A DNA stretch of 64,000 bases from Paludibacteraceae bacterium (GTDB taxonomy: Bacteria; Bacteroidota; Bacteroidia; Bacteroidales; Paludibacteraceae), in NCBI GenBank assembly GCA_024401435.1, contig JAKSLB010000002.1, positions 1 to 64,000 of the forward strand, in the 5' to 3' direction. The notes under the pieces were generated by a model that was not told the DNA's origin, did not search any database, and saw only the letters and a program-made list of their open reading frames with translations. Below are positions 1 through 64,000 of the stretch, one piece after another. Position 1 is the first letter of the stretch. Each line of letters begins with the position of its first letter. A program made the translations under genes and the position numbers.

Positions 1-67
1 GGGCGAAATGCTTTCGCCCTCCGAAATGCTTTCGCCCTCAAAAAAAAGCGAATGCAATTCTCAAGAG

Positions 68-207
68 GGGCGAATGCAATTCGCCCGTACGGCATCATCG
101 TGCAAGAAAGAGGGGAAGAGAGAAAAAGGAAGGGTATCCCGTCTATCCATTCTCATTGTCGTTGAATGTCCGTATGCCGGTTGTGTAAGGGCGAAATGCT
201 TTCGCCC
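68..207. repeat. Composite repeat unit, copy 1 (type 1 REP, spacer, type 2 REP)
   Basis: Type 1 palindrome at 68-86, spacer at 87-188, type 2 palindrome at 189-207. The spacer begins GTACGGCATCATCGTGC and ends in TATGCCGGTTGTGTAA, so CGGCAT and ATGCCG near its ends are inverted and could close the spacer into a larger stem. Confidence 0.85.
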
Positions 208-236
208 TAAAAAAAAGCGAATGCAAATTTCAAGAA

Positions 237-375
237 GGGCGAATGCAATTCGCCCGTACGGCATCATCGTGCAAGAAAGAGGGGAAGAGAAAAAAAAGAA
301 GGTATCCCGTCTATCCATTCTCATTGTCGTTGAATATCCGAATGCCGGTGGTGTAAGGGCGAAATGCATTCGCCC
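237..375. repeat. Composite repeat unit, copy 2
   Basis: Type 1 palindrome at 237-255, spacer at 256-356, degenerate type 2 palindrome at 357-375 (one arm changed to CATTCGCCC). The spacer differs from copy 1 mainly in its purine-rich tract and by a few substitutions near its right end. A second short linker at 376-403, containing AATCTTCGTGCGCCGG, leads to a further palindrome. Confidence 0.8.
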
Positions 376-524
376 TCAAAATCTTCGTGCGCCGGTTGTG
401 TATGGGCGAATTGCATTCGCCCAAAAATTGCATTCGCCCCCCAAAAAAATCCATCGACAATTATCTTTTTTAAATAAATCATCATATCTTTGCTATATAA
501 AATCTATCATAAAAATAAAGAAAA

Positions 525-1040
525 ATGACACCTCGTTACAATCCTATGAAACATCATAGAAGAAGTATTCGTCTTCGTGGTTATGATTATGCCTCAGCAA
601 ATATGTATTTCATTACACTATGTGTAAAAGATTTTGCATCGATATTTGGTGAAATAGTGAATGGAGAAATGATTTTGAATGATTATGGATGTATTGTTCG
701 GGATTGTTGGGAGAACACCACTTCCATACGTCCAAATGTGAAAATCCATGATTATGTTATTATGCCGAATCATTTTCATGCGATAGTTGAGATAATGGAA
801 AGAAATAAAGATATTCCATTAGATACTCCCATTGGAAAATTCACATCCCCTATTCACACTCTTGGATCTATTGTCCGTGGTTTTAAAAGTGCTGTTTCCG
901 TGGCAATAGGAGATTCCGTATGGCATCGTAATTATTATGAACATATCATTCGTGGTTATCGTGATTATAATCGCATCTCTGCCTATATAAAGAATAATCC
1001 GCGGAAATGGTATATGGATAAATTTCGTTCTTCTTTTTGA
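525..1040 (+). CDS. REP-associated tyrosine transposase (RAYT, Y1/HUH family)
   Basis: The 171-residue protein has the layout of single-domain Y1 transposases of the TnpA-REP type. An HUH motif, H83-F-H85, lies in the strand VIMPNHFHAIVEI. A C-terminal helix carries the nucleophile tyrosine, Y154, in the block SAYIKNNPRKW; this matches the YI..NP block that holds the catalytic Tyr of E. coli TnpA-REP. The N-terminal RRSIRLRGYDYASANMYF is the usual first strand. Family members nick and join single-stranded REP hairpins and are usually single-copy, domesticated genes. The gene stands alone, with palindrome arrays beginning about 75 bases upstream and 40 bases downstream, which supports the assignment. 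Length is normal and all catalytic residues are present, so it is probably active. A free-living IS200/IS605 transposase is less likely because no left and right ends bound the gene. Confidence 0.9.
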   Translation: MTPRYNPMKHHRRSIRLRGYDYASANMYFITLCVKDFASIFGEIVNGEMILNDYGCIVRDCWENTTSIRPNVKIHDYVIMPNHFHAIVEIMERNKDIPLDTPIGKFTSPIHTLGSIVRGFKSAVSVAIGDSVWHRNYYEHIIRGYRDYNRISAYIKNNPRKWYMDKFRSSF

Positions 1041-1154
1041 TTGATCAATTGCAAATCTTGAATTTATGGGATGCGATTCTCAAGAAGGGGAAATTCGATT
1101 CCGAAGGAGGGCGAATGCGATTCTCAAAGGAGGGCGAATGCAATTCTTCAAGGA

Positions 1155-1294
1155 GGGCGAATGCAATTCGCCCGTACGGCATCATCGTGCAAGAAAGAGG
1201 GGAAGAGAGAAAAAGGAAGGGTATCCCGTCTATCCATTCTCATTGTCGTTGAATATCCGTATGCTGGTTGTGTATGGGCGAAATGCTTTCGCCC
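1155..1294. repeat. Composite repeat unit, copy 3
   Basis: Type 1 palindrome at 1155-1173, spacer at 1174-1275, type 2 palindrome at 1276-1294. Its purine-rich tract is the same as in copy 1, and only a few bases differ near the right end. Confidence 0.85.
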
Positions 1295-1389
1295 TCAAAA
1301 TCTTCGTGCGCCGGTTGTGTAAGGGCGAAATGCTTTCGCCCTCCGAAATGCTTTCGCCCTCAAAAAAAGCGAATGCGATTCTTCAAGGA

Positions 1390-1528
1390 GGGCGAATGCA
1401 ATTCGCCCGTACGGCATCATCGTGCAGGAAAGAGGGGAAGAGAAAAAAAAGAAGGTATCCCGTCTATCCATTCTCATTGTCGTTGAATGTCCGTATGCCG
1501 GTTGTGTAAGGGCGAAATGCTTTCGCCC
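1390..1528. repeat. Composite repeat unit, copy 4
   Basis: Type 1 palindrome at 1390-1408, spacer at 1409-1509, type 2 palindrome at 1510-1528. Its purine-rich tract matches copy 2, while its right end matches copy 1, so left- and right-array copies are mixed in type. Confidence 0.85.
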
Positions 1529-1599
1529 TCCGAAATGCTTTCGCCCTCAAAAAAAAGCGAATGCGATTCTTCAAGGAGGGCGAATGCAATTCGCCCCTA

Positions 1600-2088
1600 C
1601 TAATGCAACTCAATAACTTCCAAATCCCGCATTTTGGCTCCATCAATGACGAAGCGCATCAGCGTTCGTACTTTATGAAATCCGTAGGTTCCCGCAGCAC
1701 CAGGATTGAGACACATGATACGTAATTCGGGGTCGTACATAGCTTTTAATATGTGGGAATGTCCGCAAACAAATAATTTAGGTTTCTCTTGATAGATGAT
1801 TTCCTTGATTCCTGGTGCATATTTTTTCGGATATCCTCCAATATGTGTCATGACAACTTTGACCTCTTCACAACTAAATTTAAGTACTTTCTGACGGCCC
1901 AAACGAATCTCTTGACCATCAATGTTTCCATAGACAGAGCGGAAGATTTTGTCTTTCCCTAATTTTTCACAAATTTCTAATGAACCAATATCGCCTGCAT
2001 GCCATATCTCATCACACTCCTTGAAATAGTCCCAGTAGCGATCATCCCAACATCCATGCGTGTCAGATAATAGTCCTATTTTTTTCAT
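1600..2088 (-). CDS. YfcE/MJ0936-family metallophosphodiesterase
   Basis: The 162-residue protein shows the full metal-binding set of the calcineurin-like YfcE family: D9 and H11 in DTHG, D33 in HAGDIG, N55 in GNID, H82 in MTHIGG, and H110 and H112 in GHSH. Family members are small soluble Mn/Ni-dependent phosphodiesterases, active on model substrates; the physiological substrate is unknown. It is the last gene of a minus-strand operon and overlaps the upstream membrane-protein gene by four bases. The stop codon TAG abuts the GTAG tetranucleotide of a REP-like palindrome at 1578-1596, which may serve as the transcript's terminal hairpin. Length and start are normal for the family. Confidence 0.9.
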   Translation of the reverse strand: MKKIGLLSDTHGCWDDRYWDYFKECDEIWHAGDIGSLEICEKLGKDKIFRSVYGNIDGQEIRLGRQKVLKFSCEEVKVVMTHIGGYPKKYAPGIKEIIYQEKPKLFVCGHSHILKAMYDPELRIMCLNPGAAGTYGFHKVRTLMRFVIDGAKMRDLEVIELH

Positions 2089-2675
2089 TCACTTTTTTTC
2101 TTTTTTAGCAGTTCAATCACATAGTCATGTAACGGGATATTGTATACCTCGCTAATTTTTTTACCTAATATGATGATTTGAGAAACGGTTTTGAATTCGC
2201 TAGCTGAAATAAGTGACGTGAAAGTGTTGTCTGCATTGACCAATCGTAGATCATAGACATACTCGTTTACTTTTTTTGAATATAGACCGCCGTAGGTGTA
2301 GTCACTATTTTGTTCATAGCGTTGGAATGCAATCCGATTGCATTGGGGATTGAATGGTTGCCATTTACCAAATTCCCACTTGATAAATCTTTTGCCTTCA
2401 CGAATCTCTTTCGTTTCAGGATTGAATTCGAAAAATCGTTTGGTTAGGATAAGATACAATCCGATGATAGTGAGAAGTACCATGATGGGGAATTTATAGA
2501 TGAAAAAATCTCGAATAATATCGGCGGTCTTTCTGTAAATGGAATCGAAAATCCAAGCATGATAAAATTCGGACAATAAAATGCCAAATGCTCCAAATAA
2601 TATCATTACACCAATGACAACCATAGGAATAGAGAAGTAGAAACCTTTTTCTACCCTTACAATTTGATTATTCAT
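2085..2675 (-). CDS. Hypothetical protein with two membrane segments
   Basis: I do not recognise this 196-residue protein. Two hydrophobic segments stand near residues 15-35 (SIPMVVIGVMILFGAFGILL) and 62-78 (FPIMVLLTIIGLYLIL). A soluble C-terminal half of about 115 residues follows, opening with a charged stretch (FNPETKEIREGKRFIKWEFG) and containing predicted strands. The layout suggests an inner-membrane protein with a cytoplasmic tail, resembling PH-like or DUF-type membrane proteins, but no motif settles this. It overlaps both neighbours by four bases, so it is translated as part of the hflX, DUF4954, phosphodiesterase operon. No function can be assigned. Confidence 0.75.
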   Translation of the reverse strand: MNNQIVRVEKGFYFSIPMVVIGVMILFGAFGILLSEFYHAWIFDSIYRKTADIIRDFFIYKFPIMVLLTIIGLYLILTKRFFEFNPETKEIREGKRFIKWEFGKWQPFNPQCNRIAFQRYEQNSDYTYGGLYSKKVNEYVYDLRLVNADNTFTSLISASEFKTVSQIIILGKKISEVYNIPLHDYVIELLKKKKSE

Positions 2676-4663
2676 TCTTTTATATGTTTAATTCTTTCTA
2701 TTAATTCGTTTCCGAGAGCCTCTTTCGTTTTGATATGTTTTTGTACTTCGATGACAAAAGGATTTTGCTCGAATTGTCCACGTACATTTTCAAAGTCTTT
2801 TTGCTTTTGTACAGCACCTCCGTCTGCACCGAATCCTGTTTGAGTGGTAAGTGTAAACTCCTTCTTGGCATCTTCGTACAAGATTTTGTCAAGTGTGATG
2901 ACGGAATCTTTCCATCTGTTGACGATATCTATAATGTCTTGGATGGTGAATTCGTTGATCTCTTTGCCAATTCTTTTTTGTAATTTGTCTATAGCCCATG
3001 TCCATTCGTAAGTGTAGTAGTTCTTATGAATGTCGGCAAAGACTTGGTTTAGTTTCTCAATGTCATTGTACTCGTTCGATTCAATCTTTTGCACGACCTC
3101 TTTACCGACAGTCTTAGGTAAGATAAGACCAGCGACGTCGAGCCATTTGCCAGTGCCGATTTCGGTATCAGGTTTTAAACGCTCTCTAATTTGTTGAATA
3201 GAGGTGAATTTCGTACATTCCAATCGTTTGATGATAGAGTTGCCTAAGAACTTCCAAATACCCATCTCATACAATACGATACCTTTGTTAAGTGATGTGT
3301 CTTTGATACGGGTGTTATGGTAATAGTAGTTGCTACATTCTTCGCCAGCAATCTTTTTTAATTCTTCCAAGATGTCGATACCCGCCATCATCTTTTGAAT
3401 GGTGTATGGACTTAGAAGGTTATAGTTGATTTGATCCAAATGTTTTGGATCTTTTCTTTTATCACGTTTGGGCCATTTCTGTGCATCACGGATGGTTCCT
3501 ACACTTCGTAGATTGGCAGCTGGGACTAGATAAGTCTCACTGTTGTTTTCTATTAAGTAGGAGAAAGGTAGATTGGTAGTATCAGGATGTGTGGTATGAC
3601 GACCCATGATTAAAGTGAAGGCACCGATTTGTGCAGGCCATAAGATATATGAGTCGCTCGTGGTTTTGGAACCTCTTTCCACTACACCTTGATGAATAGG
3701 TCCCAGTTTGTACATATGGTTACTTTGGTTGCTTCCAGAACCTGCATTAAGGAAAGAGAAGAGACCAGCAATCAATAGACTGGATTTGTGGTGTGTCACT
3801 GTGAATGGACCTGCGAAAACAGAGGCTGCCTCACCATGGAAACCTTGGCAGTTGCTGAAAAACAATGTGTCGGTGGCAGAGTATTGTTTCCCAATCTGAC
3901 AAGCTTGTCCGACAAAACATTTGTCCAACATAGCGCCCTCTGTCACTTCACTACCAGATGAAATGATAAAATCTTTTGCAATGACACCTACACCAATTAA
4001 AATAGGGGCGTACGAGTTGCTATTGACACTTCCGTTTTCCAGTTTCAAACAACCTGTAATTGTGGCATTGTCTCCGATTCGGACGTTTTTCAAACAACCG
4101 CAATTACGAATGATTACATTGTTGCCAATATGACCCATGTCGGAGGCTACTTGATTGCAGTATTGCTCAATCATTTTTTGTAGCTTCTCAATCAGAATTG
4201 TACGATGTCTGTACAATGCCATCATGTAGGCAAAATGTGCGGAAAGAACATCACAAATGGGAACGTCACGACCTCCACCTTCATTTAGGGGGGAAACAAG
4301 AACACCATTTCCGAAGGAACTTTTTTCAGTGACTGCCAACATGTCCACATTTTCAATGGATGTGTTGTCTTCAATGACATAGTTGGCTATGTAGTTACCG
4401 ATTTTACCGATATAAACATTGTTGCCGATTTCACAATTGTGAAGAGTGGCTAAATGTATACCAGAATGTCGGGTAATGTTTCCTTCTAGAGTATAACTCT
4501 TTTCGAAATATCCCAATCGTATTTTGCCCGAAAAATGAGCATTGTTAATATATTGCGCATCGAATTTGGGATGTACTTCGAATAAGTTCCAATCTTCTGC
4601 TGTACAATGCTGTTGGCAAAGTTGGTCGATCTCTTGTTGGGTGAGTTTTCTGAAATTCTCCAT
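2672..4663 (-). CDS. DUF4954 family protein with hexapeptide (left-handed beta-helix) repeats
   Basis: The 663-residue protein matches the DUF4954 family known mainly from Bacteroidota and spirochaetes. Residues of about 60-300 carry imperfect hexapeptide repeats (IGNNVYIGKIGNYIANYVI, MGHIGNNVIIRNCGCLKNVR, IGDNATITGCLKL), the signature of a left-handed beta-helix as in nucleotide-sugar acyltransferases and pyrophosphorylase C-domains. The C-terminal 250 residues are mainly helical. Function is unknown; a role in handling sugar nucleotides is only suggested by the fold. The gene starts seven bases after the hflX stop and overlaps the next gene by four, so it belongs to the hflX operon. Length is as expected for the family and I see no truncation. 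Confidence 0.85.
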   Translation of the reverse strand: MENFRKLTQQEIDQLCQQHCTAEDWNLFEVHPKFDAQYINNAHFSGKIRLGYFEKSYTLEGNITRHSGIHLATLHNCEIGNNVYIGKIGNYIANYVIEDNTSIENVDMLAVTEKSSFGNGVLVSPLNEGGGRDVPICDVLSAHFAYMMALYRHRTILIEKLQKMIEQYCNQVASDMGHIGNNVIIRNCGCLKNVRIGDNATITGCLKLENGSVNSNSYAPILIGVGVIAKDFIISSGSEVTEGAMLDKCFVGQACQIGKQYSATDTLFFSNCQGFHGEAASVFAGPFTVTHHKSSLLIAGLFSFLNAGSGSNQSNHMYKLGPIHQGVVERGSKTTSDSYILWPAQIGAFTLIMGRHTTHPDTTNLPFSYLIENNSETYLVPAANLRSVGTIRDAQKWPKRDKRKDPKHLDQINYNLLSPYTIQKMMAGIDILEELKKIAGEECSNYYYHNTRIKDTSLNKGIVLYEMGIWKFLGNSIIKRLECTKFTSIQQIRERLKPDTEIGTGKWLDVAGLILPKTVGKEVVQKIESNEYNDIEKLNQVFADIHKNYYTYEWTWAIDKLQKRIGKEINEFTIQDIIDIVNRWKDSVITLDKILYEDAKKEFTLTTQTGFGADGGAVQKQKDFENVRGQFEQNPFVIEVQKHIKTKEALGNELIERIKHIKE

Positions 4664-4670
4664 ATGCGTA

Positions 4671-5912
4671 TTAGTTTATCTCCTCTGCGTTTTCGTCGTA
4701 TTTTTGATAGATGAAATCGTTGTAAGGGAAACGAGTCACATGAATTTCCTTTACTTTTTTGTAGAGAAGATTCTTAAATTCTTCAATATTTGTTTTATTA
4801 TGTGCGGAAATGAAAATACAATTTTCTTGTAGCTTAGACATCCAAGTTTTCTTTAATTCTTCCAAGCTTATATTCTCACGTGTCATTGGAGTGAGGTCAT
4901 CTTCTTCCTTTGGTGTATACGTGAAAGCATCAATCTTGTTAAAAACAAGAATGGTAGGTTTGTCTTCTGCTTTCAATTCTTGAAGTGTTTTTTCTACAAC
5001 AGCAATTTGATCTTCAAAGGTTGGGTGGGAGATGTCCACTACATGAATCAGCAAATCCGCTTCACGAACCTCGTCGAGGGTTGATTTGAAGGATTCAACT
5101 AAGTCGTGTGGTAGTTTGCGGATAAATCCAACAGTATCGGTAAGTAAGAAAGGTAGGTTCTCGATGGTTACTTTGCGAACGGTTGTGTCGAGTGTGGCGA
5201 AAAGTTTGTTCTCGGCAAAGACGTCCGATTTGCTGAGTAAGTTCATAATGGTTGATTTACCCACATTAGTGTATCCTACCAATGAAACACGAACCATCTT
5301 CCCACGATTCTTGCGTTGGATACTTTTTTGATTATCGATTGATTTTAATTCTTCTTTAAGTAGAGATATTTTGGAGAGAATGATACGACGGTCGGTCTCA
5401 ATTTGAGTTTCACCCGGACCTCTCATTCCGATACCTCCACGTTGACGTTCCAAGTGTGTCCACATACCTGTTAAACGAGGAAGAAGGTATTTGTATTGAG
5501 CCAATTCTACTTGCGTTTTTGCATGTGCAGTTTGTGCTCTTTTTGCAAATATGTCTAAAATCAGATTGGTACGATCCAAGACTTTGATGCACAACTCTTT
5601 CTCTATGTTTCTGATTTGCTTGGGAGAAAGTTCATCATCAAAAAGGATGAGCCCGATTTCATTTTCGTTTTCCTCCTGTTCTTTGAGGTAGGTTTTGATT
5701 TCCTCTAGTTTCCCAGGACCGACAAAGAAATTGGAGTTTGGATTGTCCAGTTTTTGCATGAAGATTTTTTGAGGATAAGCTCCTGCCGTTTCAGCTAAGA
5801 AAGCGAGTTCGTTGATGTATTCAGTTGCTTTCTGTTCATTTTGTTGGGGCGTGATAAGACCCACAAGAATGGCTTTCTCTTCGTATATTTCTGTTTTTAC
5901 AATCTGTCCCAT
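4671..5912 (-). CDS. hflX: GTPase HflX
   Basis: The 413-residue protein has the HflX layout: an N-terminal domain (residues 1-180) ending in the glycine-rich linker ERQRGGIGMRGPGETQIE (about 155-172), a coiled segment, then an Obg-like G domain with G1 GYTNVGKS (213-220), G3 DTVGF and G4 NKID. HflX binds the 50S ribosomal subunit and splits stalled or hibernating ribosomes under stress. It is the first gene of a minus-strand operon with a DUF4954 protein, a membrane protein and a phosphodiesterase. A terminator hairpin separates it from recA upstream, so it should have its own promoter in 5913-6036. I did not find a convincing consensus there. Confidence 0.95.
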   Translation of the reverse strand: MGQIVKTEIYEEKAILVGLITPQQNEQKATEYINELAFLAETAGAYPQKIFMQKLDNPNSNFFVGPGKLEEIKTYLKEQEENENEIGLILFDDELSPKQIRNIEKELCIKVLDRTNLILDIFAKRAQTAHAKTQVELAQYKYLLPRLTGMWTHLERQRGGIGMRGPGETQIETDRRIILSKISLLKEELKSIDNQKSIQRKNRGKMVRVSLVGYTNVGKSTIMNLLSKSDVFAENKLFATLDTTVRKVTIENLPFLLTDTVGFIRKLPHDLVESFKSTLDEVREADLLIHVVDISHPTFEDQIAVVEKTLQELKAEDKPTILVFNKIDAFTYTPKEEDDLTPMTRENISLEELKKTWMSKLQENCIFISAHNKTNIEEFKNLLYKKVKEIHVTRFPYNDFIYQKYDENAEEIN

Positions 5913-6036
5913 TTGATTTTTGTTAATTGTACATTTTTGAAAAGTGTAATCTGTTTTTTTGTCAGATTCTTACGAAAGGTAATTGGTGCCTTTGCTTTGT
6001 ATCGTTTCGAAAATAATTATATCCTCTTTAAAAGAA

Positions 6037-6078
6037 AAAAGAGCAAGAAAGAATCTTTTGAATTCTTCTTACTCTTTT
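6037..6078 (-). terminator. Intrinsic terminator of recA
   Basis: Read on the minus strand just after the recA stop, AAGAGTAAGAAGAAT can pair with ATTCTTTCTTGCTCTT, with one mismatch and one bulge. A run of T follows. The arms lie at about 6062-6077 and 6039-6054. Confidence 0.7.
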
Positions 6079-6084
6079 GGATGA

Positions 6085-7098
6085 TTAGATGGAAGCGTTT
6101 TTAGCAGCTTCTCTAACTTTTTCTTCTATCTCGTTTGCCAATTCTGGATTGTCTCGCAGAAGGTCTTTTGTGGCGTCTCGACCTTGACCCAATTTTGTTT
6201 CGTTATAACTGTACCACGAACCACTTTTCTTAATAATTCCGAATTCAACACCGAGATCGATAATTTCACCTACATTGGAAATACCTTCTCCGAACATGAT
6301 GTCGAATTCTGCTTTCTTAAATGGAGGCGCTACTTTGTTTTTCACTACTTTGACTCTTGTTTGGTTTCCGATGACATTGTCGCCCTCTTTTAGTTGACTG
6401 ATACGACGGATATCCAAACGAACAGAGGCATAGAATTTTAGTGCATTACCACCAGTCGTGGTTTCTGGATTTCCAAACATAACACCTATCTTATCACGTA
6501 ATTGGTTGATGAAGATACAGCAGGTGTTTGTTTTATTGATGCTACCCGTAAGCTTACGAAGTGCTTGAGACATCAAACGAGCTTGTAGACCCATTTTAGA
6601 GTCACCCATATCTCCTTCGATTTCGGCTTTTGGTGTCAAAGCTGCTACGGAGTCGATGACTACGATGTCTAATGCGGAAGAACGAATCAATTGATCAGCA
6701 ATCTCCAATGCTTGCTCTCCGTTATCGGGTTGTGATATAAGTAAGTTCTCCACGTCAACGCCCAATTTCTCTGCATAAAAACGGTCGAAAGCATGTTCTG
6801 CATCGATGATGGCAGCAATACCTCCTGTTTTTTGAGCTTGTGCGATAGCGTGAATAGCTAATGTGGTTTTACCAGATGATTCAGGACCAAAAATTTCGAT
6901 GACTCTACCTCTTGGAAATCCACCAACACCTAAGGCAAGGTCTAAGCCTAATGATCCACTTGGAATAACAGGAATCTCTTCGATCTTGTTGTCACCCATC
7001 TTCATGATGGTGCCTTTCCCATGATCTTTTTCGATTTTTTCCATAGCGAGTTGAAGTGCTTTCAACTTTTCGCTCGATGGTTTTATAACTTCTTCCAT
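6085..7098 (-). CDS. recA: Recombinase RecA
   Basis: The 337-residue protein is a full-length RecA. Walker A is GPESSGKTT (71-79), the Walker B strand ends in VVIDSV, the L1/L2 DNA-binding loops are present, and the [19 protein letters not shown] block is intact. It forms filaments on single-stranded DNA, drives homologous recombination, and in many bacteria triggers LexA self-cleavage. The gene is monocistronic, with a terminator downstream and a -7 element 32 bases upstream of the start codon. The intergenic region upstream holds a pair of REP-like palindromes. Confidence 0.98.
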
Positions 7099-7129
7099 TT
7101 TCGTTAATGATAATTTTATATTGTTTGCA

Positions 7130-7137
7130 CAAAGGTA
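7130..7137 (-). promoter_or_regulatory. Bacteroidota -7 element for recA
   Basis: Minus-strand TACCTTTG fits the Bacteroidota -7 consensus TAnnTTTG and lies 32 bases upstream of the recA start. No good -33 TTG is found at the standard distance. Confidence 0.5.
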
Positions 7138-7205
7138 GCAGATAATTTTGAATTATGAAAAATAAGCGTGACAAAACGCAAAGTAGAGATATGGTTTTTT
7201 CGCTT

Positions 7206-7280
7206 GTAGGGGCGAATCGCATTCGCCCCCTTGGTGAAACAACGAATGACATTGTAAGGGCGAATGCAATTCGCCCCTAC
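7206..7280. repeat. Inverted pair of REP-like palindromes with GTAG feet
   Basis: The first hairpin, GGGCGAATCGCATTCGCCC (7210-7228), is preceded by GTAG (7206-7209). The second, GGGCGAATGCAATTCGCCC (7258-7276), is followed by CTAC (7277-7280), that is, GTAG on the minus strand. The two stand head to head with 29 bases between them. They are the same type as the array beside the RAYT gene, about 5.7 kb away. The second element's foot contains the stop codon of the TtcA-like gene. Confidence 0.85.
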
Positions 7281-8005
7281 AATGAAACCGTCTGAGGAAG
7301 ATATTCCTTCTGCACATTCATCATGGAACGAAGCAGACTACTTTTGGCATGAGGATTCAGTTGAATCATTTTGTCTAATACTTCTTGAACGGAAGTGCGG
7401 TTGGAACTTTGTTCGTATGGACAGTTCGTCTCTTGTTTTTTAAAGTTTCGTAGTTTTGAAAATTCTATTAAATCAGCCTCTTCTGTAAGAGATAAGGGAC
7501 GGATGATTTGCATGTCGAATTTATTCATTTTCAAGAGAGGAGGCATTGTGCTGAATGAACCTTGAAAGGTGAGATTCATCAGAAGGGTATGCAGCATATC
7601 GTCTAAATGATGTCCGAGGGCAATTTTGTTGCAATGTAATTCCTTGGCTAATGCAAACATGCGTTTACGACGAGTCCAAGAACATAAAAAACAAGGAGTG
7701 TTTCTTGTGTCTGTGGTGGGGTCGAAAGAGGTGATGTCGTGAATGAAAGGTACCCCAAATCCTTCTGCATATTCTTTCAAATAGTTGATATCTGCTTGAT
7801 AGGGGATATTACTCATGGAGATATGAACTGCGACTAAATCGAATGAAGGGTGCCGACTTCTTCGTTTCCTTGATAGAAATTCCAGTAGGGCTAAGGAGTC
7901 TTTCCCACCAGAAAGACCTACCATGATTTTATCACCTTCGTGAATGAGGTCGAATTGGTCTATGGCATCTCGAACCTTTTTGTATATCTTATCCGCTAAA
8001 TCCAT
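7277..8005 (-). CDS. ttcA: TtcA-family tRNA 2-thiolation protein (PP-loop ATPase)
   Basis: The 242-residue protein has the PP-loop SGGKDS (32-37) and the paired cysteines C105 and C108 in PCFLCSW, followed by RRKR and by ALGHHLDD, all typical of the TtcA group. TtcA adenylates cytidine 32 of certain tRNAs and replaces oxygen with sulfur using an Fe-S cluster held by the CxxC pair and a third cysteine. A candidate third cysteine is in ETNCPYEQ. It is shorter than E. coli TtcA but close to other Bacteroidota members. Exact substrate and nucleotide position are inferred from the family. The stop codon TAG lies inside the GTAG foot of a REP-like palindrome. The gene runs in the same direction as the giant gene upstream but follows a terminator. 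Confidence 0.8.
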   Translation of the reverse strand: MDLADKIYKKVRDAIDQFDLIHEGDKIMVGLSGGKDSLALLEFLSRKRRSRHPSFDLVAVHISMSNIPYQADINYLKEYAEGFGVPFIHDITSFDPTTDTRNTPCFLCSWTRRKRMFALAKELHCNKIALGHHLDDMLHTLLMNLTFQGSFSTMPPLLKMNKFDMQIIRPLSLTEEADLIEFSKLRNFKKQETNCPYEQSSNRTSVQEVLDKMIQLNPHAKSSLLRSMMNVQKEYLPQTVSL

Positions 8006-8096
8006 TCAAAAATCTTTATAAAATAATGAGATTATCATTTAATCCAATAAATATGTACTACGTAATGTTTTATAACTGCTAAATTATGCTTTACAC

Positions 8097-8132
8097 ACAA
8101 AAAGGGTGACAACTCCATAATAAGTTGTCACC
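8097..8132 (-). terminator. Intrinsic terminator of the giant surface-protein gene
   Basis: On the minus strand a perfect ten-base stem GGTGACAACT / AGTTGTCACC (8123-8132 with 8105-8114) has an eight-base loop and is followed by CTTTTTGTGTG. It lies 29 bases after the stop codon of the giant gene. Confidence 0.85.
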
Positions 8133-8160
8133 ACTAAAGTTCCCCGTTATAATAACAAAT

Positions 8161-11100
8161 TTATCGTATTAAAGTAATACTACCTTTATCTTGACCGCTC
8201 TTATGAGTGCCTTTGAAATCACTCTTCCAGTCTACAACATAACCGTAGACTCCGTAAGGAGCAGGTAGGTTGTTGTAGGTTCCGTCCCATTCATCTTCTT
8301 TAGAGAATCCTTCGAACATGATGGTACCTTGTCTGTTGTAGATAACGAAATGCATGTCTGTAATAAATTCGGTTCCTTCGAATTTAAATACATCGTTACG
8401 TTCGTCGTTGTTTGGAGTAAAGGCATTTGGAGCCCAGAACTTCTTCCATACATAGATGGTGGTGTCTTTTGAGTAGACACATCCTGTTTTGTTGATTCTT
8501 ACCATTCCATTGACAACGAATGAGTCAACTCTGGAAGCCACCTCTTTTACATATGTGTATGTAGTGTCCTTACCACTTATGGCATCGTGACCATCACCAG
8601 GTAACCATGACCAAGTAACATCAGTTGTAGGAGATACACCAGATAGTTTGATGGTTGGGTTCTCATCGAAGATAACGATTGGTTCAACATCATATTCAAC
8701 CTCTGCTCGTTTAATCGTATCAACCACTTTTGTGACTGTAGATGTACATCCATTTACGTCTCTACCTGTTACTTCAATCGTTGTCTCTTCGTAAATAGGT
8801 GCATTCAAGTGCGATTCGTTACCAGCAATGTAGAAGTTGTATGGTGTACTACTCCATGAATAGGAGATTGCGTCACCACTTGCATAAAGTGAGGCTTCTG
8901 TATCATCACCTGAACAACCTGTAATGGTGCTTTCGATAATTATTTCAGGTCGTTTGTAAGTGTTGATATTTATTTTTTGTGTAGTAGAACATTCGTTGTC
9001 AGAGATACCTGTTACATAAATTGAGGTAGGTTTGTCAACGTATACAGAAGCTGTCTTACCATATGTTCCTGTACTCCATTCGTATGCCGATGCACCTTCA
9101 ACGAATAAGTTGGCGGTATCACCTACACAAACGATCGTATCACCTAAGATTCTAAGGTTAGGAGCAACATTTACTTTGATGTTTACGTTCATTTTCGCAG
9201 AACATGAAAGTTGTTTACCTATGAGTGTGATAACTGTGTTTCCGATAGGTTTGAATCTGAATTCATTACCATCTACTTGTTTTCCTCCATAGATCCAAGA
9301 GTAGGTGTCTGCTCCTTCACCTTCTAAGAATACACTATCACCAAGACAAACGTGGTCGTCACCTATAACTCTGATTTCTGGAGTTGATTTGTAGTTGATA
9401 CGTTTCATCATTGTGACAGAACATCCGTTTATATCTGTTGCAACAGCATAAACAAATGGAACACCATCAGGGGATAATTTTATTTCCTCGGAGCCTATTG
9501 TGACACCATTGCCAAGATTGGTTGTCTTACCCCATTCGTATGTGGTGTTTTCAGATCCTTCTTGTCCGATAGCTCGAAGGGTAATCGTTTCACCATGACA
9601 GATGGAGTCAGGACCTTGGATTTCGAAAATTGGACGTGGATGGAATACTACAGGAACTGTGGCTTTGGCTTTACATGAATTGATGTCTTCACCAGTAACA
9701 GTATATTCCTTACTGATATTGTTCTTAATGGTGATTTGTTGAGTTCTTTCACCTGAGCTCCATTGATAAGATGAAGCACCTGTAGCGGTTAAGTTAATCT
9801 CTCCATTTTCACATGCAGATGTGGTTCCTAGGATTCTAACGTCTGGTCTTGGTAATACGTTAATAGGAATACTTAATGTGGAAGTACAATTGTTGCTTGT
9901 TCCTTCTACTATGTAAACCATAGGTTTTCTAGGATATTCTGTTATGCTACCAGCTGTAGTTGTTGGATCGTGAGACCATTTATATGTGCTAGCACCGATG
10001 ACATCGATCACAGTCTTCTCACTATCACAAACCTGAGTAGGAGCTCTATAACTTAGTACAGGATATGGATTGCTCTTAATTGTATGACTCTTCTTGGTGA
10101 CACAATTATTAGTGCTTGTAGCCTCTACTTCGAAAGTAGTGTTTTTAGTGATGATAGGCGAAATTGAACTACCAATTGATCCGTTACTCCATACATATTT
10201 AGCAGCATTACCTTTTACGACACTCAAATTAACAGCGCCACCTTCACAAACGGCTGTTGGTCCTTCGATTTCAAATGTTGGAAGAGAGTCGATACGAACG
10301 ATATGCTCTGATGTGTTTTTACATCCATTAATATCTGTACCAGTTACAATGTATGTCTTCGTATCGGTAGGCTTGTCGGTGACAACACTTGCTTTAGAAC
10401 CAGTATTCCATTCGTAGCTGACACCTCCCGTTGCTGCTAAGCGAACGGATGAATTCATACATACAGATGTTGGTCCAGATACCCAGATGTTAGGAAGTTG
10501 AAGAACATTCACTTGGAAGTCTATTGAACTAGCACATCCGAATCTCTCACCAATGACTGTGTAATTGGTCAAGTTTTCAGGTTTGTCTGTAAATGTGAAG
10601 ATGCTAGTGTTAGCGGTGTCTTTGCCCCAAATGTAGGTGTCGGCACCTTGTATGTTAACAGTGATAGAATCTCCGATACAGATTTGCTTAGGAGCATTGT
10701 ATATCAATACTGGATAGTCTACTTTGGTAATCGTATGGTTGTTCGAACCAACACATCCGTAAGCATCTGTTCCTGTTACCACGAAATTCTTAGTTGATGT
10801 GATGGTTGGATAGATGTTTTCTCCCATTTCACCTGAACTCCAGCTGTATTCACTTGCTCCTGAAGCGGTTAAATGTGCCATGTTACCATTACAAACAGAG
10901 TCGTCTCCGGAGATGGTGATTGTTGGTAATGAATGAACAACGATCTCAAATGGATCTGTCTCGAACGAACAATTGTTAGCATCTGTACCTTTAACGGTAT
11001 AGAATACAGAACCAACAGTATTCAAGACTTCGGTCATTTCATTACCGTTGATATGATTACTCCATTCATAACTTTGAGCACCTCCAGCTGTCAATTGAAC

Positions 11101-14100
11101 ACTAGATCCAACGCAGATGTCTCTGTTACCTGAAATCCATACATATGGTTTAGGTAATACATTGACAATGATACGTTCTGTCGTTGTACATCCGTTTCGC
11201 GTTCCATCGACAACGAATGTTTTGCTTGTTGTCATTTCCTTCTCTTCATAGGTGTCACTACGACTATTGTCATGCCATACGTAACTGTCAGCACCGCTAG
11301 CTGTGATTGTCAAATCAGAACCTTCACAAATGGTCTTAGGCGCATTCGTCGTGATAATAGGGTAGTCTTTCTTAACAATTGTTTTTGTTAACGAAGTCTT
11401 ACAGTTCTTGAGGTTTTCACCAATTACTGTGAACGTTGTGTTCTTGTTGATAATTGGATGAATGGTGTCTTTTTGTTCACCTGTGTTCAACCATGTATAG
11501 GTGTTAGCATCACCTTTAACATATAACATAGCTTCGTCACCTTCACAAACTGCATCATCTCCAAAGATGGCAAATGTAGGAAGATCGTTTACTTCCAACG
11601 TGAATTCTTCACTCCAGTTAGAACAGTTATTTCCATCTGTACCATACACTTTGTAAGTCGTGTTTTCTAATGGAGATTCTATTCTTTCTGTTACTGTACG
11701 ATTATCTTGCCATACATAAGAGATACCTCCGTTAGCAGTTAAAACGGATTGGTCAACGCCCTTACATATTTCATTCTTTGAGGCTGAAATCCAGATGTTA
11801 GGTAATGGCATTACTTGAACATCGACTTCAATTGATCCAGGACATTCTCCAATTGTACCAGAGAATATGTAAGTGGTGTCTCTTGATGGTGTATCGGTAA
11901 TGGTTCCATTTAATGTATTACCAAATTCATCGTAATACTTATCAGCACCCGAAAGGGTAATTGTGGCAGGAGTGCCATAACATACATACTCAGGAGCTGT
12001 TGCTACTAGATTTGGTATTGCTAATGCATTAACCGTATGTTCTGCGGAATTTTCACATCCGTTCAAATCGACTACTTGAACTTTGAATGTCTTAGTCTCT
12101 GTTATGTTCGGATTGATTTGGAATCCAGATTCTCCATCGGTCCATGAATAAGACTTAATGATGATAGAGTTGGATAGAGCAGAAAGTTGAACATTCTCAT
12201 TCTTACAAATAGCGTCTTTACCATCAATTCTAATGTCAGGAAGTTCGTTGACAACCACCTCGAATTCTGCGGAGTTTTTACATCCATTGATGTCTTCTCC
12301 GATGACATAATAGTTTGTTGTTTCTGTTGGCTTCACTGTAACATCATCAGTAGTGGCGAAAGTGTCAGTTGCTGTTAAACTTTCTACTTTCCATACATAT
12401 TTTCCTGATTCTCCATATTTAGCATTCAAAATAATGCTGTCATTAATACAGATTTCGTTGTCGGGATCATTCGTTCCGATGATGATAGTAGGCAAAGACC
12501 AAACACCCACTTTGATATCTTTTGTAGAAGTACATTGAATGACTGTTCCATATTCGGTCTTGCCATAGTCGATTGTACCATGGACTGTATAGGTCTTGTC
12601 ATCGGTCAATGTTTCTACCACCTTAGAACCATTTACTATGTTGTATTCGGAATAGATGTCAGAGATGTTGGTTGCATTATCCCAGACAAAACTGTTTGCA
12701 CCAACGACAGAGATTTCAGCCTCTGAACCTTGACAAACGTTTTCTGGTGCAGTTACCTCTAATACAGGGAATGGTTTTGTCTCAATAAGAATTGAATCGA
12801 CATTCTCACATTGATTGATGTCCACACCTCTTACTTTCAAATATTTTTGATTTGTAACGGAGGTGATAATCTCTTCTCCAGTAGTAGAAGTGGACCATGG
12901 TTCACTTAAATCAGAAGCTGTATACCAAGTGTAGTCAAGAGCTGTACCATCCACTTTCTTGGAAATTTCCGAACCATTACAGATGATAGGCTTGCGGTCG
13001 CCTTGAATAACAACAGAAGGTAAAGAATTAACTTTTACAGAGAATGATTGTGTAGAAGAACAATTGTTCTCATCTGTTGCTTTTGCTGTGAATGTGTAAG
13101 TAGATGCACTTTCAGGATCCATTTCGTAAGTTTCACCTGTGAAGTCTTTACCGATCCATTCATATTCGTATTTATTAGAAGGATTCTCAGCTTTAGCTGT
13201 TAATGAAATCGTCTTGTCAATACAAATAGGATTTGCTCCATCAATTGAGAATTCAGGTAAAGCCCAAATGTTGATGGTGATAGGAAGTGGAGTTTCACAA
13301 CCATCTGTTCTTGCAATCACATTGTATGTTTTTTGTGAGAAAAGATTATCAGTTGTTCTGACTACGTTGTTGTCTTTTGTGTCTTCCCATTCCCATTCAT
13401 CGGCATTGTCCAATGTGATGGTGATAGGTTGTCCTTTACATACGTAATCTGTTCCAGTACTTGTCGTATATGTTGGTACTGGGAATTCCTTAACATTAAC
13501 AGAAATCGTGTCGTAAGAGATACAAGTGTTGATATCTGTTGCTTTTACTACGTAAGTAACTGATTTCTCTTCAAGACTAGCAGGGGTTACATTTGGAACT
13601 ATGATAGATGAAGTACCAATGATATCACTCATTCCAAGGATTGACCATTCGAAGTAGTTGGCTGAACCTTTAGCTTCGATAGTAGCTTCTGTTCCACGAC
13701 ATACATCGTCGACTGGATCGATGAATAGAGTAGGATGGTCGTAGATGACGATATCTTTTGTCGCACTATTTTTACAATTGTGCTTGTCTGTACCTGTTAC
13801 TTCATATGTGACAGTACCCGATGCTACAGGAGTGACTGTGACAGCATCCGTTGTTTCGCCTGAAGGATTCTTCCATTCGTACAATCCACTAACGCCATTC
13901 TTAGCTGTTAGGATAACGGCGTCATTCAAACAGATCTCGTTTTTGTTAGCTTCGATTTCAATGTCAGGTAATGACCATACAAAGATGGTAGTATCAATTC
14001 TGCTTGTACATTTACCTACTGTACCTTCTACCCAGATACTTTGTGGATCTTCAATGTTGGTTATCTCTATTTCTGAATAGTGACTGTTGGTTGTACTCCA

Positions 14101-17100
14101 ATTATATGAACAATTGTCAGGACCTGTCATACTGATTGTCTTATCACCACCGAAGCAAACGGTGTCTCCGTTTTCAATCGTCATACTGATAACAGGAAGT
14201 TCGATAATCTCGACAGTGATTTGATCTGATTTTTTACAACCTTCAGTTGACATTCCTGTTACGCTGTAAGTCTTCTCGCTTGTTAGGATTTCAGAGAAAC
14301 GAGAATCAGTCTTAAATCCTGTTCCCCAATCATAGGATAGACCTGTGTTGGATGCTTGGATAACAGCTTCACTACCTTTACATACTGGACCGTTGCTTGA
14401 TAATGAGAAGATAGGATCATTGTATGTGTACACTGTGATGTCTTTAGCACCAGAACATCCGTTCTTGTCGGTACCTTTAACAATGTATGTGGTACGTTCG
14501 CTGATTGGTGCTGTTTCGTAGTCCATACCTTTCCAAAGTGTGTCACTTTCATTTCCACTTAAGAACCAAGAGTAGGTGTTATCAGAAGTACTTGTCGCAC
14601 TTAAGACTGCTGTTGTATTTTTACAAATAGTAGTGTCTTTTGCTGTGATGTTAGGTAACTCTAAGACACCCACTGTAAATTTACCAGAAGTAGAACAGCC
14701 ACCTTCTATAGTTGTGGCAACTACGGTGAAGTCGGTTGTCTTGTTAAGTGTGCGAGTGATGGAAGATTGATCTTCGTTCATCATGCCATTCCACATAAAT
14801 GTGCAAGCTTCTTCTTCACCGCTCTTATTGATAGCTTTCGCTGTAACAGTAACATCTTCACCCTTACAGATGGATGCAGGATTATCTAATTCAAGTTTTA
14901 TATAATCGTATTTCTTAATCTTAATAGCTTGAATGGTACTATCACAACCAAAACTATTGGTTCCTTTTACATTAAAGATAGTATCAGAAGTGATGATAGG
15001 TCTGTATGTTTGGGCTCTCGAAACGGTATCTCCGTGAATGTTGGTCCAAATATAAGACAATGAATTGTTGTCAGCTTCTAAGATTGCAGTCTCATTTTCA
15101 CAATAACCATCTTTGTGGTTGATTGAGAACTTTGGAGTTTCATTAATAGAAATGGTGATTTCATCATTGTTTTTACATCCATTCGCATCAATACCCGAAA
15201 CAGAGAAGTGCTGTTGTGTACTAATGTTCGTGATGCCCATTCTATTGTCTGCAGAGTATTCTATGTCACGATCCCATTTGTAAGAAACACCTCCAGATAC
15301 GACTAATTCAATGTCGGAGTATTTACAAACAGAGAACATTGGTGAATTCTCAATCTTAATATTTGGCAAAGTCCATGTTGAAACAGTGATTGTAGAATTA
15401 GAAACACAACCGTCTACTTCAGCTTCAACATAATAAGATTGATCTCTGTCTAATACTCCGGTGAAACATGTGTCGTTATTGTCGACTAAAATTTCACCAG
15501 ACTCATTGTTTAATCTCCATGTGTATTTAGCCATTGAATTGGTTCCTGCGAGTATTGCAGTGTCACCTTCACAAATATAGTTTGGATATTGTAATGCTAA
15601 AGCTGGATACTCTTTTGTATCAATGTCTACATAATTTTCATTGATACATTTTGTGGCAGGATCCATTGCAGATATGGTGATTCGTTGAGGCTCGTCAATA
15701 GTGTATGAACTATTGAAGAGTGACTGATAACCTTTATCTTTCCAGTTGTAAGATAATGCGTAATTGTCTGCGTAAATGGTAACATCTTGACCCTTACATA
15801 CCTTTTCTTCACTCGTCAAGTTAAATGTTGGTAACGGATTGATTGTGATGGTACGTTGAGCTTCATTCTTACATCCAAATTGGTCTGTAGCAATGACTTT
15901 ATACAACGTGTTTTCTGTAGGACTAGGAGTAATCGTCTGTTCAGTGGAGAATGGAGAACTATTCTCTCCGACAAACCATTCATACTTCGTGAGACCATCT
16001 GTTGCGGAGAGTGTAGCTGCACTTGAAATACAAATTGCTTTGTCACCAGATATTTCAACATATGGTAACTCTCTTGTATAGATGGCGTATGTCTCTGATG
16101 AGGTACATGATACATTTCCGTAAGTGTAAGAAACATTAACGGTATACTTCGTGTTGTTGTTGGTTACTATGTCACGAAGTGTATAAGTTGTACCTAAATT
16201 TCTATTCGCTGCATTAACCCATTGAACAGTGGTGTTTTCAACTGGCATGATGCTGATGGTTGCATAATCACCCTTACATACACTGTCTGTCTTTTGATCC
16301 AATGTGATCGTAGGGTAAGGTTTTGCCTTCACGTAGAATGTGAACGTTGAATCACAAGCATTGTTGTTAATAGCTTTGACAGAAACCTGTACGTCTGTTT
16401 GAATATCTTTCAGTTGAAGTGTCTCACCAGACTTGGTGGTTCCATCAACAGTCCATTCAAAGGCTAAACTTTCAGCTGCATTGTCGCTCTTAGCATAAAG
16501 TTCAGTTTCACCGCCTACACAAACAATAGTGTCGCCAGATATGCTGAATCTTGGTTTAGGATTGACATCGATGGTGATATTGTCTTTATTCACACATCCG
16601 ATATTATCCATACCCCAAACAACAACATCTGTTTTCTTCGTGACATTGCTTAATGTCTTAGAATCGTGGTTGGCTGTATAGTTTTCTTCCTCATCCCATT
16701 TGTAGGATACACCACCCGTTGCGATTAATTGAAGATCTCCATTGTAACATACAGATGTTTGACCACGATCGATCGCAATAGTAGGAAGTGGAGTGTAACT
16801 AATCGTGATGGATTGAGTGCTAGAACAATTGTTGTTAGTACCTTTTACAGTGAATTCTTTCACAGATGTAATAGCATCAGAGATGAATGTGTCTCTGCGG
16901 ACACCTGTCGTATTCCATACATAAGTGGTGACTCCACTTGTAATGGTATCTTTGGCAACGAGTGTGTCTTGCGAATTGTAACATACAATGTCTTTTCCTA
17001 AAATCGTTATTTCAGGATTTGGTTTCCATCCAATTTCAATAGAATCCACTGATGAACATCCATTAACATCTTTTGCGGTAACTGTAAATGTCTTATGACT

Positions 17101-20100
17101 GTTTTTCGTGATTTCTGGTGTGTAGTATTCATTCTTAGATGTGAATTCTCCTGTACCCCAGTTGTATTGAAGTGTGATTTTGTCAGCAATCAACTTCGTA
17201 TTCGTACCATCACATACAGCTTTGTCTTGACTAGAAAGATTAAATGTTGGTAATGCATTAACATTTACGATATGAGTAGAACTGTCAGTACATCCGAAGT
17301 TATCTTTGATCTTCACAAAGTATGAAGTGTAACTCTTAGGAGATACGGTTAGGTCTTCTCCTGTTAGATTCTCGTGAGTGACATCTTTGGTTGAATCTCT
17401 CCATTCATATGTATAAGATGTTGCAGTACCAATGATATTAGTTGTCAATTTTGTTGTGTCACCATAGCAGATGGCATTTGTTCCTTCGATGGTAACGATA
17501 GGTAATGGTTTGATATCAACAATTGTATCAACCGTTGTGTAACATACTGTTGGTTCAGTTTTGCCAACTATATCAGAATATGACTTGCTTCCTTTGAATG
17601 TGAACAATTCTTTAGCTCCCATCTTTTCTTGGATGGAAAGTTCGCCAGTGGCAAAGTTCTCACTTCTTTGTACCCATGTGATAGTGGTGTTCTCGTCACC
17701 CGTAACTTGAATGAGCGCACTATCGTTGATACATACATATTCTGGTGCTTGAATGATTTGAATTGTTGGATTTTCTTTAACCACAATGTTAAACTTCTTT
17801 ATAGCTTCACATTCGTCGGTGCTTGCAGTGACTGAATAAGTGGCATCTTCAATAATCTTCTCTAAAGAGATAGATTTAGTATTGATTGCACCATTACTCC
17901 AAACAAGATTGTAGTTGGCTACTTCGTTTGCTTCAAGTTTTAGATTATCACCATAACATATACCAATATATTCGTCAGGATAATTGAATGTAGGTGTTTG
18001 AGCACGATATACTTGGAATGGAGCAGAGTAGTTGACACAACCGAAATTCTCTGCATTGGCAACACCTTTCACGATATAGTATGTGTCTGATGTTGGAGTT
18101 ACATCGATTTCTTCTCCTGTATATAATGGAGTTTCTCCTTCAGCCCATGTTTCACCTTCTTGCCAACTGTATGTTGTCCCGACAGGGCCATTGGCAACTA
18201 AGTGAGCAGGTTTTTCTGAATTCATACATAGGAATCCGTCACCAGAAATAGTTATCTCAGGAAGACTGTGAATGGTTACTGAAATAGTATCCTCTTTGTA
18301 ACAATTGTAGTCTGTGTTTTCGTATCTGCCTGATTTCTTAGCACTGACGATGTAATCGTAAGGAACTAGAGCTGCCTCGTGAGCAAAATTTTCAGTCCAT
18401 GTTAACCCACCATTGCTAGAAGTTCCATTGCCAGGCCATGTGAATTCGTATGTCTCTGTTGTATTGTTAGTTGCATTGATGGTTACAATCTCTTTCTCAC
18501 ATAAGTCATTGTTTGTGCTGAGTGTAAAGTCAGGCTTGCTAATCATCTTAACGAAATGAGTGGCAGTTGACTTACATTCGTTTCCGTCGGTAACGGTTAT
18601 CTCAAATGTGGTATCTTTTGAGATGATGACGTTCGTTGAAGTCTCACTCTTACTTGGATTCAAATCACCCCAATTGTAAGATGGTGCAGAAAGATTACCA
18701 TTCTTTGGAACGACAGTCAATTGGATTTCATCGTTAATACAAGCTGCGTCTTTACCTGTTAATTCAATTTCTGGTAAAGCGTTAATATTAACAGTATAGT
18801 CAGTTGAATTAATACAACCATTAACGTCTTTTACAACGACGGAATAAACATTGTTGATGCTTGGTTTGATATCGGTCAAAGTACTGTTAGTCGCATCGTA
18901 AGACAATTTTGAATCTGCGTTTTTAACACTCCATTGATATTCATAATCGCTTGAACCGTTGTTGGCTTGAAGCGTGATAGAGTCATTCAAACAGATGTAA
19001 GATGAACCGCCGGTAGCAAATCCATTGATTTGAACCTCTGGTAAATTGTTCACCTTTATGGTTAAAGATGAGTCTGTAACACATCCGTTTGAATTGTATG
19101 CTTTAAAATAGTAAGTTGTCGTGATTTCAGGACTCAATGTTCTTGATGCATTATGTTGCGTCTCTGCATAGTTACCTGTTTCAGAATCAGACCACCATTC
19201 AAATGTGTCTGAAGTGTTACTGCTTGATAAGGTAACTGTAATAGCATCTCCAACACATATGTCTTTGTTGCCAGAAATGGTAACTTCAGGATTGTTAATC
19301 TTATTGATTGTGATGAAATCAGATTCTCCTGGACATCCTTCCATTGTCGTACCGATTGCTTTTATCTTAATGGTGTTTTCAATGGTTGGATAGATAATAT
19401 TACCGGTTCCAAGATTTTCATCAGTTTCACTTAACCACTCGTATGATCCAAAGTCACCAGCACCTGTTGCAGTAATCTTAGCCTCTTTATTGACACAAAT
19501 GTTTTCATCTTCTGCACTCAAGTAAATCTTAGGTGTCGTATCCATTGTGATAACGTGACTCACTTCTTGAGCATTGCTACATCCGTTTTTGTCTGTTACG
19601 GTTACAAAGAATGTATACTGCTTTTTGCTTTCTTGTAAAGATGTTGCAGTTATGCTTTCTTGTGTGTTGTCACTGATTCCAAATGAAGTGCCATCGAATG
19701 ATTTTGCAGACCATTCATATTGATATGGTTCTTCACCTTCAGATGCTTTTGCAGTTAAAACAACATCTTGATTGTTACATGCATTTGTTTTACCTGTAAT
19801 GGAAGCAATAGGAGCTTTCATTGCTGTGATTGTAAGATCTGCAGTGGCTTCACAACCATGCTCTGACAAAACACGAGCTGTGAATTTCGTACTGCTGTTT
19901 ACGGTGAATCCGCTTAATGTGCTCTCATTGATATAGGAATCACCATTAATTGTTATCCATTCGAATGGTGTAGTTGCATTTAGTGGCGAAGTTGTACTTG
20001 TGATCGTCACGTTTTCAATGGTTGAACCAATACATGCAGAAAGATTACCATTTGTTACATCTACATTTTCAGCGGTTAACAATTGAATGTTAGGGTTACC

Positions 20101-23100
20101 TTCTAATTTAACAACATAGAATGTGTCAATAGAACATCCACTTGCCTTATCTGTAACCGTAATACCTAATGTGTCATTTGTATTGCCAAGTGTGATTGTA
20201 CGTTCGATGTTTGCATTGCCATCTTCCCATACATAACTATAGCTGCTTTCATCTGCATTCTTGATGCCGAATGTTGCAGATCCATTAACGCAGGCATATT
20301 CGTCACCTGTGAATTCAATGGTTGGTTTGTCTAATACGTTTACTGTAAATTGAGTAGAATCCGTACATTTCCCTTCTCTTGCAACAACTTCGTATGTCGT
20401 TGTCGTAAGAGGTGTGACAGAAATATTGGCATCGCTTCCTAAACTGTTTTTCCATAAGAAATCAGTTGTTGAAGGACTAGATGCTGTAAGTGTCAAACTT
20501 TCACCTTTACAGATGTTGGCACTACCATTGATTTGCTCATTGATAGTGATACTTGGAGGTGTTACGACAACGATTGTAACGTTATCGAAATATTCACAAC
20601 CATCTTTTTCTACTTTTAATTCGTAGACAGTCGTGTTTTCAGGATTGAACGTGTATGAATCATTGTTAATTTGTTCCCAATTTCCATCAATCTTTATGAA
20701 GCAGGTACTGTTGGCACTGCTTGACTTGATGGTTAACTTAGTGCTTGAACCCGCACAAATAGTTGTTTCTCCTGAAACTAAAATAGAAGCAGGTTCGAAT
20801 GGTTGAATGGTGATAGGGTATTTTGAATTCTCACAAGTTCCGTCATTTACAACAACAATGTAATCAGTCTTGCCTGTGACGGTTTCTGCTAAAATGAAGT
20901 TCTTGTCACCTGAACCTACAATGTCTCCCTTATATCCGTTGGCTGTATTGGTTTCATCGTATTTATACCATTGAATGCTAGCAATATCGTCGTTGCTAGT
21001 GATGCTTATGTTAGATGTTTCGCCAGAACAATAAGAGGTTTCTCCCACAACTGTTATTGTAGGTAAGTTGTTAACTTCAAAGGATTTCTCTTTCGTGCTT
21101 TGACATCCATTTTCGCCTGTGACAGTTAATGTATATTCAAATAATCCACTGACAGATGGAGTGTAAGTTGCAGTATTCTCTGTTTGTGAACTTGGTACTG
21201 GACTCCATTCGTATGAGGCATTTAGATCTGAACAGTCAACAACCAATTCGATAGGAGAGTTGACACAGACAGAAGTAGGAGCGTCTATGTTGTTAATGAT
21301 TGGAAGCGACTTGCTATTAATAGTAGTGTCTTTAGTGAATGAACAACCATTGGCAGTACCTGTAACGGAGAAGGTTGCCGATTTGGCAATGGTGAACTGA
21401 TAATCGGTATTTCCTTCCGTTCCTGTTTCTGTTGTTGTCCAATCATAGTCTGTGTTGTTAATCGTTTCATTAACAATGGATATTTTGGCAAGATTTCCTT
21501 CACAAACTTCATTATATTGGAAGTTCCATGATGGAGCAGAAAGACCTTTGACAAGGAATGAAATAGGTTCACTTTCGCAAACGACAACACCTTCAGGTGT
21601 GTTGTTATTCTCGTAAGCCTTAACATAATAGGTTATTTCATCGGAAGTGGCTAAGACATCCAAATCTTTGGAATTTCCTAAAATGGTGTTAATTCCAGAT
21701 TCTGTCTTGTACCACTCGTATGTATAACTTGCTGCTCCATTAGCTGTAAGTGTAATGGTTGAATCTATACATAGAGAATTGTTGGCAGTTACATTGGTAA
21801 TAGATGGTTTGCTTAGTTCATTCACCTTAAAGTTTTGAGTTGAAGAACAGTTGTTTGCATCAATACCTTTGACTGCATAGGTTCCAGCTTCATTGACATC
21901 AACTGTGTTAGCTTTACTTATTGTATCTGCATTTGCAGTCCATGATTCTCCCTTTTGCCAGAAATAGCTAAGTTCTGTACCATTGCTTTCAGATGCTGTT
22001 AATGTGGATGTTCCACCGTTACAGAATCCTGAGATACCCGTGATGTTAATGACTGGGTTGCTGTTAACATATACATCAACTAACTTAGTTGTCGTACATC
22101 CATTATCGTTCAATGTTACTTTCTTGGTGATATTAGACTCTAAGTTCGTTAATTGGATTGGATTAGAACTCATACCTTCCCAAGAAATAGTACCTGAACC
22201 TTCAGCTTTAATGGTGATGCTTTCTCCTTTACAAACTTTGAGATCTGGATGATCTTCAGAAGTAATGGTAATTTCAGGATTGTTTTTCGTTGTGATATGA
22301 ATCTCATTCGATTTGTAACCACCACAGTGATATTGACTTGTTCCTGTAGCAGAAACAACAAGTTCTTCTGTTATGTTCTTGATTGTGATAGAACTCTTGG
22401 CATTATCATTATAGGTTACATTGTTGTATGTGCTATTGTCACTTTTGGTTATGCTCCATGAGAATGATTCTGCACTCGCTCCTGTGGTCGTTGCTGTTAT
22501 CGTCACATCTTTTCCAGAACAAATGTTTTGATCATCACCAATGGTGATTTCCATGTTTGGATAAAGATTAATCTTTTGTTCGATTTCAGTAGAACATCCA
22601 GAGATTTCATCTTGGAAGGATACATAGTAAGAACCATCAGATTCTGGTGTGTCTGTTGTTTGTGCTGTGCCAGTGCTAATTTCATCTTTTGTGGTACCAC
22701 TATTTGTCTTCTTTGACCATACAATAGATGATGTTGCAATAGTCGTTGAAGAGTTGCCAGTGACTTCAAGTTGAAGTTCTTTCTTACAAGTTGCAACTGT
22801 AGCACCATTCGTAACTTGACCATCCACAAGGATATTTCCACTAGGCTCTTTCTTTACGTCTACATAGATGGTTGTATCTATAGAACATAAGTTGTTGGCG
22901 GAAAGGGCAGTGACGTTAAATCCTTTTCTTGAAGTGATTTTTTCTGTAGATGTCCATTGCTTTTCACTTTCAGAATAGTCGCCTGTAGGCCATTTGTATG
23001 ATGCTGCTGTACTATTTCCACCGACTGCTAAAACAGCTTGTGTATTAGGACAAATTGGAGCAGCTGTAATATCTGCAATAGGTTTGTCGTTAACTTTTAT

Positions 23101-26100
23101 TGTTAATGTGTCAAAACCTGTACAGTTGTTATCATTTGTTACAACCAACTTATACTTGATTGTCTCTGTTGGTGTGTCAGAATAAGTACTGTTCGTAGAA
23201 GGAAGTTCGACATCAGCAGGTTGTTGAACAGCATACCATTGGAAACTGCTATATTCCTTATCTGTTGAGATTTGAACCGCATCTCCCTTACAAATCTGGT
23301 TGTTGTCTTTGTCGGAATAGATGTTGACGGTAGGACTTGGTACTACATTGAAAGATATTTTCGCTGTGTCTGAACATCCATCAAGATCGGCTATGACACC
23401 ATAAGTGTATTTGTTGTCAATAGATTTTTTAACACTTAAATCTGTATTTGTAACATTTGTGTCTTTAAGTGTGGTGTAATCTGTCCATTCTACCCATTTC
23501 GTGATAGTAGCATATGTGTTGATAGAAGCGGATAGGGTAACCGATTCATCAGGACACACATCATTTTTAGAAGTGGTGAGTGAAATAGATGGACGTGGTT
23601 TGACATGAATCAATATGGTTGTGTCAGCCGTACATTCAGAGGTTGTGGAACCGTTATTCGATGTTGAAATAGTGATGTATTGATCACTCGTAAATGGCTT
23701 CAAATTAGCAGTCGGGATATTTGTTCCAGTTCCTAATAAAGTTGTTTTCGTGTCACCTTCATACCAATTGATACTTTGTCCACCAGCAGTGACAGTAATA
23801 TTCGTTGGCTTTTCTCCAGAACAGATGTCTTCATAACCATCAATTTGAATTTTTGGCTTGCTTGCTTTCACGATTTCATAGGTAGTCGTGTCGGAACAGT
23901 TGTATGAGTTCCATCCTACGACAAGACCCTTGATTGTTGTCGTTTCATTTGAGATATAGAAAGAATTTGACTCTCCGTGAAGTCCGATCTCTGTTGAGTC
24001 TGCATTCAACCAAGAATAGTTGGTAGCAGTAGAACTTCCTTTGTCAACATATACGTGAACAGTGTTACCTTCACATGCTGCAGCGTCTTGTTTGACCTTT
24101 ATGATTGCATTTGGATTGACGATGACATTGATGGAATTTGAACTTTCGCATCCTCCTAAATCATCACTGGTCTTTGCTGTTGCTGTGAATGTATAAGTTT
24201 CAGAGACATCATTTGTGTTAACACCTTTCCATGAAAAAGTTGGTTCGTTAGAATAAGGATTATCAGCACCTCCTGATATTCTGTATTTCCAGTTGTAACT
24301 ATATGATTCGTTAGAACCTGAAATGTTGATGGTGTTATTCGAACAGATGGTGTTGTCTGTTGCATCTGTAATGATATCAAAGACAGGTTTCTTGTTGACT
24401 GAGATAGGATATTCTTTTGTTGTTTGACAACTCTCCAAATCTTTGTCACTAGCGGTCACTTTAAGTGTGATGCTCTCTTTGATTTGTGGTATTGTTATAC
24501 TTTGACCTGTACTATTGTTGTAATTCCATTGATAGTTGTATTGGTCTGCGTGAGTACTATTAATGGTAATGACAGCGTCTTCATCTTCACAAACTGCTGT
24601 GTAAGAGAAATCGAAGTCAGGTTTTCCAATTACGGAAACAGTTGCATTAGACGTTGTTGTACATCCATTATCATCTGTCACGGTCAACTGATATTGAGTA
24701 GTTTCAGAAGGTGAGAATGTAGGATTGTTGACGGTGCTTAAAACGAAAGCAGGATCTTTCACGTCTATCCAAGAATAGTTTTTGAATGCATTTTTAGATT
24801 TGATGGATGCTGAATTTCCTTCACAAATTAGGCTTTCTCCTTCGATGCTATTCGTTGGTTTAGAAAAGACATTGACGGAGATGGAATCTTTGTTTGTACA
24901 TTTATAAGCATTGTTTGTTTCGGCTGTCGCAATATATTTGACAATTTCAGATGATTTGTCTGTGGTGAGTGTCATGTTGATGACTGTTTCTGACAAAGAT
25001 TCTCTGACGCCATTTCTTTCCCATTCCCATTGAATGTTACTGTTGGCTGCAGTTGCATTTAATGTAAATTCATCACCCGAACAAGTCTTGTCATTTCCGT
25101 CGAATGAGATGACAGGAATGTCTTCCACTTTGATGGTTAAGAACGTATCTTTTGCACATTCACCTTGATATGTGATAATATTGTATGTCTTGTCGGCTGA
25201 AACGTTACTAAATGTTCTTGTGTTGCCTGTCTCTGATGTACCATCTTGCCAGTCAATTCTGTCAATACCATTTATGGTAATTGTAATGTCATTGTTTTTA
25301 CAAACATGAGGTTCATCCCAAGATGGTTGAGGAAGAGCTAATACAGTGATGGAGTGTCCTGCCTCGTCAGATTTAGCCGTACATCCGTATTCGTTTGTAC
25401 CTTCTACCCAATATGTTATATTGCCAGTTATTGTTGGAGTAATGGTTTCTCCTGAGATTTTTGTTGTTGTCTTGTTGTCTGACCAAAGATAGGTTGAGGC
25501 TCCAGTTGCTTTTAAAGAGACACTACCGCCAGGACAAGCTTGATTGTCACCTTCAATAGAAACAGATGGTTTTTCATGAACTAAGATGGTTATGCTATCT
25601 GTTCCGTGACATGCTCCATTAAATCCGTCTACTTTATATTTGATAGTTCCAGGTTGTGTGGCAGTTCCTTCTGCTTCAGATTGTCCATCACCAGAAATAA
25701 CAAGAGCTGGCGCATTTTCACTAGATGCAGACCATGTATATACTCCTGCACCTGTAGGATTACTAGCATCATATACTCCAGCACCTGTAGCTGTTAATTT
25801 GATGGAACCATCTTGACAAATTTCTTTGGTGATAGGATCTGCACTAATCTTGATGTAAGGGAGTTCTAAGACTGTAACCATCAAATTTTGAGCATCACTT
25901 GTACAAGTCGTTAAATCCTCATAAGTCTTTGATGCAACAATCTTAAAGTTTTGACTGCTATTTAAGACATCCGTAGTAGTATACGATAATTTACCATTGT
26001 TGTCTGATGTGAGTTCTTCTTTGTTGCTGTTCCATGTGATCTCGTAATTGGCGTTTTCTGTACCTGAAATTTCAATGGTTGCAACATTGTTTTTACAAAC

Positions 26101-29100
26101 ATCGTTTGCAGTTGGTACAAAGGTTGGATTGTCGTGTGTGTTGACTGTGAATAATGCTTCACCATAACAGCCACTTGCATTGCTACCGCTAACTTTGTAT
26201 TCGGTTGTACCATTCACTGTTGGACGATAAGACACACCACCACCAACGGACGATCCGTTTGCGAACCATTGATAGTCATTGTTATCAGCACCACTGGCTG
26301 TTAACGTGAATGTTTTACCTATACAAACACTACCAGTACCATTCTCTGTGTCATTGATTTTTAATGTAGGTTTGTCATTGACTGTAACTTTATACTCGGC
26401 TGAAGATGAACAACTTGTTTCTGTTGATGTAACGGTCACTTTCGCAATGGCAAATTTCTCATTTGCAGCAGGAGTTAAGAATGCTTTGCTTGTCGTAGAA
26501 GATGAATTGTCCCATTGGTATGAAACGTCACTTGCTGAAGTTGTTGCAACCAGTTCGACAGAATCACCTTCACAAATACTATTGATACCTTTAACACTGG
26601 TAACAGTAACCGTTGGTAGTTCTTTTACTTCTATAGAAATTTCTTTCTTTGTCGTACATCCACCATTCGCTTTTATTTCTGCTTCGAAAGTATATGTCTT
26701 GGCAATGTCTAACTTACCTGTGTTATATTCTTTGTGATCATTGAAAGATTGGAAATCTCCACTGTTATTCCATGCAATGGTAACATTGTTTCCTTCTGTA
26801 GATGTCGCTGTGATGAGTACCGAATCTCCACGACAGATAATGGTTTTGTTGGCAGATAGTGTGAGATTAGGCTCGTTTTCTACTTGTATTGTTTTCTCTA
26901 CAGGGTCAGAAACACATCCACTAGCATTCGTTCCAGTTACTTTGTATGTATTGGTTGTACTCCAATCCATATTGGTGATTTGATATGAACTCGTTTTGAC
27001 ACTTGTTGGTTCGTCATTTACGGTCCATGACCATTGATCACTCATCATGTTATCTGTGGAAGATGCTACTAATTCTTCTGCATCACCTTTACAATAGATA
27101 CTTTTTGTGTTAGATAATGAAATGGTTGGTTTCTTAACATAGGTGATTTTTTGTCCCGCTACAGATGTGGCACATCCATTTGCATCTTTTGCTGTAAGGG
27201 TGATGCTGTCTGTTGCTGTAACATTACTAAGAATGTATACATTCGGATCACTGGTACTTGCTGCGATAGTTGCACCATTTTTACTCGTCCAAGTATAATC
27301 AGATTCGCCTCCAATTGGTCTTAGTTCCAATGTTCCGTTTTCGCATATTTCACCTTTACTGTCGATACCGATTGATTCTGTAGGGTGAACGTCTATTTCA
27401 ATGCTTCCGCCAGCTTCACAACCTTCTTCAGTTTTGGCTATAACGTCATAACTTTGTTTGCCTTTGATTCCCGACACGTTGAGAGTGTTGGTGGTTTCAC
27501 TTTGACTAAGCCAGCTCCAAGTTAATGTACTGCTATTTACTTTTGTGTTTGTGTTTTGTGCAGTAATGGTTGTACTACCATCATAACAAACAACTTGAGG
27601 TGCAGCTGTTAATTCAAGGGTTGGCGTCTCTCTTGGTACAACTGTGATTGTATCATAACCTTTACATTCAGATTTATATCCTGTTACGATGAATTTTACT
27701 TCTTTGTTGATTTGAGGTTCTATAGAAGAACATTTAGTACATGCATAATCTTTCTCTTCTCCATCAATGATATAAGTCCACGAATAAGAGTCTCCATTTC
27801 TTGCTTCAATCTTGATAGGAAGACCTTGGCAAATAGCGGTGTCTCCATCTGCAGGTTTGCCTATGATGGCAATTTTTGGAGCCGCAATACCTGTTATGAT
27901 TTTTGATGCATTACCTTTACATCCTTTTGTGTCAAAACCAGTAACGGTATATTCTGTATTTCCACTTTTTACGGAACGAATGGTGTATTTGTCTTGCTTT
28001 TCAGTCTCGTCATCATTCCATTCGTATTTGCCAGACACACCACCTTTAGCTGTCAATTCAAGTGCTGCGCCTTCACATTTAGAGTCTTCTCCTACAATAT
28101 AGATATTAGGTGGAGTTTGTACGGTCAATGGATAAGTTTCCTTGGTGATACAATCGTCCATGTTTGCTAATAATTCAACATTGAATGGAGTAGGGACTTT
28201 GTTCATATCGATATTCGACATGGAGAATTCACTTCCAGTCTGTGTTAAATCCTCACTATTATAGGTGTATGACCATGTATAGGTCGTTGTGCTTGTATTG
28301 ACGGAAGGATCGATTTTAAGATTAAGATCTAATCCGTTACAAACATAGTCTTTGTTGTTTGCGTCATTTTTAATGACAGGGAACTCTTTCGCACGGATAG
28401 TTGTGTTATCGGTGTTGCTTTGACAACCATGATCGTCGGTTGCAACAACATGAAATACTGTTGTTTGAGAAAGAGGAAGTTGGACAGAACTTCCTGTCGC
28501 ATCACCAATTTTAGTTCCTAGTGTATCGTATAAAGTCCAACTGTATTCAGCAATTTTACCTTCGCCAATAGAGGCAGATGCCTTTGCTGTTTCGTTTTTA
28601 CAATATTTGTCTTGCTCTGGAGTGATAGCCACAGTCGGATTGTCATAAATAGTGACTTCTGCTGTGGTTTGTCCGTAACAACTATTGCTTCCTTTCGCTT
28701 TGACGATGTATGTTATATTGCCAGCTATGCTTGATTTTACGTTGATCTTGCTGGCATCGGTAGTTGGATTAACAACATAGGCACTATCTAAAGAGTTCCA
28801 AACTATATTGCCATCTTTTACAACACCCCATTGATATTTTTGACCTGATTGGGCTCCACTGGCAGTAAGTGTGATCGTGTTGTTAGCACAAACTCCTGCT
28901 TCATGACCAGTGATGGCTAAAGCGGCAGATGGTAAAATTGAAACTCCATGTCTAATGGTACTTGAACATTCAACGCTTTTGCTATTTACTACATAGGTCG
29001 CAGTACCTTTCAATGTGTAGTAAGTCATACCAGTTCCAGAAGGACTGTCGTTTAATATGTTCGAGTTTCCTCCGACGATTTGATTATCGTTGTTTCTCCA

Positions 29101-32100
29101 TTCATAATTAGAACTTGAAATGGTTTTTGTAGATGTCATTTCAGCTTCTAATGATAGAGATTCACCTTCACAAATGTTGCTTATATTGGCAATTGTTAAT
29201 ACTGGATTAGGTCTGGTCTTAACTTCAACTTCAGCCGAGTTGGATTGACATAAGTAAGCATCTGTACCCGTTACTTTGTAAGTTTTGGTTGATGGTACGG
29301 TGACAGTGTATACTTTATTTTTCGTTCCGTCGTCCCATACAAATTCTTTTATTTCTCCAGAAGGATCATTTGCAGTTAAAACATCTGTTTCGTTTTCACA
29401 AATCAGTCCTTTTTCGGCTGATGCTGTAATTGTTTTAGGTTTGTGAACATTAATAATGACACTATCCAAACGAGAACAACCCTTATATAATGGCTCTGAA
29501 AATGCTTTTAGATAGTAGATCATAGTACCTTCTTTTGTTGGAGTTCCTGTGTTGAATATGTTGGTTGCACTTTCATGCGCTTCCAATGTCCTGTCAGGAC
29601 CCCAATAATAACTAGTTGCACCAGATGCTTCCAAATCAACATGGTCTCCTAAACAAATGTGACCTGCAATTCGTGCTTTGTCGATAATGGTAACACTCGG
29701 TGCATTTTGAACGTTAATATTTATTTCCTTTTCGGAAGAACAGAGTGCTTCGCCGTGTCTTTCGTATCCCGTTACATAATATGATTTAGTGGTAACATTT
29801 GGATAGTCTGTCATGGAAAGATGGTTGGTTGTGTAGATTGGATTGCTTCCACCGGCCCAAACAGAACATGAATCGGCACCAGTTAATGACAATTGCACCT
29901 GTTCACCTTCACAAATGGTGGTAACGCCATTCACAGAAAGATTTGGTACACTGTGTACCTGAATTGTTTTCGTTATGTTACTAGGACACTCGTTATTGTT
30001 TGTTCCTTGTAGGGCTAAAACATATTCTCCGCTTGTCTTGAATGGGATTGTCACTTGCTTGTTTTGGAAGTTTGTGTTACCAGCCAATGTCCAAACATAT
30101 CTACTATCATTGTCTGCACCATCGGCAGAGAATGAGTAGTCACTACCCACACAAACGTCACTTGGGCCATATATGTTTAGTTTTGGACTCTCTTTTGTGT
30201 AGATTTCTACAGAATCGATATCGAAACAAGTGTTTTCTGATATACATAGAGCATAGTATTTAATAGTGTCATTAATAACAGGTTTGTATGTGTCAGAAGA
30301 AGATAAAGTTGTCGTTTTTCTTTGTTGCACTTTATCCTGGTCTTGCCATTCGAAGAAGCAATCCATGTTACTTGAACCATATAATGTGGCGGAAGAACCT
30401 TCACATATTTCCATGTAGCGAATGAGCTCTCCGTTTTCACCCGTTTTGAATTTCATTCCTTCACCGGTTAATGTGATGGTTGGTTTTTCTTTCACAGTTA
30501 TGTTGTGTTCTCCTTCGTATACGCAAGTACGAAGATTCCCGTTATTGGCATATTCGTCACTTTCTATAGATAAGGTATAGGTGGCAGTTCCGTTAGTCGG
30601 ACTTGCCATGTAAGAGATGGCATCTGCACCATTGAAGATTTCATTTAAAATGTTCCCTTTTTCATCTTTCCAGTAATAACGGAACTCGTTACCATCTTCG
30701 TTTGTGTATTGACCTTTTGATGAAGTCAAATAAGCATTAGTGCTTAATTTTATTTCTGTTTCGTCTCCGTAACATACATAGTCGTTACCTGTAATGTTTA
30801 CATCAGGACGACCTACGACCGTTATTCTTTTCGTTATGGTTTTTCTACAATCGTTTTGAGTGATGATTAATAATTCTATGTCGTATTGTTCTGTACGGCC
30901 CGGCTCACAAGGTAATTGAACGGTAATGTTATCACCTTGGATTTGTACTAATTGTCCTGTTGTCTTGTCTGTGTATGACCAAATACGATTGATGATTGAA
31001 TCAGGTTCAACGCCATCTTTATTATGGTAAATAGGTGTTATGATGGTTTTGTCAGTCAACAATACTTCATTGTAACAAGCAATTTCTGCATCAAAGTCGA
31101 GTATGAAAGGATTCGTGGTCAAACTGAATTCGTCTGTGGTTCTTGTACAATTTGTGTTAGGATAGAGTAGGTTAGGGTCTCCGTCATTGCTACTCATTGT
31201 ACATGTATACTTTGTACCCGAAGTTACTTGGTTTGCTTTGATCTTGGCAATGTTTGGTTGGTCGTTGTCTGGTACTACAATTGGATTTGACCAATTGTAG
31301 TTGACAAATCCTTCAGGTGCTATTAATTCGATATCAGAACCTTCTCCGCAGTTTTTGATAATTACTTCAAATGGTTTTGTTTCTGCTGTGAAATAACCAT
31401 AATTTCTGTGGCGTCCTGCAACATATCTTTGATGGAATTTTGTGTATGTTGTAGTATGTTCATTTGCAGTACAGGTTGGACATTCTGCATGCTTGCAAGT
31501 GTTTCCGTATTCGTCGGTAGAAGTTTTGTAAAAATTGAGTTCGGATTCAGGGAAATAGGTGTTACAACCATCGCATACCCAAATAGGATCAAGACAATCT
31601 CGGTTTTCGATTTCGATAGTGATTTCTTCACCTAAATGTTCTCTTAGATCATATGAGATAGTTGTCCAGTCCTTAATAAATGTTTTTTCCAAATATTCTC
31701 TTGACAAGTAGGCTTGTTGACAGTAGTCGGTACCATGGACATCTTCGTGACCTTCTTCTAAACAGTATCTTGTGATGTTTCTGTCAGAAGTACAGTTGTA
31801 ACATGTGTGAGCTTCTGTTGAAGTTGAAGCATAGTTGGAGTATATTAAAGTGTCTCTCTTGTTGGTTCCATATTCACATTCAGTACAAATGGTCTGTGTC
31901 TCTGTTCTTTGTCTGGTCTCTTTGTGGTCTTTCATGCATTTCGTACCTTCTTTGTAGGCACAAGACTTACATCTGTAATAATTACCATTTGCTTGTTTTA
32001 TAAATTCACAGTTGTTGCCTTCTTCATCTGTGGCCCATTTGTCAAATTGCTCATTGTTGTTGTTGACGTTTTTAAACACGTATTTGTTATTGCCGCCAGG

Positions 32101-33144
32101 TCCTCCCTTTTTTTCGTATTTGTATTCGGCAATTCTGGTTGCTGTTCTGTATTTGTTGCATCTTCCATTTCGGTCCCAGCCTATGCATTCGTTTGTGTTA
32201 TATGTTTCAGTGTACCATTCATTACAATGGTCATAAACGTTAGAATATCTGTCGCATATTGAAACTTCATAATCGACAGTAACGTTTTTTTGAATGCTAT
32301 TTAAACATTTATACGCCTTTTTATCTTCGGAATTTTTGCATTCTTCACAATCCGTATTTGGGTCACATGTGATATGATGCATGTCGTATCCTTGTGCATC
32401 AGGTAAAATTTCCTCACATTTTTTACAAAAGGTTGTTTGACCTGCAATGGCTGTGGTGCTTGCTGGATTCAAACCGTTTTCGTCTGTTATGATACTGGAA
32501 TTACATAATAAGGTTCCATTTCTATCGTATATGCGAACGGCAAAGGGAGGTCTGTCAGTATTCTGATGATTTCCATTGAAACTTGGATCATGAGATAAAA
32601 TGGCATATTTGTAGGTCAACAAAGTGGAATTTTCACCAACAGTAAATGTATATACCATTTTTTCTGCCATTGCTCTTTTCATCCATGCTCCAGATCCTCC
32701 TGTAAGAGCTTTGTTTTCAGCTTCTTCGTTTGAACCCAATCTAACTGAGTAGGTGCTTCCGTCGGGAACTTGCTTTAAGTTATCGCAGGCTACGTTTTTA
32801 TCAATACTGGAAGAACTCATGATCTGAAAATCTCCATAAATAGTACCTGTGATTTGTGCTGTTCTTTCGGACCATTGGTCTGATCTTGCTACAGATATAT
32901 TTGATAAATCGTTTGAAATTACGTATGGTGTTGTATTGGTGATATCCATAAAATCAGACGGACCATAATAACCATAATATCTTGTCCATCCTTCAAACGT
33001 ACCTTTTTCGAAACCAAGGTTTGGCGTGTCGGTATTTACTTTACTGTTTTGCGCATACGAGGACTGCATCCCCATACTAAACAATAGTATGTTTGCCAAT
33101 AGAATAATAGTATGTCGCATTCTAGTTTGTATACGTTTGTTCAT
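8161..33144 (-). CDS. Giant secreted multidomain repeat protein with T9SS type B sorting domain (8,327 residues)
   Basis: One uninterrupted frame encodes an exported protein of roughly 900 kDa. A signal peptide (residues 1-31, cut before Q32) is followed by a beta-rich N-terminal domain (about 40-235, resumed at 489-514 and 576-600) split by cysteine-rich inserts. Then come on the order of 90 Ig/PKD-like domains of 70-90 residues. Each opens with a block such as ICEGESLTLTA, has a central Y.W, and ends with VTGTDxNGC, so two cysteines per domain could form a disulfide. The last 94 residues are a gliding-motility-associated C-terminal domain. This architecture is that of SprB-like adhesins and other T9SS cargo; the ligand is unknown. 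The gene is single, with its own terminator, and the tRNA-Glu gene upstream runs the other way. The C-terminal third shows a three-domain higher-order repeat. Confidence 0.9.
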   Translation of the reverse strand: MNKRIQTRMRHTIILLANILLFSMGMQSSYAQNSKVNTDTPNLGFEKGTFEGWTRYYGYYGPSDFMDITNTTPYVISNDLSNISVARSDQWSERTAQITGTIYGDFQIMSSSSIDKNVACDNLKQVPDGSTYSVRLGSNEEAENKALTGGSGAWMKRAMAEKMVYTFTVGENSTLLTYKYAILSHDPSFNGNHQNTDRPPFAVRIYDRNGTLLCNSSIITDENGLNPASTTAIAGQTTFCKKCEEILPDAQGYDMHHITCDPNTDCEECKNSEDKKAYKCLNSIQKNVTVDYEVSICDRYSNVYDHCNEWYTETYNTNECIGWDRNGRCNKYRTATRIAEYKYEKKGGPGGNNKYVFKNVNNNNEQFDKWATDEEGNNCEFIKQANGNYYRCKSCAYKEGTKCMKDHKETRQRTETQTICTECEYGTNKRDTLIYSNYASTSTEAHTCYNCTSDRNITRYCLEEGHEDVHGTDYCQQAYLSREYLEKTFIKDWTTISYDLREHLGEEITIEIENRDCLDPIWVCDGCNTYFPESELNFYKTSTDEYGNTCKHAECPTCTANEHTTTYTKFHQRYVAGRHRNYGYFTAETKPFEVIIKNCGEGSDIELIAPEGFVNYNWSNPIVVPDNDQPNIAKIKANQVTSGTKYTCTMSSNDGDPNLLYPNTNCTRTTDEFSLTTNPFILDFDAEIACYNEVLLTDKTIITPIYHNKDGVEPDSIINRIWSYTDKTTGQLVQIQGDNITVQLPCEPGRTEQYDIELLIITQNDCRKTITKRITVVGRPDVNITGNDYVCYGDETEIKLSTNAYLTSSKGQYTNEDGNEFRYYWKDEKGNILNEIFNGADAISYMASPTNGTATYTLSIESDEYANNGNLRTCVYEGEHNITVKEKPTITLTGEGMKFKTGENGELIRYMEICEGSSATLYGSSNMDCFFEWQDQDKVQQRKTTTLSSSDTYKPVINDTIKYYALCISENTCFDIDSVEIYTKESPKLNIYGPSDVCVGSDYSFSADGADNDSRYVWTLAGNTNFQNKQVTIPFKTSGEYVLALQGTNNNECPSNITKTIQVHSVPNLSVNGVTTICEGEQVQLSLTGADSCSVWAGGSNPIYTTNHLSMTDYPNVTTKSYYVTGYERHGEALCSSEKEININVQNAPSVTIIDKARIAGHICLGDHVDLEASGATSYYWGPDRTLEAHESATNIFNTGTPTKEGTMIYYLKAFSEPLYKGCSRLDSVIINVHKPKTITASAEKGLICENETDVLTANDPSGEIKEFVWDDGTKNKVYTVTVPSTKTYKVTGTDAYLCQSNSAEVEVKTRPNPVLTIANISNICEGESLSLEAEMTSTKTISSSNYEWRNNDNQIVGGNSNILNDSPSGTGMTYYTLKGTATYVVNSKSVECSSTIRHGVSILPSAALAITGHEAGVCANNTITLTASGAQSGQKYQWGVVKDGNIVWNSLDSAYVVNPTTDASKINVKSSIAGNITYIVKAKGSNSCYGQTTAEVTIYDNPTVAITPEQDKYCKNETAKASASIGEGKIAEYSWTLYDTLGTKIGDATGSSVQLPLSQTTVFHVVATDDHGCQSNTDNTTIRAKEFPVIKNDANNKDYVCNGLDLNLKIDPSVNTSTTTYTWSYTYNSEDLTQTGSEFSMSNIDMNKVPTPFNVELLANMDDCITKETYPLTVQTPPNIYIVGEDSKCEGAALELTAKGGVSGKYEWNDDETEKQDKYTIRSVKSGNTEYTVTGFDTKGCKGNASKIITGIAAPKIAIIGKPADGDTAICQGLPIKIEARNGDSYSWTYIIDGEEKDYACTKCSSIEPQINKEVKFIVTGYKSECKGYDTITVVPRETPTLELTAAPQVVCYDGSTTITAQNTNTKVNSSTLTWSWLSQSETTNTLNVSGIKGKQSYDVIAKTEEGCEAGGSIEIDVHPTESIGIDSKGEICENGTLELRPIGGESDYTWTSKNGATIAASTSDPNVYILSNVTATDSITLTAKDANGCATSVAGQKITYVKKPTISLSNTKSIYCKGDAEELVASSTDNMMSDQWSWTVNDEPTSVKTSSYQITNMDWSTTNTYKVTGTNASGCVSDPVEKTIQVENEPNLTLSANKTIICRGDSVLITATSTEGNNVTIAWNNSGDFQSFNDHKEYNTGKLDIAKTYTFEAEIKANGGCTTKKEISIEVKELPTVTVTSVKGINSICEGDSVELVATTSASDVSYQWDNSSSTTSKAFLTPAANEKFAIAKVTVTSTETSCSSSAEYKVTVNDKPTLKINDTENGTGSVCIGKTFTLTASGADNNDYQWFANGSSVGGGVSYRPTVNGTTEYKVSGSNASGCYGEALFTVNTHDNPTFVPTANDVCKNNVATIEISGTENANYEITWNSNKEELTSDNNGKLSYTTTDVLNSSQNFKIVASKTYEDLTTCTSDAQNLMVTVLELPYIKISADPITKEICQDGSIKLTATGAGVYDASNPTGAGVYTWSASSENAPALVISGDGQSEAEGTATQPGTIKYKVDGFNGACHGTDSITILVHEKPSVSIEGDNQACPGGSVSLKATGASTYLWSDNKTTTKISGETITPTITGNITYWVEGTNEYGCTAKSDEAGHSITVLALPQPSWDEPHVCKNNDITITINGIDRIDWQDGTSETGNTRTFSNVSADKTYNIITYQGECAKDTFLTIKVEDIPVISFDGNDKTCSGDEFTLNATAANSNIQWEWERNGVRESLSETVINMTLTTDKSSEIVKYIATAETNNAYKCTNKDSISVNVFSKPTNSIEGESLICEGNSASIKSKNAFKNYSWIDVKDPAFVLSTVNNPTFSPSETTQYQLTVTDDNGCTTTSNATVSVIGKPDFDFSYTAVCEDEDAVITINSTHADQYNYQWNYNNSTGQSITIPQIKESITLKVTASDKDLESCQTTKEYPISVNKKPVFDIITDATDNTICSNNTINISGSNESYSYNWKYRISGGADNPYSNEPTFSWKGVNTNDVSETYTFTATAKTSDDLGGCESSNSINVIVNPNAIIKVKQDAAACEGNTVHVYVDKGSSTATNYSWLNADSTEIGLHGESNSFYISNETTTIKGLVVGWNSYNCSDTTTYEIVKASKPKIQIDGYEDICSGEKPTNITVTAGGQSINWYEGDTKTTLLGTGTNIPTANLKPFTSDQYITISTSNNGSTTSECTADTTILIHVKPRPSISLTTSKNDVCPDESVTLSASINTYATITKWVEWTDYTTLKDTNVTNTDLSVKKSIDNKYTYGVIADLDGCSDTAKISFNVVPSPTVNIYSDKDNNQICKGDAVQISTDKEYSSFQWYAVQQPADVELPSTNSTYSDTPTETIKYKLVVTNDNNCTGFDTLTIKVNDKPIADITAAPICPNTQAVLAVGGNSTAASYKWPTGDYSESEKQWTSTEKITSRKGFNVTALSANNLCSIDTTIYVDVKKEPSGNILVDGQVTNGATVATCKKELQLEVTGNSSTTIATSSIVWSKKTNSGTTKDEISTGTAQTTDTPESDGSYYVSFQDEISGCSTEIEQKINLYPNMEITIGDDQNICSGKDVTITATTTGASAESFSWSITKSDNSTYNNVTYNDNAKSSITIKNITEELVVSATGTSQYHCGGYKSNEIHITTKNNPEITITSEDHPDLKVCKGESITIKAEGSGTISWEGMSSNPIQLTNLESNITKKVTLNDNGCTTTKLVDVYVNSNPVINITGISGFCNGGTSTLTASESNGTELSYFWQKGESWTANADTISKANTVDVNEAGTYAVKGIDANNCSSTQNFKVNELSKPSITNVTANNSLCIDSTITLTANGAASYTYEWYKTESGINTILGNSKDLDVLATSDEITYYVKAYENNNTPEGVVVCESEPISFLVKGLSAPSWNFQYNEVCEGNLAKISIVNETINNTDYDWTTTETGTEGNTDYQFTIAKSATFSVTGTANGCSFTKDTTINSKSLPIINNIDAPTSVCVNSPIELVVDCSDLNASYEWSPVPSSQTENTATYTPSVSGLFEYTLTVTGENGCQSTKEKSFEVNNLPTITVVGETSYCSGETSNISITSNDDIASIQWYKYDETNTANGYKGDIVGSGDKNFILAETVTGKTDYIVVVNDGTCENSKYPITIQPFEPASILVSGETTICAGSSTKLTIKSSSANSTCFIKIDGNWEQINNDSYTFNPENTTVYELKVEKDGCEYFDNVTIVVVTPPSITINEQINGSANICKGESLTLTASSPSTTDFLWKNSLGSDANISVTPLTTTTYEVVAREGKCTDSTQFTVNVLDKPTIEFTGDEYACVNGSATFGIKNADESSYSYVWEDGNANIERTITLGNTNDTLGITVTDKASGCSIDTFYVVKLEGNPNIQLLTAENVDVTNGNLSACIGSTIENVTITSTTSPLNATTPFEWITINGDSYINESTLSGFTVNSSTKFTARVLSEHGCEATADLTITAMKAPIASITGKTNACNNQDVVLTAKASEGEEPYQYEWSAKSFDGTSFGISDNTQESITATSLQESKKQYTFFVTVTDKNGCSNAQEVSHVITMDTTPKIYLSAEDENICVNKEAKITATGAGDFGSYEWLSETDENLGTGNIIYPTIENTIKIKAIGTTMEGCPGESDFITINKINNPEVTISGNKDICVGDAITVTLSSSNTSDTFEWWSDSETGNYAETQHNASRTLSPEITTTYYFKAYNSNGCVTDSSLTIKVNNLPEVQINGFATGGSSYICLNDSITLQANNGSSDYEYQWSVKNADSKLSYDATNSTLTDIKPSINNVYSVVVKDVNGCINSTDYTVNINALPEIELTGKDAACINDEIQLTVVPKNGNLSAPSYNWGDLNPSKSETSTNVIISKDTTFEITVTDGNECKSTATHFVKMISKPDFTLSTNNDLCEKEIVTINATNNTTETYEFTWPGNGTSSNGGLTWTENFAHEAALVPYDYIVSAKKSGRYENTDYNCYKEDTISVTIHSLPEITISGDGFLCMNSEKPAHLVANGPVGTTYSWQEGETWAEGETPLYTGEEIDVTPTSDTYYIVKGVANAENFGCVNYSAPFQVYRAQTPTFNYPDEYIGICYGDNLKLEANEVANYNLVWSNGAINTKSISLEKIIEDATYSVTASTDECEAIKKFNIVVKENPTIQIIQAPEYVCINDSALIQVTGDENTTITWVQRSENFATGELSIQEKMGAKELFTFKGSKSYSDIVGKTEPTVCYTTVDTIVDIKPLPIVTIEGTNAICYGDTTKLTTNIIGTATSYTYEWRDSTKDVTHENLTGEDLTVSPKSYTSYFVKIKDNFGCTDSSTHIVNVNALPTFNLSSQDKAVCDGTNTKLIADKITLQYNWGTGEFTSKNEYYTPEITKNSHKTFTVTAKDVNGCSSVDSIEIGWKPNPEITILGKDIVCYNSQDTLVAKDTITSGVTTYVWNTTGVRRDTFISDAITSVKEFTVKGTNNNCSSTQSITISYTPLPTIAIDRGQTSVCYNGDLQLIATGGVSYKWDEEENYTANHDSKTLSNVTKKTDVVVWGMDNIGCVNKDNITIDVNPKPRFSISGDTIVCVGGETELYAKSDNAAESLAFEWTVDGTTKSGETLQLKDIQTDVQVSVKAINNNACDSTFTFYVKAKPYPTITLDQKTDSVCKGDYATISIMPVENTTVQWVNAANRNLGTTYTLRDIVTNNNTKYTVNVSYTYGNVSCTSSETYAIYTRELPYVEISGDKAICISSAATLSATDGLTKYEWFVGENSSPFSTEQTITPSPTENTLYKVIATDQFGCKNEAQRTITINPLPTFNLTSEEKVCKGQDVTIYADNYALSYNWKDKGYQSLFNSSYTIDEPQRITISAMDPATKCINENYVDIDTKEYPALALQYPNYICEGDTAILAGTNSMAKYTWRLNNESGEILVDNNDTCFTGVLDRDQSYYVEAEVDGCVSNSTITVSTWTLPNIKIENSPMFSVCKYSDIELVVSGGVSYKWDRDIEYSADNRMGITNISTQQHFSVSGIDANGCKNNDEITISINETPKFSINHKDGYCENETAILEADNNSLSYIWTNIHGDTVSRAQTYRPIITSDTIFNVKGTNSFGCDSTIQAIKIKKYDYIKLELDNPASICKGEDVTVTAKAINKSGEEEACTFMWNGMMNEDQSSITRTLNKTTDFTVVATTIEGGCSTSGKFTVGVLELPNITAKDTTICKNTTAVLSATSTSDNTYSWFLSGNESDTLWKGMDYETAPISERTTYIVKGTDKNGCSGAKDITVYTYNDPIFSLSSNGPVCKGSEAVIQASNTGLSYDWGTGFKTDSRFSEILTSEKTYSVTGMSTEGCKKSDQITVEIIELPVISMTIENGDTVCFGGDKTISMTGPDNCSYNWSTTNSHYSEIEITNIEDPQSIWVEGTVGKCTSRIDTTIFVWSLPDIEIEANKNEICLNDAVILTAKNGVSGLYEWKNPSGETTDAVTVTPVASGTVTYEVTGTDKHNCKNSATKDIVIYDHPTLFIDPVDDVCRGTEATIEAKGSANYFEWSILGMSDIIGTSSIIVPNVTPASLEEKSVTYVVKATDINTCISYDTISVNVKEFPVPTYTTSTGTDYVCKGQPITITLDNADEWEWEDTKDNNVVRTTDNLFSQKTYNVIARTDGCETPLPITINIWALPEFSIDGANPICIDKTISLTAKAENPSNKYEYEWIGKDFTGETYEMDPESASTYTFTAKATDENNCSSTQSFSVKVNSLPSVVIQGDRKPIICNGSEISKKVDGTALDYTWYTASDLSEPWSTSTTGEEIITSVTNQKYLKVRGVDINQCENVDSILIETKPFPVLEVTAPENVCQGSEAEISVVGANSFVWDNATNISDIYSEYNIVNGSKVVETLTDDKTYTVHGTIDYGKTEYGTVIQCTSTKDIKVGVWSLPTIIIGTNDPDNEICINDSIILNAKYGESGKYVWKVESLTATDTFATTDDVTVKPTETTNYYVIGEDINGCKNSAEFEVVVNELPDIRIDGKDAICKNENVQLSALSNSIIIKSYSWTDGESGFQINPNITETKTFKVQVVDLNGCENSAEHTVNALAIPNLVATAPEYVCYGTPATITLSGADKYYDEFGNTLNGTITDTPSRDTTYIFSGTIGECPGSIEVDVQVMPLPNIWISASKNEICKGVDQSVLTANGGISYVWQDNRTVTERIESPLENTTYKVYGTDGNNCSNWSEEFTLEVNDLPTFAIFGDDAVCEGDEAMLYVKGDANTYTWLNTGEQKDTIHPIINKNTTFTVIGENLKNCKTSLTKTIVKKDYPIITTNAPKTICEGSDLTITASGADSYVWHDNSRSDTYEEKEMTTSKTFVVDGTRNGCTTTERIIVNVLPKPYVWISGNRDICVGSSVQLTAGGAQSYEWSNHINGNEMTEVLNTVGSVFYTVKGTDANNCSFETDPFEIVVHSLPTITISGDDSVCNGNMAHLTASGASEYSWSSGEMGENIYPTITSTKNFVVTGTDAYGCVGSNNHTITKVDYPVLIYNAPKQICIGDSITVNIQGADTYIWGKDTANTSIFTFTDKPENLTNYTVIGERFGCASSIDFQVNVLQLPNIWVSGPTSVCMNSSVRLAATGGVSYEWNTGSKASVVTDKPTDTKTYIVTGTDINGCKNTSEHIVRIDSLPTFEIEGPTAVCEGGAVNLSVVKGNAAKYVWSNGSIGSSISPIITKNTTFEVEATSTNNCVTKKSHTIKSNPYPVLSYRAPTQVCDSEKTVIDVIGASTYKWSHDPTTTAGSITEYPRKPMVYIVEGTSNNCTSTLSIPINVLPRPDVRILGTTSACENGEINLTATGASSYQWSSGERTQQITIKNNISKEYTVTGEDINSCKAKATVPVVFHPRPIFEIQGPDSICHGETITLRAIGQEGSENTTYEWGKTTNLGNGVTIGSEEIKLSPDGVPFVYAVATDINGCSVTMMKRINYKSTPEIRVIGDDHVCLGDSVFLEGEGADTYSWIYGGKQVDGNEFRFKPIGNTVITLIGKQLSCSAKMNVNIKVNVAPNLRILGDTIVCVGDTANLFVEGASAYEWSTGTYGKTASVYVDKPTSIYVTGISDNECSTTQKININTYKRPEIIIESTITGCSGDDTEASLYASGDAISYSWSSTPYNFYIAGNESHLNAPIYEETTIEVTGRDVNGCTSTVTKVVDTIKRAEVEYDVEPIVIFDENPTIKLSGVSPTTDVTWSWLPGDGHDAISGKDTTYTYVKEVASRVDSFVVNGMVRINKTGCVYSKDTTIYVWKKFWAPNAFTPNNDERNDVFKFEGTEFITDMHFVIYNRQGTIMFEGFSKEDEWDGTYNNLPAPYGVYGYVVDWKSDFKGTHKSGQDKGSITLIR
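8164..8445 (-). other. Gliding-motility-type C-terminal domain (T9SS type B signal) of the giant protein
   Basis: The last 94 residues include the family blocks WAPNAFTPNNDERNDVF, FVIYNRQGTIMFEGF, EWDGTYNN and PAPYGVYGYVVDW, ending in GSITLIR. This is the TIGR04131-type domain that targets proteins through the T9SS. It is complete. Confidence 0.95.
9640..17030 (-). repeat. Three-domain higher-order repeat within the giant protein
   Basis: Domains repeat as a cycle A-B-C. A begins after a C-to-A linker such as VWSLP or VLQLPNIWVSG. B begins with SLPTFEIEGP-like blocks. C follows a K.(Y/F)P linker (KDYPII, KVDYPVL, SNPYPVL, KPFPVL, KEFPVP, KEYPAL, KPYPTI). The C-type junctions fall near 10058, 10708, 11358, 12015, 12760, 13475, 14190, 14900, 15600, 16315 and 17020, giving a period of about 650-745 bases (217-248 residues, three domains). 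Positions are read by eye and good to some tens of bases. Confidence 0.75.
31420..32436 (-). other. Cysteine-rich inserts in the N-terminal domain of the giant protein
   Basis: Residues of about 237-488 hold 20 cysteines, including pairs C240/C243 (FCKKC), C266/C269 (CEEC), C392/C395 (CKSC), C420/C423 (CTEC) and C448/C451 (CYNC). A second insert (about 515-575) has C524/C527 (VCDGC), C550, and C555/C558 (CPTC). The surrounding sequence (DWTTISYDLREHLGEEITIE, IENRDC, then GRHRNYGYFTAE and FEVIIKNC) reads as one beta-sandwich domain into which both inserts are placed. The pairs resemble zinc-knuckle or rubredoxin-like sites; metal or disulfide use is not known. Confidence 0.75.
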
Positions 33145-33394
33145 ATTAAATTGTTTTTTAATTTCTTACTTTGTTTCTCACCTACTAAGGTTCAACTTGT
33201 AAAAATATCAATAAATTTTCTTACAACCAAATTAAAAATCGATTGATTTCACCCTTTTTTATAAAAAAAAGCAAAATAATAAAGAAATAATGAAAGATTC
33301 GTTTTCTTTGTTGGGGTAAGAAAATTTATAATGTATTGTTATTTATTGTGTTAACTATTTATTTTAGATGAAAAAGAAAAAAAAAGACAAAAGC
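33145..33394. other. AT-rich intergenic region between the giant gene and the tRNA promoter
   Basis: No open frame or RNA gene is seen. It must carry the promoter and leader of the giant gene on the minus strand, but I found no clear TAnnTTTG element there. Confidence 0.6.
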
Positions 33395-33426
33395 TTTTGG
33401 AATTAAGAAGTAAAGTTATAATTTTG
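33395..33426 (+). promoter_or_regulatory. Bacteroidota promoter of the tRNA-Glu gene
   Basis: TTTTG (33395-33399), then exactly 19 bases, then TAATTTTG (33419-33426) fits the consensus TTG-N19-TAnnTTTG. It ends 16 bases before the tRNA. Confidence 0.75.
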
Positions 33427-33442
33427 CATCGTCAAATTTTAT

Positions 33443-33515
33443 GGCGGATTAGTGTAGTGGCCTAGCACGTAGCTCTCTCACGGCTTAGACCCGGGTTCGA
33501 TTCCCGGATCCGCTA
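33443..33515 (+). tRNA. tRNA-Glu (anticodon CUC)
   Basis: A 73-base cloverleaf can be folded by hand. The acceptor stem is GGCGGAT with ATCCGCT (first pair G-U), the D stem is GTGT/GCAC, the T arm is CCGGG-TTCGATT-CCCGG, and the discriminator is A. The anticodon loop CTCTCAC places CTC at 34-36, reading GAG codons. The anticodon stem TAGCT/GGCTT has a U-U mismatch at 27-43 and a U-G pair at 31-39. CCA is not encoded. A consensus promoter precedes it and a terminator follows it. Confidence 0.92.
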
Positions 33516-33518
33516 CTT

Positions 33519-33556
33519 AAAATGGGTTCTGTTTTTCAGAAGCCCATTTTTTTTAT
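33519..33556 (+). terminator. Intrinsic terminator after tRNA-Glu
   Basis: AAATGGGTTCT pairs with AGAAGCCCATTT (one bulged base) around a short T-rich loop and is followed by a run of eight or more T. Confidence 0.85.
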
Positions 33557-33563
33557 ATATTTG
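33556..33563 (+). promoter_or_regulatory. Possible -7 element for the cyclase and polysaccharide genes
   Basis: TATATTTG matches TAnnTTTG and lies 161 bases before the cyclase start. The -33 region overlaps the tRNA terminator and is poor, so this is tentative. Confidence 0.35.
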
Positions 33564-33724
33564 CTTACTCATAAATTTGCATTTTGAAGATGTGTGATTT
33601 GTCTTTTTTTTGCGTGAATTCTTGGTAAACAAATTGCTAAGAAAAGCGAAGCTTTTTTGATAACTCATGCAAAAATGCTGTTTGTGACTATTAATCATTA
33701 GTTTAAATATTGTACATTTTTATT

Positions 33725-34699
33725 ATGAATAAATCATCAATTCTATTCATTTTTGTTTTTTTTATTTTTTCCTGTTCCTCTAAGACGACAGAATCTAATG
33801 AGAATCGACCTTCTTCAATAAAAAAACAAGAAGTGTTTCATCCCTCTTTCTCATCTGATTCTGCATTCTTTTATGTGCAACAACAATGTGATTTCGGTCC
33901 GCGTGTGCCCAATACGCATGCTCATGAACAATGTGCTGATTATTTGACTTCAAAATTAAAATCTTTTGGGTGGAGTGTTATAACACAAAAGTTTTCTAGT
34001 AAGGCTTATGATGGTACGATACTGAATGGATCGAATATCATAGGTCAGTGGCATCCGGAAATAGAGAGAAGAATAGTGCTTTTCGCTCATTGGGATTCTC
34101 GTCATGTATGTGACAATGATACAAAGGAAAATTGGAATAAACCTGTGATGGGAGCTAATGATGGAGCAAGTGGTGTGGCTGTTTTATTAGAAGTGGCTCG
34201 CCAACTTCAACTGAATATGGATTCTGTAGGTATTGATATTGTCTTCTTGGATTTGGAAGATTATGGACAACCATCTTTCGTGAGTGGAGATTTAAAGGAT
34301 ACATGGTGTTTGGGAACACAATATTTAGTGAATAATCCTTATTATAAAGCAAGACCTCAAAAAGGTATTTTGTTAGATATGGTTGGCGCTTCATCTCCAT
34401 ATTTCGGATTTGATCAAATCTCATTACAATTCGCTGAACCAATTTTACAAGAAGTGTGGTCTTCTGCACATAGATTAGGTTATAATTCATTTTTCGTTTC
34501 GCAAATATCTGGTAGTGTGTTAGATGATCATTATTATCTCAATACAATAGCTCATATACCAACCATTGATATTATTGATTTTAATCACTCTCGTGGTTTT
34601 CCAACGACGTGGCATACTGTTAATGATGTGCCTGATAATATAGATAAAAGTACATTGAAAATGGTTGGTGAGGTCCTTTTGTCGTATGTTCGTAAATAA
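33725..34699 (+). CDS. Glutaminyl-peptide cyclotransferase, M28-family lipoprotein
   Basis: The ATG at 33725 gives 324 residues; an in-frame TTG at 33710 would add five. The signal ends in a lipobox with cysteine at residue 17 (VFFIFSCSS), so it is a lipoprotein. The single-zinc pattern of animal-type glutaminyl cyclases is present: HWDSR, D146 in GANDGASGVA, E178 in LDLEDYG, and H297 in WHTVND. These enzymes turn N-terminal Gln into pyroglutamate. In Bacteroidota many exported proteins have Gln just after the signal-peptidase cut (the Q-rule), and two predicted exported proteins in this window do as well. The next gene begins three bases after its stop, so it is probably co-transcribed with the polysaccharide locus. 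An M28 aminopeptidase is the alternative, less likely on the EDYG motif. Confidence 0.85.
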   Translation: MNKSSILFIFVFFIFSCSSKTTESNENRPSSIKKQEVFHPSFSSDSAFFYVQQQCDFGPRVPNTHAHEQCADYLTSKLKSFGWSVITQKFSSKAYDGTILNGSNIIGQWHPEIERRIVLFAHWDSRHVCDNDTKENWNKPVMGANDGASGVAVLLEVARQLQLNMDSVGIDIVFLDLEDYGQPSFVSGDLKDTWCLGTQYLVNNPYYKARPQKGILLDMVGASSPYFGFDQISLQFAEPILQEVWSSAHRLGYNSFFVSQISGSVLDDHYYLNTIAHIPTIDIIDFNHSRGFPTTWHTVNDVPDNIDKSTLKMVGEVLLSYVRK

Positions 34700-34702
34700 A
34701 AA

Positions 34703-36148
34703 ATGGATATTAAAAATAGGATTGTAAGTGCAACTAAATGGTCTTTTGTAACAGAGGTTCTTGCAAAACTGATACTTCCTGTTACGAGCATGATTTTAGC
34801 ACGTTTGCTGACGCCAGATGCATTTGGTGTTGTGACTTCAATGGCTATTATAATTTCATTTGCAGAGATATTTATGGATGCTGGGTTCCAAAAATATCTG
34901 ATTCAACATGAGTTTTCTGATAAAAAGGAAGAACAACAATGTTTTAATGTCGCTTTTTGGTCCAATTTGATCATGTCTATTGCGATTTGGATATTGATAC
35001 TGTTTTTCTCGAAATCTTTATCTAAAACAGTTGGATCTGAGGGTTATGAACAAGCATTGATATTGGCGAGTTTATCGCTTCCAATAACTGCTTTGTCTAG
35101 TATTCATCTGGCTTATTATAAACGTGCATTAAATTATAAAGCATTGTTTAAAATACGAATGATTTCATCCTTCGTTCCGTTGCTTGTCACTATTCCACTT
35201 GCATTATATTATAAAAATTATTGGGCTTTAATTATCGGAACACTTGCACAGGGAATCATTAGTGTCATTATGTTGAGAATAATGTCTGAATGGAAGCCAT
35301 CTTTTTCTTTTTCGTTTATTAGACTAAAAGAAATGCTTTCTTTCTCAGTTTGGTCTGTTTTTGAAGCTGTTTCTATTTGGCTTACTTTATATGTTGATAT
35401 TTTCTTAATAGGAATTTATTTGGGTCAACATTATGTGGGAGTGTATAAAACTTCGGGTGCTCTTGTTGGACAAATATATGCTATAATTACATCTTCGATG
35501 ACTCCTGTTTTATTTTCTTCTTTGTCTCGTTATCAAAATGATGTTGATGAATTTAAAAAGTTGTTTTTTGTATTTCAAAAGATAACAGCCATTTTTGTTT
35601 TCCCTGTAGGTGTCATGTTGTTTTGCTTTCAGAATTCTGTTACAACAATTTTATTGGGAGCTCAGTGGGAAGAGGCTGCTTTATTTGTGGGATGTTGGGG
35701 ATTATCTTCAGCTTTTGTTATTGTTTTATCTCATTATTGTAGTGAAGTATATCGTTCAATGGGTAATCCGAAATTATCTGTTCTTGCTCAATGGCTTCAT
35801 CTGATAGCTTTGGTTCCTGTTGTTATTTATTTTGCCAAAGATAGTTTTGAAACATTATGTACAGCACGTGCATTGGTGCGTATAGAACTTGTTGCTGTTC
35901 ATTTTGTTATTATGTATTATGCTGTGCGAATATCCCCATTATCTATGCTGAAGAACATTTCGACTTCGTGTGTTGCTGCAACAGTGATGGCAATTTTTAT
36001 CTATTTAGTAAAAGCGTTTGTAGATAGTACGATTTTTCTGGATGTATTTTTAATGTTTTCCGCTATGAGTTTGTATTTAGGATTTATGTTTTCTGTCCGA
36101 GAAAATAGAGAGTTGTTGTTAATGATGAAAAAAAATCTTGTGAGGTGA
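34703..36148 (+). CDS. Lipopolysaccharide/O-antigen flippase (Wzx-like, MOP superfamily)
   Basis: This 481-residue protein is made almost wholly of hydrophobic segments, about 12-14 in number, with the N-terminal signature KWSFVTEVLAKLILPVTSMI, then ARLLTPDAFGVV and FAEIFMDAGFQKYLIQ. These blocks are typical of polysaccharide biosynthesis flippases that move undecaprenyl-linked oligosaccharides across the inner membrane. It opens a ten-gene plus-strand polysaccharide locus and starts three bases after the cyclase gene. Its stop overlaps the next start by four bases (GTGA). Which glycan it moves cannot be told from sequence. Confidence 0.88.
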   Translation: MDIKNRIVSATKWSFVTEVLAKLILPVTSMILARLLTPDAFGVVTSMAIIISFAEIFMDAGFQKYLIQHEFSDKKEEQQCFNVAFWSNLIMSIAIWILILFFSKSLSKTVGSEGYEQALILASLSLPITALSSIHLAYYKRALNYKALFKIRMISSFVPLLVTIPLALYYKNYWALIIGTLAQGIISVIMLRIMSEWKPSFSFSFIRLKEMLSFSVWSVFEAVSIWLTLYVDIFLIGIYLGQHYVGVYKTSGALVGQIYAIITSSMTPVLFSSLSRYQNDVDEFKKLFFVFQKITAIFVFPVGVMLFCFQNSVTTILLGAQWEEAALFVGCWGLSSAFVIVLSHYCSEVYRSMGNPKLSVLAQWLHLIALVPVVIYFAKDSFETLCTARALVRIELVAVHFVIMYYAVRISPLSMLKNISTSCVAATVMAIFIYLVKAFVDSTIFLDVFLMFSAMSLYLGFMFSVRENRELLLMMKKNLVR

Positions 36149-37272
36149 ATATTCTTGTTGCTCCTGATATTTATATTCGTAATGTTGCAGATAAAAGAAT
36201 ATCTGCACAGAACACGTTCTCTGACGTAATGGATGTTTTGTTAAGAACAGAATACTCTGTGATTAATTTGGAATGTTCAATTTCTAGTGGGGAAAAAAGA
36301 ACTCCGATTTTAAAATGGGGACCTTCTTTATTGGCAGATGAATCTATTGTATGTTTGATTAAAGAAATAGGCTTTGATTGTGTTACATTGGCTAATAATC
36401 ACATTAATGATTATGGGGGGGACGGAGTTATGAATACTATTAATGTATTGAAAATGAGTAATTTGAATTATGTTGGTGCTGGTAAAAATCTTGATGAATC
36501 AAATACTACGTTGTATAAGAGTTTCGATGATGGAAAATTGGCTATTATTAATTGTTGTGAACATGAATTTTCCATAGCTACAGATAAAACGCCAGGTGCT
36601 AATCCTTTAAGCCTTATTCGACAATATTATGCAATCCAAAATGCAAAAAAAGAAGCTGATTACATTTTGTTAATTGTACATGGTGGTAATGAAGATTATC
36701 CTTTGCCGTCCCCACGTATGAAAGAAGTGTGTCATTTTTTTGTGGATGCTGGAGTTGATGCCATTATACAACATCATCAGCATATTACTTCTGGTTATGA
36801 AGTTTATCATGATAAACCGATTTTCTATGGTTTGGGGAATTTTTATTGCGAAGGCAAACAGAATGAGGAAAAAAGAGATGGATTGTTAGTTAATCTTGTC
36901 TTTGATAAGAATTCAGTGTCATATAATCTTATTCCTTATTGGCAATGCCCAGGTTCGATATCATTTTCGCTGATGAATGAATCAGATAAGACAGTTTTCC
37001 TTCAAAAAATTGAAGGATATAATATGATTATAAAAGATGATGATAGGTTAAGAAAAGAATGGGAATCTTTTTCCCGATCTAATAAGGACAATTATTTTTC
37101 TTTTCTTTCTCCCTATAATTCAGTATTATGTAAAGTTTTAATGAAACGTCACCTCTTGCCGAAATTTCTTCAGTCTCAACGCCTTATGCATGCTCAAAAT
37201 TATATTGATTGCGAATCTCATAGAGATGTGCTTTCTTATTTGTTAGAAGAGGAAAGACGGAAAATAAAATGA
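36145..37272 (+). CDS. CapA-family (PGA_cap) metallophosphoesterase-like protein
   Basis: The 375-residue protein starts with GTG overlapping the flippase stop. It has the CapA blocks NLECSIS, LANNHINDYGG, VHGGNEDYPLPSPRM, DAIIQHHQHITSGYEVYHDKP and GLGNFYCEG. CapA and PgsA proteins share a calcineurin-like fold and act in capsule (poly-gamma-glutamate) export or anchoring. Unlike CapA of Bacillus, this one has no signal peptide or membrane anchor, so a cytoplasmic place in polysaccharide assembly is more likely. Such anchorless CapA-like proteins occur in other Bacteroidota surface loci. It overlaps the next gene by four bases. The actual reaction is unknown. Confidence 0.8.
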   Translation: MNILVAPDIYIRNVADKRISAQNTFSDVMDVLLRTEYSVINLECSISSGEKRTPILKWGPSLLADESIVCLIKEIGFDCVTLANNHINDYGGDGVMNTINVLKMSNLNYVGAGKNLDESNTTLYKSFDDGKLAIINCCEHEFSIATDKTPGANPLSLIRQYYAIQNAKKEADYILLIVHGGNEDYPLPSPRMKEVCHFFVDAGVDAIIQHHQHITSGYEVYHDKPIFYGLGNFYCEGKQNEEKRDGLLVNLVFDKNSVSYNLIPYWQCPGSISFSLMNESDKTVFLQKIEGYNMIIKDDDRLRKEWESFSRSNKDNYFSFLSPYNSVLCKVLMKRHLLPKFLQSQRLMHAQNYIDCESHRDVLSYLLEEERRKIK

Positions 37273-38192
37273 GTGATTTTGTATTATTGGCAAAAAAAAT
37301 AGTTCGGTATTTTTTCAAAGAACCTAATATAGGTCTGATAATTATACTGGATAAGTTGTCCTTTTTCTTATCTGATAAATTGTATGTGAAGATGATGTTT
37401 TATCTTCATATGGGATATCGATTAGATTTAACAAATCCTCGCTCTTTTTCAGAAAAGATACAATGGCTAAAATTATATGATCATCAACCCCAATATACAC
37501 GAATGGCTGATAAATATGAAATGAAAAGAATTGTCAATGAATTAATTGGACCAGGGTTTGTGATTCCTGTTTTGGGCGTATGGGATAATGAATCAGACAT
37601 TGATTTTAGTTCATTGCCTAATCAATTTGTCCTGAAGACAACCCACGATAGTGGTGGTGTCCTAATATGTAGAGATAAGTCAAATTTTGATATTGTTGAT
37701 GCTCGAAAAAAACTAAAAAGTCATTTGGTTTCTGATTTTTATGTTAAAACGAAAGAGTGGCCGTATAAAAATATAAAAAGGAGAATTATTGCTGAAAAAT
37801 ATATGGAGAACGAGAATGGAGAATTGATTGATTATAAATTTTTTTGTTTTGATGGAATTGTTAAATTGATAGAGGTGGACTATGATAGATTTGTTGAACA
37901 TAAAAGGACTTTATTTACACCAGAATGGGAGAATATGAATGCTACGATTGGATTCCCGTCAGATGAAAAAAATAATATTGAGAAACCATCATGTCTCGAC
38001 GAGATGATTCAAGTCTCTCAAATCTTGTCTGCTGGGATTCCTCATTTGCGTGTTGATTTTTATTGCACCAATAATCAGTTCTATGTCGGAGAACTTACTT
38101 TCTATCATGGTAGTGGATTTGAAAAAACGAATCCAGAATCATTGAATTATACAATGGGATCATGGATTAAATTACCACAAAGAAGCAAATGA
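37269..38192 (+). CDS. TupA-like ATP-grasp protein of the polysaccharide locus
   Basis: The 307-residue protein carries features of the TupA-like ATP-grasp family: an N-terminal helix region, NPRSFSEKIQWLKLYD, ADKYEMKRIV, LPNQFVLKTTHDSGGVLICRDK (nucleotide-binding region), IIAEKYMENENGELIDYKFFCFDG and LRVDFYCTNNQFYVGELTF (metal-binding region). In teichuronopeptide synthesis TupA is thought to link an amino acid or peptide to a glycan. Family members are common in surface polysaccharide loci, where they probably add an amino-acid-like or other acyl group to a sugar. It overlaps the CapA-like gene by four bases. Substrate unknown. Confidence 0.8.
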   Translation: MSDFVLLAKKIVRYFFKEPNIGLIIILDKLSFFLSDKLYVKMMFYLHMGYRLDLTNPRSFSEKIQWLKLYDHQPQYTRMADKYEMKRIVNELIGPGFVIPVLGVWDNESDIDFSSLPNQFVLKTTHDSGGVLICRDKSNFDIVDARKKLKSHLVSDFYVKTKEWPYKNIKRRIIAEKYMENENGELIDYKFFCFDGIVKLIEVDYDRFVEHKRTLFTPEWENMNATIGFPSDEKNNIEKPSCLDEMIQVSQILSAGIPHLRVDFYCTNNQFYVGELTFYHGSGFEKTNPESLNYTMGSWIKLPQRSK

Positions 38193-38222
38193 GGAAATGA
38201 ATGACAAAAAATTGAACCTTAG

Positions 38223-39410
38223 ATGATTAAAGAAAAGAGCATATTGTATTTATATATAATGTTGTGGTTCTTCTATGAATTACAAGGTCTTTTTTGGTCT
38301 GTAGGAAATTTGTTGTCTCAATTTATTGTTTTGTCTCTGACGTTTCTTTCTTTTGTCTATGTTGGTAAAGTCCACATGATTAAACACCTTCCGATTTTTA
38401 TAATAGCTTTAGATGTGTTGCTTTTTATGTTTACAATATATGGTATTATATATGCGATGGGGGATGTTCAAATAGCAAAGGATTGTGCAATTGATAAGCC
38501 TATTAATTATTTGAAAAACATATACAATTCTTTGTTGTCAATTTATTTCTTTTATTATTTTTCAAGGAAAAAAATGATGACGGAAGAAGATTTGGTCAAG
38601 TTTGTTTTCTTTTTCTTCTTTATGTCTGTCTTGTCATTTGTGAATTGTGAGTTGCTTTCGTCGGTTATGATAGATGAAAAAGGTGGATATGTAAATAATA
38701 AAAGCTATGCTTTTTTATCTCTCTTTCCGTTAATTGTATTTTTATATAAACGACCTGTAATACAATATGTCTTATTGACTGGATCGCTGTTTTTTGTGTT
38801 GTTAGGCATGAAGCGAGGAGCTGTCTTGATAGCATTTGTTTGTCTTCCCGTTTTTTTTATTGATAGAATGAGAAACTCATCTAGCGGAATGAAACTTGCC
38901 ATGTCTTTTTTGTCATTGTCTGTGATTTTAGGTTTGTGTTTTTTTGTGTCATATTTGGTGAATACTAATGAGTTTTTTTTAATTCGTGTAAAACAAACAT
39001 TAGAAGGAGAATCGAGTGGTCGTGACATAATATATTCTTCTTTATGGTCATATTTTATTGACAACACAACGGACTTTCAATTTTTATTTGGCTCTGGAGC
39101 AAATGCGACGCTCTCACGGACAGAAAATTTTGCGCATAATGATTGGTTGGAAATCTGTATTAATCAGGGAGTATTGGGCGTTTCCCTCTACTTGTTTTAT
39201 TGGGTTGCTTTTATTTCTGAGTTAAAAAGTTTAAAAGGCACAGGTCATGTGTATATAGCTTATTTGTTGCTTGTGGTAATTTTCTTTATGAAAACGATTT
39301 TTTCTATGTCATATTCTGATATGAATATATATGCTACTTGTGTGTTGGGTTATTGCTTGAATTATAAACGTCAAAACAATGAGGAAAAAGAAAATATTAC
39401 TTGTGATTGA
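38223..39410 (+). CDS. O-antigen polymerase (Wzy-like)
   Basis: This 395-residue protein has about ten hydrophobic segments and, near residues 275-330, a hydrophilic stretch with RDIIYSSLWSYFI, GSGANATLSRT and AHNDWLEICINQGVLGV. The AHNDWLE block followed by a small hydrophobic helix is typical of Wzy and WaaL proteins, which polymerise or ligate undecaprenyl-linked oligosaccharides on the periplasmic face. With a Wzx-like flippase in the same locus, polymerase is the better reading, but ligase cannot be ruled out. The last 32 bases overlap the start of the next glycosyltransferase gene. Confidence 0.82.
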   Translation: MIKEKSILYLYIMLWFFYELQGLFWSVGNLLSQFIVLSLTFLSFVYVGKVHMIKHLPIFIIALDVLLFMFTIYGIIYAMGDVQIAKDCAIDKPINYLKNIYNSLLSIYFFYYFSRKKMMTEEDLVKFVFFFFFMSVLSFVNCELLSSVMIDEKGGYVNNKSYAFLSLFPLIVFLYKRPVIQYVLLTGSLFFVLLGMKRGAVLIAFVCLPVFFIDRMRNSSSGMKLAMSFLSLSVILGLCFFVSYLVNTNEFFLIRVKQTLEGESSGRDIIYSSLWSYFIDNTTDFQFLFGSGANATLSRTENFAHNDWLEICINQGVLGVSLYLFYWVAFISELKSLKGTGHVYIAYLLLVVIFFMKTIFSMSYSDMNIYATCVLGYCLNYKRQNNEEKENITCD

Positions 39411-40455
39411 GGGAATAGGTTCTGGTGGTGCGGAAAATCAGATTTGTAGATTGACCTCTTTATTGACGAATGCTGGTTATGAATGCAGATTAATATCGTA
39501 TGTTGAGAACCAATTTTATGAGCCATTTCTTGAGTCTAATCATGTTGATTATGCCTTTTTGCCCGAACTGCGTCCTAAAGTCACTCGTGTTTTTCGAATG
39601 ATAAAATACATAAAAAAATATGCTCCCGAATGTGTGATTTCATATTTGCCCTCTGTGAATAAACTTTTGTGCTTGTGTCGTTTTTTTTGTCATTTTAATT
39701 TGATTGTGTCAGAACGAAATAATGAAATGTGGGCAAAAACATATTATCTGATAGCCTTTAACCTATATCGTATGGCGAATCATATTGTTACAAATACATA
39801 TACTCAATATGATTATATTCGAGAACATTATTCCTTTTTATCTAAGAAGTTGTCCGTGATTGTTAATTTTGTTGATACTGATGTGTTTATACCTTCAAGT
39901 GAAAAAGAAGATAATCAAAAATTTACAATTTTATTAGTAGGTAGATATGCCATTCAAAAGAATGTTGCTCGTTTTCTTGATTCTGTTTCTGAAATAAAAA
40001 AGCAAAATCTTCCTATAAAATTTGAATGGATTGGAAGTGTGTCGGTTGATTCTTCATATTATTCTATGTGTTGTGAAAAAGTAAAGACATTAGGCATCGA
40101 AGATTATGTGGTTCTTTCTCCAGAAACAGACAATCTTCTTGAAAAATACCAAAAAGCGGATGCTTTTTGCTTACCAAGCATATATGAAGGTTATCCTAAT
40201 GTGATACTAGAAGCTATGAGTTGTCAGTTGCCGATTCTTTGTAGTAATATTTGTGATAATGCAACTATTGTTAAGGAGAATGTGAATGGTTTCCTGTTTG
40301 ATCCTTATGACATACAACAAATGGTTGATTCAATTAAAAAATTATATAATCTACCATCCAAAGAAAAAATTTTGATGGGACAAAATAATAGAAAGTTATG
40401 TCTCTTACGTAATTCAAAAGAGAATTTCTTACAACAATATATTGATTTATTATAA
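39379..40455 (+). CDS. Glycosyltransferase family 4
   Basis: The 358-residue protein begins KKILLVIEGIGSGGAENQI, the GT4 N-terminal loop (GSGGAE). It has VSERNN near 110-115, LLVGRYAIQKN at 185-195, and the C-terminal acceptor and nucleotide-sugar motif E270-GYPNVIL-E278. This is a retaining GT-B transferase of the capsule and LPS type. It sits in the polysaccharide locus and starts inside the upstream polymerase gene. Donor and acceptor sugars cannot be read from the sequence. Confidence 0.9.
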   Translation: MRKKKILLVIEGIGSGGAENQICRLTSLLTNAGYECRLISYVENQFYEPFLESNHVDYAFLPELRPKVTRVFRMIKYIKKYAPECVISYLPSVNKLLCLCRFFCHFNLIVSERNNEMWAKTYYLIAFNLYRMANHIVTNTYTQYDYIREHYSFLSKKLSVIVNFVDTDVFIPSSEKEDNQKFTILLVGRYAIQKNVARFLDSVSEIKKQNLPIKFEWIGSVSVDSSYYSMCCEKVKTLGIEDYVVLSPETDNLLEKYQKADAFCLPSIYEGYPNVILEAMSCQLPILCSNICDNATIVKENVNGFLFDPYDIQQMVDSIKKLYNLPSKEKILMGQNNRKLCLLRNSKENFLQQYIDLL

Positions 40456-40524
40456 ATTGTATTGTGGAGGTAGTGGGTAATATTGTAGTTGCAGCGAATT
40501 TACGAAGATAATTAAATAAAATTC

Positions 40525-41559
40525 ATGATGAAAATTTGTGTGTGCGGTCATTTTGGGTTTGGCTTAGAATTGTTGAATGGACAAACTATTAAAACAAAAG
40601 TTATTTCTGAAGAATTGGAAAAGAAATATAACCAATCTTCTGTGCTAAAAATTGACACACACGGATTGAAAAATATATTGATTCTTCCTCTGAAATTGTT
40701 GATTGCTATGTTCACTTGCAAAAACATGATTATTTTACCTGCACAAAGAGCTTTGGCGTTGGAAACGATTTATTTGTGCATATTAAATGTTTTTTTTCGT
40801 AGAAATATACATTATATTGTAATTGGTGGTTGGATTATTAATTATATAGAAAAACATAGTATTGTGGCATATTTGTTGAAATCATATAAAGGTATTTATG
40901 TTGAATTACAACATATGAAAGAACAATTAGTAATATTAGGGTATCATAATGTGTATATTCTTCCTAATTGTAAAAAAAATTCAATTTTAGACGTAGATAA
41001 AATAGAAGAAAACCAAAATGAGAAATTCAAGCTTGTGATTTTCTCCAGAATCATGAAAGAAAAAGGTATTAGTTATGCTATCGAAGCAATAAAAAAAGCG
41101 AATAGGGAATTGAACGATCATATATTTCAATTAGATTTGTATGGTGAGGTCGATTCAAAACAACATGAGTGGTTTGAAAGAGAAAAACAAAACTTCTCTA
41201 ACGATGTACATTATAGAGGAAAACTTCCATACGATAAGTGCGTCGATGTCTTATGCAAATATCACATGTTACTTTTCCCTACTTATTATGAAGGGGAAGG
41301 CCTTCCTGGAACAATTATTGATGCATATGCATCAGGATTACCAGTGATTGCCAGTGATTGGAAATACAATGCTTGTGTTGTGATCAATGGTAAAACAGGA
41401 TGCTTATTTAAACCTCATGATGTCGATGATTTAAAAGACAAAATGATACAATGTTATAAAAATCCAACAGTAAGAATAAAAATGCGCTATAATTGTATTC
41501 AGCAAGCAAAATTGTATATGCCAGAGATCGCATTAAAACCATTGTTCGAAAATTTATGA
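40525..41559 (+). CDS. Glycosyltransferase family 4
   Basis: The 344-residue protein (two adjacent ATGs at the start) has a GT-B fold with LVIFSRIMKEKGISYAIEAI, then YRGKLPYDKCVDVL and the motif YYEGEGLPGTIIDAYASG near residues 255-272. The N-terminal half is less typical, with IILPAQRALALETIYLCIL in place of the usual domain-1 pattern. It follows a 69-base gap after the previous transferase, and its stop overlaps the next start (ATGA). It is a probable retaining sugar transferase of unknown specificity. Confidence 0.85.
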   Translation: MMKICVCGHFGFGLELLNGQTIKTKVISEELEKKYNQSSVLKIDTHGLKNILILPLKLLIAMFTCKNMIILPAQRALALETIYLCILNVFFRRNIHYIVIGGWIINYIEKHSIVAYLLKSYKGIYVELQHMKEQLVILGYHNVYILPNCKKNSILDVDKIEENQNEKFKLVIFSRIMKEKGISYAIEAIKKANRELNDHIFQLDLYGEVDSKQHEWFEREKQNFSNDVHYRGKLPYDKCVDVLCKYHMLLFPTYYEGEGLPGTIIDAYASGLPVIASDWKYNACVVINGKTGCLFKPHDVDDLKDKMIQCYKNPTVRIKMRYNCIQQAKLYMPEIALKPLFENL

Positions 41560-42569
41560 TATACATTATATTCGATAGACCACAAAATAATAATGACAAG
41601 CAATGGCTGTTTGATACATTAAAAGAAAAAACTAATTTTGATGTGTCTGCATTTTATACACCTTCCTTTTTGCTCCAGTTGAAGATCCCTGCTGTATCAA
41701 AAATTTTGTGTGTTCTTGTTGCAGTTTACATGAGTATAAAGTGTATAGTCGTTTCTCATAAAAACGATACAATTCTTTGTTGGTCATCTATGCCAGGTTT
41801 GCTACTGAATTTTATTTCACGTTTGTGCGGGAATAATCGTCGGTTAATCTTGTTTAACTGGTTGTCTCCATCTCCTCGCTTAAAATCGATACATGTTTAT
41901 TTGTGTAGGAAAGCTGTTGATAACCCTCAATGCATCTTATCTTTTAATTCTTATCATTTGCCAGAAGAATGGAAAAAAAGATTGAATGTGAATAAATTAC
42001 ATTATGTTATCATTCCAGATGTCTATAATTCTAATGACGAAATTATTCTACCTTGTGAAAAAAAAGATAAGTATTGTTTCGCTGGTGGCTATGCTTATAG
42101 AAATTGGAAATATCTTTTGAACTTGGCAGAATCTCTGCAAGAAATAAAATTTGTATGTTGCGTTAGTAAAAGAGATTTTCAAAATCAAATAAAGAATGTT
42201 CCCATCCCGCCAAATGTTCGTGTTTTGTATGATGTGGTAGAAAAGGAATACTACTTATGGATGAGAAATTCGTCGTTGGTGTTGTTGCCTTTGAAAACAA
42301 ATAAAGTTGCAGGATTAATTAATATAATAAAAAGCGCTCAGTATGGAATACGATGTTTGTTTTCATATACGAAAGCAACCGAGATGTATGCACCTCAGGA
42401 CTTGAATTGCTTTCTTCCCGATGATAAGGTTGCTGCTTGTGATATGATACAGGGGATTTTGAATCAACCAGAAGAAACATATAAGGCTCAAACACAAGAA
42501 TTTCAAAAACATATTTTGTCTAATTTCTCACCTGAGTCTGTCGTTGAAAAATTAATTTGTGTCATTTGA
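41556..42569 (+). CDS. Probable GT-B-type glycosyltransferase
   Basis: I chose the ATG at 41556, which overlaps the upstream stop (ATGA), giving 337 residues; an upstream in-frame start inside the previous gene is unlikely. The second half looks like a GT4/GT1 C-terminal domain: KYCFAGGYAYRNWKYLLNLAE, then PPNVRVLYDVVEKEYYLWM and VLLPLKTNKVAGLINIIKSA. The first half has one hydrophobic stretch near 50-70 and contains CWSSMPGLLLNFISRLCG and LFNWLSPSPRL. The standard EX7E pattern is not clear, so the family is uncertain. Its place in the locus supports a sugar transferase role. Confidence 0.65.
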   Translation: MIYIIFDRPQNNNDKQWLFDTLKEKTNFDVSAFYTPSFLLQLKIPAVSKILCVLVAVYMSIKCIVVSHKNDTILCWSSMPGLLLNFISRLCGNNRRLILFNWLSPSPRLKSIHVYLCRKAVDNPQCILSFNSYHLPEEWKKRLNVNKLHYVIIPDVYNSNDEIILPCEKKDKYCFAGGYAYRNWKYLLNLAESLQEIKFVCCVSKRDFQNQIKNVPIPPNVRVLYDVVEKEYYLWMRNSSLVLLPLKTNKVAGLINIIKSAQYGIRCLFSYTKATEMYAPQDLNCFLPDDKVAACDMIQGILNQPEETYKAQTQEFQKHILSNFSPESVVEKLICVI

Positions 42570-42573
42570 ATAT

Positions 42574-43374
42574 ATGTCTGATTATTATTTGTATAAACAT
42601 TCGTTAAATTATTCTGGACCTTTATATAAGGAACAAAAACTTGATGAAAAAACTTGTTCTTCTTTATTGCATGATAATAAAGAAGCTTTTTTTATTAGAA
42701 ATGTGTATGATTTTGATACGCCTCAAAAGACTCATTTTTGGTATTTGATTAAGGAAGATGCTGATCTTTTAGAAAACTATAGTTATCAAATGAGAAGACA
42801 TATAAAAAAAGCTATGTCTCAATATACTATAAAAAAAATTTCAAAATCATATATCCAAAAAAATGGTTATGATGTTTATTGTTCAGCTTCGAAAAATTAT
42901 AAAGTGAAATCAGATGTTTTATCAAAACATGAATTTGAGAAAGATATAGAGAATAAATCAGACTCTTGTGAATACTGGGCTGCATTTGAAAAAACATCTG
43001 ATGTGATGGAAGCTTATATGATAACCAAACCAGATGACCTTTGTTGTGAATATATGGTACAAAAAGCTACACAAAAAGCTCGGTTGAATTATTGTTGCTA
43101 TTATTTGATATATCAGTTGAATTTGTACTATTTGAAGGATATGAATTTATCTTTTGTGAATGCGGGTGCTCGTTCAGTTACGAATCATTCGAATGTGCAA
43201 AATTTTTTGGAAGAAAAATTTAATTTTAGGAAGGCATATTGCCAATTAAATGTGGTTTATCAGTGGTGGTTGAAACCTATCGTAAATGTTTTGTTCCCAT
43301 TTAGAAAAATAATTCCGAATAATAAGATTAAAGCTCTTCTTAATTTAGAAGCAATGAAACGTGGTTTAATATGA
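42574..43374 (+). CDS. Hypothetical protein of the polysaccharide locus, possibly FemAB/GNAT-like acyltransferase
   Basis: The likely start is the ATG at 42574 (266 residues); a GTG at 42559 would overlap the previous stop. I do not recognise a named family with certainty. There is a short arginine/lysine-rich block, QMRRHIKKAM, then a core EYWAAFEKTSDVMEAYMI, CCYYLIYQLNLYYLKDMN and FVNAGARSVTNHSNVQNFLEE, and KFNFRKAYCQLNVVY. This order resembles GNAT/FemAB-type acyltransferases that modify sugars in surface loci. It overlaps the next gene by four bases. Function is inferred from context only. Confidence 0.6.
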   Translation: MSDYYLYKHSLNYSGPLYKEQKLDEKTCSSLLHDNKEAFFIRNVYDFDTPQKTHFWYLIKEDADLLENYSYQMRRHIKKAMSQYTIKKISKSYIQKNGYDVYCSASKNYKVKSDVLSKHEFEKDIENKSDSCEYWAAFEKTSDVMEAYMITKPDDLCCEYMVQKATQKARLNYCCYYLIYQLNLYYLKDMNLSFVNAGARSVTNHSNVQNFLEEKFNFRKAYCQLNVVYQWWLKPIVNVLFPFRKIIPNNKIKALLNLEAMKRGLI

Positions 43375-44369
43375 GTGAAAAGGTGAATTTGACAGTTATA
43401 TGTCCTGTATACAATGAAGGTAAATACATTTCTCAGTGCCTTGATTCTTTATTAAGTCAGGATTATCCAAAAAATGAAATGGAATTTCTATTCGTGGATG
43501 GCATGAGTACGGATAATACAAGAGAAATCATTGCTGAATATCAGAAAGATTATCCGTTTATTAAACTCATAGAAAATCCTTTCAGAACAGCTCCTTTCGC
43601 TATGAATAAGGGAATCCAAAATGCCATGGGTAATATTATTATGCGGATTGATGCACATGCTACGTATGATATGAAATATGTTTCAACATTGGTTTCCCTT
43701 TTATCTGAGCTAAAGGCGGATAATATCGGTTGTGAAATGTACACTGATGTGCTATACAAAACATCGGAAAGTTTGGCGATTCGTGAAGTGCTAACCAATA
43801 AATGGGGCGTTGGAAATTCTGCCTTCCGTATTGGCATTCAGTCGATCCAGTTAGTGGATACCGTACCTTTTGGTTGCTTCCCGAAACAAACTTTTGCAAA
43901 ATATGGTTTGTATGATACTCGTCTTGATAGAAATCAAGATATAGAATTAAACAAGCGTATTGTTCGGGGCGGAGGGAAAATTTATATCGTTCCAAAACCA
44001 TACATAACCTATTATGCAAGAAATAACTATGCTGATTTAGCAGCAAATAATTTCGAAAATGGGAAATGGAATCTGTGGACCCTTTTTTATACTAGAAATT
44101 TTGATTCGTTGTCAATCAGACATTTCGTGCCGTTCATTTTCGTCCTCTCTTTACTTGCCTCTTTTTTGTTGGGTTTTGTATATTCATTCTTTTTTGCTCT
44201 TTTTGCTTTTATCCTTTTATCATACTTCTCTTTTTTCGGATATCTCTCGTATAAGATGTCGAAAGAAAAGGACTTGGAATTTAAATGTGTGTTAATGGCT
44301 TTTGCCACTTTGCATTTCTCTTATGGTATAGGTTCTCTTATGGGTTTCCTTTTGTGGCCATTTAAATAG
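43371..44369 (+). CDS. Glycosyltransferase family 2 with C-terminal membrane segments
   Basis: The 332-residue protein starts with the GT2 block LTVICPVYNEGKYISQCLDS, has FVDGMSTDNT at 41-50 and the metal-binding RIDAHATY (D94-A-H96). A later block, DTRLDRNQDIELNKRI, resembles the ED/QD acceptor motif. Two or three hydrophobic segments follow from about residue 245. This resembles ExoA-type succinoglycan glucosyltransferases, membrane-bound inverting enzymes using nucleotide sugars on the cytoplasmic face. It overlaps the upstream gene by four bases. Sugar specificity is unknown. Confidence 0.88.
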   Translation: MSEKVNLTVICPVYNEGKYISQCLDSLLSQDYPKNEMEFLFVDGMSTDNTREIIAEYQKDYPFIKLIENPFRTAPFAMNKGIQNAMGNIIMRIDAHATYDMKYVSTLVSLLSELKADNIGCEMYTDVLYKTSESLAIREVLTNKWGVGNSAFRIGIQSIQLVDTVPFGCFPKQTFAKYGLYDTRLDRNQDIELNKRIVRGGGKIYIVPKPYITYYARNNYADLAANNFENGKWNLWTLFYTRNFDSLSIRHFVPFIFVLSLLASFLLGFVYSFFFALFAFILLSYFSFFGYLSYKMSKEKDLEFKCVLMAFATLHFSYGIGSLMGFLLWPFK

Positions 44370-44371
44370 CG

Positions 44372-44986
44372 ATGGATATGATTTTAAAACAATTGTTCGA
44401 CAGAATAGTATCTTTGATTGCATTACTCTTTTTGTCCTGGCTTTTGCTTGTAATTGCGTTGGCGATTAAAATAAAGATGAAGGGACCTGTGTTCTTTGTA
44501 CAAAACAGAGTAGGCAAAGATGGTGTTTTATTTAAGATTCACAAATTTAGAACAATGGTTGTAGATCACCATGGATCTTCTGTCTCTTTGGTAGGGGAAT
44601 CTCGCATAACCCCTTTTGGGGCTGTTCTTCGGAACTATAAATTAGATGAATTGCCTGAGTTATGGGATGTCTTAATAGGTAAGATGAGTTTTGTGGGACC
44701 TCGTCCGGATGTCCCTGGATATGCAGACAAATTGCAAGGTGAAGAACGAAACATATTAAAACTGTTACCAGGAATTACGGGCCCTGCTTCTTTAAAATAT
44801 CGAAATGAAGAGGTGTTATTGTCTACAAAGGAGAACCCTCTGCAATATAACGATGAAGTGATTTTCCCTGACAAGGTGCGGTTGAATCTATATTATTATC
44901 GTCATTATTCTTTTTGGATGGATTTGAAAATAATATGGGCAACAATCTTTCATAGACATCTTTTATATGCTGGCGAACTCATCTGA
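44372..44986 (+). CDS. Undecaprenyl-phosphate sugar phosphotransferase (initiating enzyme, PglC/WcaJ family)
   Basis: The 204-residue protein has one N-terminal reentrant membrane helix (about 12-34), then the family blocks KIHKFRTMV (55-63), the catalytic dyad D92-E93 in KLDELPELWDVL, GKMSFVGPRP and LLPGITGPASLKYRNEE. Enzymes of this monotopic group pass a phosphosugar from a nucleotide donor to undecaprenyl phosphate, starting a repeat unit. The short form without the extra N-terminal membrane domain resembles PglC/WecP-like members. It is the last gene of the polysaccharide locus, two bases after the GT2 gene. The donor sugar cannot be told. Confidence 0.92.
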   Translation: MDMILKQLFDRIVSLIALLFLSWLLLVIALAIKIKMKGPVFFVQNRVGKDGVLFKIHKFRTMVVDHHGSSVSLVGESRITPFGAVLRNYKLDELPELWDVLIGKMSFVGPRPDVPGYADKLQGEERNILKLLPGITGPASLKYRNEEVLLSTKENPLQYNDEVIFPDKVRLNLYYYRHYSFWMDLKIIWATIFHRHLLYAGELI

Positions 44987-45027
44987 TAAAAAGTGAAATT
45001 TCTTCCTAAAAAATGATAGCAAAATTT

Positions 45028-45035
45028 TAAATTTG
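45028..45035 (+). promoter_or_regulatory. Possible -7 element for rsmG
   Basis: TAAATTTG fits TAnnTTTG, 48 bases before the rsmG start. No clear -33 TTG is present. Confidence 0.4.
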
Positions 45036-45082
45036 CAAACAAAAATTTTTTAACCTTGGATTATTTAGATTTTAGTTAAAAT

Positions 45083-45709
45083 ATGGATTTAATATTGAAA
45101 TATTTTCCTCATTTGTCAGATAAGCAGAAAGAACAATTTGCTGCGTTATATGATTTATATGCTGATTGGAATAGTAAGATAAATGTGATATCTCGAAAAG
45201 ACATAGAAAATCTATATGAACATCATGTCCTTCATTCGTTGGCAATCGCTAAAATTATTAATTTCACACCTGGGACTTCAATTATGGATGTTGGTACGGG
45301 TGGCGGATTCCCGGCTATTCCGTTGGCTATCTATTTCCCTGAATGTACATTCCATTTGGTAGATTCTATTGGAAAGAAAATACGTGTGGCAACAGAGGTC
45401 TCTACTTCTATCGGATTGCAAAACACAACGTTTAAACATGAACGTGTGGAGGAGGAAAAACAAAAATTTGATTTTGTGGTCAGCCGTGCTGTTATGCCAT
45501 TAGGTGACTTGATTCGCCTTTCGCAAAAGAATGTTTCTCAGAAAAACCAAAAAAATGCTTTGCCGAATGGTATTATCTGTTTGAAAGGCGGAGAACTTCA
45601 ACAAGAAGTGCATCCATATAAAAATAGAGCTTCGATGTTTGATATTAAGGATTTCTTTGAAGAGGAGTATTTTGATACTAAAAAAGCCGTTTACGTTCCT
45701 GTTTGTTGA
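45083..45709 (+). CDS. rsmG: 16S rRNA (guanine-527 N7) methyltransferase RsmG
   Basis: The 208-residue protein has the RsmG layout: N-terminal helices with LYADWNSKINVISRKDIENLYEHHVLHSL, the SAM-binding glycine loop MDVGTGGGFPAIPLAI (about 68-83), FHLVDSIGKKIRV, and FDFVVSRAV. RsmG makes m7G at position 527 of 16S rRNA; its loss gives low-level streptomycin resistance. Length is normal. It leads a small plus-strand group with pcm and an ABC ATPase, separate from the polysaccharide locus. Confidence 0.95.
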   Translation: MDLILKYFPHLSDKQKEQFAALYDLYADWNSKINVISRKDIENLYEHHVLHSLAIAKIINFTPGTSIMDVGTGGGFPAIPLAIYFPECTFHLVDSIGKKIRVATEVSTSIGLQNTTFKHERVEEEKQKFDFVVSRAVMPLGDLIRLSQKNVSQKNQKNALPNGIICLKGGELQQEVHPYKNRASMFDIKDFFEEEYFDTKKAVYVPVC

Positions 45710-45717
45710 TTGTGAAG

Positions 45718-46362
45718 ATGAATGATGGGTATAAATTTATAGCACGAAGGAAACAACTTGTTGCATCTTTGACAACCAAAGGGATACGTTCTGCCTTGGT
45801 ATTGAAAGCTATAGGTGACGTGCCAAGAGAAAAATTCATGAATCAGACATTGGTGGAACTGGCTTATGAGGATAAGGCTTATCCAATAAATGCAGGTCAA
45901 ACTATTTCACAACCTTTCACTGTTGCAAAACAAACAGAATTGTTGGATTTGAGTGGTGGTGAGAAGGTGTTGGAAATCGGTACCGGATCTGGTTACCAAG
46001 CTGCTGTCTTATGTCAATGTCGGTGCTCGGTCTATAGCATTGAAAGACAGAAAGAACTGTATGTGGAGACAAGTCGTCTGTTGTCGTCTTTAGGTTATAA
46101 GGTGAACTGTTCGTTTGGGGATGGATTTGCAGGCTGGAAGGAACAGGCTCCGTTTGATCGTGTTTTGATTACTGCTGGATGTCCTGAAATACCGCAGGAA
46201 CTTATAAAACAATTGTCGATCGGAGGTTTGTTGGTGATGCCTTTTGGTAATGGTGCTCAATTGAAAATGCTTCGTATAAAAAGATTATCAGAAACAGAAT
46301 TTAGGAAAGAAGAGTTCGGAGATTGCTCCTTTGTCCCAATGCTAAAAGGTGTGGTGGAATGA
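45718..46362 (+). CDS. pcm: Protein-L-isoaspartate O-methyltransferase
   Basis: I chose the ATG at 45718 (214 residues); TTG and GTG starts upstream would overlap rsmG. The PCMT blocks are present: the N-terminal VPREKF, AGQTISQPFTVA (59-70), and the SAM loop VLEIGTGSGYQAA (84-96), then DGFAGW, APFDRVLITAGCPEIPQELI and LVMPFG. The enzyme repairs isoaspartyl residues in damaged proteins. Its stop overlaps the start of the ABC ATPase gene (ATGA), indicating co-translation. Confidence 0.93.
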   Translation: MNDGYKFIARRKQLVASLTTKGIRSALVLKAIGDVPREKFMNQTLVELAYEDKAYPINAGQTISQPFTVAKQTELLDLSGGEKVLEIGTGSGYQAAVLCQCRCSVYSIERQKELYVETSRLLSSLGYKVNCSFGDGFAGWKEQAPFDRVLITAGCPEIPQELIKQLSIGGLLVMPFGNGAQLKMLRIKRLSETEFRKEEFGDCSFVPMLKGVVE

Positions 46363-47096
46363 TTATACAAGAAGAGCCTTTTTTGTCTTTCCATAATTTC
46401 GTTATTGGTTATGGTACAAAGAAACATTCAAAGTCGCTTTCTCAACCTTTTACATCCATTATTCAGCGAGGTCAACTAATTTCATTAATAGGCTTAAATG
46501 GTGTTGGTAAATCAACCTTGTTAAGAACAATAGCAGGAATACTCCCTCCTATATCTGGATCTGTAACAATCTATGGAAGAAACATTCATAAGCTATCATC
46601 TGTTGAAAAATCAGAAAATATCAGTGTGGAGTTCCCCTTTGAAAATGCACGACCCAATCTGACTGTACTCGATTATGTCCAATTGGGTCAATATCGTTTT
46701 TCTGATTGGTTGGGCAATATGCAATCAGAAAATGATTTTTTAGAAAAAGTGATAGAACAGTTTTCTTTGCAAAACTATTTAGATAGGAAGGTTGATGAAT
46801 TGTCAGACGGCGAATTCCAACGTGTGGAATTAGCGAGATGCATTGTGCAACAAACACCACTTGTTTTATTAGATGAACCTACTTCTCACATGGATTACCC
46901 ATCGAGAGAAATGACAATGCAACTATTGAAAAAGATGTCTCATGATTTGAATAAAACTATTATTGTGAGTACACATGAACTGCCTTTGGCTGAAAAATAT
47001 AGTGATCGATTTCTTATGATGTCACAGAGTGGGAATATATTGTATACTGACTGCTGGTCTACAGATATAATTAATTCGCTTTTTGCAATGGAGTGA
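46359..47096 (+). CDS. FecE-like ABC transporter ATP-binding protein
   Basis: The start overlapping the pcm stop gives 245 residues. Walker A is GLNGVGKST (45-53), the signature is LSDGEFQR (148-155) in place of LSGGQ, Walker B is LVLLDEPTSHMD, and the H-loop is STHE. The Q-loop region reads NISVEFPFENARPNLTVLDYV and lacks the usual glutamine, as seen in a Bacteroidota branch of the iron-siderophore/cobalamin ATPases. No permease or binding-protein gene is adjacent, so its partners must be elsewhere. Transport of an iron chelate or B12 is only a family inference. Confidence 0.82.
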   Translation: MIIQEEPFLSFHNFVIGYGTKKHSKSLSQPFTSIIQRGQLISLIGLNGVGKSTLLRTIAGILPPISGSVTIYGRNIHKLSSVEKSENISVEFPFENARPNLTVLDYVQLGQYRFSDWLGNMQSENDFLEKVIEQFSLQNYLDRKVDELSDGEFQRVELARCIVQQTPLVLLDEPTSHMDYPSREMTMQLLKKMSHDLNKTIIVSTHELPLAEKYSDRFLMMSQSGNILYTDCWSTDIINSLFAME

Positions 47097-47189
47097 TTTT
47101 GTGACTTTTCTTTTGTACATCTAAAAAAAATCTATAAATTGCAAATGATTATCGGTGAGATTTGTCGGATAATCGCTCATTTCTTTCTT

Positions 47190-47197
47190 TACTTTTG
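47190..47197 (+). promoter_or_regulatory. Possible -7 element upstream of the 103-residue protein
   Basis: TACTTTTG fits TAnnTTTG; it lies 124 bases before the start codon and lacks a well-placed -33 element. The gap 47097-47320 holds no other feature I can support. Confidence 0.35.
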
Positions 47198-47320
47198 AGA
47201 TTGTGGAAATTATTCGCTTATTGAATTGTAAATCAGTTGTTTGTGTGATATTTTGAGAAACTTTTAGTACTTCAAAATAAGTTTTAGATTAAATTAAACA
47301 AATTCTAATAAATTAAAAAG

Positions 47321-47632
47321 ATGGCAAAAATAATAGGATTAGACAACATGTCTGCTGAGGAGTTTAAAAAGGAGTTGGAAAAAGGAGGGAAATTTGTAAT
47401 GTTTCCCTATGCGATTTCAATTATAGTTATGACTTTCAAAAGAAGTAGTGACATTTATTTTGTCAAGGCTGATGATTCGGCGATAAAATATGGCTACAAA
47501 TATCTGTTGATTAGTTTGTTGTTAGGTTGGTGGGGTGTTCCTTGGGGACCTGTCTATACAGTTCAGTCGATTGTCAATGCGTTCTCTGGAAAGGATGTAA
47601 CCAAAGAAGTCCTTGAAGAGATTAAAAAATAA
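47321..47632 (+). CDS. Conserved hypothetical small protein (GWWGVPWGP motif)
   Basis: The 103-residue protein begins MAKIIGLDNMSAEEFKKELE and has a hydrophobic segment with KFVMFPYAISIIVMTFKRSSD and a second with YLLISLLLGWWGVPWGPVY. I recall this pattern from short Bacteroidota proteins of unknown function, often described only as hypothetical. It probably associates with the membrane. It is monocistronic, with a strong bidirectional terminator shared with asnS. No function can be given. Confidence 0.8.
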   Translation: MAKIIGLDNMSAEEFKKELEKGGKFVMFPYAISIIVMTFKRSSDIYFVKADDSAIKYGYKYLLISLLLGWWGVPWGPVYTVQSIVNAFSGKDVTKEVLEEIKK

Positions 47633-47668
47633 ATTTAATAAGATAAAATCTTAACATTATTCTAAAAT

Positions 47669-47699
47669 AAAAGCGGAGATGATAACCATCTCCGCTTTT
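47669..47699. terminator. Bidirectional terminator between the small protein gene and asnS
   Basis: A perfect 13-base stem AAAAGCGGAGATG / CATCTCCGCTTTT with a five-base loop; T runs stand on the 3' side for both strands. Confidence 0.92.
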
Positions 47700-47719
47700 T
47701 GTATACTTGATACTTGGAA

Positions 47720-49120
47720 TTAGAAGTTTGCTGTTTTGGGCGTTCTTGGGAAAGGTATGACGTCGCGAATGTTTTGCATACCTGTTACGAACAACATTAA
47801 GCGCTCGAATCCAAGACCGAAACCTCCATGAGGGCAAGAACCGTATTTACGTGTATCCAAATACCACCACATATCTTTCATAGGAATATTCAACTCTTCG
47901 ATTCTCTTCAACAATTTTTCGTAGTTCTCTTCACGAACACTACCACCAATGATTTCTCCGATTTGAGGGAAGAGTACGTCTGTTCCTTGAACGGTCTTCT
48001 TATCGGCATTTTCTTTCATATAGAATGCTTTGATCTCTTTTGGATAGTCAATCATGATAACAGGTTTCTTGAAGTGCTCTTCTACTAAGTAACGTTCATG
48101 CTCACTAGCAAGGTCGCAACCCCAATATACAGGGAATTCAAATTTGTGTCCTGCTTTGATAGCTTCTTCCAAAATCTTAACACCTTCAGTGTATGGTAAT
48201 CTGACAAATTCAGTGTCAACGACGGCTTTTAATCTTTCAATCAAACCATTGTCAATCATCTTATTCAAGAATTCCAAGTCATCCATACAGTTATCCAATG
48301 CCCATTTTACGCAGTGTTTGATGAAGTCTTCTTCTAAATCCATCAAATCTTGTAGGTCGATGAAAGCAACTTCTGGCTCAATCATCCAAAACTCTGCCAA
48401 GTGACGAGGAGTGTTGGAGTTCTCTGCGCGGAAAGTAGGTCCGAAAGTATATATTGCACCTAATGCAGTAGCGGCTAATTCACCTTCCAATTGACCCGAT
48501 ACGGTTAAAGAGGTTTGCTTTCCGAAGAAATCGTCATCATATTTGATGTTTCCATTCTCATCTTTCTTTAGGTTGTAAAGATTTTGAGTTGTTACTTGAA
48601 ACATTTGTCCTGCGCCTTCACAATCTGATGCTGTGATGATAGGAGAGTGGAAATAATAGAATCCTCTTTCGTGGAAATATTTGTGGATGGCAATTGCCAT
48701 GTTGTGACGAATTCTTAATACGGCACCAAATAAGTTGGTACGAGGACGAAGATGTGCAATGTCACGAAGATATTCCATCGTGTGACCTTTTTTCTGTAAA
48801 GGATATGTGTCGTCGGCAGTACCATATATTTCAATCTCATCTGCTTGAATCTCGACAGATTGACCGCCTCCCATTGATTCAACCAATTTTCCTATAACAC
48901 TGATGCAAGCACCTGTGGTGATGGATTTTAAAATCTTTTCGTCGAATTTTTCAACGTCTGCAACAATTTGAATGTTGTTTATGGTAGAACCATCATTTAA
49001 AGCAATGAAGTTTACACTTTTGTTACCTCTTTTTGTTCTTACCCAACCTTTTACATTAATAGGCTCTCCAAATGATGTCTTTTTAATGGCATCGGCAATT
49101 CTAGTCCTACGAATTTCCAT
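47720..49120 (-). CDS. asnS: Asparaginyl-tRNA synthetase
   Basis: The 466-residue protein has an N-terminal OB-fold domain ([23 protein letters not shown]) that binds the anticodon, and a class II catalytic core with motif 2 [22 protein letters not shown] and motif 3 [12 protein letters not shown]. The AENSNTPRH form and the HGGFGLG tail fit AsnRS rather than AspRS. It charges tRNA-Asn. The gene is monocistronic, with a -7 element upstream and a bidirectional terminator downstream. Confidence 0.96.
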
Positions 49121-49171
49121 GTTTTACTTATTTATATATCGTTTTTTTTTCTAATCGAAAGTTTTGACTTG

Positions 49172-49179
49172 CAAAGTTA
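49172..49179 (-). promoter_or_regulatory. Bacteroidota -7 element for asnS
   Basis: Minus-strand TAACTTTG fits TAnnTTTG, 52 bases upstream of the asnS start. The -33 match is weak. Confidence 0.45.
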
Positions 49180-49307
49180 ACAATAAGTTTTCATAAATTA
49201 TCCATCTCGATTGTTTTGTTTTCTCTTTTCAACCTATTTTTTGAAGTTTGTAAATGTTTCATTTTATATGCTTTTTGTTTCATTTGCAGCCTATAGACAT
49301 GTTTGGC

Positions 49308-49339
49308 TTTGTACTCTCGGTCGACTTCCTATATCTTTG
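49308..49339 (+). promoter_or_regulatory. Bacteroidota promoter of the DUF2958-like gene
   Basis: TTTG (49308-49311), 20 bases, then TATCTTTG (49332-49339) fits the Bacteroidota consensus closely. The start codon is 48 bases downstream. Confidence 0.7.
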
Positions 49340-49386
49340 CGCTACAATTAAATTTATGTCTAACTATTGTTTTGTGAAATTTTATT

Positions 49387-49815
49387 ATGAAAGAAAAATC
49401 TGTTAAAAATGGGGAAAAAAGAAATCTCGCAGATTATTTGCATGCTGATTTTTTTATGTGTAAATGTCAAAAATCTGTTATAAATGAGGATTGGCATGAG
49501 TATGAAGCGATCGTTCGTGATTTAGATGAACAATTGTCTAGAATGCCATTGTTGTATGAACAGGAAAATATGGGATTTCGAGCTATGGTGTATGCTCATT
49601 ATTTCGGGGGAGCTACCGATGTCTTTGTGACGGAATGTAGTGGTGATGATGCCTTTGGTTATGTCATTCTAAATGGCGATTATGAAAATTCAGAACTGGG
49701 TTATGTCTCAATTAAGGAGTTGACGAAAATTGATATGCTTAATTTGGATTTCTTTTGGGAACCTTGTCCTTTGAATGAGGCTTTGTTGGAGGTGGACTCG
49801 GAATATTTCTCTTAA
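49387..49815 (+). CDS. DUF2958-like hypothetical protein
   Basis: The 142-residue acidic protein has a block resembling DUF2958: MPLLYEQENMGFRAMVYAHY, then VFVTECSGDDAFGYVILNGD, ENSELGYVSIKELTKID and LDFFWEP. In Bacteroides such proteins are often found on mobile elements and have no known function. Here the gene stands alone between asnS and argS, with a good promoter and a terminator shared with argS. No mobility genes are adjacent. The family call rests on motif resemblance and is not certain. Confidence 0.65.
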   Translation: MKEKSVKNGEKRNLADYLHADFFMCKCQKSVINEDWHEYEAIVRDLDEQLSRMPLLYEQENMGFRAMVYAHYFGGATDVFVTECSGDDAFGYVILNGDYENSELGYVSIKELTKIDMLNLDFFWEPCPLNEALLEVDSEYFS

Positions 49816-49829
49816 ATATTCGTAAAATA

Positions 49830-49863
49830 AAAAGGAAGCCCTTTGTCATAAAGGACTTCCTTT
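49830..49863. terminator. Bidirectional terminator between the DUF2958-like gene and argS
   Basis: AAAGGAAGCCCTTT pairs with AAAGGACTTCCTTT (one mismatch or bulge), with T-rich flanks on both strands. Confidence 0.8.
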
Positions 49864-49882
49864 CTTCGAATGGTATGCTTTT

Positions 49883-51676
49883 TTACATTCTTTCTGGAAC
49901 TTCGATTCCTAATAATCCCATACCTGCTTTAATTACAGATGCGATTTTCTTTGAAAGCAACAAACGGAATTCCCTCATTCCTTCGTTTTCTTCTTTCAAA
50001 ATTGAGAAATCATGATAGAAAGAATTGTATTGTTTTACTAATTCGTAAACGTAGTTGGCAATTAATGCAGGGCTGTAATCGGATCCTGCTTGTTTTACCA
50101 CGTTAGGGAAGTTAGATAGGTATTGAATCAAATTAACTTCTGTATCGGATAAAGTAAGACCATCTTTTACTGCGTTACCTAACTGAATGCCTTGCTCTGC
50201 AGCTTTACGAAGTACGGAGCAGATTCTGGCATGAGTATATTGAATGAATGGACCTGTGTTTCCGTTGAAGTCAATAGATTCTTTTGGATTGAATAACATA
50301 TTTTTGCGAGGATCAACCTTCAAAATGAAATATTTCAAAGCTCCTAGTCCGCATATGCGTGCGATCTCCTTAATGTCGTTTTCAGACATTCCGTCTAATT
50401 TGCCTAACTCGTTGGAAACGTCTCTGGCAGTCTGAATCATTTCGTCCATCAAATCATCTGCATCGACAACTGTACCTTCTCTGGATTTCATTTTTCCTTC
50501 AGGTAATTCCACCATTCCGTAAGAGAAGTGAACCAAATCTTTTCCCCACGAAAATCCTAGTCTGTCAAGGAGTATGGATAGAACTTGAAAATGATAGTTT
50601 TGCTCGTTCCCGACAACGTAGATCATCTTGTTGATGTCGAACTCCTTAAAACGTTGCGTGGCAGTTCCTATATCTTGTGTCATATAGACAGAGGTGCCAT
50701 CTGCACGAAGCAACAATTTTTCGTCCAATCCGTTTTGTGTCAAATCAGCCCATACGGATCCATCCTCACGACGATAGAATAACCCTTTTGCCAAACCTTC
50801 GTTGACTTTTGCTTTTCCATCAATGTATGTGGTTGATTCATAGTATATTTTGTCGAACCCGACGCCAAGTCTCTTGTATGTTTCATCGAAACCTGCATAA
50901 ACCCAGCTGTTCATTTCGTTCCATAATTTGCGAACTTCTGCATCTCCATCTTCCCATTTCTTTAGCATTGATTGTGCTTCTTGTAGAAGAGGAGCTTGCT
51001 TTTTTGCATCTTCTTCAGATAATCCTTTGTCCATTAAAGCTTTGACCTCTTTCTTGTATTCCTGGTCAAATTTAACATAGTAGTCACCTACCAAGTGATC
51101 TCCCTTTTTACCTGTTGAGGCTGGAGTCTCTCCGTTACCGAATTTTTGCCATGCCAACATGGATTTGCAGATGTGAATTCCGCGATCATTGACAATATTC
51201 GTTTTTATGACGCGGTAACCATTTGCTTCTAATATTTTACAAAGGCTATATCCAAGAAGATTGTTGCGTATGTGACCTAAATGTAAAGGCTTGTTTGTGT
51301 TTGGAGATGAATATTCGACCATGTAAAGAGGCGCGTCGGAAGTGACCTTTTTTAATCCGAATTGTGGATCTTCTAACATGGTGTTTAATGTATTTACCCA
51401 AGTGTTCTTCGCAATTGAGAGATTGAGAAATCCTTTGATGACATTGAATTTCTCAACAATAGCATCATTTTGTGTGAGATATTCCCCGATTTCTGTGGCT
51501 GTGACTTCTGGTGTCTTTTTAGAAATCTTCAAAAAAGGGAAAACAACTAAGGTTAAATCACCTTCGAATTCTTTTTTTGTGGTTTGCAATTGAACCATTT
51601 TAGATTCAATTGTTTGACCATAAAGGGTCTCGATGGTCTTGATGACCGATTGAACTAAATTTTCTTCTAAATTCAT
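49883..51676 (-). CDS. argS: Arginyl-tRNA synthetase
   Basis: The 597-residue protein is a class I synthetase. The HIGH-type motif is HLGH at 132-135 within SSPNTNKPLHLGHIRNNLLG, and the KMSKS-type motif is GKMKSREGTVV. The N-terminal additional domain and the C-terminal helical anticodon-binding domain ending LLGIEVPERM are both present. It charges tRNA-Arg. The length is typical. It converges on the DUF2958-like gene and has a -7 element 20 bases before its start. Confidence 0.97.
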   Translation of the reverse strand: MNLEENLVQSVIKTIETLYGQTIESKMVQLQTTKKEFEGDLTLVVFPFLKISKKTPEVTATEIGEYLTQNDAIVEKFNVIKGFLNLSIAKNTWVNTLNTMLEDPQFGLKKVTSDAPLYMVEYSSPNTNKPLHLGHIRNNLLGYSLCKILEANGYRVIKTNIVNDRGIHICKSMLAWQKFGNGETPASTGKKGDHLVGDYYVKFDQEYKKEVKALMDKGLSEEDAKKQAPLLQEAQSMLKKWEDGDAEVRKLWNEMNSWVYAGFDETYKRLGVGFDKIYYESTTYIDGKAKVNEGLAKGLFYRREDGSVWADLTQNGLDEKLLLRADGTSVYMTQDIGTATQRFKEFDINKMIYVVGNEQNYHFQVLSILLDRLGFSWGKDLVHFSYGMVELPEGKMKSREGTVVDADDLMDEMIQTARDVSNELGKLDGMSENDIKEIARICGLGALKYFILKVDPRKNMLFNPKESIDFNGNTGPFIQYTHARICSVLRKAAEQGIQLGNAVKDGLTLSDTEVNLIQYLSNFPNVVKQAGSDYSPALIANYVYELVKQYNSFYHDFSILKEENEGMREFRLLLSKKIASVIKAGMGLLGIEVPERM

Positions 51677-51696
51677 CTCTAGTAATATTTTGTCTG

Positions 51697-51704
51697 CAAA
51701 ATTA
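51697..51704 (-). promoter_or_regulatory. Possible -7 element for argS
   Basis: Minus-strand TAATTTTG fits TAnnTTTG and stands 20 bases before the argS start codon, giving a very short leader. No -33 match was found at the expected distance, which falls in the HU terminator. Confidence 0.4.
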
Positions 51705-51710
51705 CAATAA

Positions 51711-51750
51711 AAAAGGGAAGGTAACTATACCTTCCCTTAATTTTTTTTGC
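51711..51750 (-). terminator. Intrinsic terminator of the HU gene
   Basis: AAGGGAAGGTA and TACCTTCCCTT form a stem around a short loop, followed on the minus strand by CTTTTTTA. Confidence 0.85.
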
Positions 51751-51760
51751 TAACGTTAAA

Positions 51761-52033
51761 TTAGTTTAGAGCAGCATTCAACTCTGAACCAGCTTTGAAT
51801 TTAGCAACTTTCTTAGCAGCGATTTTAATCTTTTGCTTAGTTGATGGATTGATACCCTCGCGTGCTGGATTCTCTTTTACTGAGAATGTTCCAAAACCGA
51901 TAAGTGCTACTTTGTCACCTGATTTTAATGCACCAGAAACTGCATCTACGAATGCATCAACAGCTTTCTTGCTGTCTACTTTGCTAAGTCCTGCTTTTTC
52001 AGCTACTGCGTTAATAAGCTCTGTCTTGTTCAT
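51761..52033 (-). CDS. HU-family DNA-binding protein
   Basis: The ATG at 52033 gives a 90-residue protein beginning MNKTELINAVAEKAGLSK; a longer frame upstream crosses the promoter and is not used. The HU blocks are present: ALIGFGTFSVKENPAR and the DNA-arm motif NPSTKQKIKIAAKKVAKFKAG. HU dimers bend DNA and compact the nucleoid. A consensus promoter and a strong terminator make it monocistronic. Confidence 0.96.
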   Translation of the reverse strand: MNKTELINAVAEKAGLSKVDSKKAVDAFVDAVSGALKSGDKVALIGFGTFSVKENPAREGINPSTKQKIKIAAKKVAKFKAGSELNAALN

Positions 52034-52072
52034 AAGATAAAAAATTAAAATATTTAATTGCCTTAATGCTTG

Positions 52073-52103
52073 CAAATCTATTTTAAAAATCTTTGATTCC
52101 AAA
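52073..52103 (-). promoter_or_regulatory. Bacteroidota promoter of the HU gene
   Basis: On the minus strand TTTG (52103-52100), exactly 19 bases, then TAGATTTG (52080-52073) fits the consensus. The start codon lies 39 bases downstream. Confidence 0.8.
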
Positions 52104-52186
52104 GGATTTGAGAAAAAATTTACATAAAAAAAAAGATTTTTGAATTATTTGTGTTGTAAAACACATTTAAACATGTTTTTTAACAC

Positions 52187-52194
52187 TATCTTTG
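52187..52194 (+). promoter_or_regulatory. Possible -7 element for the rhomboid genes
   Basis: TATCTTTG fits TAnnTTTG. It stands 166 bases upstream of the first rhomboid gene, leaving a long leader (52200-52360) in which I see no other element. Confidence 0.5.
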
Positions 52195-52360
52195 CGGTGA
52201 AATAAGGGATTCCGACAAATTTAAGTCTGTTATTTCTCGTTTTTTTTCGTTGTCTTAACAAAGAATTAAACCTTTTTGCAAAAAAACGATAAAAACACAA
52301 GAGAAAATCAGGGGTTTGTTATTATCCGTTATGGTATTATTCTTAAAATATCTTCGATTT

Positions 52361-53116
52361 ATGGCATTTACAAACAATTCCTCTAATGTGTTTAGTTCGT
52401 TACCATCTGTTACGAAGCATTTATTGATTATTAATTTGCTTTGTTGGATTGCTCCTGTTGCTCTATCCAAAATTAACATTGATGTTTACGCTTTGTTTAG
52501 TTTGCATTATTGGGGCGCATCTTCTTTCGCTCCGTATCAATTGATAACATATATGTTTTTACATGCGCCATTCCCTAGTTTGTCTCATATTTTCTTTAAT
52601 ATGTTTGCCCTTTTTATGTTTGGACAGGTAATCGAGCGTAGTTGGGGACCTAAATTTTTCATTGTTTTCTATTTCTCGACTGGTATAGGCGCAGGTTTGA
52701 TTCAGGAATTAACATGGATGTATGAGGTGTCACCCGCATTGTCTTATGTGAATCAAGTGATGAATCAACCATTTCCTCTGATTTTTGAGGGCGTGAGGTT
52801 TGATTCTGTTGATCAATTACATGCTTATGTTGATATGCATCTTGGCCTGAGACAAACTGTTGGCGCATCTGGTGCAATCTTTGGATTGTTAACGGCTTTT
52901 GCAATGTTGTTCCCTAATCAACCCATCTATTTTATGTTCATCCCTATTCCGATTAAAGCTAAATATTTTATGATCGTTTATGCTGTGATTGAATTATTAT
53001 TGGGTGTGCATCATACAGGTGATGGTATTGCTCATTTTGCACATCTTGGTGGCGCATTGGTGGGCTTTATACTAGTTTTACTTTGGAAAAAACACAGAAC
53101 TTTTAATCGTTATTAA
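52361..53116 (+). CDS. Rhomboid family intramembrane serine protease
   Basis: The ATG at 52361 gives 251 residues. The protein has six predicted membrane segments, H76 and N80 in HIFFN, the nucleophile S170 in GASGAIFG and the base H228 in HFAHLGG, so the Ser-His dyad is intact. Rhomboids cut transmembrane substrates near the outer face of the inner membrane. A loop of about 45 residues (120-165) between the third segment and the active-site helix is longer than in GlpG. It is followed four bases later by a second rhomboid gene. Substrate unknown. Confidence 0.92.
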   Translation: MAFTNNSSNVFSSLPSVTKHLLIINLLCWIAPVALSKINIDVYALFSLHYWGASSFAPYQLITYMFLHAPFPSLSHIFFNMFALFMFGQVIERSWGPKFFIVFYFSTGIGAGLIQELTWMYEVSPALSYVNQVMNQPFPLIFEGVRFDSVDQLHAYVDMHLGLRQTVGASGAIFGLLTAFAMLFPNQPIYFMFIPIPIKAKYFMIVYAVIELLLGVHHTGDGIAHFAHLGGALVGFILVLLWKKHRTFNRY

Positions 53117-53119
53117 TAT

Positions 53120-53992
53120 ATGAGCTTGAAAGATGATATTGTAAAATCATTTAAAGAAGGTTCTCTTCTTACAAAACTGATTTATGTAAATATAGCAGCT
53201 TTCGTGTTTGTCAATCTGATTCTTGTTGTCTATAAGTTGATTCAGATTGAATGCCCGTGGGTGAATTTTTTGATGTTACCTTCTGATTTAAATGCTTTTA
53301 TCCTCCATCCATGGACAATTATCACATATATGTTCATGCATACTAGCTTCATACATATTTTATTTAATGTGTTGATGTTGTATTGGTTTGGTCAACTTTT
53401 CATGACGTTCTTTAACCAAAGAGATCTCGTTGGAGTTTATGTGATAGGAGGATTGGCTGGTGGACTATTTTATCTTTTAGCATTTAATCTTGTTCCTTAT
53501 TATATTCAACATGGTTCAAGTTACTTGTTGGGTGCTTCAGCTTCTGTTATGGCTATAGTTGTGGCAACGGCTGTTATGTCTCCTGATTATCAGGTGCGTA
53601 TTCCTTTGATTGGTATGATTAAGATTGAATGGATCGCAGTTGCTTCTGTTTTGATTAGTCTGTTAGGAATCACCTCTACGAATGCGGGTGGCGAATTGGC
53701 TCATTTGGGTGGTGCCTTGATTGGATACATCTTTGCAAAAGAGTATAAAAAAGGAACAAACATTGTTGGCTGGATAAATAAGTTAATAGATTGGCTTGTT
53801 GACCTTCCTAAGAAAAAATCAAAAATGAAGGTCTCTTATGAAAATCAGTCTGCTCAACGAGAAACGGATGCAGAATACAATGCTCGTAAAAAACAACACA
53901 ATGATGAGATTGACCGAATTTTAGATAAAATAAAACAGAGTGGATATGACTCTTTGTCGGACAATGAACGTAAGCAATTGTTCGGAAAATAG
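53120..53992 (+). CDS. Rhomboid family protein with hydrophilic C-terminal tail
   Basis: The 290-residue protein has six membrane segments, H79 and N83 in HILFN, S140 in LLGASASVM and H195 in LAHLGGAL, so it keeps the Ser-His dyad. The active-site motif is GASAS rather than GASGA. Residues of about 210-290 form a charged cytoplasmic tail ending in a helix with YNARKKQHNDEIDRILDKIK and a final block GYDSLSDNERKQLF, as in many Bacteroidota rhomboids. It is directly downstream of the first rhomboid gene and 12 bases before the TonB receptor gene. Confidence 0.88.
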   Translation: MSLKDDIVKSFKEGSLLTKLIYVNIAAFVFVNLILVVYKLIQIECPWVNFLMLPSDLNAFILHPWTIITYMFMHTSFIHILFNVLMLYWFGQLFMTFFNQRDLVGVYVIGGLAGGLFYLLAFNLVPYYIQHGSSYLLGASASVMAIVVATAVMSPDYQVRIPLIGMIKIEWIAVASVLISLLGITSTNAGGELAHLGGALIGYIFAKEYKKGTNIVGWINKLIDWLVDLPKKKSKMKVSYENQSAQRETDAEYNARKKQHNDEIDRILDKIKQSGYDSLSDNERKQLFGK

Positions 53993-54004
53993 TTTCCCTA
54001 GTTT

Positions 54005-55933
54005 ATGAAAAGAATTCTGCTTTTTGTGATATGTGTTTTCTCACTGATCCCTTTGGCTATTGCTCAATCGGATTCGGTTCCTTCAAGAGAACTTCAAGAG
54101 GTGGAGGTTTCCGTTTCGTATCCTTCAATGTCGAATGATTTGTTTTCCAGTTCTACTTCACTGTATGCTCCTGTTGAGGTTTTACAACAATTGTCAAATG
54201 CTTCATTATCGGATTTCTTAGTGAAAGGAACACCTCTTTTCCTAAAGGAAACTGGGAACGGAATGTTGTCGACCCTTTCTCTTCGGGGTACTTCTTCTGC
54301 ACATACAAAAGTGTTGTGGGAAGGTGTCTCCATTAATTCTCAAACAATGGGACAAGTCGATTTCAGTCAGTTGCCTCTTCTCTTTTTTGATGATGTTTCT
54401 GTCCATCCGGGAGGGGAGGGCGCGGTCTATGGAAATGGTTCAATAGGGGGCTCCGTTTCGTTGTCGGATCAATTATCATTTAAAGACACGTTTTCTTTGC
54501 AACTTCATTCTGAATACGGATCTTTTTCATCGTTGCACGAAGCTGCTAAATTACGTGTTGGAAATTCTAAAGTTCAATCTTCTACGGCTCTTTTCTATCG
54601 ACAGTCGGACAATGATTTCAAATTTGAATTCCGAAATGAAAAACAACGACAACAAAATGCTGGTTTTTATGATTATGGGATTCTTGAAGATTTTAATTTT
54701 CATATTACATCAACAAATTTATTGGCATTAAAAATATGGCATACATATTATAATAGGAATATACAACCGATGATGCAGAATAATCTAGATGTGAGTAAAT
54801 ATGAAACGATAGAAAACCGTTCATCTAAGATTCTTTTGGATTATGTCCATTATGCTCCGTTTTTATGGAAAATCAGATTGGGCTGGTTGGCTGATGATCA
54901 AACTTATGAGTCTCATATGATTGCAACTGATGATTGGCTGACGCAATCTTCTGTGGGAAAAACATGGGGAACTTCTGATAAATTTAAGATAGATGTTAAG
55001 ATAGGAGGGGATATCCATGCCATTTTACCAGAGGTATATGCTTATATGGATACTTCGATGGAGTGGAGAGGCTCCCTTTATGCATTATCGAAATTCTTGT
55101 TGACTCAACGTTGTGTGTTAACGTGTAATTTGCGGAAAGATTTCGTCTCAAATTTAAAAGTCCCATTTAGTCCTTCGTTTGGAATGACTTATCAGTTTGT
55201 ACAAAAACAGAAGAACAATTTATCTGCAGCCTTTTTATGCTCTCGAAATGTGAATGTGCCTACACTAAATGATCGATATTGGGGAAGAATTGACGATAAG
55301 GATGTTCGGACAGAAAAAGGTGCCAATTTGGAATTGAATATAAAGTATGGTTGGACAAATGAAACATATTCCCTGACAATATCGTCGGCTTTGTATCGAA
55401 ATGCGGTGACGGATTGGATTTTATGGATGCCAAGAGGAAATGTCTGGAAACCTGTAAATCTTGATCAGGTATTGGCGAAGGGAATAGAGACATCCTTGAA
55501 TCAAAAAGTAAAATGGAAAAGTAATTCTTTGTCACTTGATGTGAATTATGCCTATAATCATACGGAAATAATAAAAGGTTTTTCAGAAATGGCTCCTTTC
55601 GAAGGACGTCAGATGCCTTTGCTACCTTGTCATACATTGTCCGCTTGCTTATATGGAACATTCAACACGTTTCATTATTCGCTGATGGGGAAATACGTTG
55701 GAGAAAGGAATACGACGGATGTGTTTGAATTACTTGATTCCTATTTCTTGTTGAATCTGATGGCTGATTATGAATTTGTCTTTAAGGGGAAAGAGAATTC
55801 GAGGATAGCTCATTCATTGGATGTCGGTGTGCAAGTGAATAACCTATTGGGTGCTTACTATCAAACAATGCCATATCGTGCGATGCCCTTACAGAATTTC
55901 AATTGCTTCCTAAAATATCATTTTGGGAAATGA
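54005..55933 (+). CDS. TonB-dependent outer-membrane receptor
   Basis: The 642-residue protein has a 20-residue signal peptide (ending LIPLAIA before Q21), then a TonB box-like ELQEVEVSVS and a plug domain with TLSLRGTSSAHTKVLWEGV and VHPGGEGAVYGNGSIGGSV. A beta-barrel with alternating aromatic strands follows and ends in FNCFLKYHFGK, with the C-terminal phenylalanine region typical of outer-membrane barrels. The size and the plug resemble BtuB/cobalamin- or siderophore-type receptors, without a SusC N-terminal extension and without a SusD partner. Substrate unknown. It may be co-transcribed with the rhomboid genes. Confidence 0.88.
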   Translation: MKRILLFVICVFSLIPLAIAQSDSVPSRELQEVEVSVSYPSMSNDLFSSSTSLYAPVEVLQQLSNASLSDFLVKGTPLFLKETGNGMLSTLSLRGTSSAHTKVLWEGVSINSQTMGQVDFSQLPLLFFDDVSVHPGGEGAVYGNGSIGGSVSLSDQLSFKDTFSLQLHSEYGSFSSLHEAAKLRVGNSKVQSSTALFYRQSDNDFKFEFRNEKQRQQNAGFYDYGILEDFNFHITSTNLLALKIWHTYYNRNIQPMMQNNLDVSKYETIENRSSKILLDYVHYAPFLWKIRLGWLADDQTYESHMIATDDWLTQSSVGKTWGTSDKFKIDVKIGGDIHAILPEVYAYMDTSMEWRGSLYALSKFLLTQRCVLTCNLRKDFVSNLKVPFSPSFGMTYQFVQKQKNNLSAAFLCSRNVNVPTLNDRYWGRIDDKDVRTEKGANLELNIKYGWTNETYSLTISSALYRNAVTDWILWMPRGNVWKPVNLDQVLAKGIETSLNQKVKWKSNSLSLDVNYAYNHTEIIKGFSEMAPFEGRQMPLLPCHTLSACLYGTFNTFHYSLMGKYVGERNTTDVFELLDSYFLLNLMADYEFVFKGKENSRIAHSLDVGVQVNNLLGAYYQTMPYRAMPLQNFNCFLKYHFGK

Positions 55934-55951
55934 GGTTTCATGATTTATTAA

Positions 55952-55959
55952 TATATTTG
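55952..55959 (+). promoter_or_regulatory. Possible -7 element for the first GH8 gene
   Basis: TATATTTG fits TAnnTTTG, 37 bases before the start codon. The -33 position lies within the receptor's 3' end and is poor. Confidence 0.45.
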
Positions 55960-55996
55960 TCAAACCATTGTAAATAAAAATAATAAAATCAACAAT

Positions 55997-58900
55997 ATGA
56001 ATATCAACGTCTTACTAAAAAGATTACTTGCGTTTTCTGCTATTGCGACTGCTTGTTCTTTTTCAACTTATGCAGTAGAAGTTCATATCAATTCAGGAAA
56101 TCCGGCTTTCCCATTTCCTCAGTTTTTGGAGTATGCTTATGGTGATGCTCATCGTTTGGGCAATTTGGGTACGGATAATCCAGAGGGACTTACCCATGCG
56201 GAAATGGAACGTTATATTCGTACTGCTTATCAACAGCATGCCAATGAATTTGAATATACGGGTGATGAGTATGAAGGAATCAAGTATATATGGACTCCAT
56301 ATAAAGCTGCGTATGATTGCTCTGAGGGTGACGGCTATGCCTTGTTGGCTGCTGCATATATGGCGGATAAAGTCACCTTTGATGGCTATTGGATGTGTAC
56401 GCATGACAAACGTCGAGTGAAAACGAAGCGTTATATGGATTGTTCTGATAATGCTCCCAATTACGAGTTTGGACAATTTGCCATAAGCGATGGTGCAGAT
56501 GAAGGGGGCAATACAGCTGCGGATGGTGATGTGGATATAGCTTTAGCTTTATATGTTGCTTATATGCAATGGGGTGAGTTTATGCTGAACGATAAGGGTG
56601 AGAAGGTACTGGATGCTTGCGGAAATCCTATCAGTTATAAGCAGGAGATGATCAATGTGATTCGCGGTTTGGTTGCGATGACAATGGTGGATCAAGGTAA
56701 AAATCCTGCTCGTGTGAACACGGGTTTGATAGGATTGGATGGTTATATGCGTGGTGGTGATACATGGAAAGAACAGACCGATTGGGCAAGTCAGGAGGAA
56801 AACTATATTACGACAACAGATGGCGTGAAGGTCTATCCGTTGTTCGCTGGTGATGCACAACAACATATTGATTATTGTGCGCCTGCTTATTTCCGTGAAT
56901 TCCATGATTTGCTTCTTTCTTTATCTGCAGAATTGGGTGAAACAAATGAATGGGAAGCTGAACAATATCGTCGTGGTGAAGCTTCTGCGGATTGGTTAAT
57001 CGGAGATTTGGTGGGTAAAAATAGTACCTCTTTGCCAACTGCTGGATGGAATACTGTCAGCCGAGACGGAAAGCAAACTACCTATAGTAATTTCCAGGAT
57101 GGCGAGGATTATCGTTGCCCTTGGCGTACGATTAGTAATTATGTGTGGCATGGAAACCCAGCCTATTCATGGGATCCTGTCTCTCATCAGGTGACAGAGA
57201 AAACCAATACGTATGAGTACGAAGCTGCCATGAAAATGTCAGATTATATGCGAGACCCTGCTCATTGGGGCTCATCTTCTAATTGTTACACGAAAGGAGA
57301 TAAGAAAATTCCTTATTCTGGACCAAGAATGATGGGATGGCAGATTGATCCTATTACAGGTGAAACTTTGGATGATAAAAATTCTTCAGCTTTAGGTATG
57401 CAAAAAGGTGCTGCAGCTTTTGCTGCGATTGGTGCTCAGGATTATGATTTGATGGGCGATTTGTTTAAGGTTATATACGAAAATTGGGATGCAAGTGGAC
57501 AAACGCCTGATGGACAATGGATTTCAAACTATATGAGTGGATGGTTCCGTCAAACAGGTATGATGGCGTTGACGGGTAATTATTTAGCACCATCTCAAAT
57601 GATTGCTCAACCAAATCTCAAAATATACAGAGCGTTAAAAGATAGTATGTCCGTATGTCATGTGGGTGATACTGTAACCTATTTGTTATCTTATCGTAAT
57701 TATGGTTCCGTGAATGCGGAAAATGTGGCGATTGTTGAAAATGTACCAGCCGATTTTGCCTTTGTGGATGCTGATAAGCAAGGAAAATATGACGCTGCAA
57801 CGCATCAGGTAATATGGAATTTGGACGAAATCGCAGGCTTTAAAAGTGATGATGTGACAGGCGAAGCGTTAGATCTTTCTGCTGCGAATTTGTCTAAGAC
57901 AATAGGTGGGGTGTCTTATCGATGTGTGGCAAAAACAGGGGCCAAAGGTGTCTATAAAGCAACTGCGAAAATAACTTGTGACAATGGACTGGGATCTGAA
58001 ACCAATGAATATCCGAACTATGTGACTGCCACAATGCAACGTAATAATATAGAAGTAATTCCTACTGGGTTAAATGTGGAGAAGATTTCGAATTCAACTT
58101 CTGTCTTAAAAGGAGATACCGTATTGTTTACCGTTACTCTTTCAAATGACACAATCCCTACTTTGATAGGTGGACGTTCTCATGTGAATGTTGCTATGGC
58201 TGATATTGATAAAGGAAATCAGTATAATTTGATGTTTAAAATTTATCATGATGCGGTGGAACCATATATTGATAATGGGAATTACCGTGTTACTGTCTTT
58301 AAAGATTTGAAGGAGGCATCCCTTCAATGTAATTTTGATTTGTTGGAAGGAACACAAAATGGTGCAACAATGGGTTCTAATGCAAGTGATTTCAAATTTG
58401 AGGACAAAACATTGGAAGATGGAACTCATATGTTCTTTGTACAGTTCCCGCATGCTTTGGCAGCATCAACCTATTTTTTGAATGAGATGGCTGGTGCAGC
58501 TAAATTTAATTGTGAAGGAACGAAATATCCATTGCGTGTAGTGGCTCGTTTCTACGATTCCACTTGGAAAAGCGTTGATTGGTCTAAAGGATGGTCAGAG
58601 TTGAACACCGATAGCGATGAAGGATTTTATTATCCTGTAACACCTTCTTATCAATCTTCGGAAGAACCTCAGTCGGTTGATAAATTATTGCGTACGGCTT
58701 GTGACAATGTGTCGAAGGTGACAAAAAATGTTTTGGTTGAAGAATTTGATGGATATGTATGGCGTAAGATTTTAGGAAATAGTCCATTTGTGAATGGTTC
58801 AGTTGCAACGAATATAGTCGTTTCAGATACAATACCGTTAGGATTCGAATTTATTGGATTCGAAGAGAAAGGTACAACGGCATCCTATGTTCCTGCTGAA

Positions 58901-59248
58901 AATAAGCCATACGCTGGAATTGTCACTTATAAATTAAACACATTAGATTTAGGCTCAAAAGAAGGATTCTCATATCAGTGTAAGTATGTTGGAGCATCAT
59001 CTAAATATATACAGAGTGGATGTCATGTTTTTGATGATAAGGAATCGGTGGATGCGGCACCATTGGTGTTGATGGATGATGAGGCGACTAATACAATCGA
59101 TATTCCGTCGGGTGATGAATATGTGGATGTATATGATATGTTAGGTGTTATGCGAAAAAAACACGTTGCTGTGAAAGATGCCTTAGATGGTTTGGAACCA
59201 GGTGTTTATATGGTTGGTAATAACAAGATGATAAAGACAAAAGAATAA
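55997..59248 (+). CDS. Secreted glycoside hydrolase family 8-like protein with T9SS type A signal
   Basis: The 1,083-residue protein has a signal peptide (cut near STYA, residue 26) and a GH8-like catalytic domain of about 30-540. CSEGDGYALLAAAYM holds the likely general acid E110, AADGDVDIALALYVAYMQWG holds the substrate-site aspartates (D176-D180), and APAYFREF and CPWRTISNYVWHGN follow. GH8 enzymes cut beta-1,4-glucan, xylan or chitosan with inversion. The usual base aspartate in the PWR..D block appears to be N381. A DUF11-like domain (about 540-680) and further beta domains follow. The end, VYDMLGVMRKKHV to LEPGVYMVGNNK, is a type A T9SS signal. A paralogue lies directly downstream. Substrate is unknown. 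Confidence 0.85.
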   Translation: MNINVLLKRLLAFSAIATACSFSTYAVEVHINSGNPAFPFPQFLEYAYGDAHRLGNLGTDNPEGLTHAEMERYIRTAYQQHANEFEYTGDEYEGIKYIWTPYKAAYDCSEGDGYALLAAAYMADKVTFDGYWMCTHDKRRVKTKRYMDCSDNAPNYEFGQFAISDGADEGGNTAADGDVDIALALYVAYMQWGEFMLNDKGEKVLDACGNPISYKQEMINVIRGLVAMTMVDQGKNPARVNTGLIGLDGYMRGGDTWKEQTDWASQEENYITTTDGVKVYPLFAGDAQQHIDYCAPAYFREFHDLLLSLSAELGETNEWEAEQYRRGEASADWLIGDLVGKNSTSLPTAGWNTVSRDGKQTTYSNFQDGEDYRCPWRTISNYVWHGNPAYSWDPVSHQVTEKTNTYEYEAAMKMSDYMRDPAHWGSSSNCYTKGDKKIPYSGPRMMGWQIDPITGETLDDKNSSALGMQKGAAAFAAIGAQDYDLMGDLFKVIYENWDASGQTPDGQWISNYMSGWFRQTGMMALTGNYLAPSQMIAQPNLKIYRALKDSMSVCHVGDTVTYLLSYRNYGSVNAENVAIVENVPADFAFVDADKQGKYDAATHQVIWNLDEIAGFKSDDVTGEALDLSAANLSKTIGGVSYRCVAKTGAKGVYKATAKITCDNGLGSETNEYPNYVTATMQRNNIEVIPTGLNVEKISNSTSVLKGDTVLFTVTLSNDTIPTLIGGRSHVNVAMADIDKGNQYNLMFKIYHDAVEPYIDNGNYRVTVFKDLKEASLQCNFDLLEGTQNGATMGSNASDFKFEDKTLEDGTHMFFVQFPHALAASTYFLNEMAGAAKFNCEGTKYPLRVVARFYDSTWKSVDWSKGWSELNTDSDEGFYYPVTPSYQSSEEPQSVDKLLRTACDNVSKVTKNVLVEEFDGYVWRKILGNSPFVNGSVATNIVVSDTIPLGFEFIGFEEKGTTASYVPAENKPYAGIVTYKLNTLDLGSKEGFSYQCKYVGASSKYIQSGCHVFDDKESVDAAPLVLMDDEATNTIDIPSGDEYVDVYDMLGVMRKKHVAVKDALDGLEPGVYMVGNNKMIKTKE

Positions 59249-59269
59249 ATTCAATGATTTTGATAGATG

Positions 59270-59311
59270 AAGCATCAGGGTAAGGAATTCCTTATCTTGA
59301 TGCTTTTTTTA
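59270..59311 (+). terminator. Intrinsic terminator after the first GH8 gene
   Basis: AAGCATCAGGGTAAGGAATT pairs with AATTCCTTATCTTGATGCTT over most of its length and is followed by seven T. Confidence 0.85.
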
Positions 59312-59382
59312 TGATATATGTTTTATTCTGTTGAAAATTAAGATTCTAATGTGAAATTTAACTTTTTTAGGAGACACAATAA

Positions 59383-59414
59383 TTTGCGTTAAAAAAATAT
59401 AATTGTTATATTTG
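59383..59414 (+). promoter_or_regulatory. Bacteroidota promoter of the second GH8 gene
   Basis: TTTG (59383-59386), 20 bases, then TATATTTG (59407-59414) fits the consensus. The start codon at 59478 lies 63 bases downstream. Confidence 0.65.
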
Positions 59415-59477
59415 CCAAAGCATTATTATAAGAAATTTTTCTTAAGATCGAAATAGTATATTAAAATGATAGTATTT

Positions 59478-62400
59478 ATGAATATAAAGAAAGCCATAAG
59501 ACGAAGTTTCGCCTTATTATTTGTTATAATATCTTCTGTTACTTCAATATATTCGGTTGAAGTGCATATTAATTCGGGTAACCCAGCGTTCCCGTTCCCG
59601 CAGTTTTTGGAGTATACTTATGGGGATTTCCATCGATTAGGTAATTTGGGTACGAAGAATGCGGAAGGTGTAGTTCATGCCGAAATGGAACAGGAAGTTC
59701 GTGATGCTTATCAAATCCATGCTAATGAGTTTGCTTATACAGGAGAGGAGTACAAGGGAATTAAATACATTTGTACACCTGATGTTCCTGGGGGCTATTA
59801 TGGGTGTACGGAAAGTCAAGGATATGCTTTGTTGGCAGCGGCATATATGGCGGATCAAGTTACGTTTAATGGTTATTGGTTTTGGGTTCATGATTATAAA
59901 AGAAATAGATCTCGTAGATATAATGATGGAACTCCGATATCTCCTTCGTATGTTTACGGTATGTTTACCATAAATGATGGACAATCAGGTGATTCTGCTG
60001 CTGATGGTGATGTTGATGTAGCCTTAGCTTTGTATGCTGCATATAAGCAATGGGGTGAATTTATGAAGGATCAAAACGGTAATATTGTTACAGATTTTCA
60101 AGGTAACCCTATTTCGTATAAAAAGGAGATGGTGGAGGTTATTAGAGGTCTAGTGACACTATGTGCGAGGAAATTTAAATTGGAGGGAGATGTGAAATTA
60201 GTACAATCTGGGGTTATTGGGCTTGATGGCTATATGAATGGTGGTAACACATGGACAGAATTGACGGATTGGTGCACTGGTTCCTCTCCAATGAGTGTTG
60301 ATTATGATTTACCAGTATATGCATTTGATGGAGAAACTGTTACAAATGAGGTTTTACCGGCAGGAACTCCCATATCTAAAGATGTAAATCCAGGACCTGC
60401 TAAACAACACATTGATTATTATGCGCCTGCGTATTTTAGGGAATTTTGGGAATTGTTCGAGGAGATTGCTCAGGAAGAAAATATTCCATTGTTTGACATT
60501 GAGCAATTTAAGAGGGCAGAGGCTTCGTCAGATTGGCTGATTGGTAATTTGATATCAAAAAGTTCAAAATCTGTTCCTGTGGCAGGTTGGGTTGAAATGG
60601 TTTCTGATGGAAATTTTACTTTTTCCAATTTCAATGAAGGAGAGGATTACCGTTGTCCTTGGCGCACGATAAGTAATTATATGTGGCATGGAAATCCTAA
60701 TACAACATGGAATCCTAAAACACACAAAGTAGAGTCTGGAACTAATACATTTGAGTATGATGCTGCGGTTAGAATGTCGAATTTCCTTGAAAATCCTATA
60801 GGATGGGCGACCGGAGAATGTATGGTTTATGGAGATCCTAAGATACCATATTCAGGACCTTCAACATTGGAATGGTGCTATAATCCAAATACAGGAGAGT
60901 CAACGGAACCTGAAACTCATTTTATGGTGATTAATTGGTTGAATGGTATGGGAAGTTTTTCTGCCGTTTCTGCCCAAAATTATGAGTTGATGGGATCTCT
61001 ATATCGCCAATGTGCAATCGATTGGGATTTTGGGACTGATCCTGGCGATTTTTATTTGACCAGTGTTCCTCATTATATGCATGGGTGGGCGCGTCATTTG
61101 GGGTTGATGGTAACTTCTGGAAATTATCATGCGCCAAGCCAAATGAATCCAATGGCAAATATGAAGATTTATCGTTCTATTGAAGATTCTGTTACATATT
61201 GTTATACGGGAGATCAGTTAAAATATGTGCTTGATTATCGTAACTATGGGTCTCTGGATGCTAAAGATGTAAAGATTGTTGAGAATGTGCCCGAACACTT
61301 TGTTTTTGTTGAGGCTTCAAATGGTGGCGTTTATGACAAAGCATCTCATACTGTTACTTGGAATATAGGAACTGTTTCGGGATTTAAAAGTGATGACAAT
61401 TCTGGTGTTGAATTGAATTTTAATTCAGGTAACTTGGCAAAGACTGTAGGTCAGGTATGGTATAAAGTAAAAGTTGGTGATAATGCTTCTGGTCGTTATT
61501 GTACAACTGCGGAAATCACTTGTTCTAATGGACTTGGATGGGTCTCTAACGAATATCCGAACTTTAAGACATCGACCATGCAACGAAATTGTGTCGATGT
61601 AGTACCCCGTTCATTAATTATATCTAAAGATGTGGATCGTAGGAAAGTGAATGATGGTAATATGGCTACATTTACTATTAAGTTTGAAAATTCATCAGAT
61701 GCTGGATGGATTGATGGTGGACGACCTCGTGTGAATGTCTCTTTTGCAAACGGCTTAGATGGCTCCAGAATTCAGTTGATGGCACGTTTGTGGAATGATG
61801 CTGTAGAACCTTATATTAATTATGGAAATTATCGTATTTCGTATTATTTGTATGATGCAAGTATAAATTGTTATACGGGTGATGGTGATTGTACATCAGG
61901 ATGGGGTATTGGTAATGAAATATATGAAGGAAATAAAATGCTTGGATCTGACGAAGGTGTGGTTGTTACTCATGAAAATATAGTAGAGGGAAGTGATGCC
62001 TTCGGGAAATGGAATCAGCGCATGTGTATCCAATTCGCTCCGTTGCTTGTAACTACAACTATGCATCTCGCTCGTTTCTTTGGTGGTGATGGCGGTCGTG
62101 TTCATAAAGGGGGAACATCACCAATGCGTGCAGTATGGGCTTTGTACCCAAGTAATTATGGCTCTGTAAATTGGGAGGATGATTGGTCTTGGAGTGCGAG
62201 TTATAATTCTGCGAAAGATGGACTGTTTTATCCAATTACTCCTTCTTGGCAAAAATTGGACGAAAACGGGAAATCAATAGAAGAACCGGTTACGAAATGG
62301 CTGACATGCGGTTGTACAGAATCTGAAAAAACTGTTCCTAATATTCTTGTGGAAGAATATGATGGTTATGTATGGCGCCGAATTTTAGGAAATGGTCCAA

Positions 62401-64000
62401 TGCCAGGTCGTGACGTAGATAACGTTGAAATTCGTGATACACTTCCTAAGGGTTTAAAATTTGGTGAATTTGTTAATGAGTGTCCGTTGAGCGACCCTGA
62501 ATTCGGTGGTAAATGGGAAGTAAAACAAACTGATGATGACCGCGACATTATCGTTTGGTCTATTCCTAAATTGCAAGTGAAACAGAAAGGTTCTATTATT
62601 TATACTGCAACTGCATCATTCCCTTCTGGAAATGTTTGTGAAACCCCTGATGAGGATATCTTGAACTATGCTTGGATTTCGGGTGATAAAAATTCACCTT
62701 TTTCTGATACTGCATTAATAACCGTTACTTGTGCCAAAGTTCCTGAACCGATTAAACCGACTACCTTAACTAAAGTGGCTGATAAGGAATCATACGAAGT
62801 AGGTGATGATATCGAGTATACGATTGGTTATAAGCAAACTCATGGTGCTATCTTCGATGATGCTGCGAGTGTTTCTTCGAATTGGAACTTGTCTGGTGGT
62901 GCATCCATATCGGCTGGCAAAATAAGTATATCTTCTGGTAAAAAAGCAGAATTCAAAAATATTGCTAATAATATCTACATTGAAACACAATGGACGGTTG
63001 CTGATGATCAAGAAACTGCTATTTATTTTCGTGATGATATAAAATTAGTTTTTAAAAATGAATATTCTGGATTGTCTGTTACTTGTTACGATGGCAGTAA
63101 AAAGGTCGATTCAAAAATTATCGCAAAAGCTAAAAGTCCATCAAAATTATGTGTCAAGTTACAAGATGATATTTTGGGTGTTTGGTTAAATAAGGATACT
63201 GCTACTTCTGCTTCTGTATCGTTTGAACAATTGACAAAAAAAGATGGTCATTTTGGCTTCGAAGGTGTCGCATGGGGTGATTTTTCTTATTCTAACATCC
63301 ATATTCATACTGACTATGCTTACGACTTATCTATCATTGATCGTATACCAGCGGAAGTGGAATATGGCTCTGCTTCTGGTGATGGTGTTGCTAATTATTA
63401 TAAAGGCACAGAAGGAGATTCTATCGTATGGACAAATATTGCTTCTAATCCTATTGCTTTTGGCGATTCGTTTACTGTCTCATGGAAGGGAAAAGTCAAG
63501 GAGTGTGCAGAATCTATTATCAACATCGCTTACGCTAAACTATTGGGCCATGATGATAATGAGATTATGGCGCAAGCTGTCAGCGGGTGTGGTGCATCAT
63601 GCAATCTTACAAGCCTGACTTTGACAGCAGACGAGGACGAAACTTGCAATGATTCAATTGTCTTGCACGCAAATGCAAAATCGTCTGGTAATTACGTTTA
63701 CGAGTTTTTCCAAGATGGTACTAAGGTCGGCTCTACAACGAAAGTTGACACATTCGTGGCAAAAATTTCAGGTAACTATACGGTAAAGGTAACCGACCCT
63801 TCGGATGCAACATGTACATTGACGAGCGATCCTACTACCATTGTCATTAAAGAACGTCCTACGGGGGATGACTATCCAATCGGTCTCTTCTGCGAGGGTG
63901 TCAGTTCGGCAAATAATTCAATCTATCAAAATGCGATAACTGCTCTCGCTCAGAAGGAAAGTGATGGTTGCACCATCTCATGGTATAATGCAGCTGGACA
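59478..64000 (+). CDS. Secreted GH8-like paralogue with long Ig-like tail (partial at the window edge)
   Basis: The frame runs off the window after 1,507 residues with no stop; an ATG at 59466 would add four residues. The signal peptide ends near SIYS, followed by VEVHINSGNPAFPFPQFLEY, almost the same as in the upstream paralogue. E112 in CTESQGYALLAAAYMA and the block AADGDVDVALALYAAYKQWG are kept, and CPWRTISNYMWHGN again has Asn where GH8 usually has the base Asp. The DUF11-like and VEEYDGYVWRRILGN regions are shared with the paralogue. An extra 500 or more residues of repeated beta domains follow (from about 62700), ending in PKD-like sequence such as GNYTVKVTDPS. The C-terminal sorting signal, if any, is outside the window. 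Confidence 0.85.
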   Translation, partial: MNIKKAIRRSFALLFVIISSVTSIYSVEVHINSGNPAFPFPQFLEYTYGDFHRLGNLGTKNAEGVVHAEMEQEVRDAYQIHANEFAYTGEEYKGIKYICTPDVPGGYYGCTESQGYALLAAAYMADQVTFNGYWFWVHDYKRNRSRRYNDGTPISPSYVYGMFTINDGQSGDSAADGDVDVALALYAAYKQWGEFMKDQNGNIVTDFQGNPISYKKEMVEVIRGLVTLCARKFKLEGDVKLVQSGVIGLDGYMNGGNTWTELTDWCTGSSPMSVDYDLPVYAFDGETVTNEVLPAGTPISKDVNPGPAKQHIDYYAPAYFREFWELFEEIAQEENIPLFDIEQFKRAEASSDWLIGNLISKSSKSVPVAGWVEMVSDGNFTFSNFNEGEDYRCPWRTISNYMWHGNPNTTWNPKTHKVESGTNTFEYDAAVRMSNFLENPIGWATGECMVYGDPKIPYSGPSTLEWCYNPNTGESTEPETHFMVINWLNGMGSFSAVSAQNYELMGSLYRQCAIDWDFGTDPGDFYLTSVPHYMHGWARHLGLMVTSGNYHAPSQMNPMANMKIYRSIEDSVTYCYTGDQLKYVLDYRNYGSLDAKDVKIVENVPEHFVFVEASNGGVYDKASHTVTWNIGTVSGFKSDDNSGVELNFNSGNLAKTVGQVWYKVKVGDNASGRYCTTAEITCSNGLGWVSNEYPNFKTSTMQRNCVDVVPRSLIISKDVDRRKVNDGNMATFTIKFENSSDAGWIDGGRPRVNVSFANGLDGSRIQLMARLWNDAVEPYINYGNYRISYYLYDASINCYTGDGDCTSGWGIGNEIYEGNKMLGSDEGVVVTHENIVEGSDAFGKWNQRMCIQFAPLLVTTTMHLARFFGGDGGRVHKGGTSPMRAVWALYPSNYGSVNWEDDWSWSASYNSAKDGLFYPITPSWQKLDENGKSIEEPVTKWLTCGCTESEKTVPNILVEEYDGYVWRRILGNGPMPGRDVDNVEIRDTLPKGLKFGEFVNECPLSDPEFGGKWEVKQTDDDRDIIVWSIPKLQVKQKGSIIYTATASFPSGNVCETPDEDILNYAWISGDKNSPFSDTALITVTCAKVPEPIKPTTLTKVADKESYEVGDDIEYTIGYKQTHGAIFDDAASVSSNWNLSGGASISAGKISISSGKKAEFKNIANNIYIETQWTVADDQETAIYFRDDIKLVFKNEYSGLSVTCYDGSKKVDSKIIAKAKSPSKLCVKLQDDILGVWLNKDTATSASVSFEQLTKKDGHFGFEGVAWGDFSYSNIHIHTDYAYDLSIIDRIPAEVEYGSASGDGVANYYKGTEGDSIVWTNIASNPIAFGDSFTVSWKGKVKECAESIINIAYAKLLGHDDNEIMAQAVSGCGASCNLTSLTLTADEDETCNDSIVLHANAKSSGNYVYEFFQDGTKVGSTTKVDTFVAKISGNYTVKVTDPSDATCTLTSDPTTIVIKERPTGDDYPIGLFCEGVSSANNSIYQNAITALAQKESDGCTISWYNAAG

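Follow-up and report, generated by a model that had tools for sequence, protein, structure and literature searches.

Ninety-one Ig-like domains in a giant T9SS type B surface protein of a Paludibacteraceae bacterium and in its paralog

Introduction

The stretch of DNA analysed here (the window: 64,000 nucleotides, C112:1-64000 of G000, a draft genome of 3.83 Mb in 204 contigs, of a Paludibacteraceae bacterium) carries one very long reading frame, and the question that it raises is what a protein of such a size would do at the surface of its cell and whether its length is of any consequence. Repeat adhesins are usually regarded as length-variable, and in the literature we found nothing on a fixed repeat number of adhesins, nor on giant proteins of this kind in Paludibacteraceae or in the ruminant gut. 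A first-pass annotation, made from the window alone, had seen in this frame a single intact gene for a cargo protein of the type IX secretion system (T9SS), comparable in scale to SprB-like adhesins. Here it is argued that the striking feature of the protein is its domain number, which is exact, paired in a sister gene and triplet-phased.

The gene and the two ends of its product

The frame (8161-33144, minus strand; 8,327 codons) is open from an ATG to one terminal stop, and the window contains no N; the gene for a protein of 8,327 aa, hereafter A, is real, intact and conserved. The 25-kb gene is thus as whole as had been claimed; it is not single, given that the same genome holds a second giant, B, of 8,030 aa (C194:38188-62280). 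To the eye, the N-terminus of A looks like a signal peptide (putatively about aa 1-31, MNKRIQTRMRH...SSYAQ; 33052..33144, minus strand), with a basic start, a hydrophobic core and AYAQ.

Next comes a head of some 730 residues, delimited by alignments (aa 32-758; 30871..33051, minus strand), in which a conserved start (NxDTPNLxFEKGxFEGWTRYYGYYGP) is succeeded by a Cys-rich insertion of variable length (about aa 230-475; 31720..32457, minus strand, also from alignments) and then by a second conserved part (HRxYGYFTAET). The insertion differs greatly between species and is mostly absent in B. The head of the window member matches no Pfam family at E<=1, and a Pfam name taken from other members was set aside, their matches being stray and weak, zinc-finger-like ones included. 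A search with the head returned 16 named loci, 12 of them in metagenome genomes titled Paludibacteraceae or Bacteroidales bacterium, whose records, where they state a source, give ruminant rumen, reticulum, omasum or caecum; the remaining four, from Lacihabitans, Leadbetterella and Flaviaesturariibacter, are distant, with 26-28% identity across roughly the first 200 residues.

At the opposite end lies a type B C-terminal sorting domain (TIGR04131/CHU_C; 8164..8433, minus strand, from profile matches), intact as first annotated: TIGR04131 matches with 52.1 bits when the protein is scanned (cut-off 35) and, at 8164-8433, with 58 bits when the genome is searched, and Pfam CHU_C with 53.4 bits (cut-off 27). 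Of the T9SS core genes whose presence the first-pass annotation had proposed to verify, two were searched for by profile and both were found over cut-off, SprA/Sov at 2373 bits and GldM/PorM at 372 bits, together with nine PorP/SprF proteins over cut-off and 19 matches to TIGR04131, of which 15 are over cut-off; type B cargo has been described as binding PorP/SprF barrels (PMC11205867). The sorting domain and this set of genes bear out the reading of A as T9SS cargo.

The shaft and its three-domain super-repeat

Between head and sorting domain extends a shaft of 91 Ig-like (Ig_7/PKD-like) domains (aa 759-8214; 8503..30870, minus strand), defined by a hidden Markov model (HMM) and Pfam, with a mean spacing of 81.9 residues. 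Pfam, run on A in three overlapping pieces, recognises Ig_7 ("CHU_C associated") in 27 stretches and PKD weakly. Two near-invariant cysteines and one tryptophan mark each domain; in the window protein they are kept in 91, 90 and 89 of the 91 domains, and across all 24 A and B proteins considered below in 2183, 2159 and 2106 of 2184; each domain would probably be pinned by a disulfide.

The array is built as a three-domain super-repeat. Similarity between domains reaches maxima at lags of 3, 6, 9, 12 and 15, in the A and B giants tested as well as in the 121-domain giant of another genus (G018). When each position was left out in turn, its triplet phase was assigned correctly for 86 of 91 on the mean profile of A and B; on the window protein alone the result was 58 of 91, as against a mean of 28.6 and a highest value of 41 in 40 permutations of the labels. 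Phase classes trained on A place 78 of 91 domains of B, and those trained on B place 76 of 91 of A (the extra N-terminal domain of the G002 copy of A, mentioned below, having been taken out before these tests). Two further genera follow these classes as well, with 79 domains of 121 and 35 of 53 placed correctly and the register unchanged if counted from the C-terminus; a third, G034, is without phase (18 of 66 on itself, permuted mean 21.9; 27 of 66 with the A/B classes). Both 91 and 121 are a multiple of three plus one, which, being two values only, may be chance.

A pair of paralogs with one domain count

The C-terminal 579 residues of A were searched against 61 genomes, and among the matches listed there were hits in 58 and, within the genus, numerous frames of more than 7,800 codons. 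Both paralogs, A being the type of the window, are whole in 12 of the 16 genomes of the genus that were examined, and the counts that follow rest on these 12, selected for having both genes whole; left out were G003, G008 and G012, with no giant frame among the matches listed, and G014, whose fragment of 61 domains lies near a contig end and contains unknown residues. The 24 proteins measure 7,875-8,449 aa (A) and 7,792-8,400 aa (B), and they represent three clades and two paralogs rather than independent cases. The two genes stand in tandem in nine of the 12 genomes and apart in three (G000, G002 and G004). Identity in an alignment of 19 giants is 28-36% between A and B and 31-67% between orthologues. 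In the window genome, B has an OmpA-family gene and a PorP/SprF gene directly upstream and a MutS2-like gene downstream; among the three main clades this MutS2-like neighbour is 66-68% identical, and the orthologous giants 31-43%.

An HMM that was started from a single domain of the window protein and extended over the pooled giants counts 91 domains in all 24 proteins, the G002 copy of A scoring an additional 92nd at its N-terminal end. A separate HMM, built only from the 121-domain giant of the other genus, gives 89-92 (E<=0.01) or 90-92 (E<=0.1) in 16 A and B proteins. At this constant number, the length covered by the array ranges between 7,167 and 7,673 residues (23 proteins, the G002 copy of A excluded).

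Between the window protein and its closest relative, the G004 copy (65% identical, 8,339 aa), each of the 91 domains has its reciprocal best hit on the diagonal. Towards A of the other two clades, 23-35 of 30-38 reciprocal best hits fall on it, and towards B only 4-19 of 19-28; single domains are therefore poor witnesses against distant giants, and scores were averaged over sequences (seven A and eight B proteins). Averaged in this way, A against B scores 1.37 at offset 0, and no other offset up to 12 exceeds 1.07. Offset 0 is the best in ten of ten nine-domain blocks, and the same holds when clades are compared inside A or inside B. For single domains in the averaged matrices, the best match lies on the diagonal in only 43-55%. 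On averaged scores, no net gain or loss of domains is visible since before A and B separated. The presence of the same count in every complete relative examined and in the sister gene suggests that length matters.

Beyond the genus, an insertion site that would relate the 91-domain array to the 121-domain array of G018 is not claimed: a global alignment of the two necessarily imposes the total shift of +30, and the inner breakpoints move with the gap cost. Domain counts for the giants of G034 and G020 vary with model and threshold and were not relied upon.

Relatives among grappling hooks and other giants

Judged by profile scores, the closest solved relative of the shaft is GhpA, grappling hook protein A, from Aureispira sp. 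CCB-QB1 (PDB 9flp and seven further entries). It scores 1863 bits with a profile compiled from 21 stretches of A, each six domains long, the next PDB entries reaching at most 83 bits, and the match extends from about residue 1141 to 5754, with the C-terminal domain in addition. Of three long stretches of A, the two that were searched, both outside its middle third, match GhpA at 227 and 290 bits, the latter stretch also matching the C-terminal domain of GhpA; a six-domain stretch alone finds nothing in the PDB at E<=1. This is homology at the level of the domain family, and the PDB may simply contain no other long protein of this type. Four successive six-domain matches start 243, 250 and 253 residues apart, that is, about three domains, and later ones break step; in the seven readable domains of GhpA, the triplet phases are not followed.

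According to the published accounts, GhpA is a T9SS-secreted chain of 5,898 residues that spans the whole filament and assembles into a homoheptamer (PMC13319060, PMC11205867 citing Lien et al. 2024). The likeness to A consists of a single giant chain, a C-terminal domain matching the type B sorting domain and a long shaft of homologous Ig-like domains, the N-terminal region of GhpA, of about 1,140 residues, remaining unmatched. The differences are that the matched shaft of GhpA would hold some 55 domains, as estimated by spacing, against 91 here; that the heads are unrelated by sequence (two head profiles, A3 and A1, give no match to GhpA at E<=1 and E<=10, respectively); that the heptamer of one protein has a pair of paralogs as its counterpart here; and that a marine predator is compared with gut Bacteroidales.

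A second hook, GhlA of Litorilinea aerophila, is described as a giant chain of 49 Ig-like beads spanning a hooked fibre of about 180 nm, with a stem that is probably three-stranded (PMC13319060); it resembles A in this layout and differs from it in being made of DUF11 domains, in its reported lack of a signal peptide and in belonging to the Chloroflexota (PMC13319060). A more remote parallel is offered by Giant1-5 of Apilactobacillus kunkeei, consecutive genes for surface proteins of 3,000-8,000 aa that are reported to be kept among related species, with beta-solenoid heads (Giant1-4) and helical rods (Giant1-3), in lactic acid bacteria (PMC12863079).

A proposed fibre of fixed length, or a possibly frozen count

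The reading that we favour, tentatively and at somewhat less than even chances, is that A forms part of a multi-chain fibre of fixed length that would work like the stem of a grappling hook, and that the number 91 has been kept for packing in register. The 91 domains, if pinned by disulfides as proposed above, would make a stem of about 0.3 micrometre (91 times some 3.7 nm, scaled from GhlA) with the head at its tip. By analogy with GhpA, the stem would be built, and most likely would work, with several full-length chains side by side; since every chain in stems of the GhpA and GhlA type spans the full length, the chains should match in length, and this would be the simplest selective reason for equal and fixed counts in A and B. 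A and its sister would then be partners of equal length or interchangeable strands, and lateral packing in three-domain units would call for an equal domain number and for chains in register; the retention of 91 by both paralogs, in every genome in which the two could be read, would thereby be accounted for. Such a fibre might tether the cell to a partner, to prey or to plant fibre in the gut.

A more specific form of this proposal, in which A and B co-assemble as equal strands with their triplets in register and 91, thirty triplets and one, is a built-in ruler, appears to us doubtful, if worth stating for what would follow from it. It would be a bacterial counterpart of the giant ruler proteins and the first hetero-oligomeric appendage of the grappling-hook kind, to our knowledge without precedent, in gut bacteria not known as predators. 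Independently of this, the exact domain number kept in paralogs only 28-36% identical makes selection on fibre length directly testable, and relatives of the Aureispira hook stem are now placed in uncultured bacteria of the ruminant gut, where attachment to plant fibre and to cells is important.

A serious rival to a fibre of fixed length is that the array has simply been frozen: A would be a single-chain T9SS adhesin, its domains too unlike to recombine, and 91 would have been inherited from before the duplication into A and B, its length never having been under selection. This we consider a realistic alternative, itself short of an even chance. The identity of the window domains to their best internal match is indeed low (mean 35%, maximum 47%), the gene is without tandem DNA repeats, and the 121-domain giant of G018 is internally more alike. 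A comparison within the genus is provided by a second family of giants, with 26-39 domains in 13 genomes by its own HMM (the count is model-dependent, and the HMM of the giants gives 16-23 at E<=0.01); its member in the window genome is a type B protein of 4,579 aa if read from its first start codon (G000:C1:154891-168627), with a PorP/SprF gene directly downstream. In three of the four members checked, its repeats are up to 94-100% like their nearest neighbour, against at most 47% in the window protein, although these near-identical neighbours may include overlapping matches. Because its repeats are far more alike, and alike repeats change in number more easily, this family is an imperfect contrast for the fixed count, and neutral freezing therefore stays a strong rival.

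Against it stand three observations: (i) no change of a whole domain is seen despite an A/B identity of 28-36%, while the span of the array varied over 7,167-7,673 residues; (ii) the sequence has drifted fast, as the 31-43% of the orthologous giants against the 66-68% of the MutS2-like neighbour indicates, with the count unchanged; and (iii) in one member of the control family, that of G013, the domains are also unlike (at most 31%) and number 26, the other twelve scoring 30-39, although unlike domains are easier to miss.

Improbable readings: predation, gliding and an assembly artefact

A further rival is a true predatory hook: A would be an orthologue of GhpA and would catch prey by their flagella before killing by type VI secretion. 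The homology of shaft and sorting domain to GhpA speaks for it, but we hold it to be improbable, as the head is without sequence similarity to that of GhpA and no hook has been seen; TssD and TssC of the type VI system had no match in the genome either, a result of little weight when the control genomes are silent too.

The comparison with SprB made in the first-pass annotation survives in part, for size and secretion route, and fails for the repeats themselves. SprB of Flavobacterium johnsoniae is, like A, a giant type B T9SS cargo, of 6,497 aa (PMC9870892; type B, PMC12635249), and the existence of a mobile adhesin of this type, pulled over the cell by the T9SS motor, could be argued from the sorting domain and great length of A, from the PorP/SprF and OmpA-family genes directly upstream of B, from GldM/PorM, and from a GldJ-like protein elsewhere in the genome. 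However, the profile search along the protein, carried out as the first-pass annotation had proposed, found no SprB repeat in A (PF13573, none at E<=0.1 with Pfam), and the GldJ-like protein reaches 393 bits, below the cut-off of 458 (in two of 14 control genomes the model likewise scores below its cut-off). In F. johnsoniae, a Cys-x-Cys tail of SprF is reported to be required for gliding (PMC12635249), and none of the nine PorP/SprF proteins of the window genome has Cys-x-Cys in its last 60 residues. A search of the whole genome for SprB was empty, as it was in the control genomes. Membership of the SprB family was rejected on the missing repeats and the missing Cys-x-Cys carrier, and a gliding adhesin is accordingly very improbable.

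That the gene is an artefact of assembly, or a chimera of repeats, has virtually no chance and was rejected: it is true that it comes from a draft of 204 contigs, but misassembly is unlikely because Tandem Repeats Finder (score >=50) finds no array inside the gene, the domains are at most 47% alike, and 24 full-length frames with the same architecture and domain count occur in 12 genomes, the domains pairing one to one with those of G004.

The neighbourhood and other observations

On one side, A is bordered by genes for a PP-loop enzyme of the tRNA-modification kind, RecA and a GTPase, and on the other by a tRNA-Glu gene, an M28-type peptidase and a capsule or O-antigen cluster. The absence of a link to gliding genes, already stated in the first-pass annotation, agrees with this, no sprC, sprD, sprF or other gliding gene being found among the window neighbours named by Pfam (RecA, GTPase, PP-loop enzyme, capsule-type). 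There is no PorP/SprF gene among the neighbours of A; B has one directly upstream. Such adjacency to type B cargo is common and not defining.

In three other genera, giants of 10,533, 9,016 and 6,028 aa (G018:C12, G034:C18 and G020:C81; L035-L040) have directly after them a gene that by eye is PorP/SprF-like and ends in CPVVYW or CPIIYW; in the window genome, such a carrier (C150:139749) comes instead after a frame of 1,549 codons.

Elsewhere in the window, two rhomboid-protease genes lie in tandem at 52316-53992, and two large proteins with GH8-like and DUF11 matches follow one another at 55997-59248 and from 59466 to G000:C112:67883, a TIGR04131 match lying at C112:67620-67874, at the end of the second of these frames; DUF11 is also the domain of the hook stem of GhlA. 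The end of the contig, at 4-1548, is dense in short repeats, with a 169-bp tandem at 22-381, a 23-bp array at 1071-1169 and an 18-bp unit (CGAAATGCTTTCGCCCTC) paired at three places, in part with a palindromic look by eye.
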